Shown piece after piece: positions 1 to 64,000 of a DNA stretch of 64,000 bases (positions are counted from its first letter, which is position 1; each line of letters opens with the position of its first letter). This DNA comes from Methylocystis sp. L43 (GTDB lineage Bacteria; Pseudomonadota; Alphaproteobacteria; Rhizobiales; Beijerinckiaceae): NCBI RefSeq assembly GCF_015709525.1, contig NZ_JADNRA010000036.1, positions 310,001-374,000 on the forward strand. The letters are read 5' to 3'. The notes beneath the pieces were generated by a model. The model had not been told where the DNA came from, did not search any database, and saw nothing but the letters and a program-made list of their open reading frames with translations. A program made the translations under genes and the position numbers.

Positions 1-498
1 TCGAATGCGACGATCCGCGGCGACGACTTCGTCTTTCGTCAAGCGGCGCTTGCCCCGCCGGAAGGCATGGGCATAGGACCCGGCCGCGGCATGGGCAGGA
101 CGAAGGAAATGAGCGAGCGCCGCGGCGATGCCGCCGCATCTGGAAATCAGCCTCCGCACGGGGCCGGCGAGTCAGCGGGCCGTCCCGCGCGGCCCATGAT
201 GATGGGCGCGATGAGCCGCGGCTTTGCGCCCACCGACGTCACCGCCTTTAACGGCGATCTTTTATGGCGCACGGGCGCGAAGTTCGTCGTGACGAGCCTC
301 GACGGCGCACGCATCAAAATGCTCGAACCGACGCAGCCCGAGGCGCCCGGCGTCCCGATGTTCATGTGGCTGCGCAGCCTTCACACCGGCGCGCTGTTCT
401 GGAGCGAATGGCGCTGGGTGAACGATATTTTCGCGACGCTCGCACTCTTCCTGATCGCGACCGGCCTCATTCGCTGGTGGCGCCAGAAGTGGATGTGA
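1..498 (+). CDS. PepSY-type membrane protein, C-terminal part
   Basis: The frame is open from the first base, so the 5' end lies outside the window; only about 165 residues are visible. The tail holds a single hydrophobic helix (DIFATLALFLIATGLIRWW) followed by a short basic cytoplasmic end, preceded by the sequence FMWLRSLHTGALF. That His-containing WLRSLHTG segment and one closing transmembrane helix are typical of PepSY-associated TM proteins, which often sit beside TonB-dependent receptors for metals or siderophores. The middle portion is rich in Gly, Arg and Met. It ends 32 bases inside the convergent permease gene. The family call rests on this C-terminal pattern alone. Confidence 0.6.
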   Translation, partial: SNATIRGDDFVFRQAALAPPEGMGIGPGRGMGRTKEMSERRGDAAASGNQPPHGAGESAGRPARPMMMGAMSRGFAPTDVTAFNGDLLWRTGAKFVVTSLDGARIKMLEPTQPEAPGVPMFMWLRSLHTGALFWSEWRWVNDIFATLALFLIATGLIRWWRQKWM

Positions 499-1795
499 CG
501 TTCGTGCGCAGGCGCGCGCTCACGTAGTGGGCGCCAAGACCGACGCAGATCAGGATGGTCGCGGCGATCGCGGATCCCGGACGCATGATGATGGCGGCGA
601 CGGCGATGCCGGTCGTCGCCGCCAAAAACACGGTCGCTGCGCCGAGCAGGAAAACACGTACGCGTTGCGTGGAGCCAAGGAATTCTTGCCGCAGCCAGCC
701 CACGATCACCGCGCCTGCTGAAACGCTGAGCGTCACGCCGACAAACTCCAGGAGCTCACGTAGGCTGGCGCTCCAGACGACGATGATGCAGAGCGCCGCT
801 TGCGCGATGATGGCGATGCGTGGGTGCTCGCCGTGCAGGCGGCCGAGAATCGCCGGCAGCGCGCCGTCTCGCGCCATTTGGGCATAGACGCGCGGACCAC
901 TGAGCAACATGGAGGAGGCGGAGGTCGCCAGCGCAAGCGCGATGAGGGCGCTGAGACCTTCCTCGGCGCGAACCCCGCCAAGCGCACGCGCGGCGACCGC
1001 GCCCGAGTCGGCGACGCCAGCCAACGCTTCTCGCGGCGCGCTATAGAGAATGACGGCGCTGACGCCGAGATAAAGCACGATGACGAGCGCCGTTCCGGAA
1101 TAGAGCGCGCGACGCACCGCCTCGCCGCCGCCCTCGACGTCGCCGGTGACGTAAACGGCGGCGTTCCAGCCGGAATAGGCGTAGGAGATCCATACGAGCG
1201 AGCCGCCGAAGGCGAGTAGCGAAAACGGCGATCCGTCGACGGCCGGAGAGACGCCGATCGCGTTGGCGACATGCGGCGCGCCGAGAAAGATAAAGGCGAG
1301 AATGGCGACGACTTTTATCGCGACCGCGCCGTTCAGAAAACGCACGCCCGTCTCCGGCGCGCCGGCGTGCAGCGCGGCGAGCATGACGATCAGCGCGCTC
1401 GCGAACCAGGGCGCGCCAGTTTCGAAACCGCCCACGCGCGCGGCATAGAGTTCCGCGCCAAGCGCCGCAGCGGCGATCGGAGAGGTGAAGCCGGCGACAA
1501 GCGAAACCCAGCCGGCGGCCGTGCCAAGCGCGGGATGCAGCGTTTCTCTGAGAAAAGCGTACTCGCCGCCCGACTGCGGAAATCGCGTGGCGAGATCCGC
1601 GTAGATCGCCACGCCCGAGAGCGCGTAGATTCCGCCAACCAGCCAGGCGAGCAGCACGAAGCCTGGCGACCCCAGGTCGGAGAGTGCGAAGCCGGAGGTG
1701 GTGAACACTCCCGTGCCGATCGTGTTGGCGACGACGAGCGCGATCGCGCCGCGATAGTCGAGAAGCCGCCTGCGCGGCCCCGCCCGATGCGTCAT
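467..1795 (-). CDS. APC-superfamily amino acid permease
   Basis: About 442 residues with roughly a dozen hydrophobic segments. The N-terminal segment carries the APC signature region IGTGVFTTSGFALSDLG, followed by SGGEYAFLRE, which matches the conserved TM1 and TM3 regions of amino acid/polyamine/organocation antiporters. The start chosen is the ATG at 1795 (MTHRAGPRR): it overlaps the stop codon of the upstream methyltransferase as ATGA, suggesting translational coupling, while longer in-frame starts would lie inside that gene. The substrate cannot be read from sequence. The pairing of a cytoplasmic-membrane permease with an exported methyltransferase is odd and may reflect the import locus upstream. 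Confidence 0.85.
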   Translation of the reverse strand: MTHRAGPRRRLLDYRGAIALVVANTIGTGVFTTSGFALSDLGSPGFVLLAWLVGGIYALSGVAIYADLATRFPQSGGEYAFLRETLHPALGTAAGWVSLVAGFTSPIAAAALGAELYAARVGGFETGAPWFASALIVMLAALHAGAPETGVRFLNGAVAIKVVAILAFIFLGAPHVANAIGVSPAVDGSPFSLLAFGGSLVWISYAYSGWNAAVYVTGDVEGGGEAVRRALYSGTALVIVLYLGVSAVILYSAPREALAGVADSGAVAARALGGVRAEEGLSALIALALATSASSMLLSGPRVYAQMARDGALPAILGRLHGEHPRIAIIAQAALCIIVVWSASLRELLEFVGVTLSVSAGAVIVGWLRQEFLGSTQRVRVFLLGAATVFLAATTGIAVAAIIMRPGSAIAATILICVGLGAHYVSARLRTNVTSTSGATSE

Positions 1796-2457
1796 TGCGC
1801 GCTCTTCTTGAAGATCGCAAAAAACTGGCGCGGGAGGAAGTCGGGGGCCTCGGCGAGCGTAAAGCCGGCCTTTTGCATGTCCTCGACGCACTTTTCGAAA
1901 GTGGGGCGGCGGTCCTTTGGAGGGCCCATCGACACGTCGGGCCGAGCGAGGATTAACGCGACGCGGCCATCCGGCTTCAGCTGACTTCTGAGCTTCGTGT
2001 AATAGGCTACGGCGTCGGCGTTCTGGCCATAGGCGTTGACGAACAGCGCAAGATCGAGCGGCTCCGGAAATTTCGGATCCGCGATCGTCACCGGCGTCGC
2101 GATCATATTCGGCAGGTTTTCACGCTGCGCGCGTTCGCTGAGAAAATCGACCATTTTTGGTTCGGCGTCGGCCGCGAATATCTTCGCTTCCGGCAGACGG
2201 CGAGCGAGACGCACGCTGAAATAGCCGGTGCCGGCGCCGATGTCGGCGACGCGCGCGTCTTTGGACAGCTTCAGAGCGTCGATGACCTCGTCGGGCTTTT
2301 GCCAAACAGCGCGATCTTCCTTATCGAGCACGGCGGACCACTTTTCAGGCTCTTTGAAGTCGCGCGCGGGCGCCCAGGGCGGCGGGCTATTCTGAGCCTG
2401 CGAGGACGTCGCCAGCATGCCCAGGCCGAGTGCAAGAATTATCATTTGGATTTTCAT
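1792..2457 (-). CDS. Exported class I SAM-methyltransferase-like protein
   Basis: 221 residues beginning with a classical Sec signal peptide (MKIQMIILALGLGMLATSSQAQ), then a Rossmann methyltransferase core with motif I ADIGAGTGYFSVRLARRL, an acidic residue at the end of strand 2 (FAADAEPKMVDFL) and a conserved C-terminal block LPRQFFAIFKKS. It is a diverged paralogue of the next gene upstream (2610-3383), sharing the QKP..IDA.KL start of the domain and the same C-terminus, but without the His-rich insert. Export of a fold that needs S-adenosylmethionine is puzzling, so the protein may bind something else or be misassigned as exported. Its stop overlaps the permease start by four bases. Confidence 0.75.
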   Translation of the reverse strand: MKIQMIILALGLGMLATSSQAQNSPPPWAPARDFKEPEKWSAVLDKEDRAVWQKPDEVIDALKLSKDARVADIGAGTGYFSVRLARRLPEAKIFAADAEPKMVDFLSERAQRENLPNMIATPVTIADPKFPEPLDLALFVNAYGQNADAVAYYTKLRSQLKPDGRVALILARPDVSMGPPKDRRPTFEKCVEDMQKAGFTLAEAPDFLPRQFFAIFKKSAQ

Positions 2458-2609
2458 ACCAGCATACTCCGCAGCTGCGCGCCTTGGCGTCAGCGCGCTT
2501 GTCGGGTCGAGAAGGACGCTTTCGGCAAGAGCGTCCGCTTCGCGGGCGCCGCGAACGCTCCCAGTGCCGAGTCGTTGACAACATCAAGCGCGAAGCGCGT
2601 TAGACTTCG

Positions 2610-3383
2610 TCATGCGCCGCTTTTCTTGAACACGGCAAAATATTGCCGCGGCAGAAAATCCTGCGTCTCGACCAGCGAATAGCCAGCGGACTTCAGTTCG
2701 TCTGTCGCCTTTTCGATCGAGACGCGATGTTCCTTGGGCGGGCCATCGGCGTTCTCCATGCGGAAGTCGATGATCACCAGCTTCCCGCCGGGCTTCAGCG
2801 AGTTCTGCAGCTTTTTGAAATAGTCGACGCGATTGCCGATGTGGTGATAGGCGTCGACGAGCAGGATCACATCGACGGGCTCCGGCAGATTGGCGCTGTC
2901 GGGCGCCGCCTGAACGGGGACGATGTTCGTCATCCCCTCGCGCTTGGCGCGCTCGCCGAGATAGCGCACCATGTCCTGTTCAATGTCAGCTGCGTAGACT
3001 TTGCCCTGCGGCACGCGCTTGGCAATGCGCGCGCTGAAATAGCCCGTGCCGGCCCCGACGTCGGCGATCGTCGCGTTTGGCGTGAGCTTCATCGCATCGA
3101 TAGCCTGCTCGGGCTTCTGCCAAGCGTCGCGTTCGGGTTTGTCGAACTGCTTCGCCCACTTCTCGGCGTCTTCAAACCGGTGATGGTAGCCGCCATCGCC
3201 CATCTTGTGGTCGCCCATCTGATGGTCGCCTTTGGCGCCATGCATATCGCCATGATCCATCTTGCCGTGATCCATGCCGCCATGGTCCATCTTCTGTGCG
3301 GGAGCCTCGGCGGGCGCTTGCGCGAAGACTGGTGCGACGCCCAGGAGCAGGGCGGCGGCAAGGCCGGAAGTCAGTTTGTTCAT
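2610..3383 (-). CDS. Exported methyltransferase-like protein with MDHG metal-binding repeat
   Basis: 257 residues. The start at 3383 (MNKLTSG) is preferred because GGAGG lies eight bases upstream; the ATG two codons before it is too close. A signal peptide ends near APVFAQA, followed by a low-complexity stretch of MDHGGMDHGKMDHG and GDHQMGDHKMGDGGYHH, rich in His, Met and Asp, resembling copper- or nickel-binding segments of periplasmic metal proteins. The rest is a Rossmann methyltransferase domain (ADVGAGTGYFSARIAKRVP, then LLVDAYHHIGNR, then LPRQYFAVFKKSGA). It lies 25 bases downstream of the TonB receptor gene, so the two are probably co-transcribed. A role in metal or metal-chelate handling in the periplasm is inference. 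Confidence 0.75.
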   Translation of the reverse strand: MNKLTSGLAAALLLGVAPVFAQAPAEAPAQKMDHGGMDHGKMDHGDMHGAKGDHQMGDHKMGDGGYHHRFEDAEKWAKQFDKPERDAWQKPEQAIDAMKLTPNATIADVGAGTGYFSARIAKRVPQGKVYAADIEQDMVRYLGERAKREGMTNIVPVQAAPDSANLPEPVDVILLVDAYHHIGNRVDYFKKLQNSLKPGGKLVIIDFRMENADGPPKEHRVSIEKATDELKSAGYSLVETQDFLPRQYFAVFKKSGA

Positions 3384-3407
3384 TCGCATGTCCTCCACTG
3401 GTGCTTG

Positions 3408-5849
3408 TCAGAATTTTAATTTCATTCCCGCGACGATTGCGCGAGGTTGACCCGGAAACACGTTGCCGGCGGCCCACTGCAAGGGCGCGGGTGTTATGAT
3501 GCCCCTCGTCACTGTGTCGGGGATCGGGTAGGACGCCGCCATATAAGTACGGTCGAAGATGTTTCGCACTTCCACATAGGCGCTGAAGTTTTTTGCCCAG
3601 CCGTAACCCCAGTCGCTGTTGTAGTGCAGGTTGAAGTTCACGACGCCATATCCCGGCGCCCATATGATGTTATATGCATCCAAAGCGCTGGCCGATCTGA
3701 AGACATAATCGACATAGGCGCCCAGTCCCTTGAACTGGCCGTAAGGGAAGTCGTAGCCGCCGCGCAACGTCAGCGTATGCGCCGGGACATTAGGGATGCG
3801 TTTTCCGGAGCGATCGTAGACGTATCCGCCTGTGAGAGAATCCTGGAAGTTAGTGAAGAAGTTGCTGGCGTAGGTGTGCGCGGCATAGAGGCGCCACCCG
3901 TCAAAGGGCCGCCAGTCAAGCTGAGTCTCGACGCCACGATGGATCGAAGCTGGAATGTTCGTGACATAGGTCTGGAGCAGTGGCGCAGGGCCAGTCTGCG
4001 CATAGTTTTCGTTGCGATACCAATCATTGTAGACGGCGACATTAGCCGTAAAGGTTTCGTTCGGGGTCCATTGTGCGCCCACCTCCGCGCTCATGTCAGT
4101 TTGCGCCTTGAGATTATTGTTGGGCCCTGCGCCCGAGGGCGTGTTAGTCAGACTGTCGAAGGGCGGCGTGCTGTAGCCAACGGCGTAGCGAGTCCGGAAT
4201 TGCCACTCCGGACTGTAACGCCAAGTGAGCGAGGCTTCAGGCGCGGTGTTCCAATAGGCGTTGGACACCGAAAAAATTGTCGGCGGCTGCCAAGCGCCCG
4301 CGACTGTGTAGCGGTTGATGCGGTAATCGCCCCAAACATTGTTCCAGTTCGTGCTGAAGCCGACGACGCCGATTAGACTATCGGTGAAATTGATCTCCTG
4401 GCGCGCGCGCAAAGTCAGATTGCGACTGTGCGCCGCCACTTGGCCCGCCCAAGCACCGCGCGCGCCGTCATTGTAATAGTAGGGGATGCGCGCCGACTGT
4501 TTGTCGGACTGCTTGCTCTCGTTATAAATGAAGCCGACATAGCTGAGCGTCGGCATTCCATAGATCATGCCTGCATGCGTGAGATCGACGCGCGCGTCCC
4601 AGCTGCCGGTAGAACCCAGGAGATCGACTGGGGCGCCAAAATTGCCGACCGGCGGAGGCTGCCCCCCTGCGAGAATTTCGCGAAGATTGAAGGTTCCTTG
4701 CACCCGAACCGTCGTTCCCTGGCCGAAATCATGCTCGTACCTGCCGCCGGCGAGGTGCTGCTGCGTATGGCCGTGAATGCCGAGCGACTCGTAGCTCTGC
4801 GGCCGCACTGCGTTCGGGTTGGAGAGAGGCTGGTTAGGGATGCCCCAGATCCCGTTTCGCGGCGCTGTGCGCGCAACGCAGTAGGGACTGTTGATCAGGG
4901 CTCCTGTGGGACAGCCATAACCGTACTGATATGGGTTCGTGTAAAATTGCAGAAGCGAGAATGGGCCGTTCTGATCCCCGAAATTGTTGTTGAACATGTA
5001 TTTCAGGGTGAAGCGCTGAGCTCCAGTCGGCGCCCATCTGGCAAGCAGGTTGACCGTCTGCGTCTCACTGTTCTGATGCTGGACGTAGCCGTTGTTGCGA
5101 TTGTCAGAGCCGAAGATCGATACATCAAATTCCCCCAGCGCCGCATCAACGATGCGCTTTCCGCCGCGGACGAAATTGTTCACGTAGCCGAAGCTGCCGC
5201 CCTCCGAGCCGATCTCGAGGCCGTCGAGCTGCTGCCCGGTATAGGATTTGAAATCTATACCGCCGAACAGCGCATAATTGCCGAGAAGAGCCGAGGACGC
5301 GCCACGATAGACCTCAACGCCGGAGAAAGCGTGCGGATCGAGAATGGCGGTACGACTGAAGCCGTCCGCAAATGTGACAGGAAATCCATCCGACAGTACT
5401 ACGATGTCGCGCAGCTGGAAGTTGCGGCCGACGGCGCGGGCGTTGGGATTATTTCCTGAGCCGCGTATCGAGATGATCGATTCGCCGCCTTGCCCCAATG
5501 GGGTCACCGTTACGCCGGGCGAGTAACGAAGAAGATCCCCCAAGTTCGCTTGTGGCGATTGCTGGATGTATGTGATGAACTTCCTGTCGAAGTCGGTCAC
5601 GGCTTGGCCAGGCGGCCGATCGAATACCGACTGGCGAGGGGCGACCGGCCCTTGCGCCGCTACGACTGGACCAGGGGCTGACCGGCTTGCATTGCCGGCG
5701 CCGGTTCGTGAGTCGTCGCGGGGCGCCACGGACCTAGCCCTCGCGCCGCCGACATCGATCGTCGGCAGCGATTGCTGAGCGAGAGCCTGCGAAGAATTGA
5801 GAGCTATTGTCGCGAGGCAAACGCCGCGCATCAGAGTTAAACGGGACAT
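3408..5849 (-). CDS. TonB-dependent outer-membrane receptor
   Basis: 813 residues with a signal peptide (cleavage near SSQALAQQ), a plug domain around residues 85-210 (ANLGDLLRYSPGVTV, ISIRGSGNNPNARAVG, VEVYRGASSALLGNYALFGG) and a long beta-barrel rich in aromatic residues that ends in the expected terminal aromatic (AGMKLKF). These features define a FecA-like TonB-dependent receptor for a chelated metal, vitamin or other bulky solute. An AGGAGA ribosome site sits eight bases before the ATG. Neighbours are the two exported methyltransferase-like proteins downstream and a Cys-rich small protein and AraC regulator upstream. The substrate is unknown; a copper or iron chelate is the natural hypothesis given the MDHG protein. 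Confidence 0.92.
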   Translation of the reverse strand: MSRLTLMRGVCLATIALNSSQALAQQSLPTIDVGGARARSVAPRDDSRTGAGNASRSAPGPVVAAQGPVAPRQSVFDRPPGQAVTDFDRKFITYIQQSPQANLGDLLRYSPGVTVTPLGQGGESIISIRGSGNNPNARAVGRNFQLRDIVVLSDGFPVTFADGFSRTAILDPHAFSGVEVYRGASSALLGNYALFGGIDFKSYTGQQLDGLEIGSEGGSFGYVNNFVRGGKRIVDAALGEFDVSIFGSDNRNNGYVQHQNSETQTVNLLARWAPTGAQRFTLKYMFNNNFGDQNGPFSLLQFYTNPYQYGYGCPTGALINSPYCVARTAPRNGIWGIPNQPLSNPNAVRPQSYESLGIHGHTQQHLAGGRYEHDFGQGTTVRVQGTFNLREILAGGQPPPVGNFGAPVDLLGSTGSWDARVDLTHAGMIYGMPTLSYVGFIYNESKQSDKQSARIPYYYNDGARGAWAGQVAAHSRNLTLRARQEINFTDSLIGVVGFSTNWNNVWGDYRINRYTVAGAWQPPTIFSVSNAYWNTAPEASLTWRYSPEWQFRTRYAVGYSTPPFDSLTNTPSGAGPNNNLKAQTDMSAEVGAQWTPNETFTANVAVYNDWYRNENYAQTGPAPLLQTYVTNIPASIHRGVETQLDWRPFDGWRLYAAHTYASNFFTNFQDSLTGGYVYDRSGKRIPNVPAHTLTLRGGYDFPYGQFKGLGAYVDYVFRSASALDAYNIIWAPGYGVVNFNLHYNSDWGYGWAKNFSAYVEVRNIFDRTYMAASYPIPDTVTRGIITPAPLQWAAGNVFPGQPRAIVAGMKLKF

Positions 5850-5925
5850 GAATTTTTTCTCCTGACGCGGCTATGAGCGGCGCATCGTGACGGCATTCGC
5901 GCGCCTTCGAACGCGCGTAGGTCAT

Positions 5926-6324
5926 TCAGGAGATGGCTGGCGGCGCGCGTGACGCCCAACTGGTCACCCACCCGCAGGGTGGCGGCGTCTTGTCGTCCGG
6001 TTGACAAAAAACGATGGGCTGTTTGTCTCTAGTAGAAAGATTCGCGACGACGCGCATGAGCGCAACGAGAAATGGAAAAACAGACTTGTTGGACGTCCCG
6101 TGACTGCACGCGAGGCAGCAATCCATCGTATGAGCTTCCCGATCTAGCGGATACTCTCCGGGCTTTGCATTGCAGTCTTCCGACGAGATGGCGACTCCCG
6201 CCTCTAAGGCGCCTTGATGGCCGCCGGCGCTCGAGACGCCTTGGAGCGCAAGCAAGCAGGCGACAATCGCGACGACAATCGCGCGCATTCCTCGCCAAGC
6301 TCGTTTTCGTAGATCAGCCGCCAT
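5926..6324 (-). CDS. Small DUF2946-like Cys-rich membrane/exported protein
   Basis: About 132 residues. An N-terminal hydrophobic segment (AIVVAIVACLLALQGVSSA) acts as signal or anchor, followed by a region with the motif MDCCLACSHG and a later Cys-bearing stretch (FCQPDDKTPPPCGW). The CCLAC pattern after a hydrophobic start resembles DUF2946 proteins, which often occur next to TonB receptors for copper or iron. The start at 6324 lacks a strong ribosome site; an internal ATG at 6288 (MRAIVVAIV) is equally possible. It is 76 bases upstream of the receptor gene on the same strand. Confidence 0.6.
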   Translation of the reverse strand: MAADLRKRAWRGMRAIVVAIVACLLALQGVSSAGGHQGALEAGVAISSEDCNAKPGEYPLDREAHTMDCCLACSHGTSNKSVFPFLVALMRVVANLSTRDKQPIVFCQPDDKTPPPCGWVTSWASRAPPAIS

Positions 6325-6479
6325 ACCGGAGTAGGTAAATAGCCGATGGCCAAGGGGTCAACACGCCTTGCGAAAGCCCACATACGAATTACGAAATTCG
6401 GTATGAAAATTAAAGCATGTTGTATGAATGCCACATTTGTCCAAGGGATCTCGAGCTCGCGGTGCTTTCGAGATGCGCG

Positions 6480-7460
6480 TCAGCGCTGGCGCCCCGAGGG
6501 CCGTACGCCGAACATCTGTTGATAGTATCGGGCAAATCGGGAAGGAGACGAAAATCCTAGCTGGGCCGCCAAGTCTGCGATGTTGACCGGCCCGTCATTC
6601 CTCGAAAGCAATTTCTGCGCGATGTGCAATCGTTCGCGTCTTTGCCACTCCATGGGCGTGCAGCCAAAGCGCCGATTGAACGCGTACTGAAGCGTTCTGC
6701 CCGATAATCCCGAAATCTTTTCCATCTCCGTCATTGTGAGCGGGCGCTCGAGACGCGTTCTCACCGCTTCGCACAGCACTTCGACGGACGATAGCGACCT
6801 GCCGCTCGGCGCGATCTCCTGGCTTAGAAACTCTTCGGGCCAAATCATCAAAGCGATCTGCCGATAAAATAGATCGTCAACGCCTAGATTTGAGAGAACC
6901 ACCGGGTCGCCAAGATGCGAGTCGATCAAGCCAAAAACCGAGCGCATCGAAGTTGCAAGATTGGTGGACCCCATTTTGAGTTCAATCGAGCGAGCGGGAG
7001 ACCCGTCCAACTCCGGCGTCCGCTGCTCTTGCCCGCCCCGCATTGCGCCGGCTGTCGCCTGCAGCCGAGCCGCGTCGAGTCGGGCGACAAAGACCGACCG
7101 CGTCTCTGATTCTCCGTAGCGCACCTCGCGTTCGGACAGCAGTAAAGCCCTTTGATTGGGGACGACCTGATATTTCTGTCCCTCGATCTCTGTATGACAG
7201 ACCCCGTAAAGCGTCATGATGAAGAATAAGCCATCGGTCGGAATCATCTCACATCTGACCGGACCTGAAGAATTCGCGTGCAGGGCAAGACCGTTCAAAG
7301 ACAAATTCGAAATTTTGCTTTTGAAATCAGTCGCTTTCGCTTCATACTTTCTTAATGACGAAAGCGTAGCCGACGACTGTTCCGCGGCGTCTTTCGGGCT
7401 GACGGAACGAGCCGCGCCGGCTTCACCGAACGCTAGAAGAGGGAGTTTCTGTTTCGACAT
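6480..7460 (-). CDS. AraC-family transcriptional regulator
   Basis: 326 residues. The C-terminal third contains the double helix-turn-helix of AraC regulators: MTEMEKISGLSGRTLQYAFN then the second motif with LGFSSPSRFARYYQQMFGVRPS. The N-terminal half resembles the AraC_binding_2 sensor region (SGPVRCEMIPTDGLFFIMTL). It lies upstream of the DUF2946-TonB-methyltransferase series on the same strand, with a 155-base gap to the small gene, so it probably controls that locus. The inducer is not evident. Some TonB receptors for siderophores are controlled by AraC proteins of this kind. Confidence 0.85.
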   Translation of the reverse strand: MSKQKLPLLAFGEAGAARSVSPKDAAEQSSATLSSLRKYEAKATDFKSKISNLSLNGLALHANSSGPVRCEMIPTDGLFFIMTLYGVCHTEIEGQKYQVVPNQRALLLSEREVRYGESETRSVFVARLDAARLQATAGAMRGGQEQRTPELDGSPARSIELKMGSTNLATSMRSVFGLIDSHLGDPVVLSNLGVDDLFYRQIALMIWPEEFLSQEIAPSGRSLSSVEVLCEAVRTRLERPLTMTEMEKISGLSGRTLQYAFNRRFGCTPMEWQRRERLHIAQKLLSRNDGPVNIADLAAQLGFSSPSRFARYYQQMFGVRPSGRQR

Positions 7461-7800
7461 CGATAACAGGAACGCTATGTTGCTCGCATCTACTTGTCTG
7501 GCGCTCAGGCCACAAAGATTATTATATTTCCCAGGCTCTGGATTATCAATTCACCGCATCGTCGCAGCTGTCCCGCTACCCCAGCCATCCACCCCAACTT
7601 CAGAACGCAAATGGGCCTTTTTGCCGTCCGAGGATGGGGAAATGTCCACTGAAGCGGGGCCCGATCAAACTGTCTCGATAAGCGAAGGCGGCACGGTTCC
7701 CGACATCCGGCGCGACCGGACTGAGGCCGGCAAGCTCCGATACGCTCGCCACTTCCGATATCCAGGCGGTCGGCCCCCATCGGGTGATCCAGTTCGGATG
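7461..7800. other. Gene-free stretch upstream of the AraC gene
   Basis: About 340 bases without a convincing gene. It should contain the promoter of the AraC regulator at its left end and the outer part of the degraded IS3 element at its right. No clear operator palindrome was seen. Confidence 0.5.
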
Positions 7801-8040
7801 TTAGTTCAAGAGCGGCATTTGGACCAGCGGCTGAGCGCCCGGCGGAGCTGGCTGGGGTTGCGCAGCCGGGCGCTCGGGGAACAGAACCGCCGGGGCTGGC
7901 GGCCGATACCCCAACGACGAATGTGGCCGCACTTCATTGTAATGACGCCGCCAGCTTTCGATGATGATCTGCGCTTCCTTGAGCGAGTAGAAGATCTCGC
8001 CGTTTAGCAGTTCGTCACGAAGCTTCGAGTTGAAGCTCTC
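7801..8040 (-). pseudogene. IS3-family transposase (OrfB) 3' remnant
   Basis: Reading the minus strand gives the end of an IS3-family integrase-core transposase: SFNSKLRDELLNGEIF, then SWRRHYNEVRPHSSLGYRPP, then a Pro/Gln/Ala-rich tail ending at a TAA at 7801-7803. Only the last 80 or so codons survive; the upstream part is replaced by the IS6 remnant, so the IS6 element probably jumped into or beside it. Confidence 0.75.
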
Positions 8041-8099
8041 GCAATTGCTTTGTCACGTTGTCGAACGAAAGACGCGAATGATCTCGTTGACGATCTTGT

Positions 8100-8797
8100 T
8101 TATGCTGCAGCAGTGGCCGAACGCCATGTGTCCATGGCCGAGCCTCGAAAAGCTCGGTGCGTCCTTGCTGAAATGAGATGGCGTTGAACGATGAAGATGT
8201 TGTGGGCTGCTGCGTGAAAGGAGAGAAATCTTTGTGCTGAACCAACGCCCTTGAAACCTTGCATCTTGCGTTCTCGTCGTCGGGTTGTTTGGTGAGAATT
8301 CTCCGCTCTGTTGTTTCGCCATCGGCCGGTGCGATGCCGATGTTCGATCCCAAGATCACGCGCGGCGGCATGGTAAGATCGCAGATCGTCGGTCACCAAA
8401 TTCTCCGGCGCGAAGCCATATTTCTTCAGAAGCTTGCGCATTAATTTCAGCGCTGCGGTCTTATTCCGCCTGGTCTGGACCAAGACATCCAGAACCTCTC
8501 CCCTTCACTATCGACGGCGCGCCACAGATAAACCAAGCGTCCATCGATCTTGAGATAGACTTCGTCGAGATGCCATGTGGTGTGCGGCTTCGGCCGGCGT
8601 TTGCGCAGATCGGCTGCGATCTTGTGCCCAAAATAATTGACCCATCGTCTCACGGTTTCATAAGAGACCGCGATCCCGCGTTCCGCTAGCAAATCCTCGA
8701 CGTCGCGGAAGCTTAAAGTGAATCTGACCTAGAGCCAGATTGCCTGTTGAATGATCTCGGGCGGAAAGCGGTAACCGGCGTAGCTGATTTTCGTCAT
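8100..8797 (-). pseudogene. IS6-family transposase, broken
   Basis: The minus strand from the ATG at 8797 gives MTKISYAGYRFPPEIIQQAI, an IS6-type start, but codon 23 is TAG where a Tyr is expected (IWL-stop-VRFTLSFRDVEDLL). The frame continues through TWHLDEVYLKIDGRLVYLWR with the first Asp of the DDE triad. A two-base insertion near 8487 (GEVLDV becomes GERFWM) shifts the frame, and the remainder resumes as VQTRRNKTAALKLMRKLLKK through RWRNNRAENSHQ to a normal end WRSATAAA. Two lesions make it inactive. Confidence 0.85.
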
Positions 8798-8844
8798 CGT
8801 GCAGGATAAGAGCCAGAGGTCAGGCCCGGCAAGCTGACAATGTG

Positions 8845-9114
8845 ACAATGCCTGCGAGGCCTATATCGTAAGCCAGCGCCATACCGGCTGGATCGCGCTT
8901 CCCGACATATATGACGACGGTGGACTATCCGGCGGCACGATGGAGCGCCCTGCCCTGCAGCGGTTACTGGCAGACATCAGGGCCAGCAAGGTTCAATCAT
9001 CGTCGTCTACAAAGTCGATCGCCTCACCCGGTCACTTGCAGGCTTCGCCAAAATCGTCGACGTGCTCGACGCGCATGGCGCCTCTTTTGCGTTAACCAAA
9101 TCGAAATTTAGGCC
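8845..9114 (+). pseudogene. Serine recombinase N-terminal catalytic-domain fragment
   Basis: A plus-strand frame reads ACEAYIVSQRHTGWIALPD, YDDGGLSGGTMERPALQRL, then after a frameshift near 8990, IIVVYKVDRLTRSLAGFAKI and DVLDAHGASF. This is the middle of the resolvase/invertase catalytic domain of large serine recombinases. Both ends are missing. Pieces resembling the other parts of such a recombinase lie at 61490-61660 and 56534-56830. Confidence 0.8.
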
Positions 9115-9390
9115 ATATGAAAAGGAGCTCGAGTCCGGAGCGAGCGCTGTGTCATTTTTGCCACGTCACCAATAAATGTCGGCTGATCAGCGCTGCTCAT
9201 CTTCCTGTGATGCGTTGCTGCTGGTACTATTATGGCTATACGCAAAGCATCTGACTGGACGAATGAAACGGGATCAGGTCTGCTGCGCCCCCGCGTTCGC
9301 TCCCAATTTTCAAAAGCGGCGTAAGAGCCCGAAAGGCTCATTCCGGCGTTGAGCGGTGCGCTTCGCGCCGGAGCGAGAGAGTGGGGTTCC

Positions 9391-10800
9391 ATGAAATCGT
9401 TCGGCGCGCTTACAGTCATAGCGGCAGGGGCAGGCCTCGCGTTGGCAAGCGCAAACGATGTCTCAGCCGAGACAATTTCGTCTGCGCTCGCTCGGGCTTA
9501 TGCGGGTAACCCGGACCTGAACGAGCAACGCGCCGACGTGCGCACGCGTGACGAAGACGTCTCGAGCGCCTGGTCCGGACTGCGTCCCAACGCCAATATT
9601 CAGGCGAGCGTCGGCGCCCAGCGCTCGAACCTCAGGATTCCTGTGCGACTGCCGGTGATCAATCAGCGCATCCCGCTTACTGATGAATATACGGGATTTC
9701 CGCGTGGGGCCACGCTAAACGTCTCGCAGAATGTCTTTGATGGCGGGCGCACCGAGAATTCGGTGCGTCGCGCCGAGTCGAGCGTGTTCGAGTCGCGCGC
9801 CCTGATGCGGCTTTCTGAGCAGGAAATATTGCGTAGCGGCGCAACCGCTTTCATGGACGTGATGCGCGACGCGGCGATCCTATCGCTGCGCAAGAGCAAC
9901 ATCGCCGTGCTCGATCTTCAGTTGCACGATACGCAGAAGCGCTATCAATCCGGTGACGTGACGAATACCGACGTGTCGCAGAGCGAAGCCTCCGTCTCCC
10001 ATGCGCGCTCAGAATATTTTGCCGCCGAGGCGCAATTGAAGAGCAGCGCCGCCGTTTACCGGCAGATCATCGGTGTAGAGCCCAAACGTCTCGAGCCGGC
10101 CTCATCGGTTGAGCGGATGTTGCCCAAGTCAGTGAAGGACGCGATTGACGTCGCGCTTGTCGAACATCCCGCCGTCGTCGCCGCCTTGCATCGGGTGGAC
10201 GCCGCGGCGTCGGCGGTGAATGTCGCCGAGGGTGCGCTTTTGCCCACGCTGTCGGTCAATGCGCAAGTATCCCAGCAGTATGACTCTTTCCTTGGACTGC
10301 CCGGCTCGCGGCAATTTTCGGCGGGCGTCAACGGCGCGCTCAATGTCCCCCTCTACCAGGGAGGAGGGGAGTATTCTTCGATCCGTAAGGCGAAAGAGGT
10401 GCTCGGCAAGGCGCGCCTCAACGCCGACGCACAGCGCGACCGCGTTCGTGCTAACGTGGTCTCGAGCTATGGTCTGCTGGACACGGCCAGATCGCAGATC
10501 AGATCGGATCAGGCGACGGTGAAGGCGGCCGAACTCGCTCTGAAAGGCGTTCGTGACGAGGCGCAGGTGGGGCAGCGCACGACGCTCGACGTGTTGAACG
10601 CTCAGCAGACTTTGCTCAACGCGCGCGCCAATCTGGTCATTTCCCAAAGGGACCGTGTCGTCGCCTCATACGCGGTTTTGGCCGCGATCGGCAGACTGAC
10701 GGCCGAGACGCTCAATCTCAATGTCGTGCGTTACGACCCTGTCGTTCATTTCGAGCAGGTTAAATACAAGTGGTACGGGACCGATACGCCTGATCGATGA
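9391..10800 (+). CDS. TolC-type outer-membrane efflux protein
   Basis: About 469 residues from the ATG at 9391 (MKSFGALTVIAAG), which begins a signal peptide ending near DVSAE; an upstream in-frame ATG at 9349 would bury it. The mature protein has the two-fold repeat of TolC family proteins: long helical stretches (SSALARAYAGNPDLNEQRAD; LALKGVRDEAQVGQRTTLDV) and barrel strands (GATLNVSQNVFDGG; GALNVPLYQGGGEYSSIRKA). It provides the outer-membrane channel for tripartite secretion. It is convergent with the lipid-polyketide locus that encodes an ABC transporter and a periplasmic adaptor but no outer-membrane component of its own, which suggests it completes that exporter, as HgdD/TolC does for DevBCA in cyanobacteria. 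Confidence 0.9.
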   Translation: MKSFGALTVIAAGAGLALASANDVSAETISSALARAYAGNPDLNEQRADVRTRDEDVSSAWSGLRPNANIQASVGAQRSNLRIPVRLPVINQRIPLTDEYTGFPRGATLNVSQNVFDGGRTENSVRRAESSVFESRALMRLSEQEILRSGATAFMDVMRDAAILSLRKSNIAVLDLQLHDTQKRYQSGDVTNTDVSQSEASVSHARSEYFAAEAQLKSSAAVYRQIIGVEPKRLEPASSVERMLPKSVKDAIDVALVEHPAVVAALHRVDAAASAVNVAEGALLPTLSVNAQVSQQYDSFLGLPGSRQFSAGVNGALNVPLYQGGGEYSSIRKAKEVLGKARLNADAQRDRVRANVVSSYGLLDTARSQIRSDQATVKAAELALKGVRDEAQVGQRTTLDVLNAQQTLLNARANLVISQRDRVVASYAVLAAIGRLTAETLNLNVVRYDPVVHFEQVKYKWYGTDTPDR

Positions 10801-10842
10801 ACGTGCGCGGCCCGGCGCCGCGGCCAAGGCAAATCCCTGAAC

Positions 10843-11496
10843 CTATAAGCGAGGTTTGACGCCCGACTGTTTTTCAGAGTCTTCGGCCGAGGCCTCGTTC
10901 TGCCGGACAACTTCGCTGTCCATCAAGCTCACGTTGAATCGCGTGGCGTCGGGCTCGTTGATCCAGACTTTCAAATCGTAGCTCGGACCGGATTGCCAGG
11001 ACCATCCCTGGCAGTCGCGCTCAGCTTTGGGCTTTGGATGATATTTCGAATATTTCTCGCCCACTTTGAATTCTTCGATGATGAAATCGAGAAGCTCCGG
11101 ACAGGTCATCTGTGAAAGGAACACGCCGTTCAGCTTGTAGACCTTGCCGGTCCGCGGGGTGAGCGCATAGTTGACGATGGAGCCATCTTCAAATCTGCAG
11201 GAGAACTGTTTCCCGTATTCAGATGACGATGCGAAGAACTCCTCGGCGCGCATGCCGCCATGAAACGAGACCTTTCCAAAGTTGTTGCACTGCGACCGCG
11301 CGAGTCTTGCCGCTTCATCCTTGGACATGCCGAGCGAAAAGCCCCGCAGATCGCGTTTGAGGGATTGAGCCTGGGCGTCCTGCACGCCAGAGAAGGTCAA
11401 AACAGACAGCAGAAGAAACATGAGTTGCGTCTGTCGTATGGAGCGGCTCGAGTTCAGATGGGTACCCTGATCGATAATCCGGCTCGAGAGTATCAT
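10843..11496 (-). CDS. Hypothetical exported protein
   Basis: 217 residues from the ATG at 11496, which is preceded by AAGGAGA at a good distance; a longer frame to 11571 lacks such a site. A hydrophobic stretch (TQLMFLLLSVLTFSGVQDAQAQ) near residues 23-45 acts as a signal peptide. The mature part contains four Cys and a segment LRGFSLGMSKDEAARLARSQ, reminiscent of small periplasmic proteins with a GMS/T.DE motif, then an acidic-rich end. Function unknown. Its 3' end faces that of tolC with only a 42-base gap holding a GC-rich hairpin (CGCGGC-CCGGC-GCCGCG) that could end both transcripts. Confidence 0.65.
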   Translation of the reverse strand: MILSSRIIDQGTHLNSSRSIRQTQLMFLLLSVLTFSGVQDAQAQSLKRDLRGFSLGMSKDEAARLARSQCNNFGKVSFHGGMRAEEFFASSSEYGKQFSCRFEDGSIVNYALTPRTGKVYKLNGVFLSQMTCPELLDFIIEEFKVGEKYSKYHPKPKAERDCQGWSWQSGPSYDLKVWINEPDATRFNVSLMDSEVVRQNEASAEDSEKQSGVKPRL

Positions 11497-11834
11497 TATC
11501 GATCTCCTTGCTGAAAGAAGCTGTCGATTCAAGGGAGACCAGGAAAAAGTTGGGTCAGTCAAGCGCCGCACCGAAAACGTAATCGCTGGGCCATCTCACA
11601 TTCATCTCGCTGGGGCAGACCGCCGTAGCGTTCGAGAGTTCCGTTGTTGCAATGACGCGCCTAGCCCGAGATCATCGCATCTGGCGCGTCTTGGCTCATA
11701 CGTTTATTTGTACAAGTTGATACTTGATCTGTAAACGCCGTTAATGGCCCACCTTCAAACGCATGATGCGCGGCGAGTCTGATCGGCTGATTTGGAGATA
11801 GGGCTTATGTCTTTAGCGGCTGCCCGGTCAGGAC
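11497..11834. repeat. Intergenic stretch with an IS66 left-end remnant (11733-11812)
   Basis: Bases 11733-11812 (GTAAACGCCGTTAATGGCCC onward to GGAGATAGGGCTTATGTCT) match the left end and tnpA start of the IS66 element at 36603-36683 base for base over most of their length. The tnpA-like start codon is followed by only a few codons before the sequence diverges, so this is a solo IS66 end, presumably left by decay. The rest of the 338 bases shows no gene. Confidence 0.7.
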
Positions 11835-12971
11835 TCAGTCGATACGCGGCATCGCCTCTTCGGGAACGCGCGTCGCGCGCGCGATCGCGCGCACGCCGCT
11901 CGGAAACTGCGAGGCGAGCCATATAAGAGCGTTCTGGCCAACCGAATGTCTGAAGAACATGCTGTTTAAGGGCTTTGAAACGCGCATTTGTTTTCTGACG
12001 ATACTACTGAAGCGGCGATGAAACTCATGCGAGGTCCCGCCTTCGAGAAACATGTTGGCCGCCAGAACTGCGCTGCAGCTCGCCATGCCCATGCCGTCGC
12101 CGGTGAAAGAAGGGATCACCGCAATCTGATCGCCAAGCCGCCATAGTCCCGGCGGGTCCTCGGGGGAGGAATTATGCACAAAGCCATAAGGCACACGGCT
12201 GATCGCAAGCGGGCGATCCAGCAAAGGCTCGGCGCCCTCCAAGTAAGCCGCTACGTAGTCCGACTCGCTGCTGAATTGCTGCAGAACGCCTTGCCAGGTT
12301 CCTCCCGCCTTCATGAAGCGGTCTTGGCTGAGCACAGGACAGAAATTGACGCAATCGTCTTCGACGAGCATTAGCCCGAGATAGCATTCCTTCAGGAGAA
12401 TGAGCTCGACCACCGATCGCAGATGCTCGGTTTTTTTCCTGTTGAATCGGTAATACATTTTCAACGCGAGATAGTCGCTTTGGCGCCCAGGCGCAGCGCG
12501 CTTGACGCCACGCAAATCGTGCTTGCCACTCGCAAGAAAAATCGAGCGAGCCGGCGTACTGTCTCCAGGGCCGAAACTCACCTCGAACCCGCCGTCATCC
12601 GATTGCTCGATGAACCGCGCCGCTTTGCCGCGAATGACGTTCACGCCGCAAGACGTTGCATGCTCGAGCAGAGCCTCGTCGAGGACTTTTCTTGATAGCG
12701 CCAGAGCCGGAAAAGGCAGCGGCTGGTCCACGCTGCGATTCCCTCGAACCAATCGGACACGGTTGATCGGTCGAGCGCCCAGATCCACCGGGTCTACGCC
12801 AAGAGATCGCAAATTTGCGCTGACTTCACGACTCATGAACTCGCCGCAAATCTTATGATTCGCCGACGACGAGCGCTCATATAGGTCGACGCGCCGACCC
12901 GCGCGGGATAAAGCAAGGGCCGCCGTAGCTCCCGCGACGCCGCCGCCGATGATCACGCTTGCTTCCGTCAC
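11835..12971 (-). CDS. FAD-dependent oxidoreductase of the geranylgeranyl-reductase/hydroxylase group
   Basis: 378 residues from a GTG at 12971 preceded by GAGGAG; earlier in-frame codons overlap the previous gene. The N-terminus has the dinucleotide-binding fold ASVIIGGGVAGATAALALSR with a following acidic residue (DLYERSS), and a second FAD motif lies near residue 275-290 (WRLGDQIAVIPSFTGDGMGM). This is the pattern of PHBH-type monooxygenases and geranylgeranyl reductases. Such enzymes are regularly found with a small methyltransferase and a type III PKS, as in Streptomyces srsABC, where the flavoprotein hydroxylates alkylresorcinol to a hydroquinone/quinone. A similar hydroxylation of the aromatic head here is inference. 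Confidence 0.82.
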   Translation of the reverse strand: MTEASVIIGGGVAGATAALALSRAGRRVDLYERSSSANHKICGEFMSREVSANLRSLGVDPVDLGARPINRVRLVRGNRSVDQPLPFPALALSRKVLDEALLEHATSCGVNVIRGKAARFIEQSDDGGFEVSFGPGDSTPARSIFLASGKHDLRGVKRAAPGRQSDYLALKMYYRFNRKKTEHLRSVVELILLKECYLGLMLVEDDCVNFCPVLSQDRFMKAGGTWQGVLQQFSSESDYVAAYLEGAEPLLDRPLAISRVPYGFVHNSSPEDPPGLWRLGDQIAVIPSFTGDGMGMASCSAVLAANMFLEGGTSHEFHRRFSSIVRKQMRVSKPLNSMFFRHSVGQNALIWLASQFPSGVRAIARATRVPEEAMPRID

Positions 12972-13114
12972 GATACGACTCCTCATCCACCTCTTCGCGA
13001 AGCACTTCCGGAGCGACTGGTTTGTCCTTTGGGGGCTCCTCCCGTCTGTTGAAGCGATTGTTGCGTCGATTGGCCCAGGCCAGCCGCTCGCGAGAGCGAC
13101 AGCGCACGGACGGC

Positions 13115-13849
13115 TTACGGAGAGTGGACCGGAGGCGTGTCGCCGCGAGCGGAATTCGACTGCCGCGCCGCGAAGCAGTGCGTGAATGGCCTTGCGGGGC
13201 TCTCGTCGAGAACCCAATCGTTCTGATTTGGCCACAGCTTCGATAGATCACGGTTGTTGAAGCCGGCGCGCACGCTCGTCTTCGCATCCCATTGCGTGAT
13301 GTCGTTGCAGCCGATGACCCAGACCAGGCTGCTCGCCATGAGCGAAAAGCGATCGCGACGAGGTTCGCACGCCGCGAACAGCGTCGTGCGCGCCGCCGCC
13401 AATTCGAGCAAGCGAGCGAGGTCCGGGTTTTCAAAATGATGCAGAAACAGATTGGCCGAGATGATGTCCGTCGTCGCGGCGTCATGCGAGAGGTAATCGA
13501 AGACGTCTGCGACGACGCTCTCCACCTGCCATCCGATCGCTTCAAAGCCTTGGCGCGTCTCGTCCGATAGAATGTCCTGCTGGTCGAGCAGGCGCGCCGT
13601 AACGCCTTGCCACTTCGGCGCCAGGCGGTTTGCGACGCCGAGCATCAATGCCCCGTCGCCGGAGCCGAGATCGAGAATGGTTTTCGGCGTCCCGTCGAAA
13701 TGCTGGGACAGCAGCGTCGCCATAATCTTGGTCTGCTGCATCCAGCTGTTAACGCGCCGCAGGTCGCGGCGCGATTGCATGGCACGGGGATCGTCGCATG
13801 GAAGAGAATCCAAGAGTTCGGGATATACTGCGCGAGCGAGCTTAGCCAT
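13115..13849 (-). CDS. Class I SAM-dependent methyltransferase (type III PKS-associated)
   Basis: 244 residues from the ATG at 13849, with AAGGAGA upstream at a good distance. Motif I is ILDLGSGDGALMLGVANRL, motif II carries the acidic residue in ARLLDQQDIL, and motif IV is ISANLFLHHFENPD. Cytosolic methyltransferases of this type frequently adjoin a type III PKS and an FAD oxidoreductase, where they methylate a ring hydroxyl or ring carbon of alkylresorcinols. Gap to the FAD gene is 143 bases, to the exporter gene 208 bases, all on the same strand. The acceptor is inferred. Confidence 0.8.
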   Translation of the reverse strand: MAKLARAVYPELLDSLPCDDPRAMQSRRDLRRVNSWMQQTKIMATLLSQHFDGTPKTILDLGSGDGALMLGVANRLAPKWQGVTARLLDQQDILSDETRQGFEAIGWQVESVVADVFDYLSHDAATTDIISANLFLHHFENPDLARLLELAAARTTLFAACEPRRDRFSLMASSLVWVIGCNDITQWDAKTSVRAGFNNRDLSKLWPNQNDWVLDESPARPFTHCFAARQSNSARGDTPPVHSP

Positions 13850-14057
13850 TTTGGCGCTCTCCTTCTGATAGCCCCTATGATAATTCCGGCGCCTACCTCT
13901 AGATGAGCGAGTTTGAAAACGAACGGCAGCCTTAGCCGCAGTCATCGCAATTCGTGATCTCCGCCTGCGCTAACACAGACGTGGCGGCACATGCGCTTCG
14001 GCCTGGGGCGTCACCTCGAACTAACCAGTCAATTCGCGCGATTTCCCTCGCGCTCCG

Positions 14058-15179
14058 TCAGTCGCGCGCTATGGTTAATCGCCCTGCGTATTTTTCCGCC
14101 TTCATTGGTTGCAGCCAGCCTGTCTGAGCCGAGACCGGGGGGCTCAAAAAATAGGCGTCAACGCGCAACCCCACGGGCAATTTCACGCCGGTGTCGAGAT
14201 CGATGAGCACCTGCAGCGCCTTGGCGTCGACGCGATCGGTCGGGCGACCTGTCTGAACCACCTTGGAGCCCATCCGCGACGATACGCGAAAAACTCTTCC
14301 GCCGAACTTCTGATTTGGGAACGCGTCCGCAGTGACCTCGACGCGCTGCCCGGCGACGATTTTCCCGACGTCCGTCTCATCGACGTCCGCACGCACGCGC
14401 AGATCGCGAACATTGCCGACGATGGCTATCGGCGTCGGCGGCACGTGCGTCACAGCTTCGCCGGCGACGCGAGAGCGACGCAGGATCGTGCCCGCGATCG
14501 GCGACCGCACCAGCGTCTTTTCCAAAAGCGCTTCCGACAGCGCCACATCCGCCTCCGCGAGCCGCACCCGCGCGCGCGCCGCCGCGAGATCTTCGGCGCG
14601 CGGCGGAGCCTCGAGCATCGCGAGCCTTTCCGCGATCGCCGCGCGCCGCGCCTTGTTGACGTTCCAGTGGGATGTGGCCTGATCAAGCGCCGCTTGGGGC
14701 GAAACGCCGCTCTTGGTGAGCGGCAGCCGTCGCTCATGTTCGCGTCGCGCCAAATCGAGCGCCGCATCCGCCTCCATAAGAGCGTCCCTTGCCTCTCGGC
14801 GCTCCTCTGCGCGCGCGCCATTGGTGAGGCGCTCAAGTTCGGCCTGCCGCAGCGCAAGGGCGGCGCGCGCGGACTCCAGTCGAGCAACCTGCTCGGTATT
14901 ATCGAGCGCCGCGATGATCTGGCCGGCGGCCACCTCATCGTTCTCCTCGACACGCATCTCGCGGATGACGCCTGTCGCTTGCGCGGCGATTTCTCGCTCC
15001 TCGCCTTCAGGCTCCACCATTCCCGGCGCTGCGGCGACATGCTGCGCAAGACCGGTGAGCGAAGTTGTGGCGCGAGCGGTTGACTGCGTGCTCTCGACCG
15101 ACTGAAAGAGAAAGAGGCTCAGCGCGGCCAGGCAGAGAAAAGTCAGAATTGCGACGACGCGTGACGACATCTTCATCAC
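14058..15179 (-). CDS. DevB-like periplasmic adaptor (membrane fusion protein)
   Basis: 373 residues with one N-terminal transmembrane helix (VVAILTFLCLAALSLFLFQS), a lipoyl/barrel-sandwich half motif (GVIREMRVEENDEVAAGQII), a long alpha-helical hairpin rich in Ala, Glu and Arg (residues about 95-230), the second lipoyl half (LVRSPIAGTILRRSRVAGEA) and a beta-barrel region (VRADVDETDVGKIVAGQRVE). This is the HlyD/DevB adaptor architecture. The start overlaps the ATPase stop by ATGA, so DevC-DevA-DevB are translationally coupled. It would bridge the inner-membrane ABC transporter to the TolC channel encoded at 9391. Confidence 0.88.
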   Translation of the reverse strand: MMKMSSRVVAILTFLCLAALSLFLFQSVESTQSTARATTSLTGLAQHVAAAPGMVEPEGEEREIAAQATGVIREMRVEENDEVAAGQIIAALDNTEQVARLESARAALALRQAELERLTNGARAEERREARDALMEADAALDLARREHERRLPLTKSGVSPQAALDQATSHWNVNKARRAAIAERLAMLEAPPRAEDLAAARARVRLAEADVALSEALLEKTLVRSPIAGTILRRSRVAGEAVTHVPPTPIAIVGNVRDLRVRADVDETDVGKIVAGQRVEVTADAFPNQKFGGRVFRVSSRMGSKVVQTGRPTDRVDAKALQVLIDLDTGVKLPVGLRVDAYFLSPPVSAQTGWLQPMKAEKYAGRLTIARD

Positions 15180-15904
15180 AAGGCTCCCATTGCATGTTGG
15201 GGAGATAAATCGCGCGGCGCGGCCAGACGCTCGGCGATTTGTCCATCTTCCAGATGTATCACCCGATCCCCGAAATGAAGGATGCGCGGATCATGGGTGA
15301 CGATGACCACCGCTCGCTCCTGCTGATGCGCAAGAATCTGCAAAAGCTCAATGGCGCGAAGCCCGCTTTCTGCGTCCAGCGCGGCCGTCGGTTCGTCGGC
15401 CATGAGGATCTTGGGATCGCCGGCCAGAGCGCGCGCGATCGCAACGCGCTGTCTCTGGCCGCTACTCAATTGAGATGGAAAGGCATCGAGTCGGTGACCT
15501 AAGCCCACCGATTTCAGGAGTTCGCGCGCGCGATTCCGAGCGATCTGCCGGGACACTCCGAGAAGATCGAGCATCACCATCACGTTTTCCGTGGCGGTCA
15601 GCACGGGGAACAGATTGTAGGCCTGAAAAATGAAGCCAAAGTATTTCAGCCGCAGCGCTGCGAGCTCCTCTTCGCCGAGCGCCTGCGTGTTCTTTCCATA
15701 AAGCGTCACGACTCCGCTCGAAGGGCTGAGCAGCCGACCCAGAATATGGAGCAGCGTCGTCTTGCCGCTGCCCGACGGTCCCACAAGCATCAGCAACTCG
15801 CCAGCGTAAACCTCAACGTCGATGTCCCGCAGCACGGTGACCGGCGTCGGTCCGGTGTCGAAGGAATGACTGACGCCAGAGGCGCTGATGACGGCGCGTT
15901 TCAT
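15176..15904 (-). CDS. DevA-like ABC transporter ATPase
   Basis: 242 residues with all ABC motifs: Walker A GPSGSGKTT near residue 42, the signature LSSGQRQRVAIARAL, Walker B ILMADEPTAALD and the switch His in IVTHDPRI. It belongs to the MacB/LolD/DevA branch that works with FtsX-type permeases. It overlaps both the permease stop and the adaptor start by four bases, so the three subunits form one tightly coupled unit. Confidence 0.93.
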   Translation of the reverse strand: MKRAVISASGVSHSFDTGPTPVTVLRDIDVEVYAGELLMLVGPSGSGKTTLLHILGRLLSPSSGVVTLYGKNTQALGEEELAALRLKYFGFIFQAYNLFPVLTATENVMVMLDLLGVSRQIARNRARELLKSVGLGHRLDAFPSQLSSGQRQRVAIARALAGDPKILMADEPTAALDAESGLRAIELLQILAHQQERAVVIVTHDPRILHFGDRVIHLEDGQIAERLAAPRDLSPQHAMGAL

Positions 15905-17109
15905 CTGAACACCTTCACTGGATCAATTGATGTGATCTTGCTGATCGACACCAGCGAGGCGCCGACGCACATCACCACGGTGACGGCCCCGATGCCTAGA
16001 GCAAGCCAGGCTGGGACAAGCGGCGGCGAACTCATGTTCCGGCCGAGATACACAAGCACCAGCACGGCGGCGATCCCGACCGCGCTTCCGATCACGCCGC
16101 CGATCACCGCCTGTTCAATGACGATCTTGTAGAGATACCACCGCGGCCCGCCCATAGCTCGAATGACTGCGTATTCGGGAAGACGATCCATGGTGCTGGC
16201 ATAGAGCGTCTGTGCGACGATCACGACGCCAACAAAAAGCGCGAGCAGCGAAGAGCAGATGATCGAAATGCCCGCGCCCGTGGTCAGAAGCCAGTATTTC
16301 TGGCTACTAGAGGCAAATTCGCGGGAGGTCATAACGTCGACGTCTGGCATGCGGGCGGACAGTCTCTCGATCACCGCGGCCGGATCCTGACCGGCCACAA
16401 CGCGGATCAACACGTAAGTGATGACATCGTCTGATCGACCCAGCAGCCATCGCGCGTTACGTAGCGAGGTGAAGACATAGGGCGATTGCGTGAATGTTCT
16501 TATCCCGTCCGTAAAGCCGACGACCCGCGCCCGGCGATCATTAATTTCAACGAGTTGATTGAGGCCGGTGACGCCAAGCTTTTCGGCGTAGAGTCGATCG
16601 ATGATAATCCCGTCGGGGCTGGATAGCGCCTCTCGGAAGCTTTGCCCGGCGGGCAAAGTCAGCGGCAACCCCATCTCGGCGCCCGGTTCAACGCCAATGA
16701 GGATGACAATCTGCCGTATCCCGTCGGCGCGCTTCCAAAAGCCGAAATGCAGCAGATAGGGCTCGGCGGCGGCGACGCCTTCAACGGCGACCGACTGAAA
16801 TCGCCGTCTGCCATCGATCGGCGTCGCAAGATCGACGCTCGGAACGCCATGCGCCGCGACCCAAATATTCGCACCCGCCCGATCGACGACCGTCGAGGTC
16901 GTCTGCAGAAAGTTCAGGAGCATGCCAAGCTGGATGCCGACCAGTATCGTCGAGAACGCTATGCCAACGAGCGTTACGCCGAAGCGGATTCTATCATGAA
17001 CAAGATTCCGCCAGGCGATGAGAAGCGTGAGACTCGGACCCCTCCATGCAACGCCGCTATAGCCGGCGAATTGTCTCGTGGCGCGGCCAATCTCTTTTCC
17101 TAATGACAT
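15901..17109 (-). CDS. DevC-like ABC transporter permease
   Basis: 402 residues. An N-terminal hydrophobic helix (FGVTLVGIAFSTILVGIQLG) is followed by a large extracytoplasmic MacB-like domain (residues about 70-250) and three C-terminal helices (e.g. ISIICSSLLALFVGVVIVAQ), the FtsX/DevC topology. The periplasmic region carries a segment like the DevC family (AAEPYLLHFGFWKRADG, then ILIGVEPGAEMG). In Anabaena DevBCA exports heterocyst glycolipids made by an Hgl PKS, which makes the same pairing here meaningful. Coupled to the ATPase by ATGA. Confidence 0.88.
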   Translation of the reverse strand: MSLGKEIGRATRQFAGYSGVAWRGPSLTLLIAWRNLVHDRIRFGVTLVGIAFSTILVGIQLGMLLNFLQTTSTVVDRAGANIWVAAHGVPSVDLATPIDGRRRFQSVAVEGVAAAEPYLLHFGFWKRADGIRQIVILIGVEPGAEMGLPLTLPAGQSFREALSSPDGIIIDRLYAEKLGVTGLNQLVEINDRRARVVGFTDGIRTFTQSPYVFTSLRNARWLLGRSDDVITYVLIRVVAGQDPAAVIERLSARMPDVDVMTSREFASSSQKYWLLTTGAGISIICSSLLALFVGVVIVAQTLYASTMDRLPEYAVIRAMGGPRWYLYKIVIEQAVIGGVIGSAVGIAAVLVLVYLGRNMSSPPLVPAWLALGIGAVTVVMCVGASLVSISKITSIDPVKVFR

Positions 17110-17320
17110 ATCGAATGGCTCCCGCAGCTTTCTAGCTCTTCAAGCTTGCCTAGCCGTTGACTGCTAACGTCAGCGCCCGGGCGCCGCCATTCTCTCCTCA
17201 AAAAATCGGACGGCGACGTCGGCGCGGCCTCTTTCGCAGGTAAAACAAAAATTACCTGGATCATGCAGGTTTCGCCCCACTCGGCGATTCGACGCTTCGA
17301 TGACATCGAGCAGCCACTCA

Positions 17321-17854
17321 CTATTGAACCCTTCGCACTCGGTCCGTCGCGTCTCTTGTCTCCTGGACTTCAGCGACGTCCGTCGCCAGCCGTATGGGGT
17401 CGCGACTGACATCAATCCTTCTACGCCCGAAGCCAAATCTCCAAGAGGGCGCGATCGACGCCAATCTCATCCACGTCGACTTACCTGCGCCGCTATCGCG
17501 CTCGTACCAGGCGTCCTCGGCGGAGCGCATGATAAAGCGTCCAATGAACTGCATCTCGTCGGCGCGGTGTCTGACCTCGCCGCTCGTCAAGCGCTCGATT
17601 TCACTGACGAAGTTGGATGTCGGCGCCACACTCAGTTCAGACGCCTTGCGCCGTGCAAGCTCGTTGATCAGCGTCTCGCCGGTCATTGAATAGAGAACGT
17701 AGACAGGGCAATCGTCTATCGCCGAGTCGCACTCGCTACGATCGATCTCGAAGTAGCAATATCGACTTTCGTACCAGGAATGGCCCTCGCGCGGACAACT
17801 TTCGTTCTTGCGGACCCATTCGATTTTTAGATCTTGATCAGGAAGGAAATACAT
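17321..17854 (-). CDS. Hypothetical protein, possibly frameshifted
   Basis: 177 codons starting MYFLPDQDLKIEWVRKNE, with four or more Cys/Trp-rich segments in the first half and a central helical part (ETLINELARRKASELSVAP). The last 60 residues are Arg-rich and look out of frame; another minus-strand frame at 17170-17436 offers a more protein-like C-terminal part (WLLDVIEASNRR, FCFTCERGRADVAV). A single frameshift could join them. No family is recognised. It sits between the exporter and the glycosyltransferase on the same strand. Confidence 0.4.
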   Translation of the reverse strand: MYFLPDQDLKIEWVRKNESCPREGHSWYESRYCYFEIDRSECDSAIDDCPVYVLYSMTGETLINELARRKASELSVAPTSNFVSEIERLTSGEVRHRADEMQFIGRFIMRSAEDAWYERDSGAGKSTWMRLASIAPSWRFGFGRRRIDVSRDPIRLATDVAEVQETRDATDRVRRVQ

Positions 17855-18041
17855 CGCAGTCCCTCCGCTAGAGGAGTAACAAAATTCGTGCGAAACCGTT
17901 CCCTCGATTTCTGCAATTTCCGCTCCAAGCGCATCGTCTCATTGGATGACGCCATCAGACAATCGCTCCCGGAGAACGAAAACATCAGTACGCTTGCTCT
18001 GCAGCCGCACATCATGGCTCCTTTAACACAACGCAGCCGCC

Positions 18042-19256
18042 CTAAATCGCGCGCGGATCGGGAAGATCGCGTTTCCAGATGACGGTCTGATTGGGACCGA
18101 GCAGCTCATAGCCAATCCCGCGCCAGATGATGCGTCGAGAGAAGCACGATACGATCACGTTCCAGAGCGCCAAAGGCGCTACCAGAGGCATTACTCCTAG
18201 GTAGGCCCATCTAAGCCGTCTCAACTCGTCGCGATGTTGCGGCAGAATGCGCATTGCAAAGGCGGTCTGCAGCCAGCACTGCAAGACCATCGCAAACGCC
18301 ATGCCGGGCAGCAGCAGACTGACGACGCCATCGGGAAGAGCTTGTTGGGCGAAGGCTCTGTAGAGAAGCGCAGCGACGAGCGCGAAGAGCGCGCAGAAGT
18401 ACAGCGTCAGCGCCACGATCTCCCGCCACGCGCGCGGCATATAAACTCGCGTCAGGATGATCTGGCGGTTCGTGAATTCCAGAACGTCGCTCAAGCTCGC
18501 GTCGCCGCGCGAGGCGACGAGACAGCGGGGCACGAATTGAATGCGCCGCCCATGCGAACGGACCGCGGTCGTCACGCTGCCGTCGTCGCTCACCCCTCCC
18601 CGCCAGCGTTGCCGGATTTCCAAGTTTTCGAAATCAATGCGGCGCATCGCCATAGTCCCTCCCCAGGCGAAGCTCGACTCATCGCCAAACAAGAACAGCG
18701 ATTGCGCGTTCCAGGCGCTCAACAGCAGAGACCCGAGGCCGCTGCCGGCCGGAAGATACCAGCGATAGCCGGTGGCGACGCCCACTTCAGGGTCCGCGAG
18801 TCCCGCGACCAGATTGGTCAGCCAATCCGTTTGCGGTTGTGCGTCAGAATCACAAAAGGCGATGATCTCAATGTCGGGAAAGAACTCATCAAGAGCGTCG
18901 ACCGCGGTGGTGAGATTATGAACCTTTTGTCCGCAGGCCGCGGCGGGTCCAGCAGTGATCAGTCGCGCCGGAGGCGAAGCGCCCTCGATCAGGCCTTTGA
19001 TCAACTTATGCGCCGGATCTTCCTCGCTCTCGGTCACAAACAGCAGCCCGTAATTATTGTAGTCTTGGCGCAACAACCGCCGAACGGTTTCGACCAGAGC
19101 GCCATCTATCCCCTTACACGGCAAGATGACAGCTGCTTTAGGCTGCTCAGTTCGCAAGGACGGCGCGCGGCGGAAACACTTTGCGAAGCGTAGCATCGGC
19201 GCGAGCACCACGAGCAGCTGCAGCCCTACGAAAGAGATAATCAGCGCGTAAAGCAT
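18042..19256 (-). CDS. Membrane glycosyltransferase, GT2/GT21 (ceramide glucosyltransferase-like)
   Basis: 404 residues: one N-terminal helix (LYALIISFVGLQLLVVLAPM), a GT-A domain with AAVILPCKGIDGALVETVRR, the DxD-type motif in IIAFCDSDAQPQTDWL and a third Asp region RWRGGVSDDGSVTTAV, then at least three C-terminal transmembrane helices. The layout is that of ceramide glucosyltransferase-type enzymes, including HpnI of hopanoid synthesis. HpnI itself is not favoured because no hopanoid genes are nearby; the position between the exporter and the PKS genes suggests sugar transfer onto the locus lipid, which is inference. Confidence 0.82.
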   Translation of the reverse strand: MLYALIISFVGLQLLVVLAPMLRFAKCFRRAPSLRTEQPKAAVILPCKGIDGALVETVRRLLRQDYNNYGLLFVTESEEDPAHKLIKGLIEGASPPARLITAGPAAACGQKVHNLTTAVDALDEFFPDIEIIAFCDSDAQPQTDWLTNLVAGLADPEVGVATGYRWYLPAGSGLGSLLLSAWNAQSLFLFGDESSFAWGGTMAMRRIDFENLEIRQRWRGGVSDDGSVTTAVRSHGRRIQFVPRCLVASRGDASLSDVLEFTNRQIILTRVYMPRAWREIVALTLYFCALFALVAALLYRAFAQQALPDGVVSLLLPGMAFAMVLQCWLQTAFAMRILPQHRDELRRLRWAYLGVMPLVAPLALWNVIVSCFSRRIIWRGIGYELLGPNQTVIWKRDLPDPRAI

Positions 19257-19320
19257 ATTCTGCTCCTCGGATTAGCATCAGCCAACCAGGCCTGAGCGAA
19301 AATCGACGCCACCACTCTCC

Positions 19321-20124
19321 TCACTTGGTCGCGTAAACGGTGTGCACGCGAAACTCCCTCATCTGCGGATCCTGCTCATCGTCGATGCGCCGGAAGCCGG
19401 CGGCCTGAAGCAGGCTCCGCACCTTGTTCAATCGGCCTTCAACGTCGTGCACTTCGACGACGATCTTCTTGATCTTTACCCAGTCGTCGACTCTGACGCC
19501 TTGCAGGATGTCGAGTTCAGCCATTTCAGCATCGATCTTCACGAGATCGATGCGTGTGAGTTCATGGTCGCGAATTGCGTCTGAGAGCGACAAGGCCTGA
19601 CACGGAACGCGTCGGCCGCGTAGCAGGACATTAAGAAGAATGCGCAGAACAATTTCCTGGGGCTTGGGCGGCAGTCGCTGTATCCATCGCAGAAATGGCG
19701 GGAACTGAGGCAGTATGTCTCGAAAGCCAAGTCGAACCGACGCTGCGTTCGAATCATAGGGATAGGCTGTCGACATGGAGGTCAGCAGCGGATAGTGGGT
19801 GAATTCGATCGCGCCGCTCTCTCGTGAGAGGGCGTAGGGCAAGGTGACGAGGCTATCGAGCTTGTACTTCTTGGCGTTGGCCGTTAGGCACTTGAACAGG
19901 TCTGGAATCGGCTCAAAGGCGAGAATTTTTACGGCGCGTTTGCCCCAATCGCACGCGGTCAAGGTAAAGAGTCCGATGTTCGCGCCGACGTCGACGATGG
20001 TGTCTCCCTCCTTGATCTCGATCCCATGTTTGAAGTAGGGCGCGATCTGTCCAAAAATGATCGGCGCCTCCAAAGGATTCACACAGAACACCCGCTGTTC
20101 ATTGGGAAGCATCGTCTGCAGCAT
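19321..20124 (-). CDS. FkbM-family methyltransferase
   Basis: 267 residues from the ATG at 20124 (MLQTMLPNEQ), chosen for the strong GGAGGGG just upstream; a TTG at 20151 is the alternative. FkbM signatures are GDTIVDVGANIGLFTLTACD (SAM-binding), then KILAFEPIPDLFKCL and the C-terminal RIDLVKIDAEMAELDILQG. FkbM enzymes O-methylate sugar or polyketide hydroxyls. It follows the dehydratase-PPTase gene closely in the same direction and precedes the glycosyltransferase, so a role in methylating the lipid or its sugar is likely. Confidence 0.85.
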   Translation of the reverse strand: MLQTMLPNEQRVFCVNPLEAPIIFGQIAPYFKHGIEIKEGDTIVDVGANIGLFTLTACDWGKRAVKILAFEPIPDLFKCLTANAKKYKLDSLVTLPYALSRESGAIEFTHYPLLTSMSTAYPYDSNAASVRLGFRDILPQFPPFLRWIQRLPPKPQEIVLRILLNVLLRGRRVPCQALSLSDAIRDHELTRIDLVKIDAEMAELDILQGVRVDDWVKIKKIVVEVHDVEGRLNKVRSLLQAAGFRRIDDEQDPQMREFRVHTVYATK

Positions 20125-20162
20125 GATCCCCTCCTCGGCGAATGCCGCCAAATGGTTTCCGA

Positions 20163-22043
20163 TTACGCGACGGACTGCTCCAAGCCTGCGTAGGCGATAA
20201 TGTATCCGTCACCTTCGATCGTCGAAACGCGCGCGCGCGCGTTCCTGTCCTTGTGCAAAAGCACGATCTGTCCGTCACCGGTCATTTCGGCAGCCTCCAT
20301 CGCAAGCGGTTTCCCCTCAAGACCAACGCCCAAGAGCTTGCCGACCGCCTCCTTCGCGCACCACAGCCGGGTCAACCAAGCGTCGCGTGCTTGGACGGGA
20401 AAACTACCGATCATCTCGCGTTCCTTCGCTGAGGCGAAGGCTTCGACAACGCCGACGTCGCGCGTGGCGATACGCTCTATATCGACGCCGATGTCATGCT
20501 CGTGAGCGACCGCTATCGCTCGTTCTTCGCAATGAGAAATGCTCACCGACGGCGCGGATCCCAAGCTCGGCGCGGGCTTGACGAACGGTCGTCCGCGTTC
20601 ATCCGAAGAGATGGCGAACGCCGCCGGATGCGACATCTCCCCTTGCTGTCGCTTCGCCACCCACAGGCGGACCGCGTCCTTGGCCGCGACGCGGCCATAG
20701 AGCCACTGCCGCTGGCGCTGGGGAAAACGCTCCAGTTCTTTGTAGGTCGGCATTTCGTCGGCGCTCAGACAATAGCGCGCGAGCAAGGCAGGATCGAATT
20801 GCTTCAGCTCGGCGCTGGAAAGCATCAATGAAATAGAGCCCTCGAAATGCGGCGCGGGCGCTGGCGTCGTTAACAAGTGTCTGTCGGGCTGACGACGGAA
20901 ATCCACCAGGCGCTTTTCCCAGCGAAACTTCCATGTCCGCCAGCCGGAAATTCGCATCCAAACGCCGCCTTCGCCATCCTGCACCTCGACGTCGGCGACG
21001 AGCGTCTTGCCTTCCGACTGCAAGACCTCAACGCGCACAGGCGCGCGCGTTCCGACGGGCGGGGTCGGACGATAAATTTCAAGCTTCGAGAGACCGATCG
21101 GAAAGACGTAGCGCTCTTGCTCCATCGCCCAGAGGCCGACGACCTGACCCACCGCGTCGAGTAAGCAGGGGTCCGTCAGAAGTTGCGGAGAACGCGTCGA
21201 TCCAAAAAGCTCTTCGGAAGACCGCACACAAAGCTCGCCGATGATTCCTTCGTCTCCGAGAACGAACTCTCCAACGAGACATTGAAAGCTCGGTCCGTGA
21301 AACATATGCCGTTCTGTATAGATTTCATCGGCTGTGAGCGAGTGAGCGCGCGCGTTGCTCAAATCGCTAAAGGTGGGCGACAACTCGACCAAGTAGCGAT
21401 CTCCGAAAAGAACAGTCGCAGTGATCGCGGGAGAGCTTTTACCTTCGACGTAAATGGCGGCGGAAATGCTGAAGGCCCCGCGCTCCGCATCGTGACGAAC
21501 GATCTGCGTCACGATGTTTAGCGCGACTTCGTCAACGTCCGCGAGATCGATCCAAGTCACCGAGCGTACGTCTTCAAATCCGAGCAGACCGCAGCCCGGC
21601 GCGAGACACGCCGCCGCTTCGGCCATGATTTCGAGGCTCATCGTCATCGGCACGACCGGCAAACAGGCCGACGTCGGCTTTATGCCAGGCGCATGAACGA
21701 AGGCGTGATCGGCGAGGTAGAGATCTTCGTCAACGTTGAGTTTGCGCTCGATCGTGATGCGCTCGCCGGGAACGTAATCGAGCACGGAACCGATGAACGG
21801 CATGCGCGGTTCGCTTGTATCCGCCTCTTGGATCTGATCAGAGCTTCCCGCGACCGCTGTTGCCATCGGGCTGGGCCGCTCGGAAGGATGAGCTTCTTCT
21901 TCCGGCTGCTCGACGGCGAGCGCCAGCTCCTTCGCGTCCTGAACTTCGAACATGCGCGCGATGAGAGGCGCTCCGCCCTCGCCCGTCGCTGGCCAGGATG
22001 GAGCGTCGCCGCCGTTGACTCTCTTAGCGCGCTCGAAGCTCAT
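20163..22043 (-). CDS. Dehydratase - phosphopantetheinyl transferase fusion
   Basis: 626 residues. Residues 80-370 form a PKS dehydratase (double hotdog): LADHAFVHAPG with His113, the following PVVPMTMSLEIMAEAA block, and DPCLLDAVGQ with Asp296 as the second catalytic residue. Residues 430-620 are a Sfp-type 4'-phosphopantetheinyl transferase with SISHCEERAIAVAHE, GVDIERI and WCAKEAVGKLLG (the W-x-x-KE-A motif). The first 75 residues are a disordered linker. The fusion supplies in one chain the dehydration step missing from the big PKS and the enzyme that activates its ACP. The start overlaps the stop of the type III PKS by ATGA. Confidence 0.9.
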   Translation of the reverse strand: MSFERAKRVNGGDAPSWPATGEGGAPLIARMFEVQDAKELALAVEQPEEEAHPSERPSPMATAVAGSSDQIQEADTSEPRMPFIGSVLDYVPGERITIERKLNVDEDLYLADHAFVHAPGIKPTSACLPVVPMTMSLEIMAEAAACLAPGCGLLGFEDVRSVTWIDLADVDEVALNIVTQIVRHDAERGAFSISAAIYVEGKSSPAITATVLFGDRYLVELSPTFSDLSNARAHSLTADEIYTERHMFHGPSFQCLVGEFVLGDEGIIGELCVRSSEELFGSTRSPQLLTDPCLLDAVGQVVGLWAMEQERYVFPIGLSKLEIYRPTPPVGTRAPVRVEVLQSEGKTLVADVEVQDGEGGVWMRISGWRTWKFRWEKRLVDFRRQPDRHLLTTPAPAPHFEGSISLMLSSAELKQFDPALLARYCLSADEMPTYKELERFPQRQRQWLYGRVAAKDAVRLWVAKRQQGEMSHPAAFAISSDERGRPFVKPAPSLGSAPSVSISHCEERAIAVAHEHDIGVDIERIATRDVGVVEAFASAKEREMIGSFPVQARDAWLTRLWCAKEAVGKLLGVGLEGKPLAMEAAEMTGDGQIVLLHKDRNARARVSTIEGDGYIIAYAGLEQSVA

Positions 22044-23248
22044 ATCTTTTCTGCCACCAAGCCGGTGATCGTCAAACCCGGTCCAAAGGCGAGAGAGACG
22101 ATGCGGACCCCCGCAGGAATCGAGGGCTCCTCCAAAATTTCCTTCAAGATGTGGGGGACTGTCGCCGAGGACATGTTGCCGTTCTCGGTAAACACCGAAT
22201 TGCTGATCGCCACCTGATCCGGCTGAAGCCCAAGCGCCTCCTGAATATGTTCGACGATCTTCGGGCCGCCAGGATGAATGGCGAAAATCAGCCTGTGCTT
22301 GTCATGCTCGAAATCGACGCCGACGCGTTGCAGCAACTGCTCGACGAATGGGCGAACCGATTGCTTGATGACGACGGGCACCATGACGGAGAGCGTCATG
22401 TGGAAGCGCGTTGAGCCAGGGACCCAGGTCATGTCGTCGGCCGAGTTCGGCAGCAGATGCTCGTTGAAGGCGAGGATCCTCAAGCCGCGAAGCCCTCGTT
22501 CCCGCAGGTAATCTTCCGTCACCATCGAATATTTTATGAAGCCGTCGGCAAACAGCGTCATCGTGATGATGTTCTCGGCCTTGAGCTCTTCGATGCCGCG
22601 GTGAACGGAGAGCACCTCGGTGTGCACGATGTCGACGCGATCCTTGGGCTTGGTCATGGCGAATTGCGACGACGAGAGAAAGCCGTGCGCCATCTTGATC
22701 GCCGGAAACGCGCCGTAGCAGCCCATGTGGTAACTGTGCGTGACAGTCGTGTTGAACCATTCCTTGCCGGCCACCATCCGCTCCACGGGACTGGGCGCCA
22801 GATAGCCGGAGCAGGTCACATGGATGAGATCGTCCGGCGCCTCTTCGGCGTCGCCGTACATCTCCTTGAGGCAGCCGTCGGCGACTTTCGCGTAGCTCGA
22901 ATGGCGCGTCTTGATGTCCTTCGCCTGCAGGTTCTCATAGTTGTCGAACAGCTGCAGATAGTCATGCTCGGGCTCGGCGACCGTGAACTCGCCATTGCTG
23001 AAGCTGATGTCGCTGAGACGCGGAAAGAACACCAATTGGCGCCGCTTGATCACTGAGGGAGACAGAGCGAACTTTTCAAACTTTTGCCGCGTTTCGTGAA
23101 TGATCGTTCCAAAGCTCTCCGCATCGGTGATTCCGTGACTGCGGCAATAGGACTTGGCGAATCCATAGGCTGAAAGTTCGAGAGTTAAAGCCTGCGGCAC
23201 AGGCTCGATCATGCGGACGGGAACAAAGTCGGTCAGGCAGAATGACAT
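22040..23248 (-). CDS. Type III polyketide synthase (alkylresorcinol/alkylpyrone synthase-like)
   Basis: 402 residues of the chalcone-synthase/KAS III fold. The catalytic triad is visible: Cys177 in HSYHMGCYGAFPAIKMA, His325 in FAIHPGGPKIVEHI, and Asn358 in TENGNMSSATV. The block VTCSGYLAPSPVERMV is also typical. Bacterial enzymes of this kind take a long acyl chain and extend it with two or three malonyl units to alkylpyrones or alkylresorcinols. Its place between the type I PKS and the dehydratase-PPTase, with four-base overlap to the latter, suggests direct transfer from the PKS, as in the Azotobacter ArsA/D-ArsB/C system. Ring type (resorcinol or pyrone) cannot be told from sequence alone. 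Confidence 0.88.
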   Translation of the reverse strand: MSFCLTDFVPVRMIEPVPQALTLELSAYGFAKSYCRSHGITDAESFGTIIHETRQKFEKFALSPSVIKRRQLVFFPRLSDISFSNGEFTVAEPEHDYLQLFDNYENLQAKDIKTRHSSYAKVADGCLKEMYGDAEEAPDDLIHVTCSGYLAPSPVERMVAGKEWFNTTVTHSYHMGCYGAFPAIKMAHGFLSSSQFAMTKPKDRVDIVHTEVLSVHRGIEELKAENIITMTLFADGFIKYSMVTEDYLRERGLRGLRILAFNEHLLPNSADDMTWVPGSTRFHMTLSVMVPVVIKQSVRPFVEQLLQRVGVDFEHDKHRLIFAIHPGGPKIVEHIQEALGLQPDQVAISNSVFTENGNMSSATVPHILKEILEEPSIPAGVRIVSLAFGPGLTITGLVAEKI

Positions 23249-23306
23249 CGCCCACTCCTTAATATTTTCGACTCAAGGTCGTTCGCTCGAATTGAGCGAA
23301 CGCCCG

Positions 23307-26300
23307 CTATTGATGCTGCCGCATGCCCTGTCGGGCGATCTGTTCGAGACTGGCGGCGACGACGATTTCTGGCGCGCCGGTGTTCCCGCGCTCAAGCTCT
23401 TCAAGGCAGCGCCGCATTCCTTGATCGACGGCGATCGGATAGATCTGCTTGGAGGCGTAGAGCTTGCGCAGATCGTCGTTCACCATGCCGCCGTCCCACG
23501 GTCCCCAATTGATTGCGACGGCGTGAACATGCGGCCATTTGTGGCTGAGGCCATCGGCTAGCTTGTTGACGACCTCGTTCGCCGCGCTGTAGTCGCTCTG
23601 GCCGGCGTTGCCGAACCGACCCGCGATCGACGAGAAGAACACCAGAAATTTGAGAGTCTCGGGCCGTAATTTTTCCGATAGCACGATGGCCGGGACGACC
23701 TTCGTCTCGAACACCGTGTCGAAGGAGTCGGGCGACTTCTCTCTCATCATCCTGTCGTCGATGACGCCGGCGCCATGCAGCACGCCGTCAATGCGGCCAT
23801 AGCGATCGTAGATTGAATCGATCAGACGCCCGAAGGCGTCGCCGTCGCGTATGTCGAGTGCGTGGTATTCGACCTGCGCCCCCGCCGAACGCATCGCCGC
23901 GATGTTGTCGCGGATCTGACGGTCTTTGAGGATACGTTTGATCGCACTTTCGATTTCCGCGGGTTTGATCTTTTCGCCGCGCGCCCGCGCTTCGCCGATG
24001 AGGAACTGCCGCAACTCGGCGCGATCGTTCAGTCCTCGTGTCGCGTCGGGCTCTTCGCCAGGCATTGGGCTGCGTCCGACGAGGATGAGCCGGGAGCGGA
24101 ATTTTTCAGCCATCGCGCGCGTGACGTCCGCGGTGATCCCGTAAGCGCCGCCGGTGACGAGCAGCACGCCGTCGTGCTCCAAGCTCAGGCCCGACAAATC
24201 GGCTGTCGGAACGCGCTCCTCCGCGAGTTCGAGCTGAAAGCGTCCGCTCTGGGTGAAACCCACTTCCACCGTCGGATCGTCGTCGTAAAATTCCATCAAA
24301 GATTCGTCGACCAGCCGCTTCACGTCGATATCGGGATCGGCGTCGATGCATTTGACTCGCAACTCCGGCCATTCCCGCGCCGCTGACTTGGCGACGCCGA
24401 GCGTGCCGGCGGGAGCCGCGGCGAACGGGCGCGCCCGGCGAAGACCAAATTGTCCATCGAAATCGGTCAGATTGAAAAGGACGCCGCCGCCGCACTTGCC
24501 GCTTTCCCTCAAATCCTTTTCGAAGGCCTTGAGGAGCAGAAACAATTGCCGCGCGTGGTCCAGACGGGCGTCATGCGCGACGCCGGCGATCGACTGCAAG
24601 CCGGACAAATTGAAAATCGCGCCTACCTTGGCGCCCTCGTCGGCGAGCATCTCGCGAAGTGCGGTCACCGCGTCAAGCGAAGACAAATTGGCTTCGATGC
24701 GCTCACTATCGACGAGGCGAGTTTCGCCGCCGGGCGTGACCCGCCAGACCTTATGGCCGTTAGCCCTCAGAGCGTCGCTGAAAGCGACGCTCAACTCCCC
24801 CGCGCCGCCGACCACGAGGATCAGGCGGTCTGCGGGAAAATCCTTAACTTGCCTTGAAGCATCCCGCGGCGCGGCCACAGGGGTGACCGCAAAACGCTGC
24901 ACATCCGCGGAACTTGCCTTCGGGGCGTCAGACTCCGCTGTCTCAGGCAAGGAGAGCGACAGCGGAGTCTGAGATTTTTTTCTTGGATCGGAGCCTCCCG
25001 GCTCGGCCTGAGACTTCCGCAATTGATCGTACCAATCGACGATCCCATTTAACGTCTTGAGGCCCGACAGCTCCTCGAAGACCTTTTCTTCGTCCTGGTC
25101 CTCCATGAAGGAGTGATTGTCCTTGAGCTTGCTCAAGATCTCGATCCGCTTGATGGAGTCGATGCCGAGATCCGCCTCCATATGCGCGTCGAGATCGAGC
25201 ATGTCTTCGGTGTAGCCCGTGCGCTCGACGACCGCCTGCAACAGATCGGCCTTGAATGCCTCGGTCGATGCAAGCTGCTTTGGGCCCTTCTGGTCCGTCG
25301 TCTTTGCAGCGCCAACGCCATTCGCCGCCGGTTTCGTGGCGACGACCGGAGGCGCGCTCGCGGGGCGCGGCGCCGGCTGCGGAGCCTTGCCGTTCTGCGT
25401 GACCGCAAGCTTCGGCAGCACAGGGGCCGGCGGAACGAAGACGCCGGCCGTCGTCGGAGCCGCCGTCGGCTGTTCGGCGAGCAGAAACGGGATCGGCTCT
25501 GCGCCAAACCCGGTTCGTTCAGCGGCGCCATTGCCGTTGGCGCCGAGCAGCTGTCCCTGGAACTCGAAGAAACGACGCAACACGTCCTGCTGTTCGCGCT
25601 GTAGATCGATGAGTTGCGCCAAACTGTTCTGCACTTGGGCGAACCGCGATTCAGCGCCTAACGCGCTGACCGCGCCAAGCGCTGGCGATGGTACGTGAGT
25701 AGACAAGGCTTTGCTCCTCTCGCGTTCGACGCCGAATAATGGCGCCGATGGTGGATGGGCTGCTACGTTCCCATTGGGTCTGGTTTGGAGGGGCGCCGCG
25801 GGCGCTTTCACAGGCGCCGGTTGCGCGGCGCCGCCGGCGGCGCGCTTTGGCGGCTTTGCTTCGGCGCGCCAGGGCTCGGCGCGCCCGCCATTCACCCGCC
25901 AAGCCATTGGCCCTGGATTGGCCTTGGCGCGAGCCTGTTCGAAGACTTGCGCGAGGCCCATTTCCGCAAGTCCGCGGCGCGCAAACCATGGCGCGAGATC
26001 GACCGGAAGGCCGAGCGCAAACGCCCGCGCGAGCAGCTGCGCGAGTTGCAGCCAGCCCGAACGCTCCGGCGCGTCGATTGACAGCGTCGTGTGCGGCCGG
26101 TCGCCGAGAATGCGGCCGACGAGCCCGCTCAGCACCTGCCCCGGACCCGCCTCGATGAAGACTCTTGCCCCGGCCGCGTAGAGGCGTTCGATCTCATCGA
26201 CGAAGCGCAAGGGCTCAACGATGTGGCGCGCCAACAGCGCGCGGATTTCAGAAGGCTCCTCGGGATAGCGGTCGCTCGTCGTGTTGCTGAACACTTTGAT

Positions 26301-29300
26301 CTTCGGCGGTCGGAACGTCACCGAGCCGAACTCCGCGGCGAGCGCCGCTTGCGCGCCCGCCATCGCGTTGCAGTGGAACGCCGCCGTCACTGGCAGCCGC
26401 TTGACGCGCACGTCCTCCCCGCTGAGGGCCTTCACCGCAGCATCGATCGCGGCGATTGGCCCTGCGATGATCGTCTGGTCAGGCGCGTTCAAATTCGCGA
26501 CGCTCACCGCCAGTTCGAGACGCGCGATCGCCTCTAGCGTCCATGCCTCGTTGGCGTTGACCGCAGCCATCGTCGCCGGCTGCGCGACGGATATCTCCTT
26601 GGAGATACGGCCGCGCGCATCGGAGATACGGATAAGATCGTCGCGCGACAGAACCCCGGCGACGCAGAGCGCGACATATTCGCCGTAGCTGTGGCCGGCG
26701 ACGAAGTTGGGCTTCACGCCGAAGGCCGACAGCGCGTCATAGGCCGCGAGGCCCGCCAATCCGAGCGCCGGCTGCGCGATGCGCGTGTCGTTCAATGCCG
26801 CTTGCTGGCGCTCCCGCTCCTCCTTGCCGAAGACAGGCACGGGATAGACATATTGCGACAGCGGCTTCGGCAGCGCGCCCTTGAGCATCGCGTCGGCTTT
26901 TTCGAACAAGGCGTAAGCGGACGGACGCGCGAGGACAAGATCGCGAAGCATGTTGATCTGCTGCGATCCCTGGCCCGGGAATAGGAAGCAGACGGCGCCG
27001 CTGTCGGCGCGATGTTGCAGGTTCCGATAGTAGATCCCGCTCGGCGCGCTGAGCGTCGCCTTCCCTTGATGGCTGCGCAGGAAGAATTCCAGCTTGCCCT
27101 TCAGGTCGGCGACCGAGTTCGCCACGATGGCGAGCTGCACGATCTGACCGCCGTTCTTCGGCCGCAGCCTGGCGTCGTCAAGGGACGTCGAGTAAGCGAG
27201 CTGTGCGAGATCGAGCTCCTGAGTCTGCTCGACGCCTTGCAGCAGAGTCCGCGCCGCGTCTTCAACCGCCTCGACGCTCGAACGGCTGAAGGCGAAGATC
27301 TCGGCCGCGCGCGGGTTCAGATCCTGCGCGTCGGACGCCCGGAAGTCGCCGCGATATTCTTCGAGCACGGTATGAAAGTTAGTGCCGCCAAACCCGAAGG
27401 CGCTGACGCCGCAACGGCGCGGCGCGCTGTCGCCAGCGCCGAGCCAGGGGCGAATTTCGGTGTTGATGTAGAAAGGCGATTTGGCGAAATCGACGCCTGA
27501 CACCGGTTTTTCGACGCCGATGGTCGGCGGCAGCACGCGGTGCTTGAGCGCGAGGCTCGCCTTGATGAGCGCCGCGAGTCCCGCCGCCACTTTTGTGTGG
27601 CCGATCATCGACTTCACCGAGCCGACGGCGCATCGCTGCGGCGTTCCCGACGCGGGACCGAAGACCATGTTCAGCGCGCCGATCTCGGATTTGTCGCCGA
27701 CCGCCGTGCCGGTGCCGTGCGCCTCGATCATCGTCACGCTCGATGGATCGACGCCCGCGTCGGCATAGGCGCGCTCCAGCGCCAGGACCTGGCCTTCGGG
27801 GTGCGGCGCCGTCAGGCTGCGATTGTGGCCGTCGCTTGAACTGCCGATGCCCTTGATGACCGAGTAGATTCTGTCGCCGTCGCGTTCGGCGTCGGCGAGC
27901 CTCTTCAACACTACGGCGCAGACGCCTTCGCCGATGGCGATCCCGTCAGCGCCGTCATCAAAGGGGCGGCAACGGCCGCGCGGCGACAGCGCGTGCGTTT
28001 GCGCGAACGACATGAAGCTGACGGGACCGTTGGTGCCGTCCACCGCGCCGACAAGCGCGATGTCGGCGTCGCCGCTGCGCAATTGCTTGATGCCGACGTC
28101 GAGCGCGGCGAGAGAGGAGGCGCAGGCCGCGTCGACGGTGAAGTTGGCGCCGCGCAGATCGAGCCGATTGGCGACGCGCCCGGCGACGACATTGCCGAGG
28201 AAGCCTGGAAACGAATCTTCCGTCCACTTCGGCAACTCGTCCTGATAAAGCGAGTCCAGGATGCGCTTGCGCGTCTCGTCGGAGACGCCTTCCGCTTTGG
28301 GAAGATAGTGCGCGAGCAGCGTTCGGAAGATGTAGATCGTTCCGAGATCATTCATGCCGCCCGAGGCGAAAATCGTCGCCGTGCGCTCCCGCGAGAACGG
28401 CCGCCGATCCAGGCCGGCGTCTTCCAGCGCCATGCTCGACACGAGCAGCGCGAGAAGCTGCACAGGCTCGATCGAGCGTAGACTGGCGGGCGGAATCCCG
28501 TAGCGCGTCGGCTCAAAGACGACATCATCGAGGAAGCCGCCCCACTTCGAATAGACCTTGTCCTTCACGCCGCGCTTTGGGTCGTAGAAGTCGGACGCGC
28601 GCCAGCGATCCTCGGTCACTTCGCGAACTGAATCGACCGCCAGCATGATGTTGCGCCAGTAGCTGCGCACATCCTTCGCGCCCGGCAATAGACACGCCAT
28701 GCCGACCACGGCGATTTCCTCGCGCGGTTCTCGCCTTTCGGGGCTGGAGCGTTTGTCCGCCCGGGCGAACGCCGCTTGAGCGCCGGAGGAGACGGCCTGA
28801 TGCAGTTCCGCCATGCTCAGCCGCGAGTCGCGCAAGCGCGCGACTTCGCCCATCATATACATGCCTTCACGGCGCTGAGCGTCGGCGTCGAGACTGATGT
28901 ATTTCTCGTTGTTTTCCTTCGCCGCCGGATTCTCGTTGCGCGTCATGCCCTTTGACGCGATGCGCAGCCGCCCGATATTGAGCAGCTCGAGCGCCATGAG
29001 AATTTCTTCTTCCGACTTGCCCTGCAAGATCAGATCGCTTCGGGCCTTGTCGAACTCCGTGCAGAAACTGGTGTTGGCGCAACGCGTGAACGAGCCGACT
29101 CCCGATTGCAGCAGGGCGGTCTCGCGGCAATCGATTGCTTGATCCTGGAATTCCTTGACGATGGCGCCGGTCCGCACCGCCTCTTCGGTGAAGAGATAGG
29201 CGGTGCCCATCAGCACGCCGACTTTCATTCCCTTCGCGGCGAGCGGCGCCGCCAGCACCGACACGATCGCGGCCGAAAGGCCGTCATGAACGCCGCCGGC

Positions 29301-30764
29301 GAAGAGGATCTGCATCGTCTCGGGATCATCGATCTTCGCGCCAAGCAGCGTGTCGATGGCCGACTCCCAGAGCACGAAGCTGGTGCGCGGACCGGTATGG
29401 CCGCCGCATTCGCTTCCCTCGAAGATGAATTTGCGCGCGCCCTCCTTGATGAAACCCTGCAGGAGACCGGGCGATGGCACATGCAGATAGGTGGAAACGC
29501 CGAGCGCCTCAAGTTCCTTGGCCTGGCTTGGCCTGCCCCCGGCGACGATCGCGAATGGCGGCTTGACCTCGCGAATGGCCTCCATCTGCTCCTGCCGCAA
29601 ATCAAGCGGCATGAAGCCCAGGATGCCGACGCCCCAGGGTCGCGCGCCCATCAGCTCTTTGGTCTTCGCGAGCAGCGAACGCACTTCTGGGCCGCGCATG
29701 ACCGCAAGCGCCAGGAACGGCAGGCCTCCCGCGCGTGCAACCGCATCGGCGAAGGGCGCGACGTCGCTGACCCGCGTCATCGGACCCTGCGCAATCGGAA
29801 AACGCGCGCCATGCAGCTTTGCGAGCGCCGAGTCCGGCCGGAGTAGATTTTGCGCGCGGGCTTCGCTCAGGGCGGGTTCGACGCCATCGCGCAGCGCCGT
29901 GATCACTCGGCCCGTCGTGCCGTAGCGACGTCCGAGCGACGCCGCGAACGCGATGTCTTGTCCGAGCGGAATGAGCGCATCGTCGCGATCGGCCAGCAAC
30001 CGCCGCAACGGATCTCGCAAGTCGTCGCCTTTTGCGACGGCGACTTCAATTTCGCGGAGCTTGCCTCGACCATGTCGTCCTGAAAAACGGAACAGGTCAG
30101 CGCCTCGTCCTGCGACAATCGTTTCGCTGCCGTCGAACTGGCTCCAGAGCCTTCTTTGGTCCGCCGATGCGCTCGGCCCCTCTTCCGTGAGCCAAAGCTG
30201 CTCGACGAGAACCACCCCGCGCGCGCCGGAAAGCACGGCGGCCGCCGCGCTGCGCATTTGGACGCCGCCCTGTATCCAGTAGGGAACCTGCAGTTTCCCG
30301 CTCAGTTCCTGCAAAAGGATGAACGAGGTGGCGGAGCCGATCCATCCGCCCGCCTCATGGCCTTTCACGATGAGTCCGTCGAACCCTTCCGCTTCCGCGA
30401 ACAGCGCCGAGTCGAGATCATGGACTTCCAGAATGACCCTTTGCGCCAACTCTTTCGCAGACTTGAGTAAATCCGCCGCCTCTCGCGCCTTGACGCCTGC
30501 AAGAACAAGCAGCGGAAGTCCGGTTTGCGCGAGTTTCGACAGATCGTCGAAACTACGGTGCGGGCTTGTGACCGCGTCCCATCTGACGCCCCAGGTTCCG
30601 CGCGCGCCCGCCGACTTCCGCAGCACATCGATCGCATTGATGACCGCGGCGCCGTCGGCGCTCCAACCCAAATCAAGAACGCCTGTCTCGCCCGCCTTGC
30701 AGGCTGCAATGGCGATTTGCGGGTCGAGGCAATGGCTCGGAGTGATCGCGATCACCGTTTCCAT
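23307..30764 (-). CDS. Iterative type I PKS of the Pfa/Hgl kind: NPD-NPD-KS-AT-ACP-KR
   Basis: 2485 residues from the ATG at 30764, preceded by GAGGAGA. Two tandem nitronate-monooxygenase/PfaD-like TIM barrels come first (about 1-225, with GHEAGGWIGSATSF; and about 315-610, with SECGGHTGPRTSFVLWE, the FMN-site block of PfaD enoyl reductases). Then a ketosynthase (685-1130; active Cys in DAACASS near 881, EAHGTGT, VKSMIGHTKVAAG), an acyltransferase (1255-1590; GHSYGEY Ser near 1359, AFHC), a Pro/Ala linker with a short helical segment, a single ACP (about 1835-1915; DLGIDSIKR Ser near 1870) and a ketoreductase (about 2195-2430; TGGAYGITADVTRA, FFSSIAGRFGNAGQ, YSAAN). No dehydratase is present; it is supplied by the gene at 20163. 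The probable product is a long, fully or partly reduced acyl chain. Confidence 0.93.
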   Translation of the reverse strand: METVIAITPSHCLDPQIAIAACKAGETGVLDLGWSADGAAVINAIDVLRKSAGARGTWGVRWDAVTSPHRSFDDLSKLAQTGLPLLVLAGVKAREAADLLKSAKELAQRVILEVHDLDSALFAEAEGFDGLIVKGHEAGGWIGSATSFILLQELSGKLQVPYWIQGGVQMRSAAAAVLSGARGVVLVEQLWLTEEGPSASADQRRLWSQFDGSETIVAGRGADLFRFSGRHGRGKLREIEVAVAKGDDLRDPLRRLLADRDDALIPLGQDIAFAASLGRRYGTTGRVITALRDGVEPALSEARAQNLLRPDSALAKLHGARFPIAQGPMTRVSDVAPFADAVARAGGLPFLALAVMRGPEVRSLLAKTKELMGARPWGVGILGFMPLDLRQEQMEAIREVKPPFAIVAGGRPSQAKELEALGVSTYLHVPSPGLLQGFIKEGARKFIFEGSECGGHTGPRTSFVLWESAIDTLLGAKIDDPETMQILFAGGVHDGLSAAIVSVLAAPLAAKGMKVGVLMGTAYLFTEEAVRTGAIVKEFQDQAIDCRETALLQSGVGSFTRCANTSFCTEFDKARSDLILQGKSEEEILMALELLNIGRLRIASKGMTRNENPAAKENNEKYISLDADAQRREGMYMMGEVARLRDSRLSMAELHQAVSSGAQAAFARADKRSSPERREPREEIAVVGMACLLPGAKDVRSYWRNIMLAVDSVREVTEDRWRASDFYDPKRGVKDKVYSKWGGFLDDVVFEPTRYGIPPASLRSIEPVQLLALLVSSMALEDAGLDRRPFSRERTATIFASGGMNDLGTIYIFRTLLAHYLPKAEGVSDETRKRILDSLYQDELPKWTEDSFPGFLGNVVAGRVANRLDLRGANFTVDAACASSLAALDVGIKQLRSGDADIALVGAVDGTNGPVSFMSFAQTHALSPRGRCRPFDDGADGIAIGEGVCAVVLKRLADAERDGDRIYSVIKGIGSSSDGHNRSLTAPHPEGQVLALERAYADAGVDPSSVTMIEAHGTGTAVGDKSEIGALNMVFGPASGTPQRCAVGSVKSMIGHTKVAAGLAALIKASLALKHRVLPPTIGVEKPVSGVDFAKSPFYINTEIRPWLGAGDSAPRRCGVSAFGFGGTNFHTVLEEYRGDFRASDAQDLNPRAAEIFAFSRSSVEAVEDAARTLLQGVEQTQELDLAQLAYSTSLDDARLRPKNGGQIVQLAIVANSVADLKGKLEFFLRSHQGKATLSAPSGIYYRNLQHRADSGAVCFLFPGQGSQQINMLRDLVLARPSAYALFEKADAMLKGALPKPLSQYVYPVPVFGKEERERQQAALNDTRIAQPALGLAGLAAYDALSAFGVKPNFVAGHSYGEYVALCVAGVLSRDDLIRISDARGRISKEISVAQPATMAAVNANEAWTLEAIARLELAVSVANLNAPDQTIIAGPIAAIDAAVKALSGEDVRVKRLPVTAAFHCNAMAGAQAALAAEFGSVTFRPPKIKVFSNTTSDRYPEEPSEIRALLARHIVEPLRFVDEIERLYAAGARVFIEAGPGQVLSGLVGRILGDRPHTTLSIDAPERSGWLQLAQLLARAFALGLPVDLAPWFARRGLAEMGLAQVFEQARAKANPGPMAWRVNGGRAEPWRAEAKPPKRAAGGAAQPAPVKAPAAPLQTRPNGNVAAHPPSAPLFGVERERSKALSTHVPSPALGAVSALGAESRFAQVQNSLAQLIDLQREQQDVLRRFFEFQGQLLGANGNGAAERTGFGAEPIPFLLAEQPTAAPTTAGVFVPPAPVLPKLAVTQNGKAPQPAPRPASAPPVVATKPAANGVGAAKTTDQKGPKQLASTEAFKADLLQAVVERTGYTEDMLDLDAHMEADLGIDSIKRIEILSKLKDNHSFMEDQDEEKVFEELSGLKTLNGIVDWYDQLRKSQAEPGGSDPRKKSQTPLSLSLPETAESDAPKASSADVQRFAVTPVAAPRDASRQVKDFPADRLILVVGGAGELSVAFSDALRANGHKVWRVTPGGETRLVDSERIEANLSSLDAVTALREMLADEGAKVGAIFNLSGLQSIAGVAHDARLDHARQLFLLLKAFEKDLRESGKCGGGVLFNLTDFDGQFGLRRARPFAAAPAGTLGVAKSAAREWPELRVKCIDADPDIDVKRLVDESLMEFYDDDPTVEVGFTQSGRFQLELAEERVPTADLSGLSLEHDGVLLVTGGAYGITADVTRAMAEKFRSRLILVGRSPMPGEEPDATRGLNDRAELRQFLIGEARARGEKIKPAEIESAIKRILKDRQIRDNIAAMRSAGAQVEYHALDIRDGDAFGRLIDSIYDRYGRIDGVLHGAGVIDDRMMREKSPDSFDTVFETKVVPAIVLSEKLRPETLKFLVFFSSIAGRFGNAGQSDYSAANEVVNKLADGLSHKWPHVHAVAINWGPWDGGMVNDDLRKLYASKQIYPIAVDQGMRRCLEELERGNTGAPEIVVAASLEQIARQGMRQHQ

Positions 30765-30905
30765 CTCTATCTCCTCGAGTTCCAATTGGCGCCCAAATAG
30801 AGGCGGCTAAAGGTGTGTTTTTACAATATTTTTTAGTAAGCTGTTATTTCGCCCTCACGCGAGCCACGCCACGCCAGCTCAATAAAAATCGTCGTTGCAA
30901 CAAAC

Positions 30906-31721
30906 TCACGAACGCGATTCCGGATCGAATGTTGCTTCGCTGTCTATGCTGAGTTGTTGCAAATAGGATGCCCATTGCGCGGTGGCCTCGAAGCAATGCG
31001 CGTTTCCGCCCACCATGGCGTTCTTCGGCGGCGCCCGAAGGAGCTGCGCCGTCGCGCAACTCATCGGCAGAAATCCACCGTCATGGCGGAGAGCGCCGTA
31101 TCCCAGAAGAAGACGCCGCAGCGTCGCCGCCAGACTTTCAACGCGCGCCAATTCAGCCGCGATCGGCTCCATTTCAGCAGCGGCGACGGCGACAGCCGCC
31201 TTTTTAACTTCGCCCTCGGCTACCTTCAGACTGCTTTCGGCGTTCGCGAGTTCTTGACGAAGGCAATCTGAAGCGCGTCGAAACGAGGCCGATTGATTTT
31301 CAAGAGAGAAAATCCTTTCAGCGAGCCTCTTCGTTTTCGGCGATAGCTCGAGCGCGCGGCCCGCCTCTTGTCCTGTCGAACGCAGTATCGATGCCGCGCA
31401 CTCTTCAGCGATCCGCTTGTCAAGATTGGCGAATCTGGAAAGCCTTCTCTGGATCGCAGCAGAAAAATTGTTAGCGCGGTCGACGGCTTCCTGGATGCGG
31501 TCTCTCGTCGACTTGATTATATCCCGCTCACGCTGCGCCAGTTGCAGCGCCGCACGCGCTTTAGCGCACAACACATTCACTTCGCGATCGAGAGATTGAT
31601 TTTCGGCGGCCGCGAACTGCCGATTTAAAATAATTACGCCGACCTCTTCCGAACGGCGTCCACGAATGGATTTATCCGATTCAAAGCATGTATTGAGCGT
31701 GACTGCATTGATGGCTTCCAT
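30906..31721 (-). CDS. Hypothetical coiled-coil protein
   Basis: About 271 residues from the ATG at 31721, preceded by GGAGGGA; a longer frame to 31817 would read through a tandem repeat whose unit is not a multiple of three. The sequence is nearly all helix, with heptad-like runs (DREVNVLCAKARAALQLAQR; IQRRLSRFANLDKRIAEEC; LRQELANAESSLKVAEGEVK) and an Ala-rich stretch. No membrane segment or signal peptide is seen. The C-terminal 60 residues contain three Cys. It lies 141 bases upstream of the PKS gene in the same direction and could be first in that transcript. Function unknown. Confidence 0.6.
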   Translation of the reverse strand: MEAINAVTLNTCFESDKSIRGRRSEEVGVIILNRQFAAAENQSLDREVNVLCAKARAALQLAQRERDIIKSTRDRIQEAVDRANNFSAAIQRRLSRFANLDKRIAEECAASILRSTGQEAGRALELSPKTKRLAERIFSLENQSASFRRASDCLRQELANAESSLKVAEGEVKKAAVAVAAAEMEPIAAELARVESLAATLRRLLLGYGALRHDGGFLPMSCATAQLLRAPPKNAMVGGNAHCFEATAQWASYLQQLSIDSEATFDPESRS

Positions 31722-31764
31722 CAATGTCCCTCCAAGAGAAGTCGCCACCGCGCGCTGGCCAAAT

Positions 31765-31810
31765 TTTGTGCATGCGCCTAAGAGTTGTTTGTGCATGCGC
31801 CTAATAGTTG
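31765..31810. repeat. Two tandem 23-bp repeats in a promoter region
   Basis: Two adjoining copies of a 23-base unit (TTTGTGCATGCGCCTAAGAG then TTG; the second copy differs only by T for G) lie 44 to 89 bases upstream of the coiled-coil gene start. Each contains the palindrome GCATGC inside TGCATGCGCC. A paired, one-mismatch arrangement suggests an operator, although the spacing of 23 bases (just over two helical turns) fits side-by-side binding only roughly. Confidence 0.5.
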
Positions 31811-32182
31811 AGTGCACTGCAGCAACCGCTGACTGTCAACGTTCCGCTCCGAAAATCGTTGCATCGCGCGCGCAATTTTCTTGAATTTTTTTTGTGGCAC
31901 ACCGAGCAAATGCGTTAATTTATTTCGAGTTGTCAGCGACTTCCCTGATGTAAAAATTTTTGACAAAGCGAAATCGCGCCGGCGATCCAATCGGTCGGCG
32001 TCTCGTTACTAGTAACGCGACTTCATGACGATCCGTTCCTGAAGCGTGTTTCAAGAGAAAGTGCAACTGCCGCCGATCATCTCTCTGGCTGACTCCCAAT
32101 CGCAAATGACGCCAGGAACATTTTTTGCTTGTTTGACCGGAGAAGTCTTCTCCTATGTCATCGCCGCGCGGGGGGATCTCAG

Positions 32183-32430
32183 ATGAGCGCGCCGGAGCGC
32201 ATCTGCACCTTCTCCGGAGTTGTCTACGATAGCGCGCGCTGGAACAGCCTCATGCTACGCGCGGGTGACATCATCTTCTGCTCACCGCCCAACTGCGGCA
32301 CGACCTGGACGCAAAAGCTGTGCGCGCTCCTCGTGCATCAGAACGCGACACTGCCGCATCCGCTGACGCGCCTTTCTCGCTGGCTCGACCGCCTAGCGCA
32401 GCCGAATGTGAGCTTAACTCGGTGTCGAGA
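32183..32430 (+). pseudogene. Sulfotransferase N-terminal fragment
   Basis: An ATG at 32183 with a GGGGGA ribosome site starts about 75 residues of a sulfotransferase: LRAGDIIFCSPPNCGTTWTQ is the PAPS 5'-phosphosulfate-binding loop. Similarity fades after LSRWLDRLAQP, and the frame runs on into unrelated sequence and the small gene at 32474. The catalytic core is missing, so it is a truncated remnant. Confidence 0.7.
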
Positions 32431-32473
32431 TATTTCGAATAGCAAGCACCACAAGTCGCCAAAGGACTTACAC

Positions 32474-32746
32474 ATGAGGGCGCTAAAAGTCGGGATAGTT
32501 GCCGCCCTTCTCGCTTCGCCAGCTTACGCCGACCGAAAAAAGGCGGACGCATGTGCAGCGGGTCTTTCACCTGACTCTAAAGTCATCTATGCGGCAGCAG
32601 TCGGAAAAATGCGTCGAGGAGCAGACAACGAAGCGGTCGTAACAGCAATCACCCTAAGCAAGGTAAGCTCCGGCAGATTAAGCCCTTTAACCGCAAAGAA
32701 GACCGCCGAGGCTGCCGGTGATTGCCTAAAGAAATTGGCAGATTGA
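32474..32746 (+). CDS. Small exported protein, unknown function
   Basis: 90 residues from an ATG at 32474 with AAAGGA upstream. A Sec signal peptide (MRALKVGIVAALLASPAYAD) precedes a mature part of about 70 residues with two Cys (residues about 26 and 84) that could form one disulfide, and a helical, Lys/Ala-rich body. In frame with the preceding sulfotransferase remnant, but its own start, signal peptide and ribosome site argue for independent translation. No family recognised. Confidence 0.6.
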   Translation: MRALKVGIVAALLASPAYADRKKADACAAGLSPDSKVIYAAAVGKMRRGADNEAVVTAITLSKVSSGRLSPLTAKKTAEAAGDCLKKLAD

Positions 32747-32859
32747 AAGCAATCGGGTGATTGCGGTCTTGGCTGAGTTTTTGTTGTCGCCCCTAAATTT
32801 CCGGACACGGACTCCACAGCCCTCTCTTGCCGCGAGCGTGACGGAGACGATGATTTTGG

Positions 32860-33055
32860 CTGGCGCCGGCCGCTCCGGCAAATCGAGAAGCTCGCCCATG
32901 CATGCGAGAGCGGCGGCATCAACACGATCGGTTTTGATTAGTCTCTCAACGGCCTCGGCGAAGCGACGCGCCCGCCGTGGATTGACTTTGGCGACCGGCA
33001 GACCTGCCGTATTAAGTGCGTTCGAGGGCGACGTGGCAAGAACCGGTCGGCTCAA
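32860..33055 (-). pseudogene. IS110-family transposase fragment
   Basis: A minus-strand frame gives LPVAKVNPRRARRFAEAVER and LIKTDRVDAAALACMGELLD, the conserved N-terminal DEDD-domain stretch of IS110 transposases. Neither the start nor the C-terminal domain survives. Confidence 0.7.
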
Positions 33056-33322
33056 ATGCCACGCGCTTTATCGGCGAGGCCGACTGGCATTTTAAGCATG
33101 GCGCGCCGCCTAGTTTGTCGTTGGCAAAGCGGCGCGCCACGCCGTCCGGCAGGTGTGCGCGCCGAGTCAATCTTTCGAGAGGTCGACGTCAAGGCGATCA
33201 AACTCTAGCTCGACCTGTCAAAAAAGGTCGGCGGCCTTTCGATGGGGACTTCATGAATCCGAGATCCGCATTTTCGTCAGCCTCCTTCAATAAAGGCGCG
33301 ATTGCGCCGCTTTTGCCTATTG

Positions 33323-34195
33323 CTATCCTGTCATGCGCAAAGCGTAGACTGTGCAAGGCTTTGAGTCTTCGATGGCGACCGTTCCGCCCGCGAAACTCTC
33401 GACCGTCACTTTGCTGAATCCCAAGGCCCCGAGTTTCGCGACAAGTGACGACAATACGTGCTTGTTTGAAGGTTCTATCTCGAGCACGAGTTGCCGGATT
33501 AGAGGCCAGTGTTGTTCTTCCAAACCATGCAGAGCTTCGATCTCGGCGCCTTCTATGTCGATCTTCAACAGATCAACGCCTCGTAGCGCCTGTTGACGAA
33601 TTGTGTCGCTCAAGGTCTGTATCTTGCACTTTATAGTCTGCGTGTCTTTGAGCATCGGCTTCACGAATAGAGCAAACACGCGGCGAGGAAGGAACGCAAA
33701 AGCGCGATGCAGATTCGAGAGCTCAGACGAGGTTACTTCTGCAGAAAATCTCTCCCAGTGGCGCCGCTTTTCTTGCAAATGCAGTGTCGAGTTACTTGGC
33801 ATTTGCGGAAAAAACGCGATCGTCGCGTCTGCGTTCGTTGATCCAATCGCGTAATCAAGAAGCGTTATGTCGTGCAAACTCCGACGTGGTGATCCTCTCA
33901 GGTTCCGTTCGAGGCAGGCATATGTGTTGGGCACCGGCTCCGCGCATACGATTTTGAGATCACGAAAGCGCTCCATCAGTGAAAGCGCAAACATCCCGAC
34001 ATTTGCGCCTATATCGAGAACAACATCGCCGTTATTGACCGAAATTCCATGCTGCTCGTAACAATGCCGTTCGAAAATCTCCTTGAAGAGAAAGCGCGTA
34101 TCATGGCGAGACTTCGGAGCATTCCAAACACGGAGTCCGTTTGGGCAGCGGAATTGCTTCATCGGCACCGACGCATGAATGACCGCATTCATCAT
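33323..34195 (-). CDS. FkbM-family methyltransferase (second copy)
   Basis: 290 residues; AAAGGA precedes the double ATG at 34195/34192. FkbM motifs: GDVVLDIGANVGMFALSLME, IVCAEPVPNTYACLERNL and VDLLKIDIEGAEIEALHGLE. It is only distantly like the FkbM protein at 19321 but has the same layout. No biosynthetic operon adjoins it; neighbours are IS fragments and another methyltransferase, so it looks like a stand-alone cargo gene that could act on cell-surface sugars or on the lipid of the nearby locus. Confidence 0.85.
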   Translation of the reverse strand: MMNAVIHASVPMKQFRCPNGLRVWNAPKSRHDTRFLFKEIFERHCYEQHGISVNNGDVVLDIGANVGMFALSLMERFRDLKIVCAEPVPNTYACLERNLRGSPRRSLHDITLLDYAIGSTNADATIAFFPQMPSNSTLHLQEKRRHWERFSAEVTSSELSNLHRAFAFLPRRVFALFVKPMLKDTQTIKCKIQTLSDTIRQQALRGVDLLKIDIEGAEIEALHGLEEQHWPLIRQLVLEIEPSNKHVLSSLVAKLGALGFSKVTVESFAGGTVAIEDSKPCTVYALRMTG

Positions 34196-34713
34196 GGGGT
34201 TGTCCTTTTGCGCACGCTACTTATCCCATCGCGAGACTGCTCGTGGGCCGGGCTAGAGCATGTTAGTCCATGACCGGCCGCTCCTGCAATGCGAGCGTGG
34301 ACGGCGGAGCTGATTGAGGTTGCTCAGCCGGCCACGCGACGAATCTCGTAAATTCCTGGCAGTCGAGTCGCTTCATGTCTTTGCTGCGAAGAATCCTTCG
34401 AATCCGCATAGCGCGCGCAACGCGACGAAGTCTGGGGGACATGCAAAGCGCTGCGCCGACGATCAGCGAGTCAAAATTTTTTCAAACACTTCTCTGCCTG
34501 CTGTGATGGCGAGATTTGGGGCTTGCATCCCGGACAAGAGCCGATCTCCGCTGCGGTGGCCGTAATCGCTCAACGGCTCCCCTCGCGTTCCACGGTCATG
34601 CCTCTGACACTTGACTTGACCCGAGTGTCCATGGCGATTTTGCTTGCATGCGCCTCAATGCCGGCCCCAAAATCACCAACCGGTCCCAAGCACGAAATTG
34701 GAGGCAGACCTCA
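34196..34713. other. Gene-free stretch between two divergent methyltransferases
   Basis: About 520 bases with no convincing gene. It must hold the divergent promoters of the two flanking genes. A TTGCATGCGCCT sequence near 34643 resembles the core of the tandem repeat at 31765. Confidence 0.4.
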
Positions 34714-35655
34714 ATGACCTTGGATCAGGGACGCGTTCCGGCTTGCCCGATCACCGGCCTTCCCGCAGTCCGCCATATTCAGTGGGTGCCAGCACTTCTC
34801 CTCATTCGCTTATGGCGAATCGAGTTCAAGACGGATCCCCGGCCGAGCTTCGACGGGGTCGATCAATTCGGCTTGTGGGAGTCGCCCACAGGTCTCTATT
34901 TCTTCGACCCACTTGTTGAAGGCGACGACGCATTTTACGCGGCGTTCTATTCAAGACTTCGCGCTTTAGGTCTCTATTCAAAACAAACCGCCCGCCCGGA
35001 ATTTGAGATGGCTGCCCGACACGTCAAGCCCGGCGCTCGCGTGCTCGATATCGGGTGCGGACTTGGGAACTTCCGAACGTGCGTGCCACAGGCGACTTAC
35101 ACTGGGCTTGACCCGCATGTCGCCGAGGGCGACGCCGACGGCTCGGTGTGCAGCGAGACGCTAGCTCAGCACCTCGTAAATCACACGGGAACTTATGACG
35201 CCGTGTGCGCCTTTCAGGTCCTTGAGCATGTCAAGGCGCCCGTCAACCTCTTCGCTGAGATGGTGCAGGCAGTCAAACCGGGGGGGCTAATTATGGTCGG
35301 CGTGCCGCATGTCCCTTCCGCAATGACCCGCATACCAAATTTCTTAATGAACGCGCCACCCCACCATCTAACGTGGTGGACGAAGTCTGCGCTGATCCAC
35401 TTGGTGAAAGACGTCAACGTCGTCATCGACAGCATAGAGAATGTTCCCTGGGGTAAACACGATGCCCTGATCTATTGGATAGAACATTGTACGCCTATCA
35501 AAAGCGCCGGCCAGCATTACAGTGAAGCGTGGTCCTGGCATGCTTCAGCTGCAGTAGGGCTAGCCAGCGGCGCCATTGTGCACTGGATTCGTGGCATTCC
35601 GTCGACCGATGACGAAGGTTCCGGATTGCTACTGGTTGCGCGGCGCCCATGCTGA
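34714..35655 (+). CDS. Class I SAM-dependent methyltransferase
   Basis: 313 residues from an ATG at 34714 with GGAGG nine bases upstream. It starts with a short region containing PACPITGLPAVRHIQW, perhaps a degenerate Cys site, followed by a methyltransferase domain: ARVLDIGCGLGNFRTCVPQA (motif I), YTGLDPHVAEGDADGSVCSE and AVCAFQVLEHVKAPVNLFAE (motif IV), then PGGLIMVGVPH. The layout fits methyltransferases of sugar or polysaccharide clusters. Substrate unknown. Confidence 0.85.
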   Translation: MTLDQGRVPACPITGLPAVRHIQWVPALLLIRLWRIEFKTDPRPSFDGVDQFGLWESPTGLYFFDPLVEGDDAFYAAFYSRLRALGLYSKQTARPEFEMAARHVKPGARVLDIGCGLGNFRTCVPQATYTGLDPHVAEGDADGSVCSETLAQHLVNHTGTYDAVCAFQVLEHVKAPVNLFAEMVQAVKPGGLIMVGVPHVPSAMTRIPNFLMNAPPHHLTWWTKSALIHLVKDVNVVIDSIENVPWGKHDALIYWIEHCTPIKSAGQHYSEAWSWHASAAVGLASGAIVHWIRGIPSTDDEGSGLLLVARRPC

Positions 35656-35786
35656 TTATCCTAATGAGAATTTCCGCCGACCGCCGCCCGGGCGCATTGC
35701 TCCTCGTCTCTGCCATTGGTGTCGCCGAGTCCGAGTGTGTTTAGGTGTGCAATTTTGGCTCTGACGCACAATTGGTGCCGCGCTGA

Positions 35787-36530
35787 TTAGGTTGCGCCGA
35801 TGAGGCGAGCTTCGAATAGATCGGCTTTTTGCGCGCCCATACATTTGTCGCTTCACGAGTTTGAGCTTTGTAATCTGACCTTCGGTCTATCCGTTCGACC
35901 AAGCGGATATGATTGCAGCGCGCACGGCAGACCTGTCTTTTATGACGCCGCCAAGGGCGCGACGAGACTCAATTTGCGTGCTCATTCCAGGGCGTCGAGC
36001 TCCGCACCATGCTTCTTTCGGATCATGGCGTGGCAAGCTGCGATGACGCTTCGCGCTTCGACGAGCAGCGGGACGCCGCTTTCTATCGCCGCAATCGCTA
36101 CGGATTCTGACTTGGAGAGCGTGTCGCGACCGGTCGTCATCAGCCGCGCAATGGTTCTAGCGGAAGGGACGCGGCGCAAGCTTGAAATATCAGCTTTCTC
36201 GGCCCGACCGCCGTCTAGCCCATTTGGAAACCACCCGCAAATATCCCTGGACCTCCCTGGCTCTTCAGACGCCACCAAAGCTCGGAGCCGCTGTAAAGGC
36301 CCGCGGTCCATTGCGGTCGAGCCAGGGCAGATACGGCTCCTTTCGCGCGTTCGGAATACGTCTGAACGCTGGCCGCGCAGAATCCTGCGCACGAGTCCCG
36401 GCTATGTCCGGTCTCCCGTACGATCTGTTTGATCGAGGCTCCATTCTTGGCGCGCACAAGGACGACGGCCTTCGTATCCTCCCGCCGCAGACATCCCTCG
36501 TATTGAGTACGCTCAGCGGCGGTAGCAGAT
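35787..36530 (-). pseudogene. ISL3-family transposase, multiply frameshifted
   Basis: Pieces of one ISL3 transposase occur in different minus-strand frames: IKQIVRETGHSRDSC and LARPQWTAGLYSGSELWWRL near the start, SLRRVPSARTIARLMTTGRD and LVEARSVIAACHAMIRKKHG in the middle, and LKLVKRQMYGRAK then DLFEARLIGAT at the end, closing with TAA at 35787-35789. At least three frameshifts and an internal deletion leave it inactive. Confidence 0.75.
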
Positions 36531-36677
36531 CGGGATCGACGGTCGCCGCGCATGCGGAGCGGATTTGACGCATCGATTTGCGCACGGCATCGAGGAAGGG
36601 TAAGCGCTGTTACGGCCCCACCTTCAAACGAATGATGAAAGCGGCGAGTCTGATCTCCTGATTTGGAGATAAGACTT

Positions 36678-37083
36678 GTGTCTAGATTTGATCCTTCGCT
36701 TGAGCCGAACGGCTCCGGGTTACGGCGCATCGAGGTGATCACTAGAGCTGGTGGTCGGCGCCGGTGGTCCGAAGGGGAGAAGGCGCTGGCAGTCGAAGAG
36801 TCGCTGGCTCCTGACGCGGTCGTCTCGCAGGTCGGGCGTCGACATGGCGCTACGCCAGAGCAACTGTTCACCTGGCGAAGGGAGGCGCGCCGAAGGGCGG
36901 AGGCGGCGGGCGCCCCGCCATTTGTTCCGGCAATTGCGGAGAACGGCGCCGAAGGCGGAGCCCGCCGCTCCCGTCGTGGAGATCGAGATCGGCGAGGCGC
37001 ATGTGTGGATCTGGCGTGATGCGGACATCGGCATGGCAACGGCGATCCTGCGCGCCTTGCGAACCTCGCCAGGCGCAAAGTGA
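36678..37083 (+). pseudogene. tnpA: IS66 TnpA-like accessory protein, frameshifted
   Basis: Starts at a GTG (36678) after GGAG; the matching position in the relic at 11733 is an ATG. The first part reads RRWSEGEKALAVEESLAPDA and RRHGATPEQLFTWRREARR, the helix-turn-helix of IS66 OrfA proteins. An extra G near 36952 shifts the frame; the second part continues as EIEIGEAHVWIWRDADIGMA and ends at TGA overlapping the tnpB start. Confidence 0.75.
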
Positions 37084-37436
37084 TCGGCCCGACAGGCGCG
37101 ATCCGCGTCATGGTGGCGACGAAGCCCGTCGACTTCCGTAAGGGCGCGGAGGGTCTCACGGCGCTGGTGCGCGAGACGATGCAGGCCGATCCCTTCGACG
37201 GCGCGATTTACGTTTTCCGCGCCAAGCGCGCGGATCGGGTTAAACTCGTGTTCTGGGACGGCACGGGCGTATGCCTCTTCGCCAAGCGACTGGAGGGCGG
37301 CAAGTTCCGCTGGCCCAAGATCGATGACGGCGTCATGCGATTGTCGGCGGCGCAGTTTTCGGCGCTGCTTGAGGGGCTCGACTGGCGGCGCGTGCGCGCG
37401 GCGAAAGAGACGTCGGCGCCCGCGTTGCCGAGATAA
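37080..37436 (+). CDS. tnpB: IS66 TnpB-like protein
   Basis: 118 residues from a GTG overlapping the tnpA stop. Typical IS66 OrfB motifs: VMVATKPVDFRKGAEGLTAL, DPFDGAIYVFRAKRADRVKL and WDGTGVCLFAKRLEGGKFRW. Intact, but without its TnpC partner. Confidence 0.92.
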   Translation: MIGPTGAIRVMVATKPVDFRKGAEGLTALVRETMQADPFDGAIYVFRAKRADRVKLVFWDGTGVCLFAKRLEGGKFRWPKIDDGVMRLSAAQFSALLEGLDWRRVRAAKETSAPALPR

Positions 37437-37440
37437 GCTG

Positions 37441-37689
37441 CGACACAGTGAATCAGGGCGTCGAAGAGCGTCGAAAGACGGCAGAAAATATGGTGTTCTG
37501 CGGCTCAACGACGCGGCGACGATGAGAGCCATGTTTGCGGGAACGGATATTTCCGGCGCCGACGATCCGCCCTTACAGCGCGCCATCGGCTGGATGATCG
37601 GGGCGAGCCAGGCGCGCGCCGAATTGGGCTGGACCGGCGCCAAGGCGCTCTGGAGAGAGCTAGAGCAAACCCGCCCGTTCTGGAAATGA
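37441..37689 (+). pseudogene. C-terminal fragment of an unrecognised protein
   Basis: After tnpB a plus-strand frame reads TMRAMFAGTDISGADDPPLQ and WTGAKALWRELEQTRPFWK before TGA at 37687. The coding-like composition and the abrupt junction with the IS66 remnant suggest the tail of a gene cut by the insertion. I do not recognise the family. Confidence 0.4.
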
Positions 37690-37812
37690 CGAAGCCCTCG
37701 CGGAGACGGCGACGCCGTCCTCCAAGCTCGCGCCGGGGAAGGTTCCGCGATCGAGCGGCGAGACGCGGCATTGAACTCAGCCGACCTGCGGAGCTCCGAA
37801 GGCGCTGACCAA

Positions 37813-39015
37813 TCAGGCCAGCGCGTCCGCTCTTGCATCCGCCAGCTGTAGCGCATGACGCGCGATGATTTGTTCCTCGTTGGTCGGAATGACAAACACC
37901 CGTACCGGAGACTTCGCGGATGAAATGACTTCTCTCTGCCGCTCGTTTGCAGGGCGATCGAGTTCGACGCCGAGCCATTCCATGCCCTCAAGCACCCGCT
38001 CGCGCACCCGCCACGCGTTTTCACCGATGCCGCCGCAAAAGACGATGGCGTCAATTCCCTGCAGAACAGCCGCCAGCCCGCCGAGTTCGCGCCGAATGCG
38101 AAACACAAAATAATCTATCGCTTCGCGCGCTTCGGAGGCGCCCGAAGCTTCGAGTTCACGCATGTCGTGAGAGATGCCGGATAAGCCTTTCAGACCCGAC
38201 TCCTTATAGAGGAGGTTCGATATCTCCTCGGCTCCGAGCTTTTTCTCCTGCATCAAATAGAGAACGACGCCTGGATCGAGTTGGCCACAACGCGTGCCCA
38301 TGGGGAGCCCGTCAAGCGCCGTGAACCCCATCGAACTCGCCACCGATCGGCCGTTCTGGATCGCGCACATCGACGCGCCGTTCCCCAGATGTGCGACCAC
38401 AACCCGTCCTTTGGCGTGAGACGGCGAGACCTCCCTGAGCCTTGTCGACACATACTCGTAAGACAATCCATGAAAGCCGTAGCGTCGAACCCCTTCAGCA
38501 TAATATTGCCGCGGTAGCGCGAAAACGTCATTGACGAAGGGGTAACTGCGGTGAAACGCCGTATCGAAACACGCCACTTGAATAGATTCGGGCCAAGCCT
38601 CACGCGCTGCTTTGATCCCGGCGATGTTGTGGGGCTCATGCAGGGGAGCAAGCGGGACGAGCTTCTCGAGCCGATCGATCACCTCGCCGGTGATGATCAC
38701 CGGCGCGTCGTAATGGACGCCCCCATGAACGACACGGTGGCCGACCGCGTCTATGCGCGCGCTGGGAAATGCTTCGCCCTGCCAGGAGAGGATTCGCCTC
38801 AAAGCTTCCTCATGGAAAACCTCGCCATCCGTCTGCGACCAGACGTCGTCATAAAGCGTCGCGCCAGAGTTATCTCGCACTTTTATTCGCCGCTCTTCTC
38901 CCGTCATCTCCGCGAGGCCCAGGGCGAGCGGCGACGCCTCGTCATCCTCAGCCGCAAACAAAGCGAATTTGATCGACGAGGAGCCGGCGTTCAAAGTGAC
39001 GACATGGCGTCTCAC
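37813..39015 (-). CDS. ackA: Acetate kinase
   Basis: 400 residues from a GTG at 39015 that overlaps the stop of the phosphotransacetylase gene (GTGA). Signatures: VVTLNAGSSSIKFALFA at the N-terminus, RYGFHGLSYEYV, VVAHLGNGASMCAIQNGRS, DGLPMGTRCGQLDPGV and FCGGIGENAWRVRERVL. It interconverts acetyl phosphate plus ADP with acetate plus ATP. Together with the upstream phosphotransacetylase this gives acetate overflow or, in methylotrophs under oxygen limitation, fermentative ATP. Length is normal. Confidence 0.96.
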   Translation of the reverse strand: MRRHVVTLNAGSSSIKFALFAAEDDEASPLALGLAEMTGEERRIKVRDNSGATLYDDVWSQTDGEVFHEEALRRILSWQGEAFPSARIDAVGHRVVHGGVHYDAPVIITGEVIDRLEKLVPLAPLHEPHNIAGIKAAREAWPESIQVACFDTAFHRSYPFVNDVFALPRQYYAEGVRRYGFHGLSYEYVSTRLREVSPSHAKGRVVVAHLGNGASMCAIQNGRSVASSMGFTALDGLPMGTRCGQLDPGVVLYLMQEKKLGAEEISNLLYKESGLKGLSGISHDMRELEASGASEAREAIDYFVFRIRRELGGLAAVLQGIDAIVFCGGIGENAWRVRERVLEGMEWLGVELDRPANERQREVISSAKSPVRVFVIPTNEEQIIARHALQLADARADALA

Positions 39016-40424
39016 TGTGCGGCTTCCCGCAGGGCTTCTTCCGTCTCGACTGCGCTTTGCCCGGTCGACAGCCAATGGGCGTACAGGACCGCAACGGCGC
39101 AGGAGAACAAACGCGATTGTTCGTCATCTGCGCGACTCGTCAATAGGATCGGAACCTTCGCGCCGATGATCAGGCCGGCGCCTTCGGCCTGAGCCGCGTA
39201 GGTCAGCTCTTTCGCCAATATGTTGCCCGACTCGAGGTTGGGAACGACGAGAATATCCGCCCTACCGGCAACCAGCGAATGGATGCCTTTGCTGCGAGCG
39301 GCGGTGAGGCTGAGGGCGTTGTCCATCGCCAACGGCCCGTCAACGTCGCCGCCCCGGATTTGATTACGCTCAGCCATTTTCGACAAAGCCGCCGCATCAA
39401 GAGTCGACTGAATTTTCGGATTTACCGTCTCGACCGCGGAGAGAACGCCGACCTTGGGGCGATCGATCCCTAAGGCGATGCCAAGATCGATCGCATTCTG
39501 AATGATGTCGACCTTTTCTTCGAGCGTCGGTGCGATATTCACCGCTGCGTCGGTCACCAGCACAAGCTGTTTCAGCGTCGGCGCATCCATGATGAAGACG
39601 TGGCTGATGCGGCGGCCAACGCGCAAGCCGCCCTGCGATTTCACCACATGTTTCAGCAGCTCGTCGGTGTGAAGATGCCCTTTCATCACTGCAGCTGCCG
39701 CGCCTTGATGCACGAGTTCGACGGCTCGCGCCGCAGCAGCGTCATGACTGCAGGCGTTCTCGATGGCGATGCCCGTAAGATCCGCGCCGCAAGACGCGGC
39801 GACGCTGCGAATTTTCTTCTCGTCGCCGATGAGGATTGGCACGATCAGCTTTTCGCGGGCGCCGGCCAGCGCGCCGAGCAAGGCATTTTCCTCCTCCGGA
39901 GCGACGACGGCGGTTGGCAGAGCCGCCATCGAAGCGCAAGCGGCAAGTAGCCGATCCATATGGACATGGCGCTGCAGCGTCAGTCCAGGGAGCGCTTCTT
40001 CATCGATTGTCTGCCGGATGGTCGGGGCGAGCACCTCGGCCATACCGTCGACAATGAGTTCGGAACCACGATGGACCTGGGTGCGCAGCATGACGGTCGA
40101 GGGCGGTCGCAATTCCTCCACGCGTACCGAGACGAGGAGCGAGTCGCCGATATGGGCTCTGAGGTTGAACCGAAGGGTCTGCGACAGATAACTCGTTCCG
40201 GCGCCCGGCAGTAAATTGCCGAGAACTGCGGAAAAAAGCGAACCGACCCACATTGCAGGAGCCACCGCTTCCGAACCTCGATCATTTTTCTCGTCCGGAA
40301 GGTGGGCGGGATTGAGGTTGCCGCTGGCGTGGGCAAACACGATGAAGTCCTCTGGCGCGACGACTCGGGCGATCGACGCTTCCTGCCCCACCGCCAATTC
40401 ATTGAAGAGCGTGTTCGAGCGCAT
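39012..40424 (-). CDS. pta: Bifunctional MaoC-like hydratase / phosphate acetyltransferase
   Basis: 470 residues from an ATG at 40424; longer frames run into the upstream gene. Residues 1-145 are a hotdog MaoC-type domain (FIVFAHASGNLNPAHLPDEK; LSQTLRFNLRAHIGDSLLVS), although the catalytic Asp-His of classic R-hydratases reads here as ASGNLNPAH. Residues 150-470 are a phosphate acetyl/butyryl transferase (AAAVMKGHLHTDELLKHVVK; VFIMDAPTLKQLVLVTDAAV; SNVE-like LVVPNLESGNILAKEL). It makes acetyl phosphate, or possibly butyryl phosphate, for AckA. Confidence 0.92.
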   Translation of the reverse strand: MRSNTLFNELAVGQEASIARVVAPEDFIVFAHASGNLNPAHLPDEKNDRGSEAVAPAMWVGSLFSAVLGNLLPGAGTSYLSQTLRFNLRAHIGDSLLVSVRVEELRPPSTVMLRTQVHRGSELIVDGMAEVLAPTIRQTIDEEALPGLTLQRHVHMDRLLAACASMAALPTAVVAPEEENALLGALAGAREKLIVPILIGDEKKIRSVAASCGADLTGIAIENACSHDAAAARAVELVHQGAAAAVMKGHLHTDELLKHVVKSQGGLRVGRRISHVFIMDAPTLKQLVLVTDAAVNIAPTLEEKVDIIQNAIDLGIALGIDRPKVGVLSAVETVNPKIQSTLDAAALSKMAERNQIRGGDVDGPLAMDNALSLTAARSKGIHSLVAGRADILVVPNLESGNILAKELTYAAQAEGAGLIIGAKVPILLTSRADDEQSRLFSCAVAVLYAHWLSTGQSAVETEEALREAAQ

Positions 40425-40440
40425 ATCTCTAACTCTTGTT

Positions 40441-42798
40441 TCAAGCTTGCAGGGACTTCTCTCGCGGTTCGACAAGCGCTTGAGTTTGCAGCGTCTCGCG
40501 CAGAACAGCGAGTAGCCTTGCCGTTGCTTCGGCCATCTCCAATGGATCGCCGGCGATTTCCTCAACGAGCGCGATCGCGCGCAGGCGTTCGTCCAATGTC
40601 GGCAACATCTTGGGCAACACCGCAATCGCGGCCTCGGGCTGGAAGTCGATGATGAGCGTCTGCTCATGAATTATGACTGAGCGGAGTTCGTCCCCGAGGC
40701 TCTTGAACGGCTCCGTCGATCGGAGGATGAGGTTGGATCGCTCAAGCCTGCTTTGGCGCACCGCGCCGCGCGAGCGGGCCATCAGGATCAGCATGCGGAC
40801 GACCGCCTCGGCGAAGCCGCCCTGATCGATTTTCGCGAGCGCAGCCTCCACCTCTGGCAATTCGCGCAGCGTTTCGCCGAGCTTGGCGTCCGTCTCGGGC
40901 GTGTATCCTTCATTCATCCGCATCAGGAACGGGTTTGCATAGAGGCTGATAAACATCAGTTCCTTGGCGGCGGCGCCGACGTCGCTCCAGAACTTCAATG
41001 TTTGCTCGATCAAGCCGGCGGCCAACGCCTCGCTCTTCAGGAAGGGGTTGGACGGATCCGCGGGCTTGCGCTCTTTGCGCACCGTCTCGGCGAAAGTCCC
41101 GATCGGCGCCACCGCCGGATTCTTGTCCGATAGCAGATAGCGGCGAGCGCGGAGCGGATGCGACCATACCAATGCGTCCGCGAGGGCCGGCGAAGCCAGC
41201 GCCTTGACGTAGGGACGCGCGCCGAACTCGTATGCATTGACCCAGAATTCCGACAAACGCGCGACCAACGCAAAAGACTTCTCGTCGCCCGCGCCATCAT
41301 CCAGCGCGCGGATATCGGCGACGCCCCTTTCCTCGCAGGACATGACGTAGTAGGCGCTCGTGCCTTCACCGATTTTTTTCTCGATGCGCATCTCATAAAG
41401 GCCGGGCGCCAGGGATTCGATCATCTCCAACGTCGTGACGATTCTGTCGTGCTGCTTTTGAGCGACTTTGGCCGATACAAAAATCCCCAGATGGCCGACG
41501 TCCTCGTGGACCATGTAGACAATCCGCTGGCCGCGCGCCCGTATCTCGCGCTCGTCGCCATAGACCACCGGAATCCAGTTCAAGGCCTGCTGCGGCGGCG
41601 TGATGTCGTCGCCTTGGCTGGCGAACACAATGATGGGAGCTTTGATTTTCCTTAAGTCTACTGGGGCGCGCCCGCCGAGGAATGCCTGACTGCCTTGAAG
41701 CTTGTTGCCGATAAACAGATTTTCGACAATCCAGCGGATCTCGGCCTCGTTCATGAAATAGAAGGTCGACCACCACCGCTCGAACCCCTTGAAACGCGGC
41801 CCTTCGGTGTCCGCTTTTGCGAACACGTCGTAATATTTTGACCACCAGGTGTTGTGCGGGTTCATCAACTCGAAGTTGAGGACCAGATGCGCGCCATCGA
41901 AAACGCCATTGCCAATGTCCGACGTGATCACTGCCGGCAGCGCGCCGAACGCAAGGCCTCCTGAATAGCGGAGCGGATTCTTTCCCCGCACCCCCGCCCA
42001 GTAACTGAGAGGCGCGCCGGACACCACCACTGGGCCAGTCAGATCGGGATTGGACGCGGCCAGCAGCATTGCCGCCCAGCCGCCCTGGCAATTGCCGATG
42101 ATCACCGGCCGAGGCGCGACGGGATGACGTTTGGCGATCTCGCGCACGAAAGCGCCTTCGGCCATGCAAACATCGGCCAAGGTCTGACCGGGCTGAGGCT
42201 TGGGAAGGAAGATCACGAAATAGACAGGATGGCCATGCGCAAGAGCGACGCCGACTTGACTGTCGGACTTGAAGCCTCCGATCCCTGCTCCATGGCCCGC
42301 ACGCGGATCGATGATCATATAGGGCCGCAACGTCGGGTCGGTCTGGACGCCTTCGGGCGGCTGGATTTGCACAAGCAAGTAATTCGTCGGGCGCTCGAGC
42401 GTGCGGCCGTCGATCACGACGTTAAAATCGTAAACCAGGACGAGCCGCTCGCCGCCCTCCATCTGCTCAACGGCGAAATTCCCGACTTCGCGCATGATGT
42501 CGAGAAACAAGATCCAGCGTTGGCCGGCGTCGGTCACATATTCCGCGAACTTTCCAGACAGATCTCCTGACTGCGATAGTTCGCGGCTTATGATCTGCCA
42601 GTCGCTGAGATGCGCACGCAAGTCGGCGCCAAAGCTGGACGCGATCTTCTCGAAATGATTGCCGCTCAGTTCGACGAGAGATTGAGCCAGCTCCGCCAAC
42701 TTCGATAGGTCGCCGTTGAGGAGAGCTCCTTTTTGCGCAACGCCCGATTTGCCATCCATTTCGAAGGAAGCCAAGTTTCTAGGCGAGACGTTCAACAT
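40441..42798 (-). CDS. DUF3141 protein, PHA-synthase-like alpha/beta hydrolase
   Basis: 785 residues with GGAGAGA before the ATG. The alpha/beta hydrolase core spans about 150-450, with the nucleophile elbow IIGNCQGGWAAMLLA: the G-x-C-x-G box with Cys237 is that of poly-hydroxyalkanoate synthases rather than of serine esterases. Asp397/398 (VFASQGDDITPPQQALNW) and His436 (MVHEDVGHLGIFVS) complete a plausible triad. The remaining 350 C-terminal residues are helical and family-specific. It resembles PhaC but is longer, and its activity is not established. The pta start lies 17 bases downstream, so they are one operon. A paralogue is at 52208. Confidence 0.88.
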   Translation of the reverse strand: MLNVSPRNLASFEMDGKSGVAQKGALLNGDLSKLAELAQSLVELSGNHFEKIASSFGADLRAHLSDWQIISRELSQSGDLSGKFAEYVTDAGQRWILFLDIMREVGNFAVEQMEGGERLVLVYDFNVVIDGRTLERPTNYLLVQIQPPEGVQTDPTLRPYMIIDPRAGHGAGIGGFKSDSQVGVALAHGHPVYFVIFLPKPQPGQTLADVCMAEGAFVREIAKRHPVAPRPVIIGNCQGGWAAMLLAASNPDLTGPVVVSGAPLSYWAGVRGKNPLRYSGGLAFGALPAVITSDIGNGVFDGAHLVLNFELMNPHNTWWSKYYDVFAKADTEGPRFKGFERWWSTFYFMNEAEIRWIVENLFIGNKLQGSQAFLGGRAPVDLRKIKAPIIVFASQGDDITPPQQALNWIPVVYGDEREIRARGQRIVYMVHEDVGHLGIFVSAKVAQKQHDRIVTTLEMIESLAPGLYEMRIEKKIGEGTSAYYVMSCEERGVADIRALDDGAGDEKSFALVARLSEFWVNAYEFGARPYVKALASPALADALVWSHPLRARRYLLSDKNPAVAPIGTFAETVRKERKPADPSNPFLKSEALAAGLIEQTLKFWSDVGAAAKELMFISLYANPFLMRMNEGYTPETDAKLGETLRELPEVEAALAKIDQGGFAEAVVRMLILMARSRGAVRQSRLERSNLILRSTEPFKSLGDELRSVIIHEQTLIIDFQPEAAIAVLPKMLPTLDERLRAIALVEEIAGDPLEMAEATARLLAVLRETLQTQALVEPREKSLQA

Positions 42799-42871
42799 GG
42801 CAGGCTCTCTCCAAAAGGATCGCTCGGCAGCGATGCGGCAGCGGTGTCGACACGGGGCGGACGCGTGCGCC

Positions 42872-43549
42872 TCAGGCGGCCACGCGCTCAGGCGAAACGA
42901 TCGGCATCGTCGGCGTATCGCCGTCGAGCAACAGCTTGGCTCCGGTGCTTGCGACGACGGTTTCCACGCTTACGCCGGGCGCCCGCTCCCGCAATACCAG
43001 CCCCTCGTCCGTAGGCTCGATCACCGCCAGTTCGGTGACGATGAGGCTGATGCGCCGCGCCGCCGTGGGCGGAAGCGTTAGAGCCTCGACGATTTTCGGT
43101 TGCCCCTTGGCCGTGTGTTGCATCGCAACGATGACGCGCTTCGCGCCGGCGACGAGGTCCATTGCGCCTCCCATGCCTGGGACGAGTTTGCCGGGCACCA
43201 TCCAGTTCGCGAGACGGCCGCTTGAATCGACTTGCAGGCCGCCGAGAACGGTCATGTCGAGATGTCCGCCCCGGATCAGCGCAAAACTGGTCGCGCTGTC
43301 AAATGCGGCGGCTCCGGGCAGAGCCGAAATGTATCCGCCGCCGGCGTCGGTGAGGTAAGGATCTTCCAGACCATCCGGCGGCGGCTCGCCAAAGCCGATG
43401 ATGCCGTTTTCGCTCTGAAACGCCACCGAGATTTCCGCGGGCACGTAGCACGCAACGAGCGTGGGCAGACCGATGCCCAAATTTACCAGGGTGCGGTCAC
43501 GCAATTCGAGAGCGACCCGACGCGCAATGACCTCTTTAGCCTCCATCAC
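42872..43549 (-). CDS. scoB: 3-oxoacid CoA-transferase subunit B
   Basis: 225 residues. The active-site block SENGIIGFGEPPPDG contains the catalytic Glu (S-E-N-G), and the glycine-rich VNLGIGLPTLVACYVP and RGGHLDMTVLGGLQVD segments are typical. It works with subunit A to move CoA between succinyl-CoA and acetoacetate, the activation step for ketone-body or PHB breakdown products. The start overlaps the subunit A stop by ATGA. Confidence 0.95.
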   Translation of the reverse strand: MMEAKEVIARRVALELRDRTLVNLGIGLPTLVACYVPAEISVAFQSENGIIGFGEPPPDGLEDPYLTDAGGGYISALPGAAAFDSATSFALIRGGHLDMTVLGGLQVDSSGRLANWMVPGKLVPGMGGAMDLVAGAKRVIVAMQHTAKGQPKIVEALTLPPTAARRISLIVTELAVIEPTDEGLVLRERAPGVSVETVVASTGAKLLLDGDTPTMPIVSPERVAA

Positions 43550-44199
43550 TGCGGCCTCCTCACGAGATGATGCACGAGCACGCCAGGCGTGCGCACGGCG
43601 TCCGGCGGGATCACGCCGACCGGAACGATCTCTTCGGGCTCGGCAATGACGCAGTCGGCGGCGAAGGCCATCACCGGATTGAAGTTCGCCGCCGTCAGCC
43701 GGTAGGTAAGATTGCCGAAATGATCGGCCTCGTGCGCACGCAGCAGCGCGAAATCGGCGCGCAACGGCATCTCGAGCAGAAAGCTCTCGCCGTCGATTTC
43801 CAATACCTGCTTGCCTTCTGAAACGACCGTTCCGACGCCTGTTCGCGTCAACACGCCGCCAAGCCCGCTGCCGCCGGCGCGAATTCGCTCGGCCAGGGTT
43901 CCCTGCGGAACGAGCTCGACTTCAATTTCGCCCGAAATCATCTTTTTCTGCGTAGTCGGGTTGGTCCCGATGTGCGACGCCTTGACGTGGGCGACGCATC
44001 CGGCCTCGATGAGCTTGCCGACGCCTCTTCCTGGCGAGGCGGTGTCGTTGCAGATCAGAGTCAGCCCGCGCGCGCCGCGCGCCACTAAAGCGTCGATCAC
44101 ACGATCCGGAGAGCCGACGCCCAAGAAGCCGCCGAACATGACGCTGGCGCCATCAGGGATCATCGCCGCCGCCCTTTCAGCCGAAATCCCGTCTTGCAT
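43546..44199 (-). CDS. scoA: 3-oxoacid CoA-transferase subunit A
   Basis: 217 residues from the ATG at 44199, with TGAGGAA upstream. Motifs: VMFGGFLGVGSPDRVIDALV, LICNDTASPGRGVGKLIEAG and SHIGTNPTTQKKMISGEIEV, all typical of the alpha subunit. Lies 10 bases downstream of fabI. Confidence 0.95.
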   Translation of the reverse strand: MQDGISAERAAAMIPDGASVMFGGFLGVGSPDRVIDALVARGARGLTLICNDTASPGRGVGKLIEAGCVAHVKASHIGTNPTTQKKMISGEIEVELVPQGTLAERIRAGGSGLGGVLTRTGVGTVVSEGKQVLEIDGESFLLEMPLRADFALLRAHEADHFGNLTYRLTAANFNPVMAFAADCVIAEPEEIVPVGVIPPDAVRTPGVLVHHLVRRPQ

Positions 44200-44209
44200 T
44201 ATGTGTTCC

Positions 44210-45037
44210 TCAGGCAACGTTGTGCAGGCCGGCGTCCACATAGATCGTGTCGCCAGTCATTCCGGACGCGCCGCCTCCAACGAGGAAGGCGACGACGCGT
44301 CCAACTTCGGCGATGTCGACGAGTCGATGCGCCGGGCTGCGCGCGACCGCCGCGTCGACGAGTTCGTCGAACTGCGCGATGCCGCTGGCGGCGCGCGTCT
44401 TCAGCGGACCGGGCGAAACCGCGTAGACGCGGATGTCCTTGTCGCCGAGCTCGGCGGCCAAATACCGCACCGTCGCCTGCAACGCGGCTTTGACGGGACC
44501 CATGATGTTGTAGTGATTGACGACCTTGTCGGCGCCATAATAGCTCATCGTCAGTATCGCCCCGCCTTCCGTCATCAGCGGCTCGGCGAGACGCGCCATT
44601 TCGATGAATGAATAGCAGGAGATTTGCATCGCTTGCTGAAAGCCTTGGAGCGAGCAGTCGATCACCCGTCCATGAAGATCGTCGCGCGGCGCAAAGGCGA
44701 TGGAGTGAATAACAAAGTCCAGCCGTCCCCATTCAGTGCGAATCTGGTCGAAAGCGGCCTTAAGCTCCCCGGGATGCTCGACATTGAGAGGCATGATCAA
44801 GCTCGCCTGAATTTGTTCGGCGAGCGGACGAACATAGCGTTCGGACTTCTCGTTTGCGTAAGTCACCGCCAGCTCGGCGCCAAAGGCGCGCAGCTTCGAC
44901 GCGCATCCAAAGGCGATGCTATTCTCGTTCGCGACGCCGACGACAAGACCCCGTTTGCCGCGCAACATGTCGCCGATGCGGCTTTCGGGATTCCAAACCT
45001 TGGGCAGCGGGTCAGTGAGTAGAGCGACATCGTTCAT
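44210..45037 (-). CDS. fabI: Enoyl-ACP reductase FabI-type
   Basis: 275 residues. NAD-binding GLVVGVANENSIAFGCASKL, the catalytic YYGADKVVNHYNIMGPVKAA with the Tyr-(x6)-Lys pair, and the C-terminal ASGMTGDTIYVDAGLHNV are FabI hallmarks. The start at 45037 (MNDVALL) is chosen; an in-frame ATG at 45052 is possible. Here, upstream of CoA-transferase and storage genes, it may serve as a second enoyl reductase rather than the housekeeping copy; that is inference. Confidence 0.92.
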   Translation of the reverse strand: MNDVALLTDPLPKVWNPESRIGDMLRGKRGLVVGVANENSIAFGCASKLRAFGAELAVTYANEKSERYVRPLAEQIQASLIMPLNVEHPGELKAAFDQIRTEWGRLDFVIHSIAFAPRDDLHGRVIDCSLQGFQQAMQISCYSFIEMARLAEPLMTEGGAILTMSYYGADKVVNHYNIMGPVKAALQATVRYLAAELGDKDIRVYAVSPGPLKTRAASGIAQFDELVDAAVARSPAHRLVDIAEVGRVVAFLVGGGASGMTGDTIYVDAGLHNVA

Positions 45038-45254
45038 AATGGCGCCTCGCATGAGAGTGAATGTGTCGCGACGGCGCTGCACCGCGTTCTTGATCTCGCG
45101 GGCTCTGCTGGATCGCGGCTGTTGATCTTTTCAACGATCCTCGTCGATACGGTTCGAGGTTAGGCCGCGTAAATGACGCGGCCATGAACTTTGCCCGAGA
45201 GACGAAATTTAACTGCTCAGATCACTGGCGCGAATTTCGAACGCGATAGGCTTG

Positions 45255-47489
45255 CTATTCCGCGGCGTCGTCGACCGACTCCTCGTTCTTCGTCAAGCGC
45301 CGCGGGGCCGAAGCGCGCAACGCCCCGCCGCGGCCGGAAAGACTTGGATTGTCCAGGAAATAATCTTGCGCGCTGAAGCGCTTTTCGCCTTCCAGCGGCG
45401 TTATGCGCCGGCTCGAACCGTCGTCGAGAATTTGCCAACTCTGAACATTGTCGAGCAGATTGGCGAGCAGCACCTGTTCCAGAATTTGTTCGTGCAGCGT
45501 CTCGTTCATGATCGGGAACAGCGTTTCAACACGCCGATCGAGATTGCGCGGCATCAGGTCAGCCGAGGAGATATAGACCGCCGCCTTGTTGTGCGGCAGA
45601 CCGTGACCGTCGGCGAAAGCGTAAATGCGTGAATGCTCGAGAAAGCGTCCAACGATCGATTTCACGCGAATGTTTTCAGATAGCCCCTTCACGCCGGGCC
45701 GCAGACAGCAGATGCCCCGCACAACGAGGTCGATTTCGACCCCGGCGGCGCTGGCTCGATAAAGCGCGTCGATGATCTCCGGATCGGCGAGCGAGTTGCA
45801 CTTCACCCAGATTCCGGCAGGTCGACCCGCGGCCGCATGCTCCGCCTCGATTCCTATGTGCTCAATCAGCCGCTGCTTCGCCGTGACCGGCGTCACGAAC
45901 ATCCGCTCCAGAGGGGCCAGAACGCCCGAACCGGTGATGTAGTGGAAGATGCGCGCGACATCGCGCCCGACTGCCGCGTCGGCGGTAAAGGTAGACAGAT
46001 CTGTATAAATGCGCGCGGTGATCGGATGATAATTGCCCGTGCCGACGTGGCAATAAGTCGCGACGGCGCCGTGCTCTTCTTCGCGAACGACCATGCAGAG
46101 CTTGGCGTGAGTCTTTAGTTCGGGGAAACCGAAGACCACCTGAACGCCGGCTCGCTCCAAGGTGCGCGCCCAGCGAATATTGGCTTCTTCGTCAAAACGC
46201 GCTTTGAGCTCGACGAGCGCGGTCACCGATTTGCCGTTCTCGGCCGCCTCGATGAGCGCATGAACGATCGGGCTGTCCGACGAGGTCCGATAGAGCGTCT
46301 GCTTGATCGACACGACCCTGGGGTCGCGCGCCGCCTGCTGCAGGAAAGTCACGACGACGTCGAAGGACTCGTAAGGATGATGAACGACGATATCCTTCGC
46401 GCGGATCGCTGCGAAACAGTCTCCGTCGAATTCGCTGACGCGTTCGGGATGGCGCGGCGAAAAAGCTGGAAACTTCAGCTCCGGTCGGTCGACGCCGACG
46501 ATCTGCGAAAGACTGCTCAAACCTAGTTTTTCGCTTTGAACGATCATCCCCCTTGGCGAAACATCAACCTGCGACGCGACAAAATCGCGCAGCGCCAAGG
46601 GCATGGAGGAATTGACTTCAAGACGGATGACGCAGCCTCGCCGGCGTTCTTTGATGGCCGCCTCGAATTCGCGGATGAGATCCTCCGCTTCCTCCGCGAA
46701 TTCGATGTCGAGATCGCGAACGACTCGGAACAGGCCGAGCGCGGCGGTCACGCAACCGGGAAACAGCCGGTTGAGAAATTGTGCGATGACGTCCTCAATG
46801 CGCGCGAAACGCAGCGCGTCATTCGGACCGTCGTCGAGGCGCACGAAGCGCGTCAGCTTTCCCGGAATGCGAACGAGACCCGTGAGGTCGCGCCCATCGT
46901 TCTCCCGAACCAGTTGCGCAGCTAGGGACAATTCCAGATTGGGGATGAAGGGAAAGGGGTGCGACGGGTCGATCGCGATGGGCGTCACCGCGGGAAAAAT
47001 GTGGCGATTGAAGTGAGCGTCGAGTCGGTCAAGATCGGCGCTCGTCCAATCGGCGCGCTCCAGCAGACTGACGCCGACGCCTTCGAGTTGCTCGCGCAAC
47101 AATCGCCAGGTCGCTTCCTGGTCGCGGCTCATTTTATCGGTCGACTCGAAAATGCGGGCGAGCAGCTCGGACGGCGTCAAACCATCCATTCCCGGCGTCT
47201 GGCCGCGCTCAATTTGCTCGATGACGCCCGACACTCGGACCATGAAAAATTCGTCGAGATTGCTCGCCGAGATCGCCAAAAACCTCAGCCGCTCGAGCAG
47301 CGGGTGAGATTCGTTGGACGCCTCTTCGAGAACGCGTCGATTGAAGGCAAGCCAGGACAATTCGCGATTGACAAAACGCCCTGGATCATTCGACGCCGTC
47401 GCATCTGGGACGGCGGGCCCCGGCCGGCGGCGCGTTTCCCCTGGCCGTCTGAGGGCGGTTCTCGAAGACACTCTGGAAACTCTCAACAA
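45255..47489 (-). CDS. ppk1: Polyphosphate kinase
   Basis: 744 residues, normal for PPK1. N-domain start [20 protein letters not shown] and [12 protein letters not shown]; head domain; catalytic C1/C2 domains with [20 protein letters not shown], the autophosphorylated His in [15 protein letters not shown], and [20 protein letters not shown]. Start codon uncertain: the TTG at 47489 and a GTG at 47471 are both possible. It makes inorganic polyphosphate from ATP, a storage function in keeping with the PHB-related genes on either side. Confidence 0.95.
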
Positions 47490-47689
47490 TTGAGCCTCGA
47501 CTGAGGCGGCTGCGCATAAAGCACCATTTCTGCGTGACAGTGCTGCAACAGGTTCGGGAAATGCCGACTCTTGCCGAGGCTTTTCATGTCACGTCACTCT
47601 GACGTTCAAGAAGCGCTTTATGGATGAGCGCTGAAAGTCGGCACGTGCTGCGCTGATCCGCAATTGTCGAGTTCCGGACGGGAGACGAG

Positions 47690-48787
47690 ATGTGCTTTCC
47701 CGGAAAATTGTTGACCGTAATGGGGTTGCTGTTCAGCGCGACCGCATACGCTCAAGAGGCGGGCGGCAGCGGCGGCGCGCCGGACGTCTCGCACAGCCCA
47801 ACCAAGCTGAAGGCGCCGCCGGCTCCGCTGGGCGTGTTTGGCTCGGATATCGGCGCTGTCGGAAAATTTTCGGTGGCGTTTTCCGGCGTCTTCACGGGAC
47901 TCGCGAATTCGAGGATCGGGACAAAAATCGTATCGCCGGAATATATTGTTTCGACCACGCCATGGTTTTTCGACCTCAGGAAGCCCGTCCGGCTTGTCCC
48001 CTCGAGCGTCTTCGCGACCATCCAGTCAATCTCCTTCAATTACGGCGTGGCGGAAAATTTCGGGATCGTCCTGGCGGCGGGGGCAGTGGAAAAAACAGTC
48101 GCCGCGCTGACCTACGCCGCGCCGAGCGGAACGCGTTTTCTCGGTCAAAGCTACGCCACGGTCGCGGGCGTAACGGATCTGGAAGCCGCAGCGGTCTTAC
48201 GCATCTATCGCGACGAGGTTCATCGCGTTCTCATCTCGCTTGGATTGACGTTTCCGACAGGGAGCAATGAATCCCAGTTCAGGCTGCTCCTCAGCGACGG
48301 CGCCTATGGGACAGTGCGCGCCTTCTATTCGATGCAGCCCGGCACGGGGACGTATGATTTTCTTCCCGGCTTCACCTATGGCGGCGTGATCGGACCCTAC
48401 TCATGGGGAATCGCTTATCGCGGACGCTGGCCCTTGGCGCCAAATCCCGAGGGCTACCGTTACGGCGATCTTCACGACTTCCACGGCTGGATCGGATATT
48501 CCTGGATCCCGGAATTGACGACGACGCTGCGCGTGACCGGCACGACCCGAGGCCCTATTCGTGGGTTCGATCCGAAAATCGACGGCAAATCCCAGTCAGC
48601 CAACCCTTTCTTCTACGGCGGGCAGCGCGTCGAACTTTATGGCGGCACGACGATCGCCGGAAGCCTGTTAGGGTTGAACAGGGCCACCTTCGCCATCGAG
48701 GCGGGCGTGCCGATCTATCAAAATCTCAATGGCCCTCAACTGTTTCGTAACTGGCAAGCGATTGTGGCCATGCGCATCAGCCTGTAA
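47690..48787 (+). CDS. Outer-membrane beta-barrel-like protein, unknown function
   Basis: 365 residues with GGGAGACG before the ATG. A signal peptide (LLTVMGLLFSATAYAQ) is followed by alternating amphipathic strands rich in Tyr, Phe and Gly (SFNYGVAENFGIVLAAGAVE; YDFLPGFTYGGVIGPYSWGI) and ends in a strand with IVAMRISL. The pattern resembles transporter-like outer-membrane proteins of the phenol-degradation MetA group. It is divergent from ppk, alone on its strand. Confidence 0.6.
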   Translation: MCFPGKLLTVMGLLFSATAYAQEAGGSGGAPDVSHSPTKLKAPPAPLGVFGSDIGAVGKFSVAFSGVFTGLANSRIGTKIVSPEYIVSTTPWFFDLRKPVRLVPSSVFATIQSISFNYGVAENFGIVLAAGAVEKTVAALTYAAPSGTRFLGQSYATVAGVTDLEAAAVLRIYRDEVHRVLISLGLTFPTGSNESQFRLLLSDGAYGTVRAFYSMQPGTGTYDFLPGFTYGGVIGPYSWGIAYRGRWPLAPNPEGYRYGDLHDFHGWIGYSWIPELTTTLRVTGTTRGPIRGFDPKIDGKSQSANPFFYGGQRVELYGGTTIAGSLLGLNRATFAIEAGVPIYQNLNGPQLFRNWQAIVAMRISL

Positions 48788-48872
48788 CAACAGACTGCTG
48801 CGAAGAAGAATATCGGCTGCAAATTCGACAGTCGCCTTCGCTTGCTTTCTTTTTATCGACCGCGCCGGCCTT

Positions 48873-49655
48873 CTAATGCGCCGTCCAGCCGCCGTCCATG
48901 GCCAGAATTGCTCCCGTGATTGACTGAGCGTCCTCGGAAGCAAGAAATACGGCGAGTGCGGCGACCTGTTCCGACGTGACAAACTCCTTAGTTGGTTGAG
49001 CTTCAAGAAGAACGTCGTGGATAACTTGTTCGCGAGTCATGTTCCGCGCCGCCATTGTCTCTGGAATTTGATGCTCGACGAGCGGCGTCCAGACATAGCC
49101 CGGCGCGATGGCGTTGACGGTGATGTGGTCGCGAGCAAATTCGAGAGCGGCGGTTTTGGTCAAGCCGGCGACGCCATGCTTCGCGGCGACATAAGCGGAT
49201 TTGAAAGGGGACGCTATGGTCGCATGAGCGGAAGCGGTGTTGATGATCCGCCCCCACTGGCGGGTTTTCATTCCAGGCGCAGCAGCGCGGATCGCATGAA
49301 ACGCCGACGACAGGTTGATGGCGATGATCGCGTCCCACTTCTGAATCGGAAAATGCTCAATCGGCTCCACATGCTGGACGCCAGCGTTATTGACCAGAAT
49401 GTCGACCGAACCAAAGGCGCGTTCAGCCTCGGCGATCATCTGCGCAATCTGCGCCGGCGCAGACATGTCCGCCGGCGAGAAGAGCGCCTTGACGGCGAAC
49501 TCCTCCTCGATGCCCTTGCGCTTGTATTCGATTTCGTCGGCATTGCCGAAGCCGTTGATCACGACGTTCGCGCCTTTTTCGGCATAGGCGCGCACAATCG
49601 CCAGTCCGATGCCGCTCGTGGAGCCGGTCACAACCGCTGTCTTGCCTTGGAGCAT
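48873..49655 (-). CDS. bdhA: 3-hydroxybutyrate dehydrogenase
   Basis: 260 residues of the short-chain dehydrogenase fold: AVVTGSTSGIGLAIVRAYAE (cofactor), DILVNNAGVQHVEPIE, catalytic Ser in NTASAHATIASPFKSAYVAAK with Tyr-x3-Lys, and C-terminal ITGAILAMDGGWTAH. QHVEPIEHFP and the HQIPETMAARNM region match D-3-hydroxybutyrate dehydrogenases. It oxidises 3-hydroxybutyrate from PHB to acetoacetate, which the CoA-transferase encoded at 42872-44199 activates. Confidence 0.93.
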   Translation of the reverse strand: MLQGKTAVVTGSTSGIGLAIVRAYAEKGANVVINGFGNADEIEYKRKGIEEEFAVKALFSPADMSAPAQIAQMIAEAERAFGSVDILVNNAGVQHVEPIEHFPIQKWDAIIAINLSSAFHAIRAAAPGMKTRQWGRIINTASAHATIASPFKSAYVAAKHGVAGLTKTAALEFARDHITVNAIAPGYVWTPLVEHQIPETMAARNMTREQVIHDVLLEAQPTKEFVTSEQVAALAVFLASEDAQSITGAILAMDGGWTAH

Positions 49656-49822
49656 AATCTTCCTCCGCCGCCCGCCTCCGTCAATGCAGCGGCTGACCGA
49701 TCATCGATATTCGCGCCTCCCGACAAATTCGCAAAGGCAATGTGACAGTTAAGCAAAATGTGGATTCTAAGATGCGTCGCTGAACCAAGACTTTCGGTGA
49801 AGTGATTGAGACAATTACGAAT

Positions 49823-51790
49823 CTAATTCGCCTGTAATCGACTCAGGACGCCGAGGGTCTTCAATTCTCGCACCAGTCGCAGACCCTGTTGTCGGTAGAG
49901 TGGGACAGCTAATTTTGAAGGAAGGCGGTTCATGATGTCTCGCGCCAAGCGGAAATCGCAGCCTGATATTCGTGCGATCGTATTGGCGGCGTCGAAGACA
50001 ACGTCAACGACGTGCGAACGGTCGACTTGCAGATAACACATGGCGGCGATTGGATCGCCATTTTCGACGCGCTTTAAGCCGCCCATCGTCGCGAGGGCCA
50101 CCAGGCGATCATTTGCCTCCAAACGGATATCGTCGCTTGGAATAAGACGAACTTGCTCTCCTCGCCGATGGAGGATCGGCACGATCTCATAACCGTAGGC
50201 GACTTCCGCTAAAAGACGATCTATCAGCGTGTCGCCGGCTGCGATGGCATATTCCGTGACGAAGACTGAGCGCCCCTCGAGATGAAAGGCGCAGTGAATG
50301 TTTTCTCCGAAAGCGGCGGCGGTGATTGCTTCTGCGGCGATCGCATAATCCCCGATCCCCACGGAAGCGGGAATCAGAGAAGCGACGTCTTGTGCAAGTC
50401 GGTGGTCGAAGGCCCGAAAGATCAGGACGCAGTTCGCATTGAGGGACCTGACGATAAGACTGGCCTCCAGATTGGCGATTTCGTCGTCAGTAACGACAAT
50501 GACGCTCTCGGCTGTTGCGACATTCGCCTGCTGCATGGTGTCGCGGAACGAGCCGACAAGTATCGGGACGTCCGGCAGCACCTCCTCGCCGATTGGTTGC
50601 TCAGAAAGTCCCACCACTGGATGCATCCAGTCCTTAAGGATGGCCGCAACACGTCGTCCCGTGGCGCTCATGCCGACAATCACCGTATGCCCCGCGTCAG
50701 GCACGCGAGGCCGCCGTCGCGCTATCTGAAGTCGCGCGCTTAGAGTCCGCTCCGTCAAAGTAGCGATCAGAATGCCCAGGAACACGGCGCTCGAGATTGT
50801 CGCGAGCACGGAGAAGAGGTAAAGCCGTGAAGAAATCGGAAAGGGCACACGTAGAGCGCCAAACACGTTGTCAAAGCCGCCGAACGCCAAGACGACCGAA
50901 ACGTTGAACGCATCGAACCAGCCAATTCCCGGGTTTTCGATACGATAAAAGACTGTGCCGGCGAAGATGAGCAAGGCGACGATGGCAGCCGACGCCAGCG
51001 CCGCCCGGGGAACGCCTGCGCTAAACGGAAGCCGCCTCAAGTTGGCAAAGAAGTCCGCAAACCGCGTGGACACAGGATGCTGGGCGGTCTTGCTGCGACC
51101 ACGCCATGGGGCTTGGGAGACTGCAGATATGTCCTCTAAATAGACCAATGTGTCGCCTTCGCGGAGCACATCATCCGGGATCCAGGAAGCAAATATCGGC
51201 GCCGCTTCTTCCGCTTGCCTGGCATGACTGAGAATCCGCCGGGATGAAGTGCTCAGCTCGTAAAGAAATCGGCCCTTCCATCTATCGTCTCTTCTAATTT
51301 GTATCCGCGTCAGCCGCATCTTTTCCCCCGCCACCTCAAAAAGCCCCTGAGGAGAAGCGAGGGCGAAAGCGTTTGCCAGAAACTGCGTCGGTTCGAACGC
51401 GAATAGATTCCCAATATTTTGTTGAAGAAGGGAGCCAAGCGCGCCCTGCGCCGACCGGATGATCAGGCGCACGTTGGGATTGAGCGATCGGGCCGCAAAT
51501 GCAGCCATGATGTTGGCTCGCTCATTCTCCGTAACCATGAGCGCCGCGCGGCAATGAACGATGCCCGCCTGCTCCAGTATTTCGGCTCGACAGCAGTCGC
51601 CGACGATCAGTCTTTCCAGGAGATCAACCGAGCCGGGGTCCTCCTGGGAGAGCGAAGCGGCGCTGTCCACGCCGATGACCTTCACATCGAATTGACGTAG
51701 AAGACGGATGCATTGCCGGCCGACATCGCCAAGCCCGCAAATTAGGAAGGGAGCGGAGCCGCCGTTTTGACGCGCATCTGAGGACATCAT
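49823..51790 (-). CDS. Dual-RCK ion-channel-like protein
   Basis: 655 residues from the ATG at 51790. Order: an N-terminal RCK/TrkA-N domain (PFLICGLGDVGRQCIRLLRQ; DCCRAEILEQAG), a TrkA-C-like stretch, two transmembrane helices (ALASAAIVALLIFAGTVFYR; LYLFSVLATISSAVFLGILI) around a pore loop FNVSVVLAFGGFDNVFG, a second TrkA-N domain (HTVIVGMSATGRRVAAILKD) and two TrkA-C-like regions. The pore loop lacks the usual TVGYG filter of potassium channels. RCK before and after a two-helix pore is unusual. Ion selectivity is unknown. Confidence 0.75.
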   Translation of the reverse strand: MMSSDARQNGGSAPFLICGLGDVGRQCIRLLRQFDVKVIGVDSAASLSQEDPGSVDLLERLIVGDCCRAEILEQAGIVHCRAALMVTENERANIMAAFAARSLNPNVRLIIRSAQGALGSLLQQNIGNLFAFEPTQFLANAFALASPQGLFEVAGEKMRLTRIQIRRDDRWKGRFLYELSTSSRRILSHARQAEEAAPIFASWIPDDVLREGDTLVYLEDISAVSQAPWRGRSKTAQHPVSTRFADFFANLRRLPFSAGVPRAALASAAIVALLIFAGTVFYRIENPGIGWFDAFNVSVVLAFGGFDNVFGALRVPFPISSRLYLFSVLATISSAVFLGILIATLTERTLSARLQIARRRPRVPDAGHTVIVGMSATGRRVAAILKDWMHPVVGLSEQPIGEEVLPDVPILVGSFRDTMQQANVATAESVIVVTDDEIANLEASLIVRSLNANCVLIFRAFDHRLAQDVASLIPASVGIGDYAIAAEAITAAAFGENIHCAFHLEGRSVFVTEYAIAAGDTLIDRLLAEVAYGYEIVPILHRRGEQVRLIPSDDIRLEANDRLVALATMGGLKRVENGDPIAAMCYLQVDRSHVVDVVFDAANTIARISGCDFRLARDIMNRLPSKLAVPLYRQQGLRLVRELKTLGVLSRLQAN

Positions 51791-52207
51791 CGTTTCTTCG
51801 AAAACAAATTCGCGCCGGGCGCCGTTCGTAGATCCGCGGCAATGACGTGACGACGCGTAAAGGAGTCGCTTCGCGCGTCTATTGTCCGGTCGCTTGAGGC
51901 CGTCAGATGACAACTTGATGAAACCGCGCTCTGAATGACGCCGCGCTCTGCGCGGAGAGCGAGGGAGTCACCGCTTTGTCACTTGACCCCGCAACAATAA
52001 CTTCTGACACGGGATCTGAGGCCTTCCCGTCGGAAGATTGTCCTCCCGAGAAGGGGCGCAGTCGCTTGTCATCAGGGCTAGGATCAAGCACGCGACTTGC
52101 ACCTGTCGTCGAGCGCCCGAATCTCGGAACGGCTCTCTAAGGAGCCACGCCGAACCGCCTCCCGACAGTTGCGCTCGCCTTCGTCCGCTTACAGGAGAAC
52201 TCGGGCG
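51791..52207. other. Divergent intergenic region
   Basis: About 415 bases between the channel gene and the second DUF3141 gene, which point away from each other. It should hold both promoters. A GCGCTCTG/GCGCTCTGCGCGGAGAGC cluster near 51930 forms a small GC-rich hairpin; no other signal was recognised. Confidence 0.45.
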
Positions 52208-54562
52208 ATGACGCCGCTTTTCAGTCTTCAGAACGCTCCAAAACGCTCAATCGAGGATCAGAAAGTCGCCGCAACAGCGCTGCAGCGCGTCATGACCGGC
52301 TACGCTCGGCGAATGGAGAAGATGGCGAGCGACCACGGCGGGCGCCTAGAGCAGCTTTGGGAAGAGGCCAAGGCGATACAGACCGAATTGAGTAAGCGCC
52401 AAGAGGCGGGCGATCTTTATAGAGCCGCATATGATTACGCTGTCGACGCCGGGCGACGGACCGTGCTGACGCTAGACACGCTTCGCGAGAGAGGGAACAA
52501 CGACATTGCTCACGAAGCCGCCGGCATGCCCCCTGCTCTCATCTATGACAACGAGGTGGTCGTAGACGGCCGCGACCTGCCGCGGCCGGTGAATTATCTT
52601 CTCTTGAGAATCGTTCCACCCCAGGGCGTCGAAAGCTTGAACTGGAAGCGCCCCTATTTGATCATCGACCCGCGCGCCGGCCACGGCGCTGGAATCGGCG
52701 GCTTCAAGTCTGATAGCCAGGTCGGCGTCGCCCTGCGCGACGGCCATCCGGTCTATTTCCTGGTTTTTCGTCCGCATCCCGAACCGAACCAAACGCTCGC
52801 TGACGTGATGCGGGCCGAGGCGGCGTTTGTGAGCGAAATACGTCGGCGTCACCCTGAAGCTCCCAAGCCGATTATCGTTGGCAACTGTCAGGGCGGTTGG
52901 GCGACGATGATCCTTGCGGCCGCGAATCCGGACATCACCGGACCTTTGGTCATCAATGGCGCGCCGCTGGCCTTCTGGTCGGGCAGGATCGGCGAGAACC
53001 CGATGCGCTACCTTGGCGGGCTTTCTGGAGGAACCTTGCCTACCTTAGTTCTCGCAGACCTAGGATATGGAGAATTCGACGGCGCGCATCTTGTCACCAA
53101 TTTCGAAATGCTCAATCCTGGCCGTAACTATTTCAGCAAATATTACGACCTCTTCGCAAATGTCGACCGTGATCGCGCTACATTTCTGGAATTCGAGCGC
53201 TGGTGGGGCGGATTGCATTTTATGAACGAGCCCGAAATCCGGTGGATCGTCGAACAGCTCTTCATCGGGAACCGTCTCTCGCGCGGAGAGGCGCGAATCG
53301 AGCGAGGGCGCCAGCTCGACGTCAAGGCGATCCGATCGCCGATCATTGTTTTCACCAGCCGGGGCGACAATATCACCCCTCCCCAGCAGGCGCTCAACTG
53401 GATCGTCGACACCTATGCGGACGAGCATGAGATCAAGATCCGCGGTCAGCGCATCATCTACATGGTGCATGAGACCACGGGGCATCTCGGCATTTTCGTC
53501 TCCTCCACGATCGCCAAAAAGGAGCACTCGGAAGTCGCCTCGACGATGAAAACCATCGAGGCGCTGTCGCCCGGGCTCTATGAAATGAAGATCGACGAGC
53601 AGATTGGCGAAGGATTGGATGCGCGCTTCCTCGTGAGCTTCGAGGAGCGCACGATTAGCGACGTGCTCGCGTTCGACGATGAAGACCGATCTGACGAAAT
53701 CGGCTTTGCTGCGGTTGCGCGCCTATCCGAATTGAGCGTCGAGCTTTATGATCTCGTCTTGCGTCCGTTCGTGCAAACAATGGTGACGCCGCTTACCGCT
53801 AAAATGATCAAGTCGACGCATCCCGCCCGGGCTCAGCGCCTCATTTTCACCGATCAAAATCCCCTAATGCAGCCGGTTTGTGAAATCGCAGCGCGCATTT
53901 CGAAGGATTGCGAACCTTTGGATCCGAGCCATCCGTTCCTCGCACTTGAGAGGTGGTGGGCCTCGAGCGTCTTGCAGACCATAGATTTTATGCGCGACTT
54001 CCGCGACGCGGCCTACGAAGCGATCTTTCTTTCAACCTACGGCTCGCCCTTGATGACTTGGATCGGCGCTCCCCATGCTTTCGAGCGGACGCGCAAGGAT
54101 CCGAAGGATCTTCGGTGGCTGCCCGAGGTGCAAGCCATTCTAGTGGGCATTGATCGCGGGGGCTTCGAGGAGGCTGTAATCCGCATGCTGATCCTTCTTG
54201 CCGAGGCGCGTGGCTCCGTCCGCCGCGATCGGCTCCAACGATCGGCGCACGTTCTAACCAACGATGAGCCTTTCGCCTCGCTTGGGACGGAGCGCCGTGC
54301 CGCGCTCATCCGAGAGCAATCAATCATCGCCGAGTTCGAACCCGATCGCGCCATAGAGACACTGCCGGATCTCATACCCGAAAGCCGGCGCCAGGACGCG
54401 ATAGACGTCGTGGAATACATAGCGGGCTCTGTAGATGATATGGAGCCGTACACGGTTCGCATGCTTCAGCGCTTCCGCGTGGCCCTGGGGCTTCCGCGGA
54501 TCGCACTTTCTGTCGCAACACGAGATCCGCTCATTGCATCCATCACCACGCCCACGTCCTAA
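52208..54562 (+). CDS. DUF3141 protein, second copy
   Basis: 784 residues from an ATG at 52208 with AGGAGA upstream. Clearly paralogous to the protein at 40441, with near-identical blocks IIDPRAGHGAGIGGFKSDSQ and IIVGNCQGGWATMILAA (Cys in the G-x-C-x-G box), the Asp in FTSRGDNITPPQQALNW and His in MVHETTGHLGIFVS. The N-terminal 100 residues and much of the C-terminal third differ. No partner gene follows it. The duplication may reflect different chain-length or growth conditions. Confidence 0.88.
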   Translation: MTPLFSLQNAPKRSIEDQKVAATALQRVMTGYARRMEKMASDHGGRLEQLWEEAKAIQTELSKRQEAGDLYRAAYDYAVDAGRRTVLTLDTLRERGNNDIAHEAAGMPPALIYDNEVVVDGRDLPRPVNYLLLRIVPPQGVESLNWKRPYLIIDPRAGHGAGIGGFKSDSQVGVALRDGHPVYFLVFRPHPEPNQTLADVMRAEAAFVSEIRRRHPEAPKPIIVGNCQGGWATMILAAANPDITGPLVINGAPLAFWSGRIGENPMRYLGGLSGGTLPTLVLADLGYGEFDGAHLVTNFEMLNPGRNYFSKYYDLFANVDRDRATFLEFERWWGGLHFMNEPEIRWIVEQLFIGNRLSRGEARIERGRQLDVKAIRSPIIVFTSRGDNITPPQQALNWIVDTYADEHEIKIRGQRIIYMVHETTGHLGIFVSSTIAKKEHSEVASTMKTIEALSPGLYEMKIDEQIGEGLDARFLVSFEERTISDVLAFDDEDRSDEIGFAAVARLSELSVELYDLVLRPFVQTMVTPLTAKMIKSTHPARAQRLIFTDQNPLMQPVCEIAARISKDCEPLDPSHPFLALERWWASSVLQTIDFMRDFRDAAYEAIFLSTYGSPLMTWIGAPHAFERTRKDPKDLRWLPEVQAILVGIDRGGFEEAVIRMLILLAEARGSVRRDRLQRSAHVLTNDEPFASLGTERRAALIREQSIIAEFEPDRAIETLPDLIPESRRQDAIDVVEYIAGSVDDMEPYTVRMLQRFRVALGLPRIALSVATRDPLIASITTPTS

Positions 54563-54781
54563 CTTGTCTCGTAGCGAGAGATAGCGAAGACGCGCTCGTC
54601 AAGCTGATGCGCTTTTTCACCGCGAAGCCTTTCATCTCACGAAGTTAAAAAAAGTCTGGCGCCGCCGCGCGCGACTCTGCGCGTTCCGAGCTCCGCTGAT
54701 GCTTCCTTGTCATATTTAAATGCTTTTTGCCCCGAAGGCCCTCAGCAGACCGCAGGCGCCCGAGGGAATAAGGCTTCCTAG

Positions 54782-55825
54782 ATGCGTGTTGGCGTCATGG
54801 TCTGGCTTGGCTTTGTCGTCGTGAAGCCTTTCCTCACGCCCCTGGTGTGGGCCGCCATTCTCGCGTACGTCACCGGTCCATATCACGCGAGAATCCGACG
54901 CGTCTGCGGAAGTCGGCCTTCCCTCGCTGCAACGATTGCGACGCTCGTCCTTATGGTGGTTCTGGTCGTGCCAGTTTCGTTTCTCTTGATCCGATTGCAA
55001 AGCGAACTCGCCGACGCCTACAGGGACATGTCGACGAAATTCGCCAGCCAACCGCTTGTCTTGCCTAAAGCAGTCACCAACATCCTCATCCTTGGCCCTG
55101 CTCTCGATGAGGCGGTGACCCAAGTGTGGAACGATCCAGAGCTTCGGAAACAGCAGGTGAAAGAGTGGTTGGAGCCCTGGGTGCGGGAACTTGCCGGGAT
55201 AATCGGACAAGTGGGGCGCACATTCGCGCAACTTGCCATCATGACGGTTACCCTGTTCTTCTTCTATCGAGACGGAGATCGGGTGTTGGACCAGGTTCGC
55301 GGAGGATTGCGCAAAGTCGCAGGCGAGACGGCGGATCAATATTTCAAAGCCGTAGGAGATACGACGCAAGCCGTGGTTTTCGGACTGATTGTCAGCGCCT
55401 TGGCGCAGGGCCTCATTGCCGGTATGGGCTACGCGTTTATCGGCGTTGGACCGCCAATTCTGTTAGGCGCGCTCACGGCTGTAACGGCCTTGGTGCCATT
55501 CTTGGGCACTGTGGCGGTCTGGGGACCGATCGGTTTATGGCTCCCTATCTCCGATAGGATTGCCACTGGCTTCGCGTTGCTGGCGTGGGGGACTTTCATC
55601 GTGAACCCGACAGACAATATTTTGAAGCCGCTATTGATCAGCAACGCGACGGACGTTCCACTCGTGATTGTCCTCTTCGGCGTAATGGGCGGGTTGCTCG
55701 TGTTCGGACTGGTCGGACTATTTCTCGGCCCGCTCATTCTTGCCGTCCTTTTTGCAATTTGGCGCCGATGGTTGGCGGAGGACGGCGATAGAAGTCGAAG
55801 CTCCGGATTAGGCTCGAAGCAGTAG
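54782..55825 (+). CDS. AI-2E family transporter (PerM-like)
   Basis: 347 residues. Hydrophobic segments at the N-terminus (VMVWLGFVVVKPFLTPLVWA; LAATIATLVLMVVLVVPVSF), a helical extracytoplasmic region with Trp and Pro, and a C-terminal membrane half (LTAVTALVPFLGTVAVWGPI; GTFIVNPTDNILKPLLISNA; VLFGVMGGLLVFGLVGLFLG). The NPTDNILKP block and the closing GLFLGP motif are family signatures. These exporters handle varied small molecules, including Na+/H+ exchange in some members. Confidence 0.9.
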   Translation: MRVGVMVWLGFVVVKPFLTPLVWAAILAYVTGPYHARIRRVCGSRPSLAATIATLVLMVVLVVPVSFLLIRLQSELADAYRDMSTKFASQPLVLPKAVTNILILGPALDEAVTQVWNDPELRKQQVKEWLEPWVRELAGIIGQVGRTFAQLAIMTVTLFFFYRDGDRVLDQVRGGLRKVAGETADQYFKAVGDTTQAVVFGLIVSALAQGLIAGMGYAFIGVGPPILLGALTAVTALVPFLGTVAVWGPIGLWLPISDRIATGFALLAWGTFIVNPTDNILKPLLISNATDVPLVIVLFGVMGGLLVFGLVGLFLGPLILAVLFAIWRRWLAEDGDRSRSSGLGSKQ

Positions 55826-55841
55826 AAATTGCCCTCGATGA

Positions 55842-56370
55842 TCACGACCAAGTAAGAACATCGGCTGCGTTGTCTCGCCGCTTTCGCGCGACGCTGGAAT
55901 TATAATCCTCCTCGTCGTCAACGGCTTCAACAAATTCGATCGCATCCCGATCGCGCATTCGCAACATGCCGTCGAGCTCGATTTCATTGGCGGAACGCTG
56001 CAACAGTCCCGCATCTTCGAGCTTTTCGATATCGGGCAGATTGCGCAAGCTTTAAGCCCGAACGCCTCAAGGAATCGCTTCGTCGTGACATAGGCATAGG
56101 GCGCGCGTCCGGTATGGGCGCGCGCGGCCCCGCGGCAATGAGGTCCAGGCTTTTTGACTGGCCGATGACGTCGCGGCTGATTTCTTTGCCGGCGAGTCGC
56201 GAGAGTTCGGTGCGGGTGGCGGGGTGCAGATAAGCGATCGCCGTCACCGTGAGGAGTTCAGTCGGCGTCAGCGCCGGCGGTCCGGCGGCGTTGGCGCCGT
56301 TGTTCAAGACGCGAATGGCGTCGGCGTAGCGCGGTTTGGTGCTGAGATCGCCGTGGAACGGCTGAACCAA
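55842..56370 (-). pseudogene. scpB: scpB, frameshifted remnant
   Basis: Minus-strand frames give TKPRYADAIRVL, LTPTELLTVTAIAYLHPATR, ELSRLAGKEISRDVIGQSKS and LDLIAAGPRAP, the winged-helix core of segregation and condensation protein B, then after a frameshift near 56060, RNLPDIEKLEDAGLLQRSAN to the end. No scpA or smc is nearby and the N-terminal part is not in frame, so this is a decayed extra copy, probably brought in with mobile DNA. Confidence 0.75.
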
Positions 56371-56533
56371 CGCCTCGCGTCCTCAGTCGTCGGTCGGACG
56401 TGTGAAGTTTCCGGCGAGGATAGCGGCGCTCTCAGCGAGCAAACGCTCGCCGGCGACTCCGGCAAGTCGGAGACGTTCGCATAAGCAATAGGAAGCGTTC
56501 TTCTCCGCGCCATGGCGAATATTCCTGGTCGCC

Positions 56534-56830
56534 ATGATGGGCGAAGCCTTTTCGATCCGGAAGCAGCTGTTCTGCGGCGCGGACGACAGTATCGAGGCGA
56601 TGACGCAACGCCTTGGCGCCGGCAAAGGCCATCTCACAGCGCTGGTCCGATTGTCCTATCTCGCCCCCGATATCGTGCGCGCGCTGCTCGAAGGCCGCCA
56701 GCCCATCCAACTGACGCCGACACGCCTCCTGAAGCTGAGCAAGGACCTGCCGCATGACTGGCGCGAACAGCGGCGATTTCTCGGATTCGTCGACCGTCCG
56801 TCGCCTACAGGCGACCGAACCGCTCTATAA
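56534..56830 (+). pseudogene. Large serine recombinase C-terminal fragment
   Basis: 98 codons containing AMTQRLGAGKGHLTALVRLS and YLAPDIVRALLEGRQPIQLT then LLKLSKDLPHDWREQRRFLG, the helical C-terminal region seen in many proteobacterial recombinases. The catalytic and zinc-ribbon parts are missing here. Confidence 0.65.
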
Positions 56831-57047
56831 CCCCCGACCGGAAAACGGCCTCTAGAGACCCGGCGGCCCATCACGCCCCTAACGAGGGCATATCGCGTCT
56901 CTGGCTCGCTGCGGCGTGTTCGTAAAAGTGCTTAGGCACGGAACTGTCGGCGTTTTTTAACGGACGTGGAGAGCTAAGGGAAATCTCTGAAATGAACGGG
57001 TTACATGGCTGTGCACGCAGTCAGCTGCGAACGCGTCTCCGCGGCGA

Positions 57048-57227
57048 TTCCCTGCTAACAGGGAAAATAACAGGGAAATTTGAAAAAATTGGCCTTTCCG
57101 GTGAAGAAGCGTCCGTGAGACAGACGCAAAATCAGTAAGTTGGACGAAAATTCCCTAAGATTCTGACCAGGGAATTATTTCGAGCGAACAGGGAATGGCG
57201 AACGCGAAAATGCTCGGAACAGGGAAT
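57048..57227. repeat. Cluster of CAGGGAA motifs in both orientations
   Basis: Seven copies of CAGGGAA or its complement occur in about 180 bases: TTCCCTG at 57048, ACAGGGAA at 57058 and 57070, TTCCCT at 57151, CCAGGGAAT at 57167, ACAGGGAAT at 57187 and 57218. The first pair is a palindrome (TTCCCTGCTAACAGGGAA) and the fourth and fifth form a second inverted pair. The stretch is relatively AT-rich and lies between the recombinase remnant and the IS21 element. This could be a recombinase, plasmid or replication-type site. Confidence 0.5.
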
Positions 57228-57409
57228 GTGGGTCGATCAGTTTTGTGTGCCAGATGTCAACGGCGGCGACAAATTGTGCCAGATGGCGGCGTAAAAGTGT
57301 ACCGGTCTGGTTGAGAGAAAAGGGCCGTGAAGCCCTTGTGAGTTGGGTTGTCGCGCGCATTGAGGCGCGCGGAGCGTAGCGAAGCGCGCTTCAATGCGCG
57401 CGGCGGCGG

Positions 57410-58252
57410 TTAAATGTCTGCGTCGGCTTCTCCTTTGGTTCTTGGGTTTACGCTGGGCTCGTCGGCATTGCGCCGTTGCGCCTTCCTGGCTGTCGCGAGA
57501 CGATAGCTGTCGCCGTTCATCTCCAGAATGTGGACATGATGGGTGAGCCGATCGAGCAGCGCGCCGGTGAGCCGTTCCGACCCGAACACCGACGTCCATT
57601 CATCGAATGGCAGATTGCTGGTCACCAGCGTGGCGCCACGTTCATAGCGCTGGCTGAAGACCTCGAAGAGCAGTTCAGAACCAACCGCCGTGAACGGCAC
57701 GTAGCCCAGCTCATCGACGATCAGCAATTTGACGGTGTTGAGATGCTTTTGCAGCGCCCGCAGGCGGCGCTCGTCGCGCGCTTCCATGAGTTCGTGCACG
57801 AGAGCGGCGGCCGAGGTGAAGGCGACGCTGAAGCCCTTTTGGCAAGCGGCGAGCCCAAGGGCGAGCGCGACGTGAGTCTTGCCGGTTCCGGATGGACCCA
57901 GCGCGATGCAGTTCTGTCGCTTCTCTATCCATTCGCACCGCGCCAGCTCCAGAACCAGCGGCTTGTTGAGTGACGGCTGCGCGGCGAAGTCGAATGTGTC
58001 GAGGCTCTTGATCTGCGTAAAGCGCGCCAGGCGAATGCGACGCTCGACATTGCGCCGCTCGCGATCGATACGCTCCAGTTCGCACAGGCGCAGCAAATAG
58101 CGCGGATAATCGGCGCGATCTTGCGCCGATTCCAGCGCCACTTTCTCATATTCGCGCGCGAAGGTGGGAAGCTTCAACGCCTTGAGGTGATTGCCCAGCA
58201 GCACCTGCGGTGCGACGATCGTTTGGGAGGTCGACTCCTGCGAGGCGCTCAT
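57410..58252 (-). CDS. istB: IS21 helper ATPase IstB
   Basis: 280 residues, intact. Walker A GPSGTGKTHVALALGLAA, Walker B VKLLIVDELGYVPFT, and the sensor region TLVTSNLPFDEWTSVFG are typical. The start overlaps the istA stop (ATGA). It assembles as an AAA+ regulator of the IstA transposase. Confidence 0.94.
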   Translation of the reverse strand: MSASQESTSQTIVAPQVLLGNHLKALKLPTFAREYEKVALESAQDRADYPRYLLRLCELERIDRERRNVERRIRLARFTQIKSLDTFDFAAQPSLNKPLVLELARCEWIEKRQNCIALGPSGTGKTHVALALGLAACQKGFSVAFTSAAALVHELMEARDERRLRALQKHLNTVKLLIVDELGYVPFTAVGSELLFEVFSQRYERGATLVTSNLPFDEWTSVFGSERLTGALLDRLTHHVHILEMNGDSYRLATARKAQRRNADEPSVNPRTKGEADADI

Positions 58253-59774
58253 GCCGAAACTCGTGCACTTGGCTCGATAGCGGCTGCGCTGGCGACGAGC
58301 CCGAGATAGGCGCGCGGGTCTGTCGCGCCGACCGTCGCCACTGGCAGATAGGGGTAGAATGTCAGATCGAGCCGGGCTGGCCGGTTCTCCAATTTGGCGA
58401 GCAGGAGCATCTTCACCGCGTCAAAACTGATTGCGCCAAGACGCAGCGCCTCCGCGATGGCCTGTTCGACGAGATGTTGATGGAAGTCCTCCATCAGCCG
58501 CAGCACCTGGATGAACTCGCGGCGCCCGCTGTTCCCCATGCGCGCCTCCATCAGCCGCCGCAGACGATAGACGCAATCGGCGAGGCGCCAGTCGTCGAGC
58601 GGCGCGGCCTGATCGAGCGCCTTGCTCTTGTGTTCGAGCAAGGCGAGATAATGCAGCGGATTATAAATGAACTCGGCCTTGTCGTAGCTGCGCGCATGCA
58701 CGGCGACCGTCTCACCGCGACAGACAATCTCGACTCTGTCGACGTAACCCTTTGCCAACACCTCTTGATGACCATAGCGGGTTGGAACCGAGTAATCGTT
58801 GTTGCGGTGCGCACCAACGACATGGACGAGACGCGCGTCGCAATCTTGTGACAGGCGTCATAAGGGGTCGGCGGCAACGGCATGAACGCGGATATGTCCG
58901 ACTGCATGCGTTCGCTGATTGTCATCGACTGGCCGCGCAATATTGCCTGTCGTCGCTTCGTGCAGGCGTCGAGGAGCCTTATGTTGAGCGCGTCGAAACT
59001 CTCCGCGACAGGCAGAGGCGTCATGAAGTTGCGCCGGACATAGCCGACCAGCCCCTCGACCTTGCCCTTGTCATTGCCTTTGCCCGGTCTGCCGAAGCGA
59101 TCCTCAAACAGATAATGGCTTTGGAGTTCGGCAAACATTTGCGAACGCAGGCGCCTGCCGCCCTTCACGATCTTTGCAACCGCGAGCCGAGTGTTGTCGT
59201 ATAAAATCGACTGCGGCACGCCGCCGAAAAAATCGAACGCCGCCACATGACCATCGCAAAAGGCTTCCGCTGTCTCGGCGGGATAGGCCTTGACGAAGCA
59301 ACCGTCCGAGTGCGGCAGGTCCACGCAAAAGTAATGAAAGCGGACCTTCTTGCCGGCGATGTAGCCGTCCGCCTCGCCAAAATCCGCCTGCGCCTGTCCG
59401 GGGCAATGGCTCAACGGAATAAACATCTCGCGCGACCGCAACAGCGCCCGCGCCACATACTCGCGAACGATCGTGTAGCCGCCGGAAAACCCCTCTTCGT
59501 CCCGTAACCGTTCAAAAATCCGCTGCGCCGTATGCCGCTGCTTTTTGTGAACGCTCCGGTTGCCCTCCAGAATATTGTCGATCCAGGCCATATACGGCCC
59601 CAGCTTCTTCGATGCCGGCCGCTCGCGCCGCCGATAGCCCGGCGGAATCGAATATTGGAGCATCTTCGTGATCGTGTTGCGATGAACGCCAAAGCGCTTA
59701 GACGCCTCCCGCCGGCTCAGCCCGTCCGCCATCACTGCGCGTCGTATCGCGGCATAGAGTTCCACTGTGAACAT
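58249..59774 (-). pseudogene. istA: IS21 transposase IstA, frameshifted
   Basis: The frame from 59774 encodes the helix-turn-helix (GLSRREASKRFGVHRNTITK) and the DDE core (QAQADFGEADG; QSILYDNTRLAVAKIV; GKGNDKGKVEGLVGYVRR), then loses frame near 58822, where a base appears deleted in RVSSMSLVR-RNNDYSVPTR. The C-terminal part continues in the next frame (YGHQEVLAKGYVDRVEIVC to the end). All catalytic residues precede the lesion, yet the C-terminal domain is split off. A single-base error in the sequence is the alternative. Confidence 0.8.
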
Positions 59775-59848
59775 CCTTTCGGCCTCTCCATGCCTTTCAA
59801 AGACATCGAGTCGGCCTATCAGGACCGGTACACTTTTGTCCCGCCATC

Positions 59849-60476
59849 AAAGCGGCAGATCAAAGCCGGTTCAGTGGTACACTTTGCGCCCGCGCTTTAT
59901 ACCTTCATTGATCTTCCCAAGATGCGGCGCTTCGTCTGCAAGGAATACTGAAGCCTTTCCACTTCCACGTGGCTCCTTTGCTATGCCGCAAGGGGACCGC
60001 GTGATTGTTATACTGGAGTTCTTTCGCCAGGCGCCACGCGATGAAAAAATCGAGTGATCGTCGCGACTGAAGAGAGAACTTCGAGACTAGCCAAGTGGCC
60101 GTATCTTATGCGCTTGGCAGTATTATAATAATGTCATTTTCCATGGAAAAAGGCCGGACGGTTGCTTAATCAAAAGCCTGTCCTTGTCGGATCTGTCGAT
60201 CGAGAGCCTATCGGCGTGTACTTCAAAATGACATTTGACGAGCTTTGTCGGCGATTTTGTATTCATTGGCTGCGCTAGAGATTCCCGGCCCACTCGCGAG
60301 GCCTTCCCGGTTAATGTTATGCGGTCTGGTTAGCCGTTCGCTCTGTCCTTTTTCAAGCGGCTGCAATCGGTGAAGCCTAAGTCGACGCCATTCACGGTCG
60401 AGGCCCTTTGTGAGTTCGCGCGGTTATTCTTGAGGACTCGTCCCATCGATAATCTCTCCAGCGAAAAGGAGCGGAA
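59849..60476. other. Gene-free stretch before the cold-shock gene
   Basis: About 630 bases with no convincing gene. The first 50 bases may belong to the IS21 end. The last 100 bases likely form the promoter and leader of the cold-shock-like gene, whose ribosome site AAGGAG is at 60468. Confidence 0.5.
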
Positions 60477-60704
60477 ATGCAATTAGGAACTGTCAGATAC
60501 TATAGCCCAGAACGCGGCTTCGGGTTTGTGCGGCCGGAGAGCGGTGGAGCGTCGATATTCGTCCACTTCAGCGTTTTCCAGCGCGCGGGGATCGAGAACA
60601 TTACGCCGGGCTCGAAGGTCTATTTCGAGACCGGCGCCGATCCCCGCCGCGGGACCGAGTGGGTCGAAGAGGTGGAACTGGCATCGCTTCGCGTTCGATC
60701 GTAA
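60477..60704 (+). CDS. Cold-shock-domain protein, divergent
   Basis: 75 residues, one OB-fold cold-shock domain. RNP-1 appears as ERGFGFVRPES and RNP-2 as IFVHFSVFQ; the N-terminal GTVRYYSPERGFGF replaces the usual GTVKWFN. AAGGAG precedes the ATG. The substitution of YYS for WFN in the RNA-facing strand and the charged C-terminus make it an outlier of the CspA family. Confidence 0.85.
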   Translation: MQLGTVRYYSPERGFGFVRPESGGASIFVHFSVFQRAGIENITPGSKVYFETGADPRRGTEWVEEVELASLRVRS

Positions 60705-61288
60705 ATCGCCGCGCAGCGCGAAGAGCGGCGGCCCCGCCGCCATGCTCCTGGCAACCTCGCGCGGGGCTCACTTTTTTTTGGCGTCGCGGATTTAGGGCCC
60801 GTCGGCAGATGGCTTTGCGGATAAGCCCGTTGTCTTCTCCATATCTGACAAACGCTTGTCGCCAGGGTAAGCCATCGTCAGCGACCGGCGTCTTCTCGCC
60901 TAGCCCGTAGCTTCACCGCCGTGGGCTTTTTCCCGCGCGAGTTAACTAGAATTCATCCGTCTCCCATGTAAGTCGCCCAAGACGCTCTTGTCGCGCATAA
61001 GCGCGGAGCCGCGGATGATCTTCGATGAACAGCCGAAGAACCATGAATGCGTCTGCCGCAAGCCCGAGCGCGCCAAGGTCCGCAAATCCTCGAATATCTG
61101 CAGCCATCATATGGAAAACGAACCATTCGCCCTTTCCAAATTCAGCAAATTGCTTGCGAGCAACTGTTCGTGCCTACGATCATAAAGAACGGTGACGCCC
61201 GCTTCTGACCTTCGAGCGGTGGGCTGTCCCTACCGTAAAAAAATTTGTCCGGTTGGCGCGCACGTCGAATCGGTTGATGTTCTTCCAT
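60705..61288. other. Gene-free stretch
   Basis: About 580 bases with only short, non-protein-like frames. Right after the cold-shock gene a GCGCGAAGAGC.. and CGCGCGGGGCTCACTTTTTTTTGG sequence ends in a run of eight T at 60771-60778 and could serve as a terminator. Confidence 0.4.
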
Positions 61289-61680
61289 ATGGCGGAGTTG
61301 CTCCAACTCATCTGGTCGGCCCTCTCCCGGCTGTTCCGCTCGCGCGCCTCGCAGGAAGCCGAGATCGCTGCGCTACGCCATCAGCTCAATGTGTTGCATA
61401 GACAGTCACCAAAGCGGCCGACATTCAGCGCCCTTGATCGACTGATCGTCGTTGTTCTCTTCCGCATTGCTCCTGGAATGACGAACGTTCTGAAGATCGT
61501 GGGTACCGGCGGACGTCTTGCGGACGGCAAGCCATTCTCGCGCGGCGCGCTCTATCTGCTGCTGCAAAATCGCATCTATCGCGGCGAGATCACCCATAAG
61601 GACGCCGCCTACCCCGGCCAGCATGACGCGATCATCGATGTAGAGCTCACGACCGAATTCATTTATAGCCGCGAGTCGCC
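61289..61680 (+). pseudogene. Two joined mobile-element fragments (integrase-core transposase and recombinase)
   Basis: One frame joins two unrelated pieces. The first (MAELLQLIWSALSRLFRSRA; EIAALRHQLNVLHRQSPKRP; LDRLIVVVLFRIAPG) is the N-terminus of a DDE integrase-core transposase. The second (LADGKPFSRGALYLLLQNRI; YRGEITHKDAAYPGQHDAII) is the central part of a large serine recombinase. The second piece is cut by the ISKra4-type element. Confidence 0.7.
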
Positions 61681-61707
61681 TGGCAAGATTGGCTTCACGA
61701 AGACGGC

Positions 61708-63260
61708 ACCGTAAAATTAACTGGGTTACGACGAACGTTAACGATTTCCGACGCAGGAAATGGTGGACCTTGCGGAGGACGGCGATGCGTTGGAAGATTA
61801 CGATTGAAGGCCTGGACGAATTCAGTGGACGCGACACCGCCGAGATGGTGATCGAAAAAGACGTCGGCCGATTGTCGAAGGGGGAGATCGGGCTCACGAT
61901 CGCGGATGGAAAGTCGATCATGGCGTGTTTGCACCAGCTTGTAGTCAAACAGCAATGTGAGGCCTACGTCCTGACGAGCTGGTATTGCACCGATTGTCAG
62001 ACGTTCCGGCGCATCAAGGACTACGGCAAGCGCAAGATCCGAACGGTCTATGGACGCGTAGAAGTCAGCAACCCGCGGATTATGAATTGTCGGCGCTGCG
62101 TTCCCTATTTTTGTGACGCTTCTGCCGTTTTGCGCGACATCTGCCCCGATCAGGCGACGCCGGAATTGATGGAATTGTCGGCTCGTTTGGGCAGCCTTAT
62201 GCCGTACCGAAAGGCGGCTGATGTGCTGGCGGAGTTTCTCCCGATCCCATCAACGGAATCGTTCATGACCTTGCGTCACCGGACGATGAAACTCGGCGAG
62301 CGACTCGATGAGAAAGCGCGACGGCGCGCTTATTTCGAACCGCCGTCCTCATCCGAACACACGCAGGTCGAGCTCGATCTACCCAACGATCCGGAGCGCG
62401 AATTTGTCGTGAGCATCGACACCGCCCATGTGCGCTGCAGTCGGTTGGAAAAAGCACGGACATTTGAGATCGCTGTCGCGCGCTGTGGGCGTGGCCGGCG
62501 CGGCTCGCCGCCCGCACTACTTTGCGACAGCCGACACATCGAAACGCGAATTACGATCGCGAGCGCTTCAAGCGCTCCAACACGAGGGTTACGTTGGACG
62601 TGGCGAAATAACCGTAATCTCCGACGGCGCCGAGATCATGAAGCGTCTGCCCAAGGCTCTGCCGAAGCCGACGGCGCACATCATCGACTGGTTCCACATC
62701 GCGATGAAAATTCAGCCTATGCAGCAAATCGCCGATCATATTGTGCGCTGTCGCGACGAATGGACCAATGCAACGGTCGTTTTGGACGAAGAGATTCGCA
62801 CCCTGAAATGGAAGCTGTGGCACGGACAGGTCGATCGAGCGATGCAGCAACTTGAAGAATTGATCGCCGACATGGCGATGTTACGCGAACAAGGCGACGA
62901 GAGCGCCGGGCGCATAGGGCAATTGGGTCAAGCTCTCCTGACCTACATCCGTCAGAACAAGGCGGCGATTGTCGATTACGGAGCTCGATATCGATCAGGG
63001 CGCCGGATCGCTTCGTCGCTCGCTGAGTCCGCCGTGGATACCCTTGTCGCCCGACGCTTGGTCAAAAAGCAGCAGATACAATGGTCGCTCAAAGGGGCGC
63101 ATCGCATGTTGCAAGTTCGCGCGGCCGTGCTCAACCGCGACTTGAGCAAGCGTTTGGCTTGGCGCCCGCCAGAGCCAACGCATCGGTATCACTTCGCCTG
63201 GATGTTCGAGCCCATCCCGCCACTGCTTCAAGCCGCGTGAAACCCAGTTAATTTTACGGT
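61708..63260 (+). mobile_element. ISKra4-type insertion element
   Basis: Bounded by perfect 20-base inverted repeats: ACCGTAAAATTAACTGGGTT at 61708-61727 and its exact complement at 63241-63260. The interior is almost wholly one transposase gene. It inserted in the recombinase remnant to its left. Confidence 0.88.
61785..63240 (+). pseudogene. ISKra4-type transposase, frameshifted
   Basis: Begins at an ATG at 61785 with GGAGG upstream. The N-terminal part has a zinc-finger-like CTDCQ..NCRRC segment and CPDQATPELMELSARLGSLM; REFVVSIDTAHVRCSR carries the first catalytic Asp. Frame is lost near 62490 (after VARCGRG), and the rest continues in the next frame: GEITVISDGAEIMKRLPKAL, HIIDWFHIAMKIQPMQQIAD and the C-terminus RYHFAWMFEPIPPLLQAA. 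Perfect element ends suggest recent activity, so the frameshift may be recent or a sequencing error. Confidence 0.8.
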
Positions 63261-63276
63261 CCCAACGCCGCTTACT

Positions 63277-63402
63277 GATTTTCTACGATGCGATGCTACG
63301 CAGCATCGCCCCACCGGATTATCTCGGGCGCGTCTCCGGCTGGGGCTGGTCGCTGGGTTATGCCGGCGGCCCCATCTGTCTCGTGGCGGCGTTGTTTGAT
63401 CC
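63277..63402 (+). pseudogene. MFS transporter (UMF1/Atg22-like) fragment
   Basis: A plus-strand frame reads FYDAMLRSIAPPDYLGRVSG and WGWSLGYAGGPICLVAALF, the conserved segment of UMF1-type MFS transporters. Nothing before or after continues the protein. Confidence 0.65.
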
Positions 63403-63558
63403 CAACGATGCACACACGGCCCGCGCTCGCCCAGAGGCCGACGATGCACTAACATCACAATTGGACCGGTCGCTGGGGGCGATCAGGTCACAAATCCCTA
63501 GACTTCCTCATGCTCGATTCCCGAATAGGCAGAGCCTGAGGAAAGTGGAGTGATGCCG

Positions 63559-64000
63559 ATGAAAGACCAGAAATCACTTCACGATAGGCCCCTTGAGACA
63601 TCCCCTGAAGTGCCTGCGCATGTGTCGCATTTGTTTTCGCTCGCGGTGCCTTCAGATCTCCGCACGGGTGTTTTTGATATACTTTTCTTCAATCTCAAGA
63701 AGGGATGGCAGCTACCGTTCTGGCTGATGCTGACTCTGAGTGCCGGCCTCGCGACGCTTGGGCTTTCAGAGAATTCGGCCGCGATAGTGATCGGAGCAAT
63801 GATCATCGCACCACTGGGCCAACCGATCATTGCACTTGGGGCCGCGGTAGCGCTAGGTTGGCCGCGTCAGTTCATTCGGTTGCTCATGCTCGCGGTCATC
63901 GGCGCTGCATCGGTGGTGACGCTCGCTTTCGGCATTGGCCTTCTGCTGCCCACCGCGACGCCAAATGACGAGATATTGGCGCGGACGGCTCCCGACCTGC
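63559..64000 (+). CDS. DUF389 membrane protein, N-terminal part
   Basis: Open from an ATG at 63559 (GGAG eight bases upstream) to the right edge, about 147 residues. A cytoplasmic start is followed by hydrophobic helices and the family block ENSAAIVIGAMIIAPLGQPI, then MLAVIGAASVVTLAFGIGLL. DUF389 proteins are membrane proteins of unknown function, some with 8-10 helices. Confidence 0.82.
   Translation, partial: MKDQKSLHDRPLETSPEVPAHVSHLFSLAVPSDLRTGVFDILFFNLKKGWQLPFWLMLTLSAGLATLGLSENSAAIVIGAMIIAPLGQPIIALGAAVALGWPRQFIRLLMLAVIGAASVVTLAFGIGLLLPTATPNDEILARTAPDL

Follow-up and report, generated by a model that had tools for sequence, protein, structure and literature searches.

Which lipid does a methanotroph make, and how does that lipid leave the cell, when a large type I polyketide synthase (PKS), a type III PKS, tailoring enzymes and a transporter are encoded side by side? 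The locus that raises this question lies in a stretch of 64,000 nucleotides (the window, meaning the whole stretch analysed) from the 4.06 Mb genome of Methylocystis sp. L43. Its initial annotation had proposed an exported, glycosylated phenolic lipid made with a Pfa/Hgl-type synthase. Open reading frames and Pfam matches, searched across the window, read as a single series on the minus strand from 31817 to 11835, listed here with the two genes that follow it:

30906-31817, minus strand: conserved gene without a Pfam match, first in the string and ahead of the PKS; 91-92% identity in genomes G006, G018 and G005, 38% in G020
23307-30785, minus strand: type I PKS/FAS, ArsA homologue, with NMO-type ER, KS, AT, one ACP (GIDSIKR) and KR by Pfam
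22040-23248, minus strand: type III PKS, ArsB-like, with Trp275 and the motifs GCYG, IHPGG and NGNMSS (3vs8/3vs9 alignment, 22-sequence alignment and tree)
20163-22043, minus strand: dehydratase fused to a 4'-phosphopantetheinyl transferase (DH-PPTase), ArsD homologue, with PS-DH and ACPS domains
19321-20151, minus strand: FkbM-type methyltransferase (PF05050)
18042-19256, minus strand: family-2/21 glycosyltransferase by Pfam; top NCBIfam match HpnI, 102.7 bits against a cut-off of 310
17321-17854, minus strand: conserved 177-residue protein without a Pfam match; 80-95% identity in the window's own clade, 38% in G020
15901-17109, minus strand: DevC-like FtsX/MacB permease (PF02687/PF12704; TIGR01185)
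15176-15904, minus strand: DevA-like ABC ATPase (Pfam; TIGR02982)
14058-15179, minus strand: DevB-like HlyD membrane-fusion protein (adaptor) by Pfam; top NCBIfam match PRK03598, DevB second
13115-13945, minus strand: methyltransferase by Pfam, with relatives that adjoin some other type III PKSs
11835-13235, minus strand: FAD enzyme (Pfam/NCBIfam); top NCBIfam match a geranylgeranyl-reductase-like group, below cut-off
10843-11571, minus strand: protein without a Pfam match, accessory to the window's clade; 92-96% identity in G005, G006, G016 and G018
9349-10800, plus strand: TolC-family outer membrane channel, convergent to the string; TIGR01844 at 291.3 bits, above its cut-off of 225.15

All functions named in the initial annotation are present as open frames that match Pfam, and its central observation, that genes for synthesis and export lie together, stands: they form one string whose core order is conserved in relatives. 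The gene list needed some correction, in that the dehydratase also carries a phosphopantetheinyl transferase, two more conserved genes (30906-31817 and 17321-17854) accompany the rest, and the glycosyltransferase and FkbM genes lie inside the string. Neighbours are spaced from -121 to +263 bases, so a single transcript is plausible. Overlaps of 4 bases join the type III PKS gene to the DH-PPTase gene, the permease to the ATPase gene, and the ATPase to the adaptor gene; the remaining spacings are 11-263 bases, apart from one ORF overlap of 121 bases. This last involves the FAD enzyme ORF, which has a GTG start and whose FAD motif starts near residue 94; its true start is probably internal. The same probably holds for 30906-31817, where the frame opens at MEAINAV in G018 and G005. 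Copies of the 17321-17854 protein in G006, G018 and G005 end 2-3 codons short of the window C-terminus. A search of the window for sigma-54 sites gave 56 weak matches against a shuffled mean of 64.5, which is no excess.

The label Hgl-type did not survive comparison. The window PKS is 54% identical to ArsA of Azotobacter vinelandii over the full length and 55-56% identical to the other three Azotobacter copies (the alignment with one of these covers only 70% of its length), while the DH-PPTase is 47% identical to A. vinelandii ArsD, with the same gene order. The A. vinelandii reference is genome G849, whose ArsC aligns with PDB 3vs8 over 401 residues with zero differences seen. Shulse and Allen describe the protein make-up of HglC as KS-CLF-AT, and place the A. 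vinelandii and Beijerinckia indica clusters in one class, Type P (PMC3098273). The KS-CLF-AT make-up is absent from the window synthase, which is a single ER-KS-AT-ACP-KR protein with a separate DH-PPTase. The top-scoring PKS of the plasmid collection was that of B. indica plasmid pBIND02. From full-length homology to ArsA, homology to ArsD, ArsB and ArsC, the Type P class and the pBIND02 match, we classify the window synthase as an Ars (Type P) system and exclude an Hgl-type synthase. The kinship with Azotobacter that had been drawn earlier is therefore one of homology, not just analogy.

Its score against the PfaA model TIGR02813 is 1101.9 bits, above the cut-off of 1010.1. In a KS-AT tree, with an outgroup of our own choice and with G016 left out for having too little PKS, the window PKS falls inside a nine-row alphaproteobacterial group (SH-aLRT 99), with Azotobacter and Methylocystis genomes G025 and G037 beside it. 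In a search of 398 genomes of one family, type III PKS was found in 11 at 1e-10, of which four, from the single genus Azotobacter, have two tandem Ars-type copies. A PKS of Azospirillum argentinense, considered as a possible relative, proved to be a different large PKS.

To our knowledge, the Hgl pathway has no type III PKS. The type I PKS might nevertheless make a long-chain polyol glycoside resembling heterocyst glycolipids, with the type III PKS acting separately, as a Dev-like exporter and a glycosyltransferase beside a PfaA-related synthase could suggest, together with the unlinked type III PKS of G025 and G037. We regard this as very improbable: the synthase is a full-length ArsA homologue, the genes for type III PKS and DH-PPTase share 4 bases here, and of the 16 PKS-bearing loci compared, 14 have a linked type III PKS.

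What the type III PKS of an Ars-type system would make of the acyl chain can be read, provisionally, from one residue. The window enzyme is 98-99% identical to those of Methylocystis rosea SV97, Methylocystis sp. H62 and two MAGs, 74% to a Beijerinckia mobilis copy, and 64% and 62% to A. vinelandii ArsB and ArsC (64-68% and 60-62% across the Azotobacter ArsB and ArsC copies). Against PDB it matches 3vs8 at an E-value of 1e-165, the next different PDB protein following at 2e-21. Its Cys-His-Asn motifs are intact, and it falls in the ArsB/ArsC clade. The ArsB substitution W281G is reported to turn resorcinol into pyrone formation, while ArsC G284W, the subject of structure 3vs9, moves the opposite way (PMC6274091). 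At this position the PDB alignment has Trp in the window enzyme (residue 275), Gly in 3vs8 and Trp in 3vs9. Among 22 aligned copies, 17 have Trp, including those of the window, G020, Methylosinus sp. C49 and all four Azotobacter ArsB proteins; Gly is found in the four ArsC proteins of Azotobacter, and Leu, within an altered loop, in one copy from B. mobilis. Trp at the switch thus predicts that the window enzyme favours resorcinol over pyrone. An aromatic or pyrone head had been suggested; the switch residue predicts the first rather than the second.

The same residue bears on whether the product might be mainly an alkylpyrone, a quinone or another redox lipid, formed through the FAD enzyme and the methyltransferase, rather than a structural coat lipid. 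In favour, both tailoring genes belong to the string and are similar to genes found next to some generic type III PKSs. Against it stand the Trp at the switch position and the lack of both genes in the compared loci outside the window's clade, where the synthase core and an exporter remain, so we think a redox lipid quite unlikely.

In the type III PKS tree the window's clade is single-copy, and the enzymes of G025 and G037 branch with Azotobacter (97/97); duplication seems to have happened separately to give the Azotobacter pair and the Beijerinckia pairs. Between the two full copies on the B. indica plasmid lies a fragment resembling type III PKS (L057, 17517-17762; 53% over 83 residues), perhaps a remnant.

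The core gene order of the window repeats in related Methylocystis, in G020, in Beijerinckia mobilis, on pBIND02 of B. indica and on plasmid pMSC49a of Methylosinus sp. C49. G006 has the full string, and Methylocystis rosea also carries the locus (L002). Twenty control stretches of 20 kb gave no match to the window's FtsX queries (0/20); we chose these elsewhere in genomes with generic type III PKSs or related DevC genes, and they include no Ars carriers. From this recurrence and the empty controls, the grouping is more than chance for its core. The initial interpretation was right in direction. The loci of B. indica pBIND02 and B. mobilis share PKS, type III PKS, DH-PPTase, a glycosyltransferase and the DevC-A-B order with the window, at 55-77% identity, but have two type III PKSs, two ACPs and a GT4 glycosyltransferase, with no methyltransferase, FAD enzyme or FkbM relative and no TolC in the stretches examined. 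Two copies being plasmid-borne (pBIND02 and pMSC49a) points to horizontal movement.

Within the genus, nine of 39 genomes have a type III PKS of Ars type, and these same nine have the DH-PPTase; a Dev-like permease (at least 68% identity) is present in seven of the 39, all within those nine. The remaining two, G025 and G037, have the type III PKS unlinked from the type I PKS and lack the Dev-like exporter; another ATPase-FtsX pair lies beside the synthase and DH-PPTase. These are loci L085/L086 (G037) and L087/L088 (G025), in which Ars-type PKS and DH-PPTase genes without type III PKS adjoin a divergent ABC-FtsX pair; the G037 locus also encodes a patatin-like protein and a 610-residue protein. 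No further type III PKS turned up at 1e-30 among 398 sampled genomes of the phylum and 397 of the order; as known carriers were not drawn, this indicates rarity, not absence. On pMSC49a, an 11-kb type I PKS gene and one for an AMP-binding protein (L058, 27620-38665) lie near the Ars-type locus, just behind TolC. A link to nitrogen fixation, with the lipid as an oxygen barrier as in heterocysts, was considered and rejected: nifH scored above cut-off in 25 of 34 genomes searched, 11 of 14 Ars carriers and 14 of 20 others, which does not discriminate (G016 and G025 have nifH fragments in broken assemblies).

The pump had been described as a DevBCA-TolC exporter. All four parts, permease, ATPase, adaptor and TolC-type channel, are at the locus, with TolC above its cut-off, but curated cut-offs exclude true DevBCA membership for all three Dev-like proteins: the permease reaches 137.7 bits of 290.35 against TIGR01185, the ATPase 245 of 295.8 against TIGR02982, and the adaptor 101.3 of 129 against TIGR02971. 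DevC and DevA are nonetheless the top NCBIfam matches of permease and ATPase. As a positive control, Chroococcidiopsis DevC scored 509.5 bits against the DevC model. The Anabaena system with hgl is alike in combining an FtsX/MacB-type exporter, an adaptor and a TolC-type channel with a PKS-made long-chain lipid; it differs in that its channel HgdD is encoded away from devBCA (PMC8277102), whereas the window TolC adjoins the locus. TolC genes also lie next to the loci of G020 (59%) and pMSC49a (57%).

Dev-like permease, ATPase and adaptor genes lie downstream of the synthase block in all nine assessable alphaproteobacterial loci (window, G005, G006, G016, G018, G020, B. mobilis G041, pBIND02 and pMSC49a). 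This count leaves out G028, where the contig ends inside the locus, and the second copy G005b, which is without PKS and probably an assembly duplicate. The prospect that exporter and PKS might prove unlinked in relatives is partly borne out in G025 and G037; linkage is kept in nine of nine assessable loci. In a DevC tree, made by a quick method and with long branches, the DevC proteins of Ars loci are not one resolved group, and close kinship is seen within the window's clade only. Different FtsX-type ABC genes stand beside the synthase in all four Azotobacter genomes and in both G025 and G037. As the genomes inside each group are close relatives, independent associations of exporter and synthase number about three by lineage, not 15.

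The window queries gave no FtsX match in Azotobacter, and the permease there was located by reading ORFs. A block after arsD, named from G849 and conserved in all four genomes, encodes an ATPase nearest LolD, an FtsX permease nearest LolCE (both below cut-off), a LolA-like protein, a putative outer-membrane barrel (our own reading, with no Pfam match), a GT4 glycosyltransferase and an acyltransferase. It occupies L077 9397-16682, with equivalents in L079, L081 and L083, and is a candidate set for transport and glycosylation of cyst lipids. In a proteomic study of an A. vinelandii algU mutant under encystment, a table of selected AlgU-dependent proteins includes the ABC ATPase Avin_29510 with ArsC (29530), ArsB (29550) and ArsA (29560), each at a fold change of 0 in the mutant; the accessible part of the paper discusses the Ars proteins and not the ATPase (PMC10651043). 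Going by locus tag, Avin_29510 should be the gene adjoining arsD, and is probably the ATPase seen in G849. No report of an Ars exporter was found among the matches listed in our literature search, which covered titles and the starts of abstracts and few subscription papers.

These data have to be set against the view that an Ars-type phenolic lipid stays in membranes and that the adjoining Dev-like transporter, with an unrelated substrate, pumps drugs or responds to lipid stress. Paralogues of DevBCA in Anabaena are described as having several roles, drug resistance among them (PMC8277102), the window exporter falls below the DevA, DevB and DevC cut-offs, and A. vinelandii resorcinols are reported in the membrane as well as in the outer cyst layer (PMC4824345). 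Chance proximity fits poorly, however, with nine of nine loci, two on plasmids, with a different FtsX-type transporter in the synthase neighbourhood of other lineages, or with an ATPase, an Ars neighbour by its tag, that depends on AlgU alongside ArsA, ArsB and ArsC; we consider an unrelated pump unlikely.

Conversely, a Dev-like exporter does not accompany every type III PKS: a DevC-type permease lies near four of 27 generic type III PKS loci (L089, L090, L093 and L100), with weaker FtsX matches in two more (L099 and L114). The 27 comprise most generic matches of one genome search and three of seven from the 398-genome family search, several of the stretches ending at contig ends; L091 and L092, with a DevC type present and no type III PKS match, are outside them. 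L089 (G007), L090 (G033), L093 (G034) and L100 (G054) form a second pairing of type III PKS with a Dev-like exporter, having a type III PKS 25-31% identical to the window's shortly before another DevC-type permease and ATPase; in G007 an ORF read as an FAD enzyme lies between the two. The top DevC match of the plasmid collection outside Ars loci (44%) is on a plasmid of Nitratidesulfovibrio vulgaris DP4 (L059, 18055-20973), where a DevC-A-B set is flanked by a sigma-54 regulator and a nif cluster and the annotation of the stretch shows no PKS. An Azospirillum DevC relative was set aside, its neighbours not being annotated as lipid genes.

The sugar and tailoring genes are the variable part. 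A GT4 glycosyltransferase (53-63% pairwise between genera) occurs in the Ars loci of all four Azotobacter genomes, B. indica, B. mobilis and pMSC49a; the window's clade has the FkbM and family-2 genes in place of the GT4 of the two Beijerinckia loci, and neither type of glycosyltransferase was found in the stretches examined of G020, G025 and G037. GT4 genes in Ars loci and the family-2 gene in the window's clade make glycosylation of the product likely. Resorcinol galactosides are known from A. vinelandii in the older literature. Methyltransferase, FAD enzyme, FkbM enzyme and this glycosyltransferase are found, among the loci compared, only in the window's Methylocystis clade, and the methyltransferase and FAD genes are separated from the type III PKS gene by seven genes. 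The idea that all eight functions form a conserved unit is therefore not supported; the methyltransferase, the FAD enzyme, this glycosyltransferase and a TolC beside the locus are each confined to certain lineages.

The srsABC genes of Streptomyces griseus, to which the tailoring genes had been likened, include a methyltransferase; we know of no type I PKS partner and no exporter for them. They pair a type III PKS with a stand-alone hydroxylase and make alkylresorcinols (PMC8086630); the possible counterparts in the window, the methyltransferase and FAD genes, are accessory to one clade. The arsABCD system of A. vinelandii is closer: its type I PKS/FAS, type III PKS and DH-PPTase are homologues arranged as in the window, and both loci have FtsX-type transporter and glycosyltransferase genes nearby. 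Azotobacter differs in having two type III PKSs (a resorcinol former and a pyrone former) where the window has one, a LolD/LolCE/LolA-like set in place of the DevBCA-TolC-like genes, and a GT4 in place of the family-2 glycosyltransferase, with no relative of the methyltransferase or FAD enzyme in the stretch examined.

Taken as a whole, this is probably a phenolic-lipid locus of Ars type (Type P) that includes a dedicated exporter, making an exported, probably glycosylated alkylresorcinol for the envelope or a lipid-cyst layer; the cyst or envelope lipid suggested at the outset remains the likely product. Starting from observed gene content, homology to A. vinelandii Ars, catalytic motifs and conserved linkage, we infer a product, an order of tailoring, a transport substrate and a cyst role as follows. 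The DH-PPTase would arm the ACP of the type I PKS, and PKS and dehydratase would build a long saturated acyl chain on it. The type III PKS would take this chain, add three malonyl units and close the ring by aldol condensation to a 5-alkylresorcinol. Methyltransferase and FAD enzyme may then modify the ring, the family-2 glycosyltransferase add a sugar, and the FkbM enzyme methylate that sugar. Together with TolC, the DevC/A/B-like pump would take the lipid out of the inner membrane and deliver it to the outer membrane or surface; there it might build up a resistant coat, most probably the lipid-cyst layer of Methylocystis.

One Methylocystis strain is reported to form lipid cysts (PMC12566213), and so are type II methanotrophs, which desiccation-rewetting decimated despite their cysts (PMC4700171). 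With only nine of 39 genomes of the genus carrying it, the synthase cannot be required for every lipid cyst. Shulse and Allen note that B. indica is not known to form cysts or to produce phenolic lipids (PMC3098273). We also offer a broader reading, tentatively and with a little less than even confidence: Ars-type synthases may travel with a dedicated FtsX-type ABC lipid transporter that has been replaced from lineage to lineage: Methylocystis, Methylosinus and Beijerinckia would have a DevBCA-TolC-like one, Azotobacter one of LolDE/LolA-like type, and G025 and G037 a third pair. The Avin_29510 system and the window pump would then be the missing route of cyst phenolic lipids to the coat, and methanotroph lipid cysts would be coated with a glycosylated alkylresorcinol homologous to the exine lipid of Azotobacter.

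Our literature search, with few subscription papers covered, found no paper in which Methylocystis and alkylresorcinol appear together. A survey from 2025 of gene clusters in methanotrophs has type III polyketide and phenolic-lipid classes among its counts and, in the portion available, no description of the locus (PMC11964084). New here are the placement in the Ars family, the prediction of a resorcinol, the finding that lineages differ in their exporter, and the connection with published AlgU data. The locus supplies named genes for two questions, how phenolic cyst lipids cross the envelope and what methanotroph lipid cysts are composed of, and the Azotobacter neighbour set from Avin_29510 onward is a tractable model for the transport idea. 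Methanotroph resting forms bear on the drought survival of methane-consuming soils, in which respect type II organisms are reported to have fared badly (PMC4700171).

Two neighbourhoods of the locus may be worth recording. An AraC-family regulator gene (6480-7460) lies between tolC and a TonB-dependent receptor gene (3408-5849). Genes for acetate kinase, phosphotransacetylase, a CoA transferase and two DUF3141 proteins lie near the locus at 37813-43549 and 52097-54562; acetoacetyl-CoA is the reported co-inducer of arsABCD via ArpR in A. vinelandii, so these neighbouring genes may be of interest.
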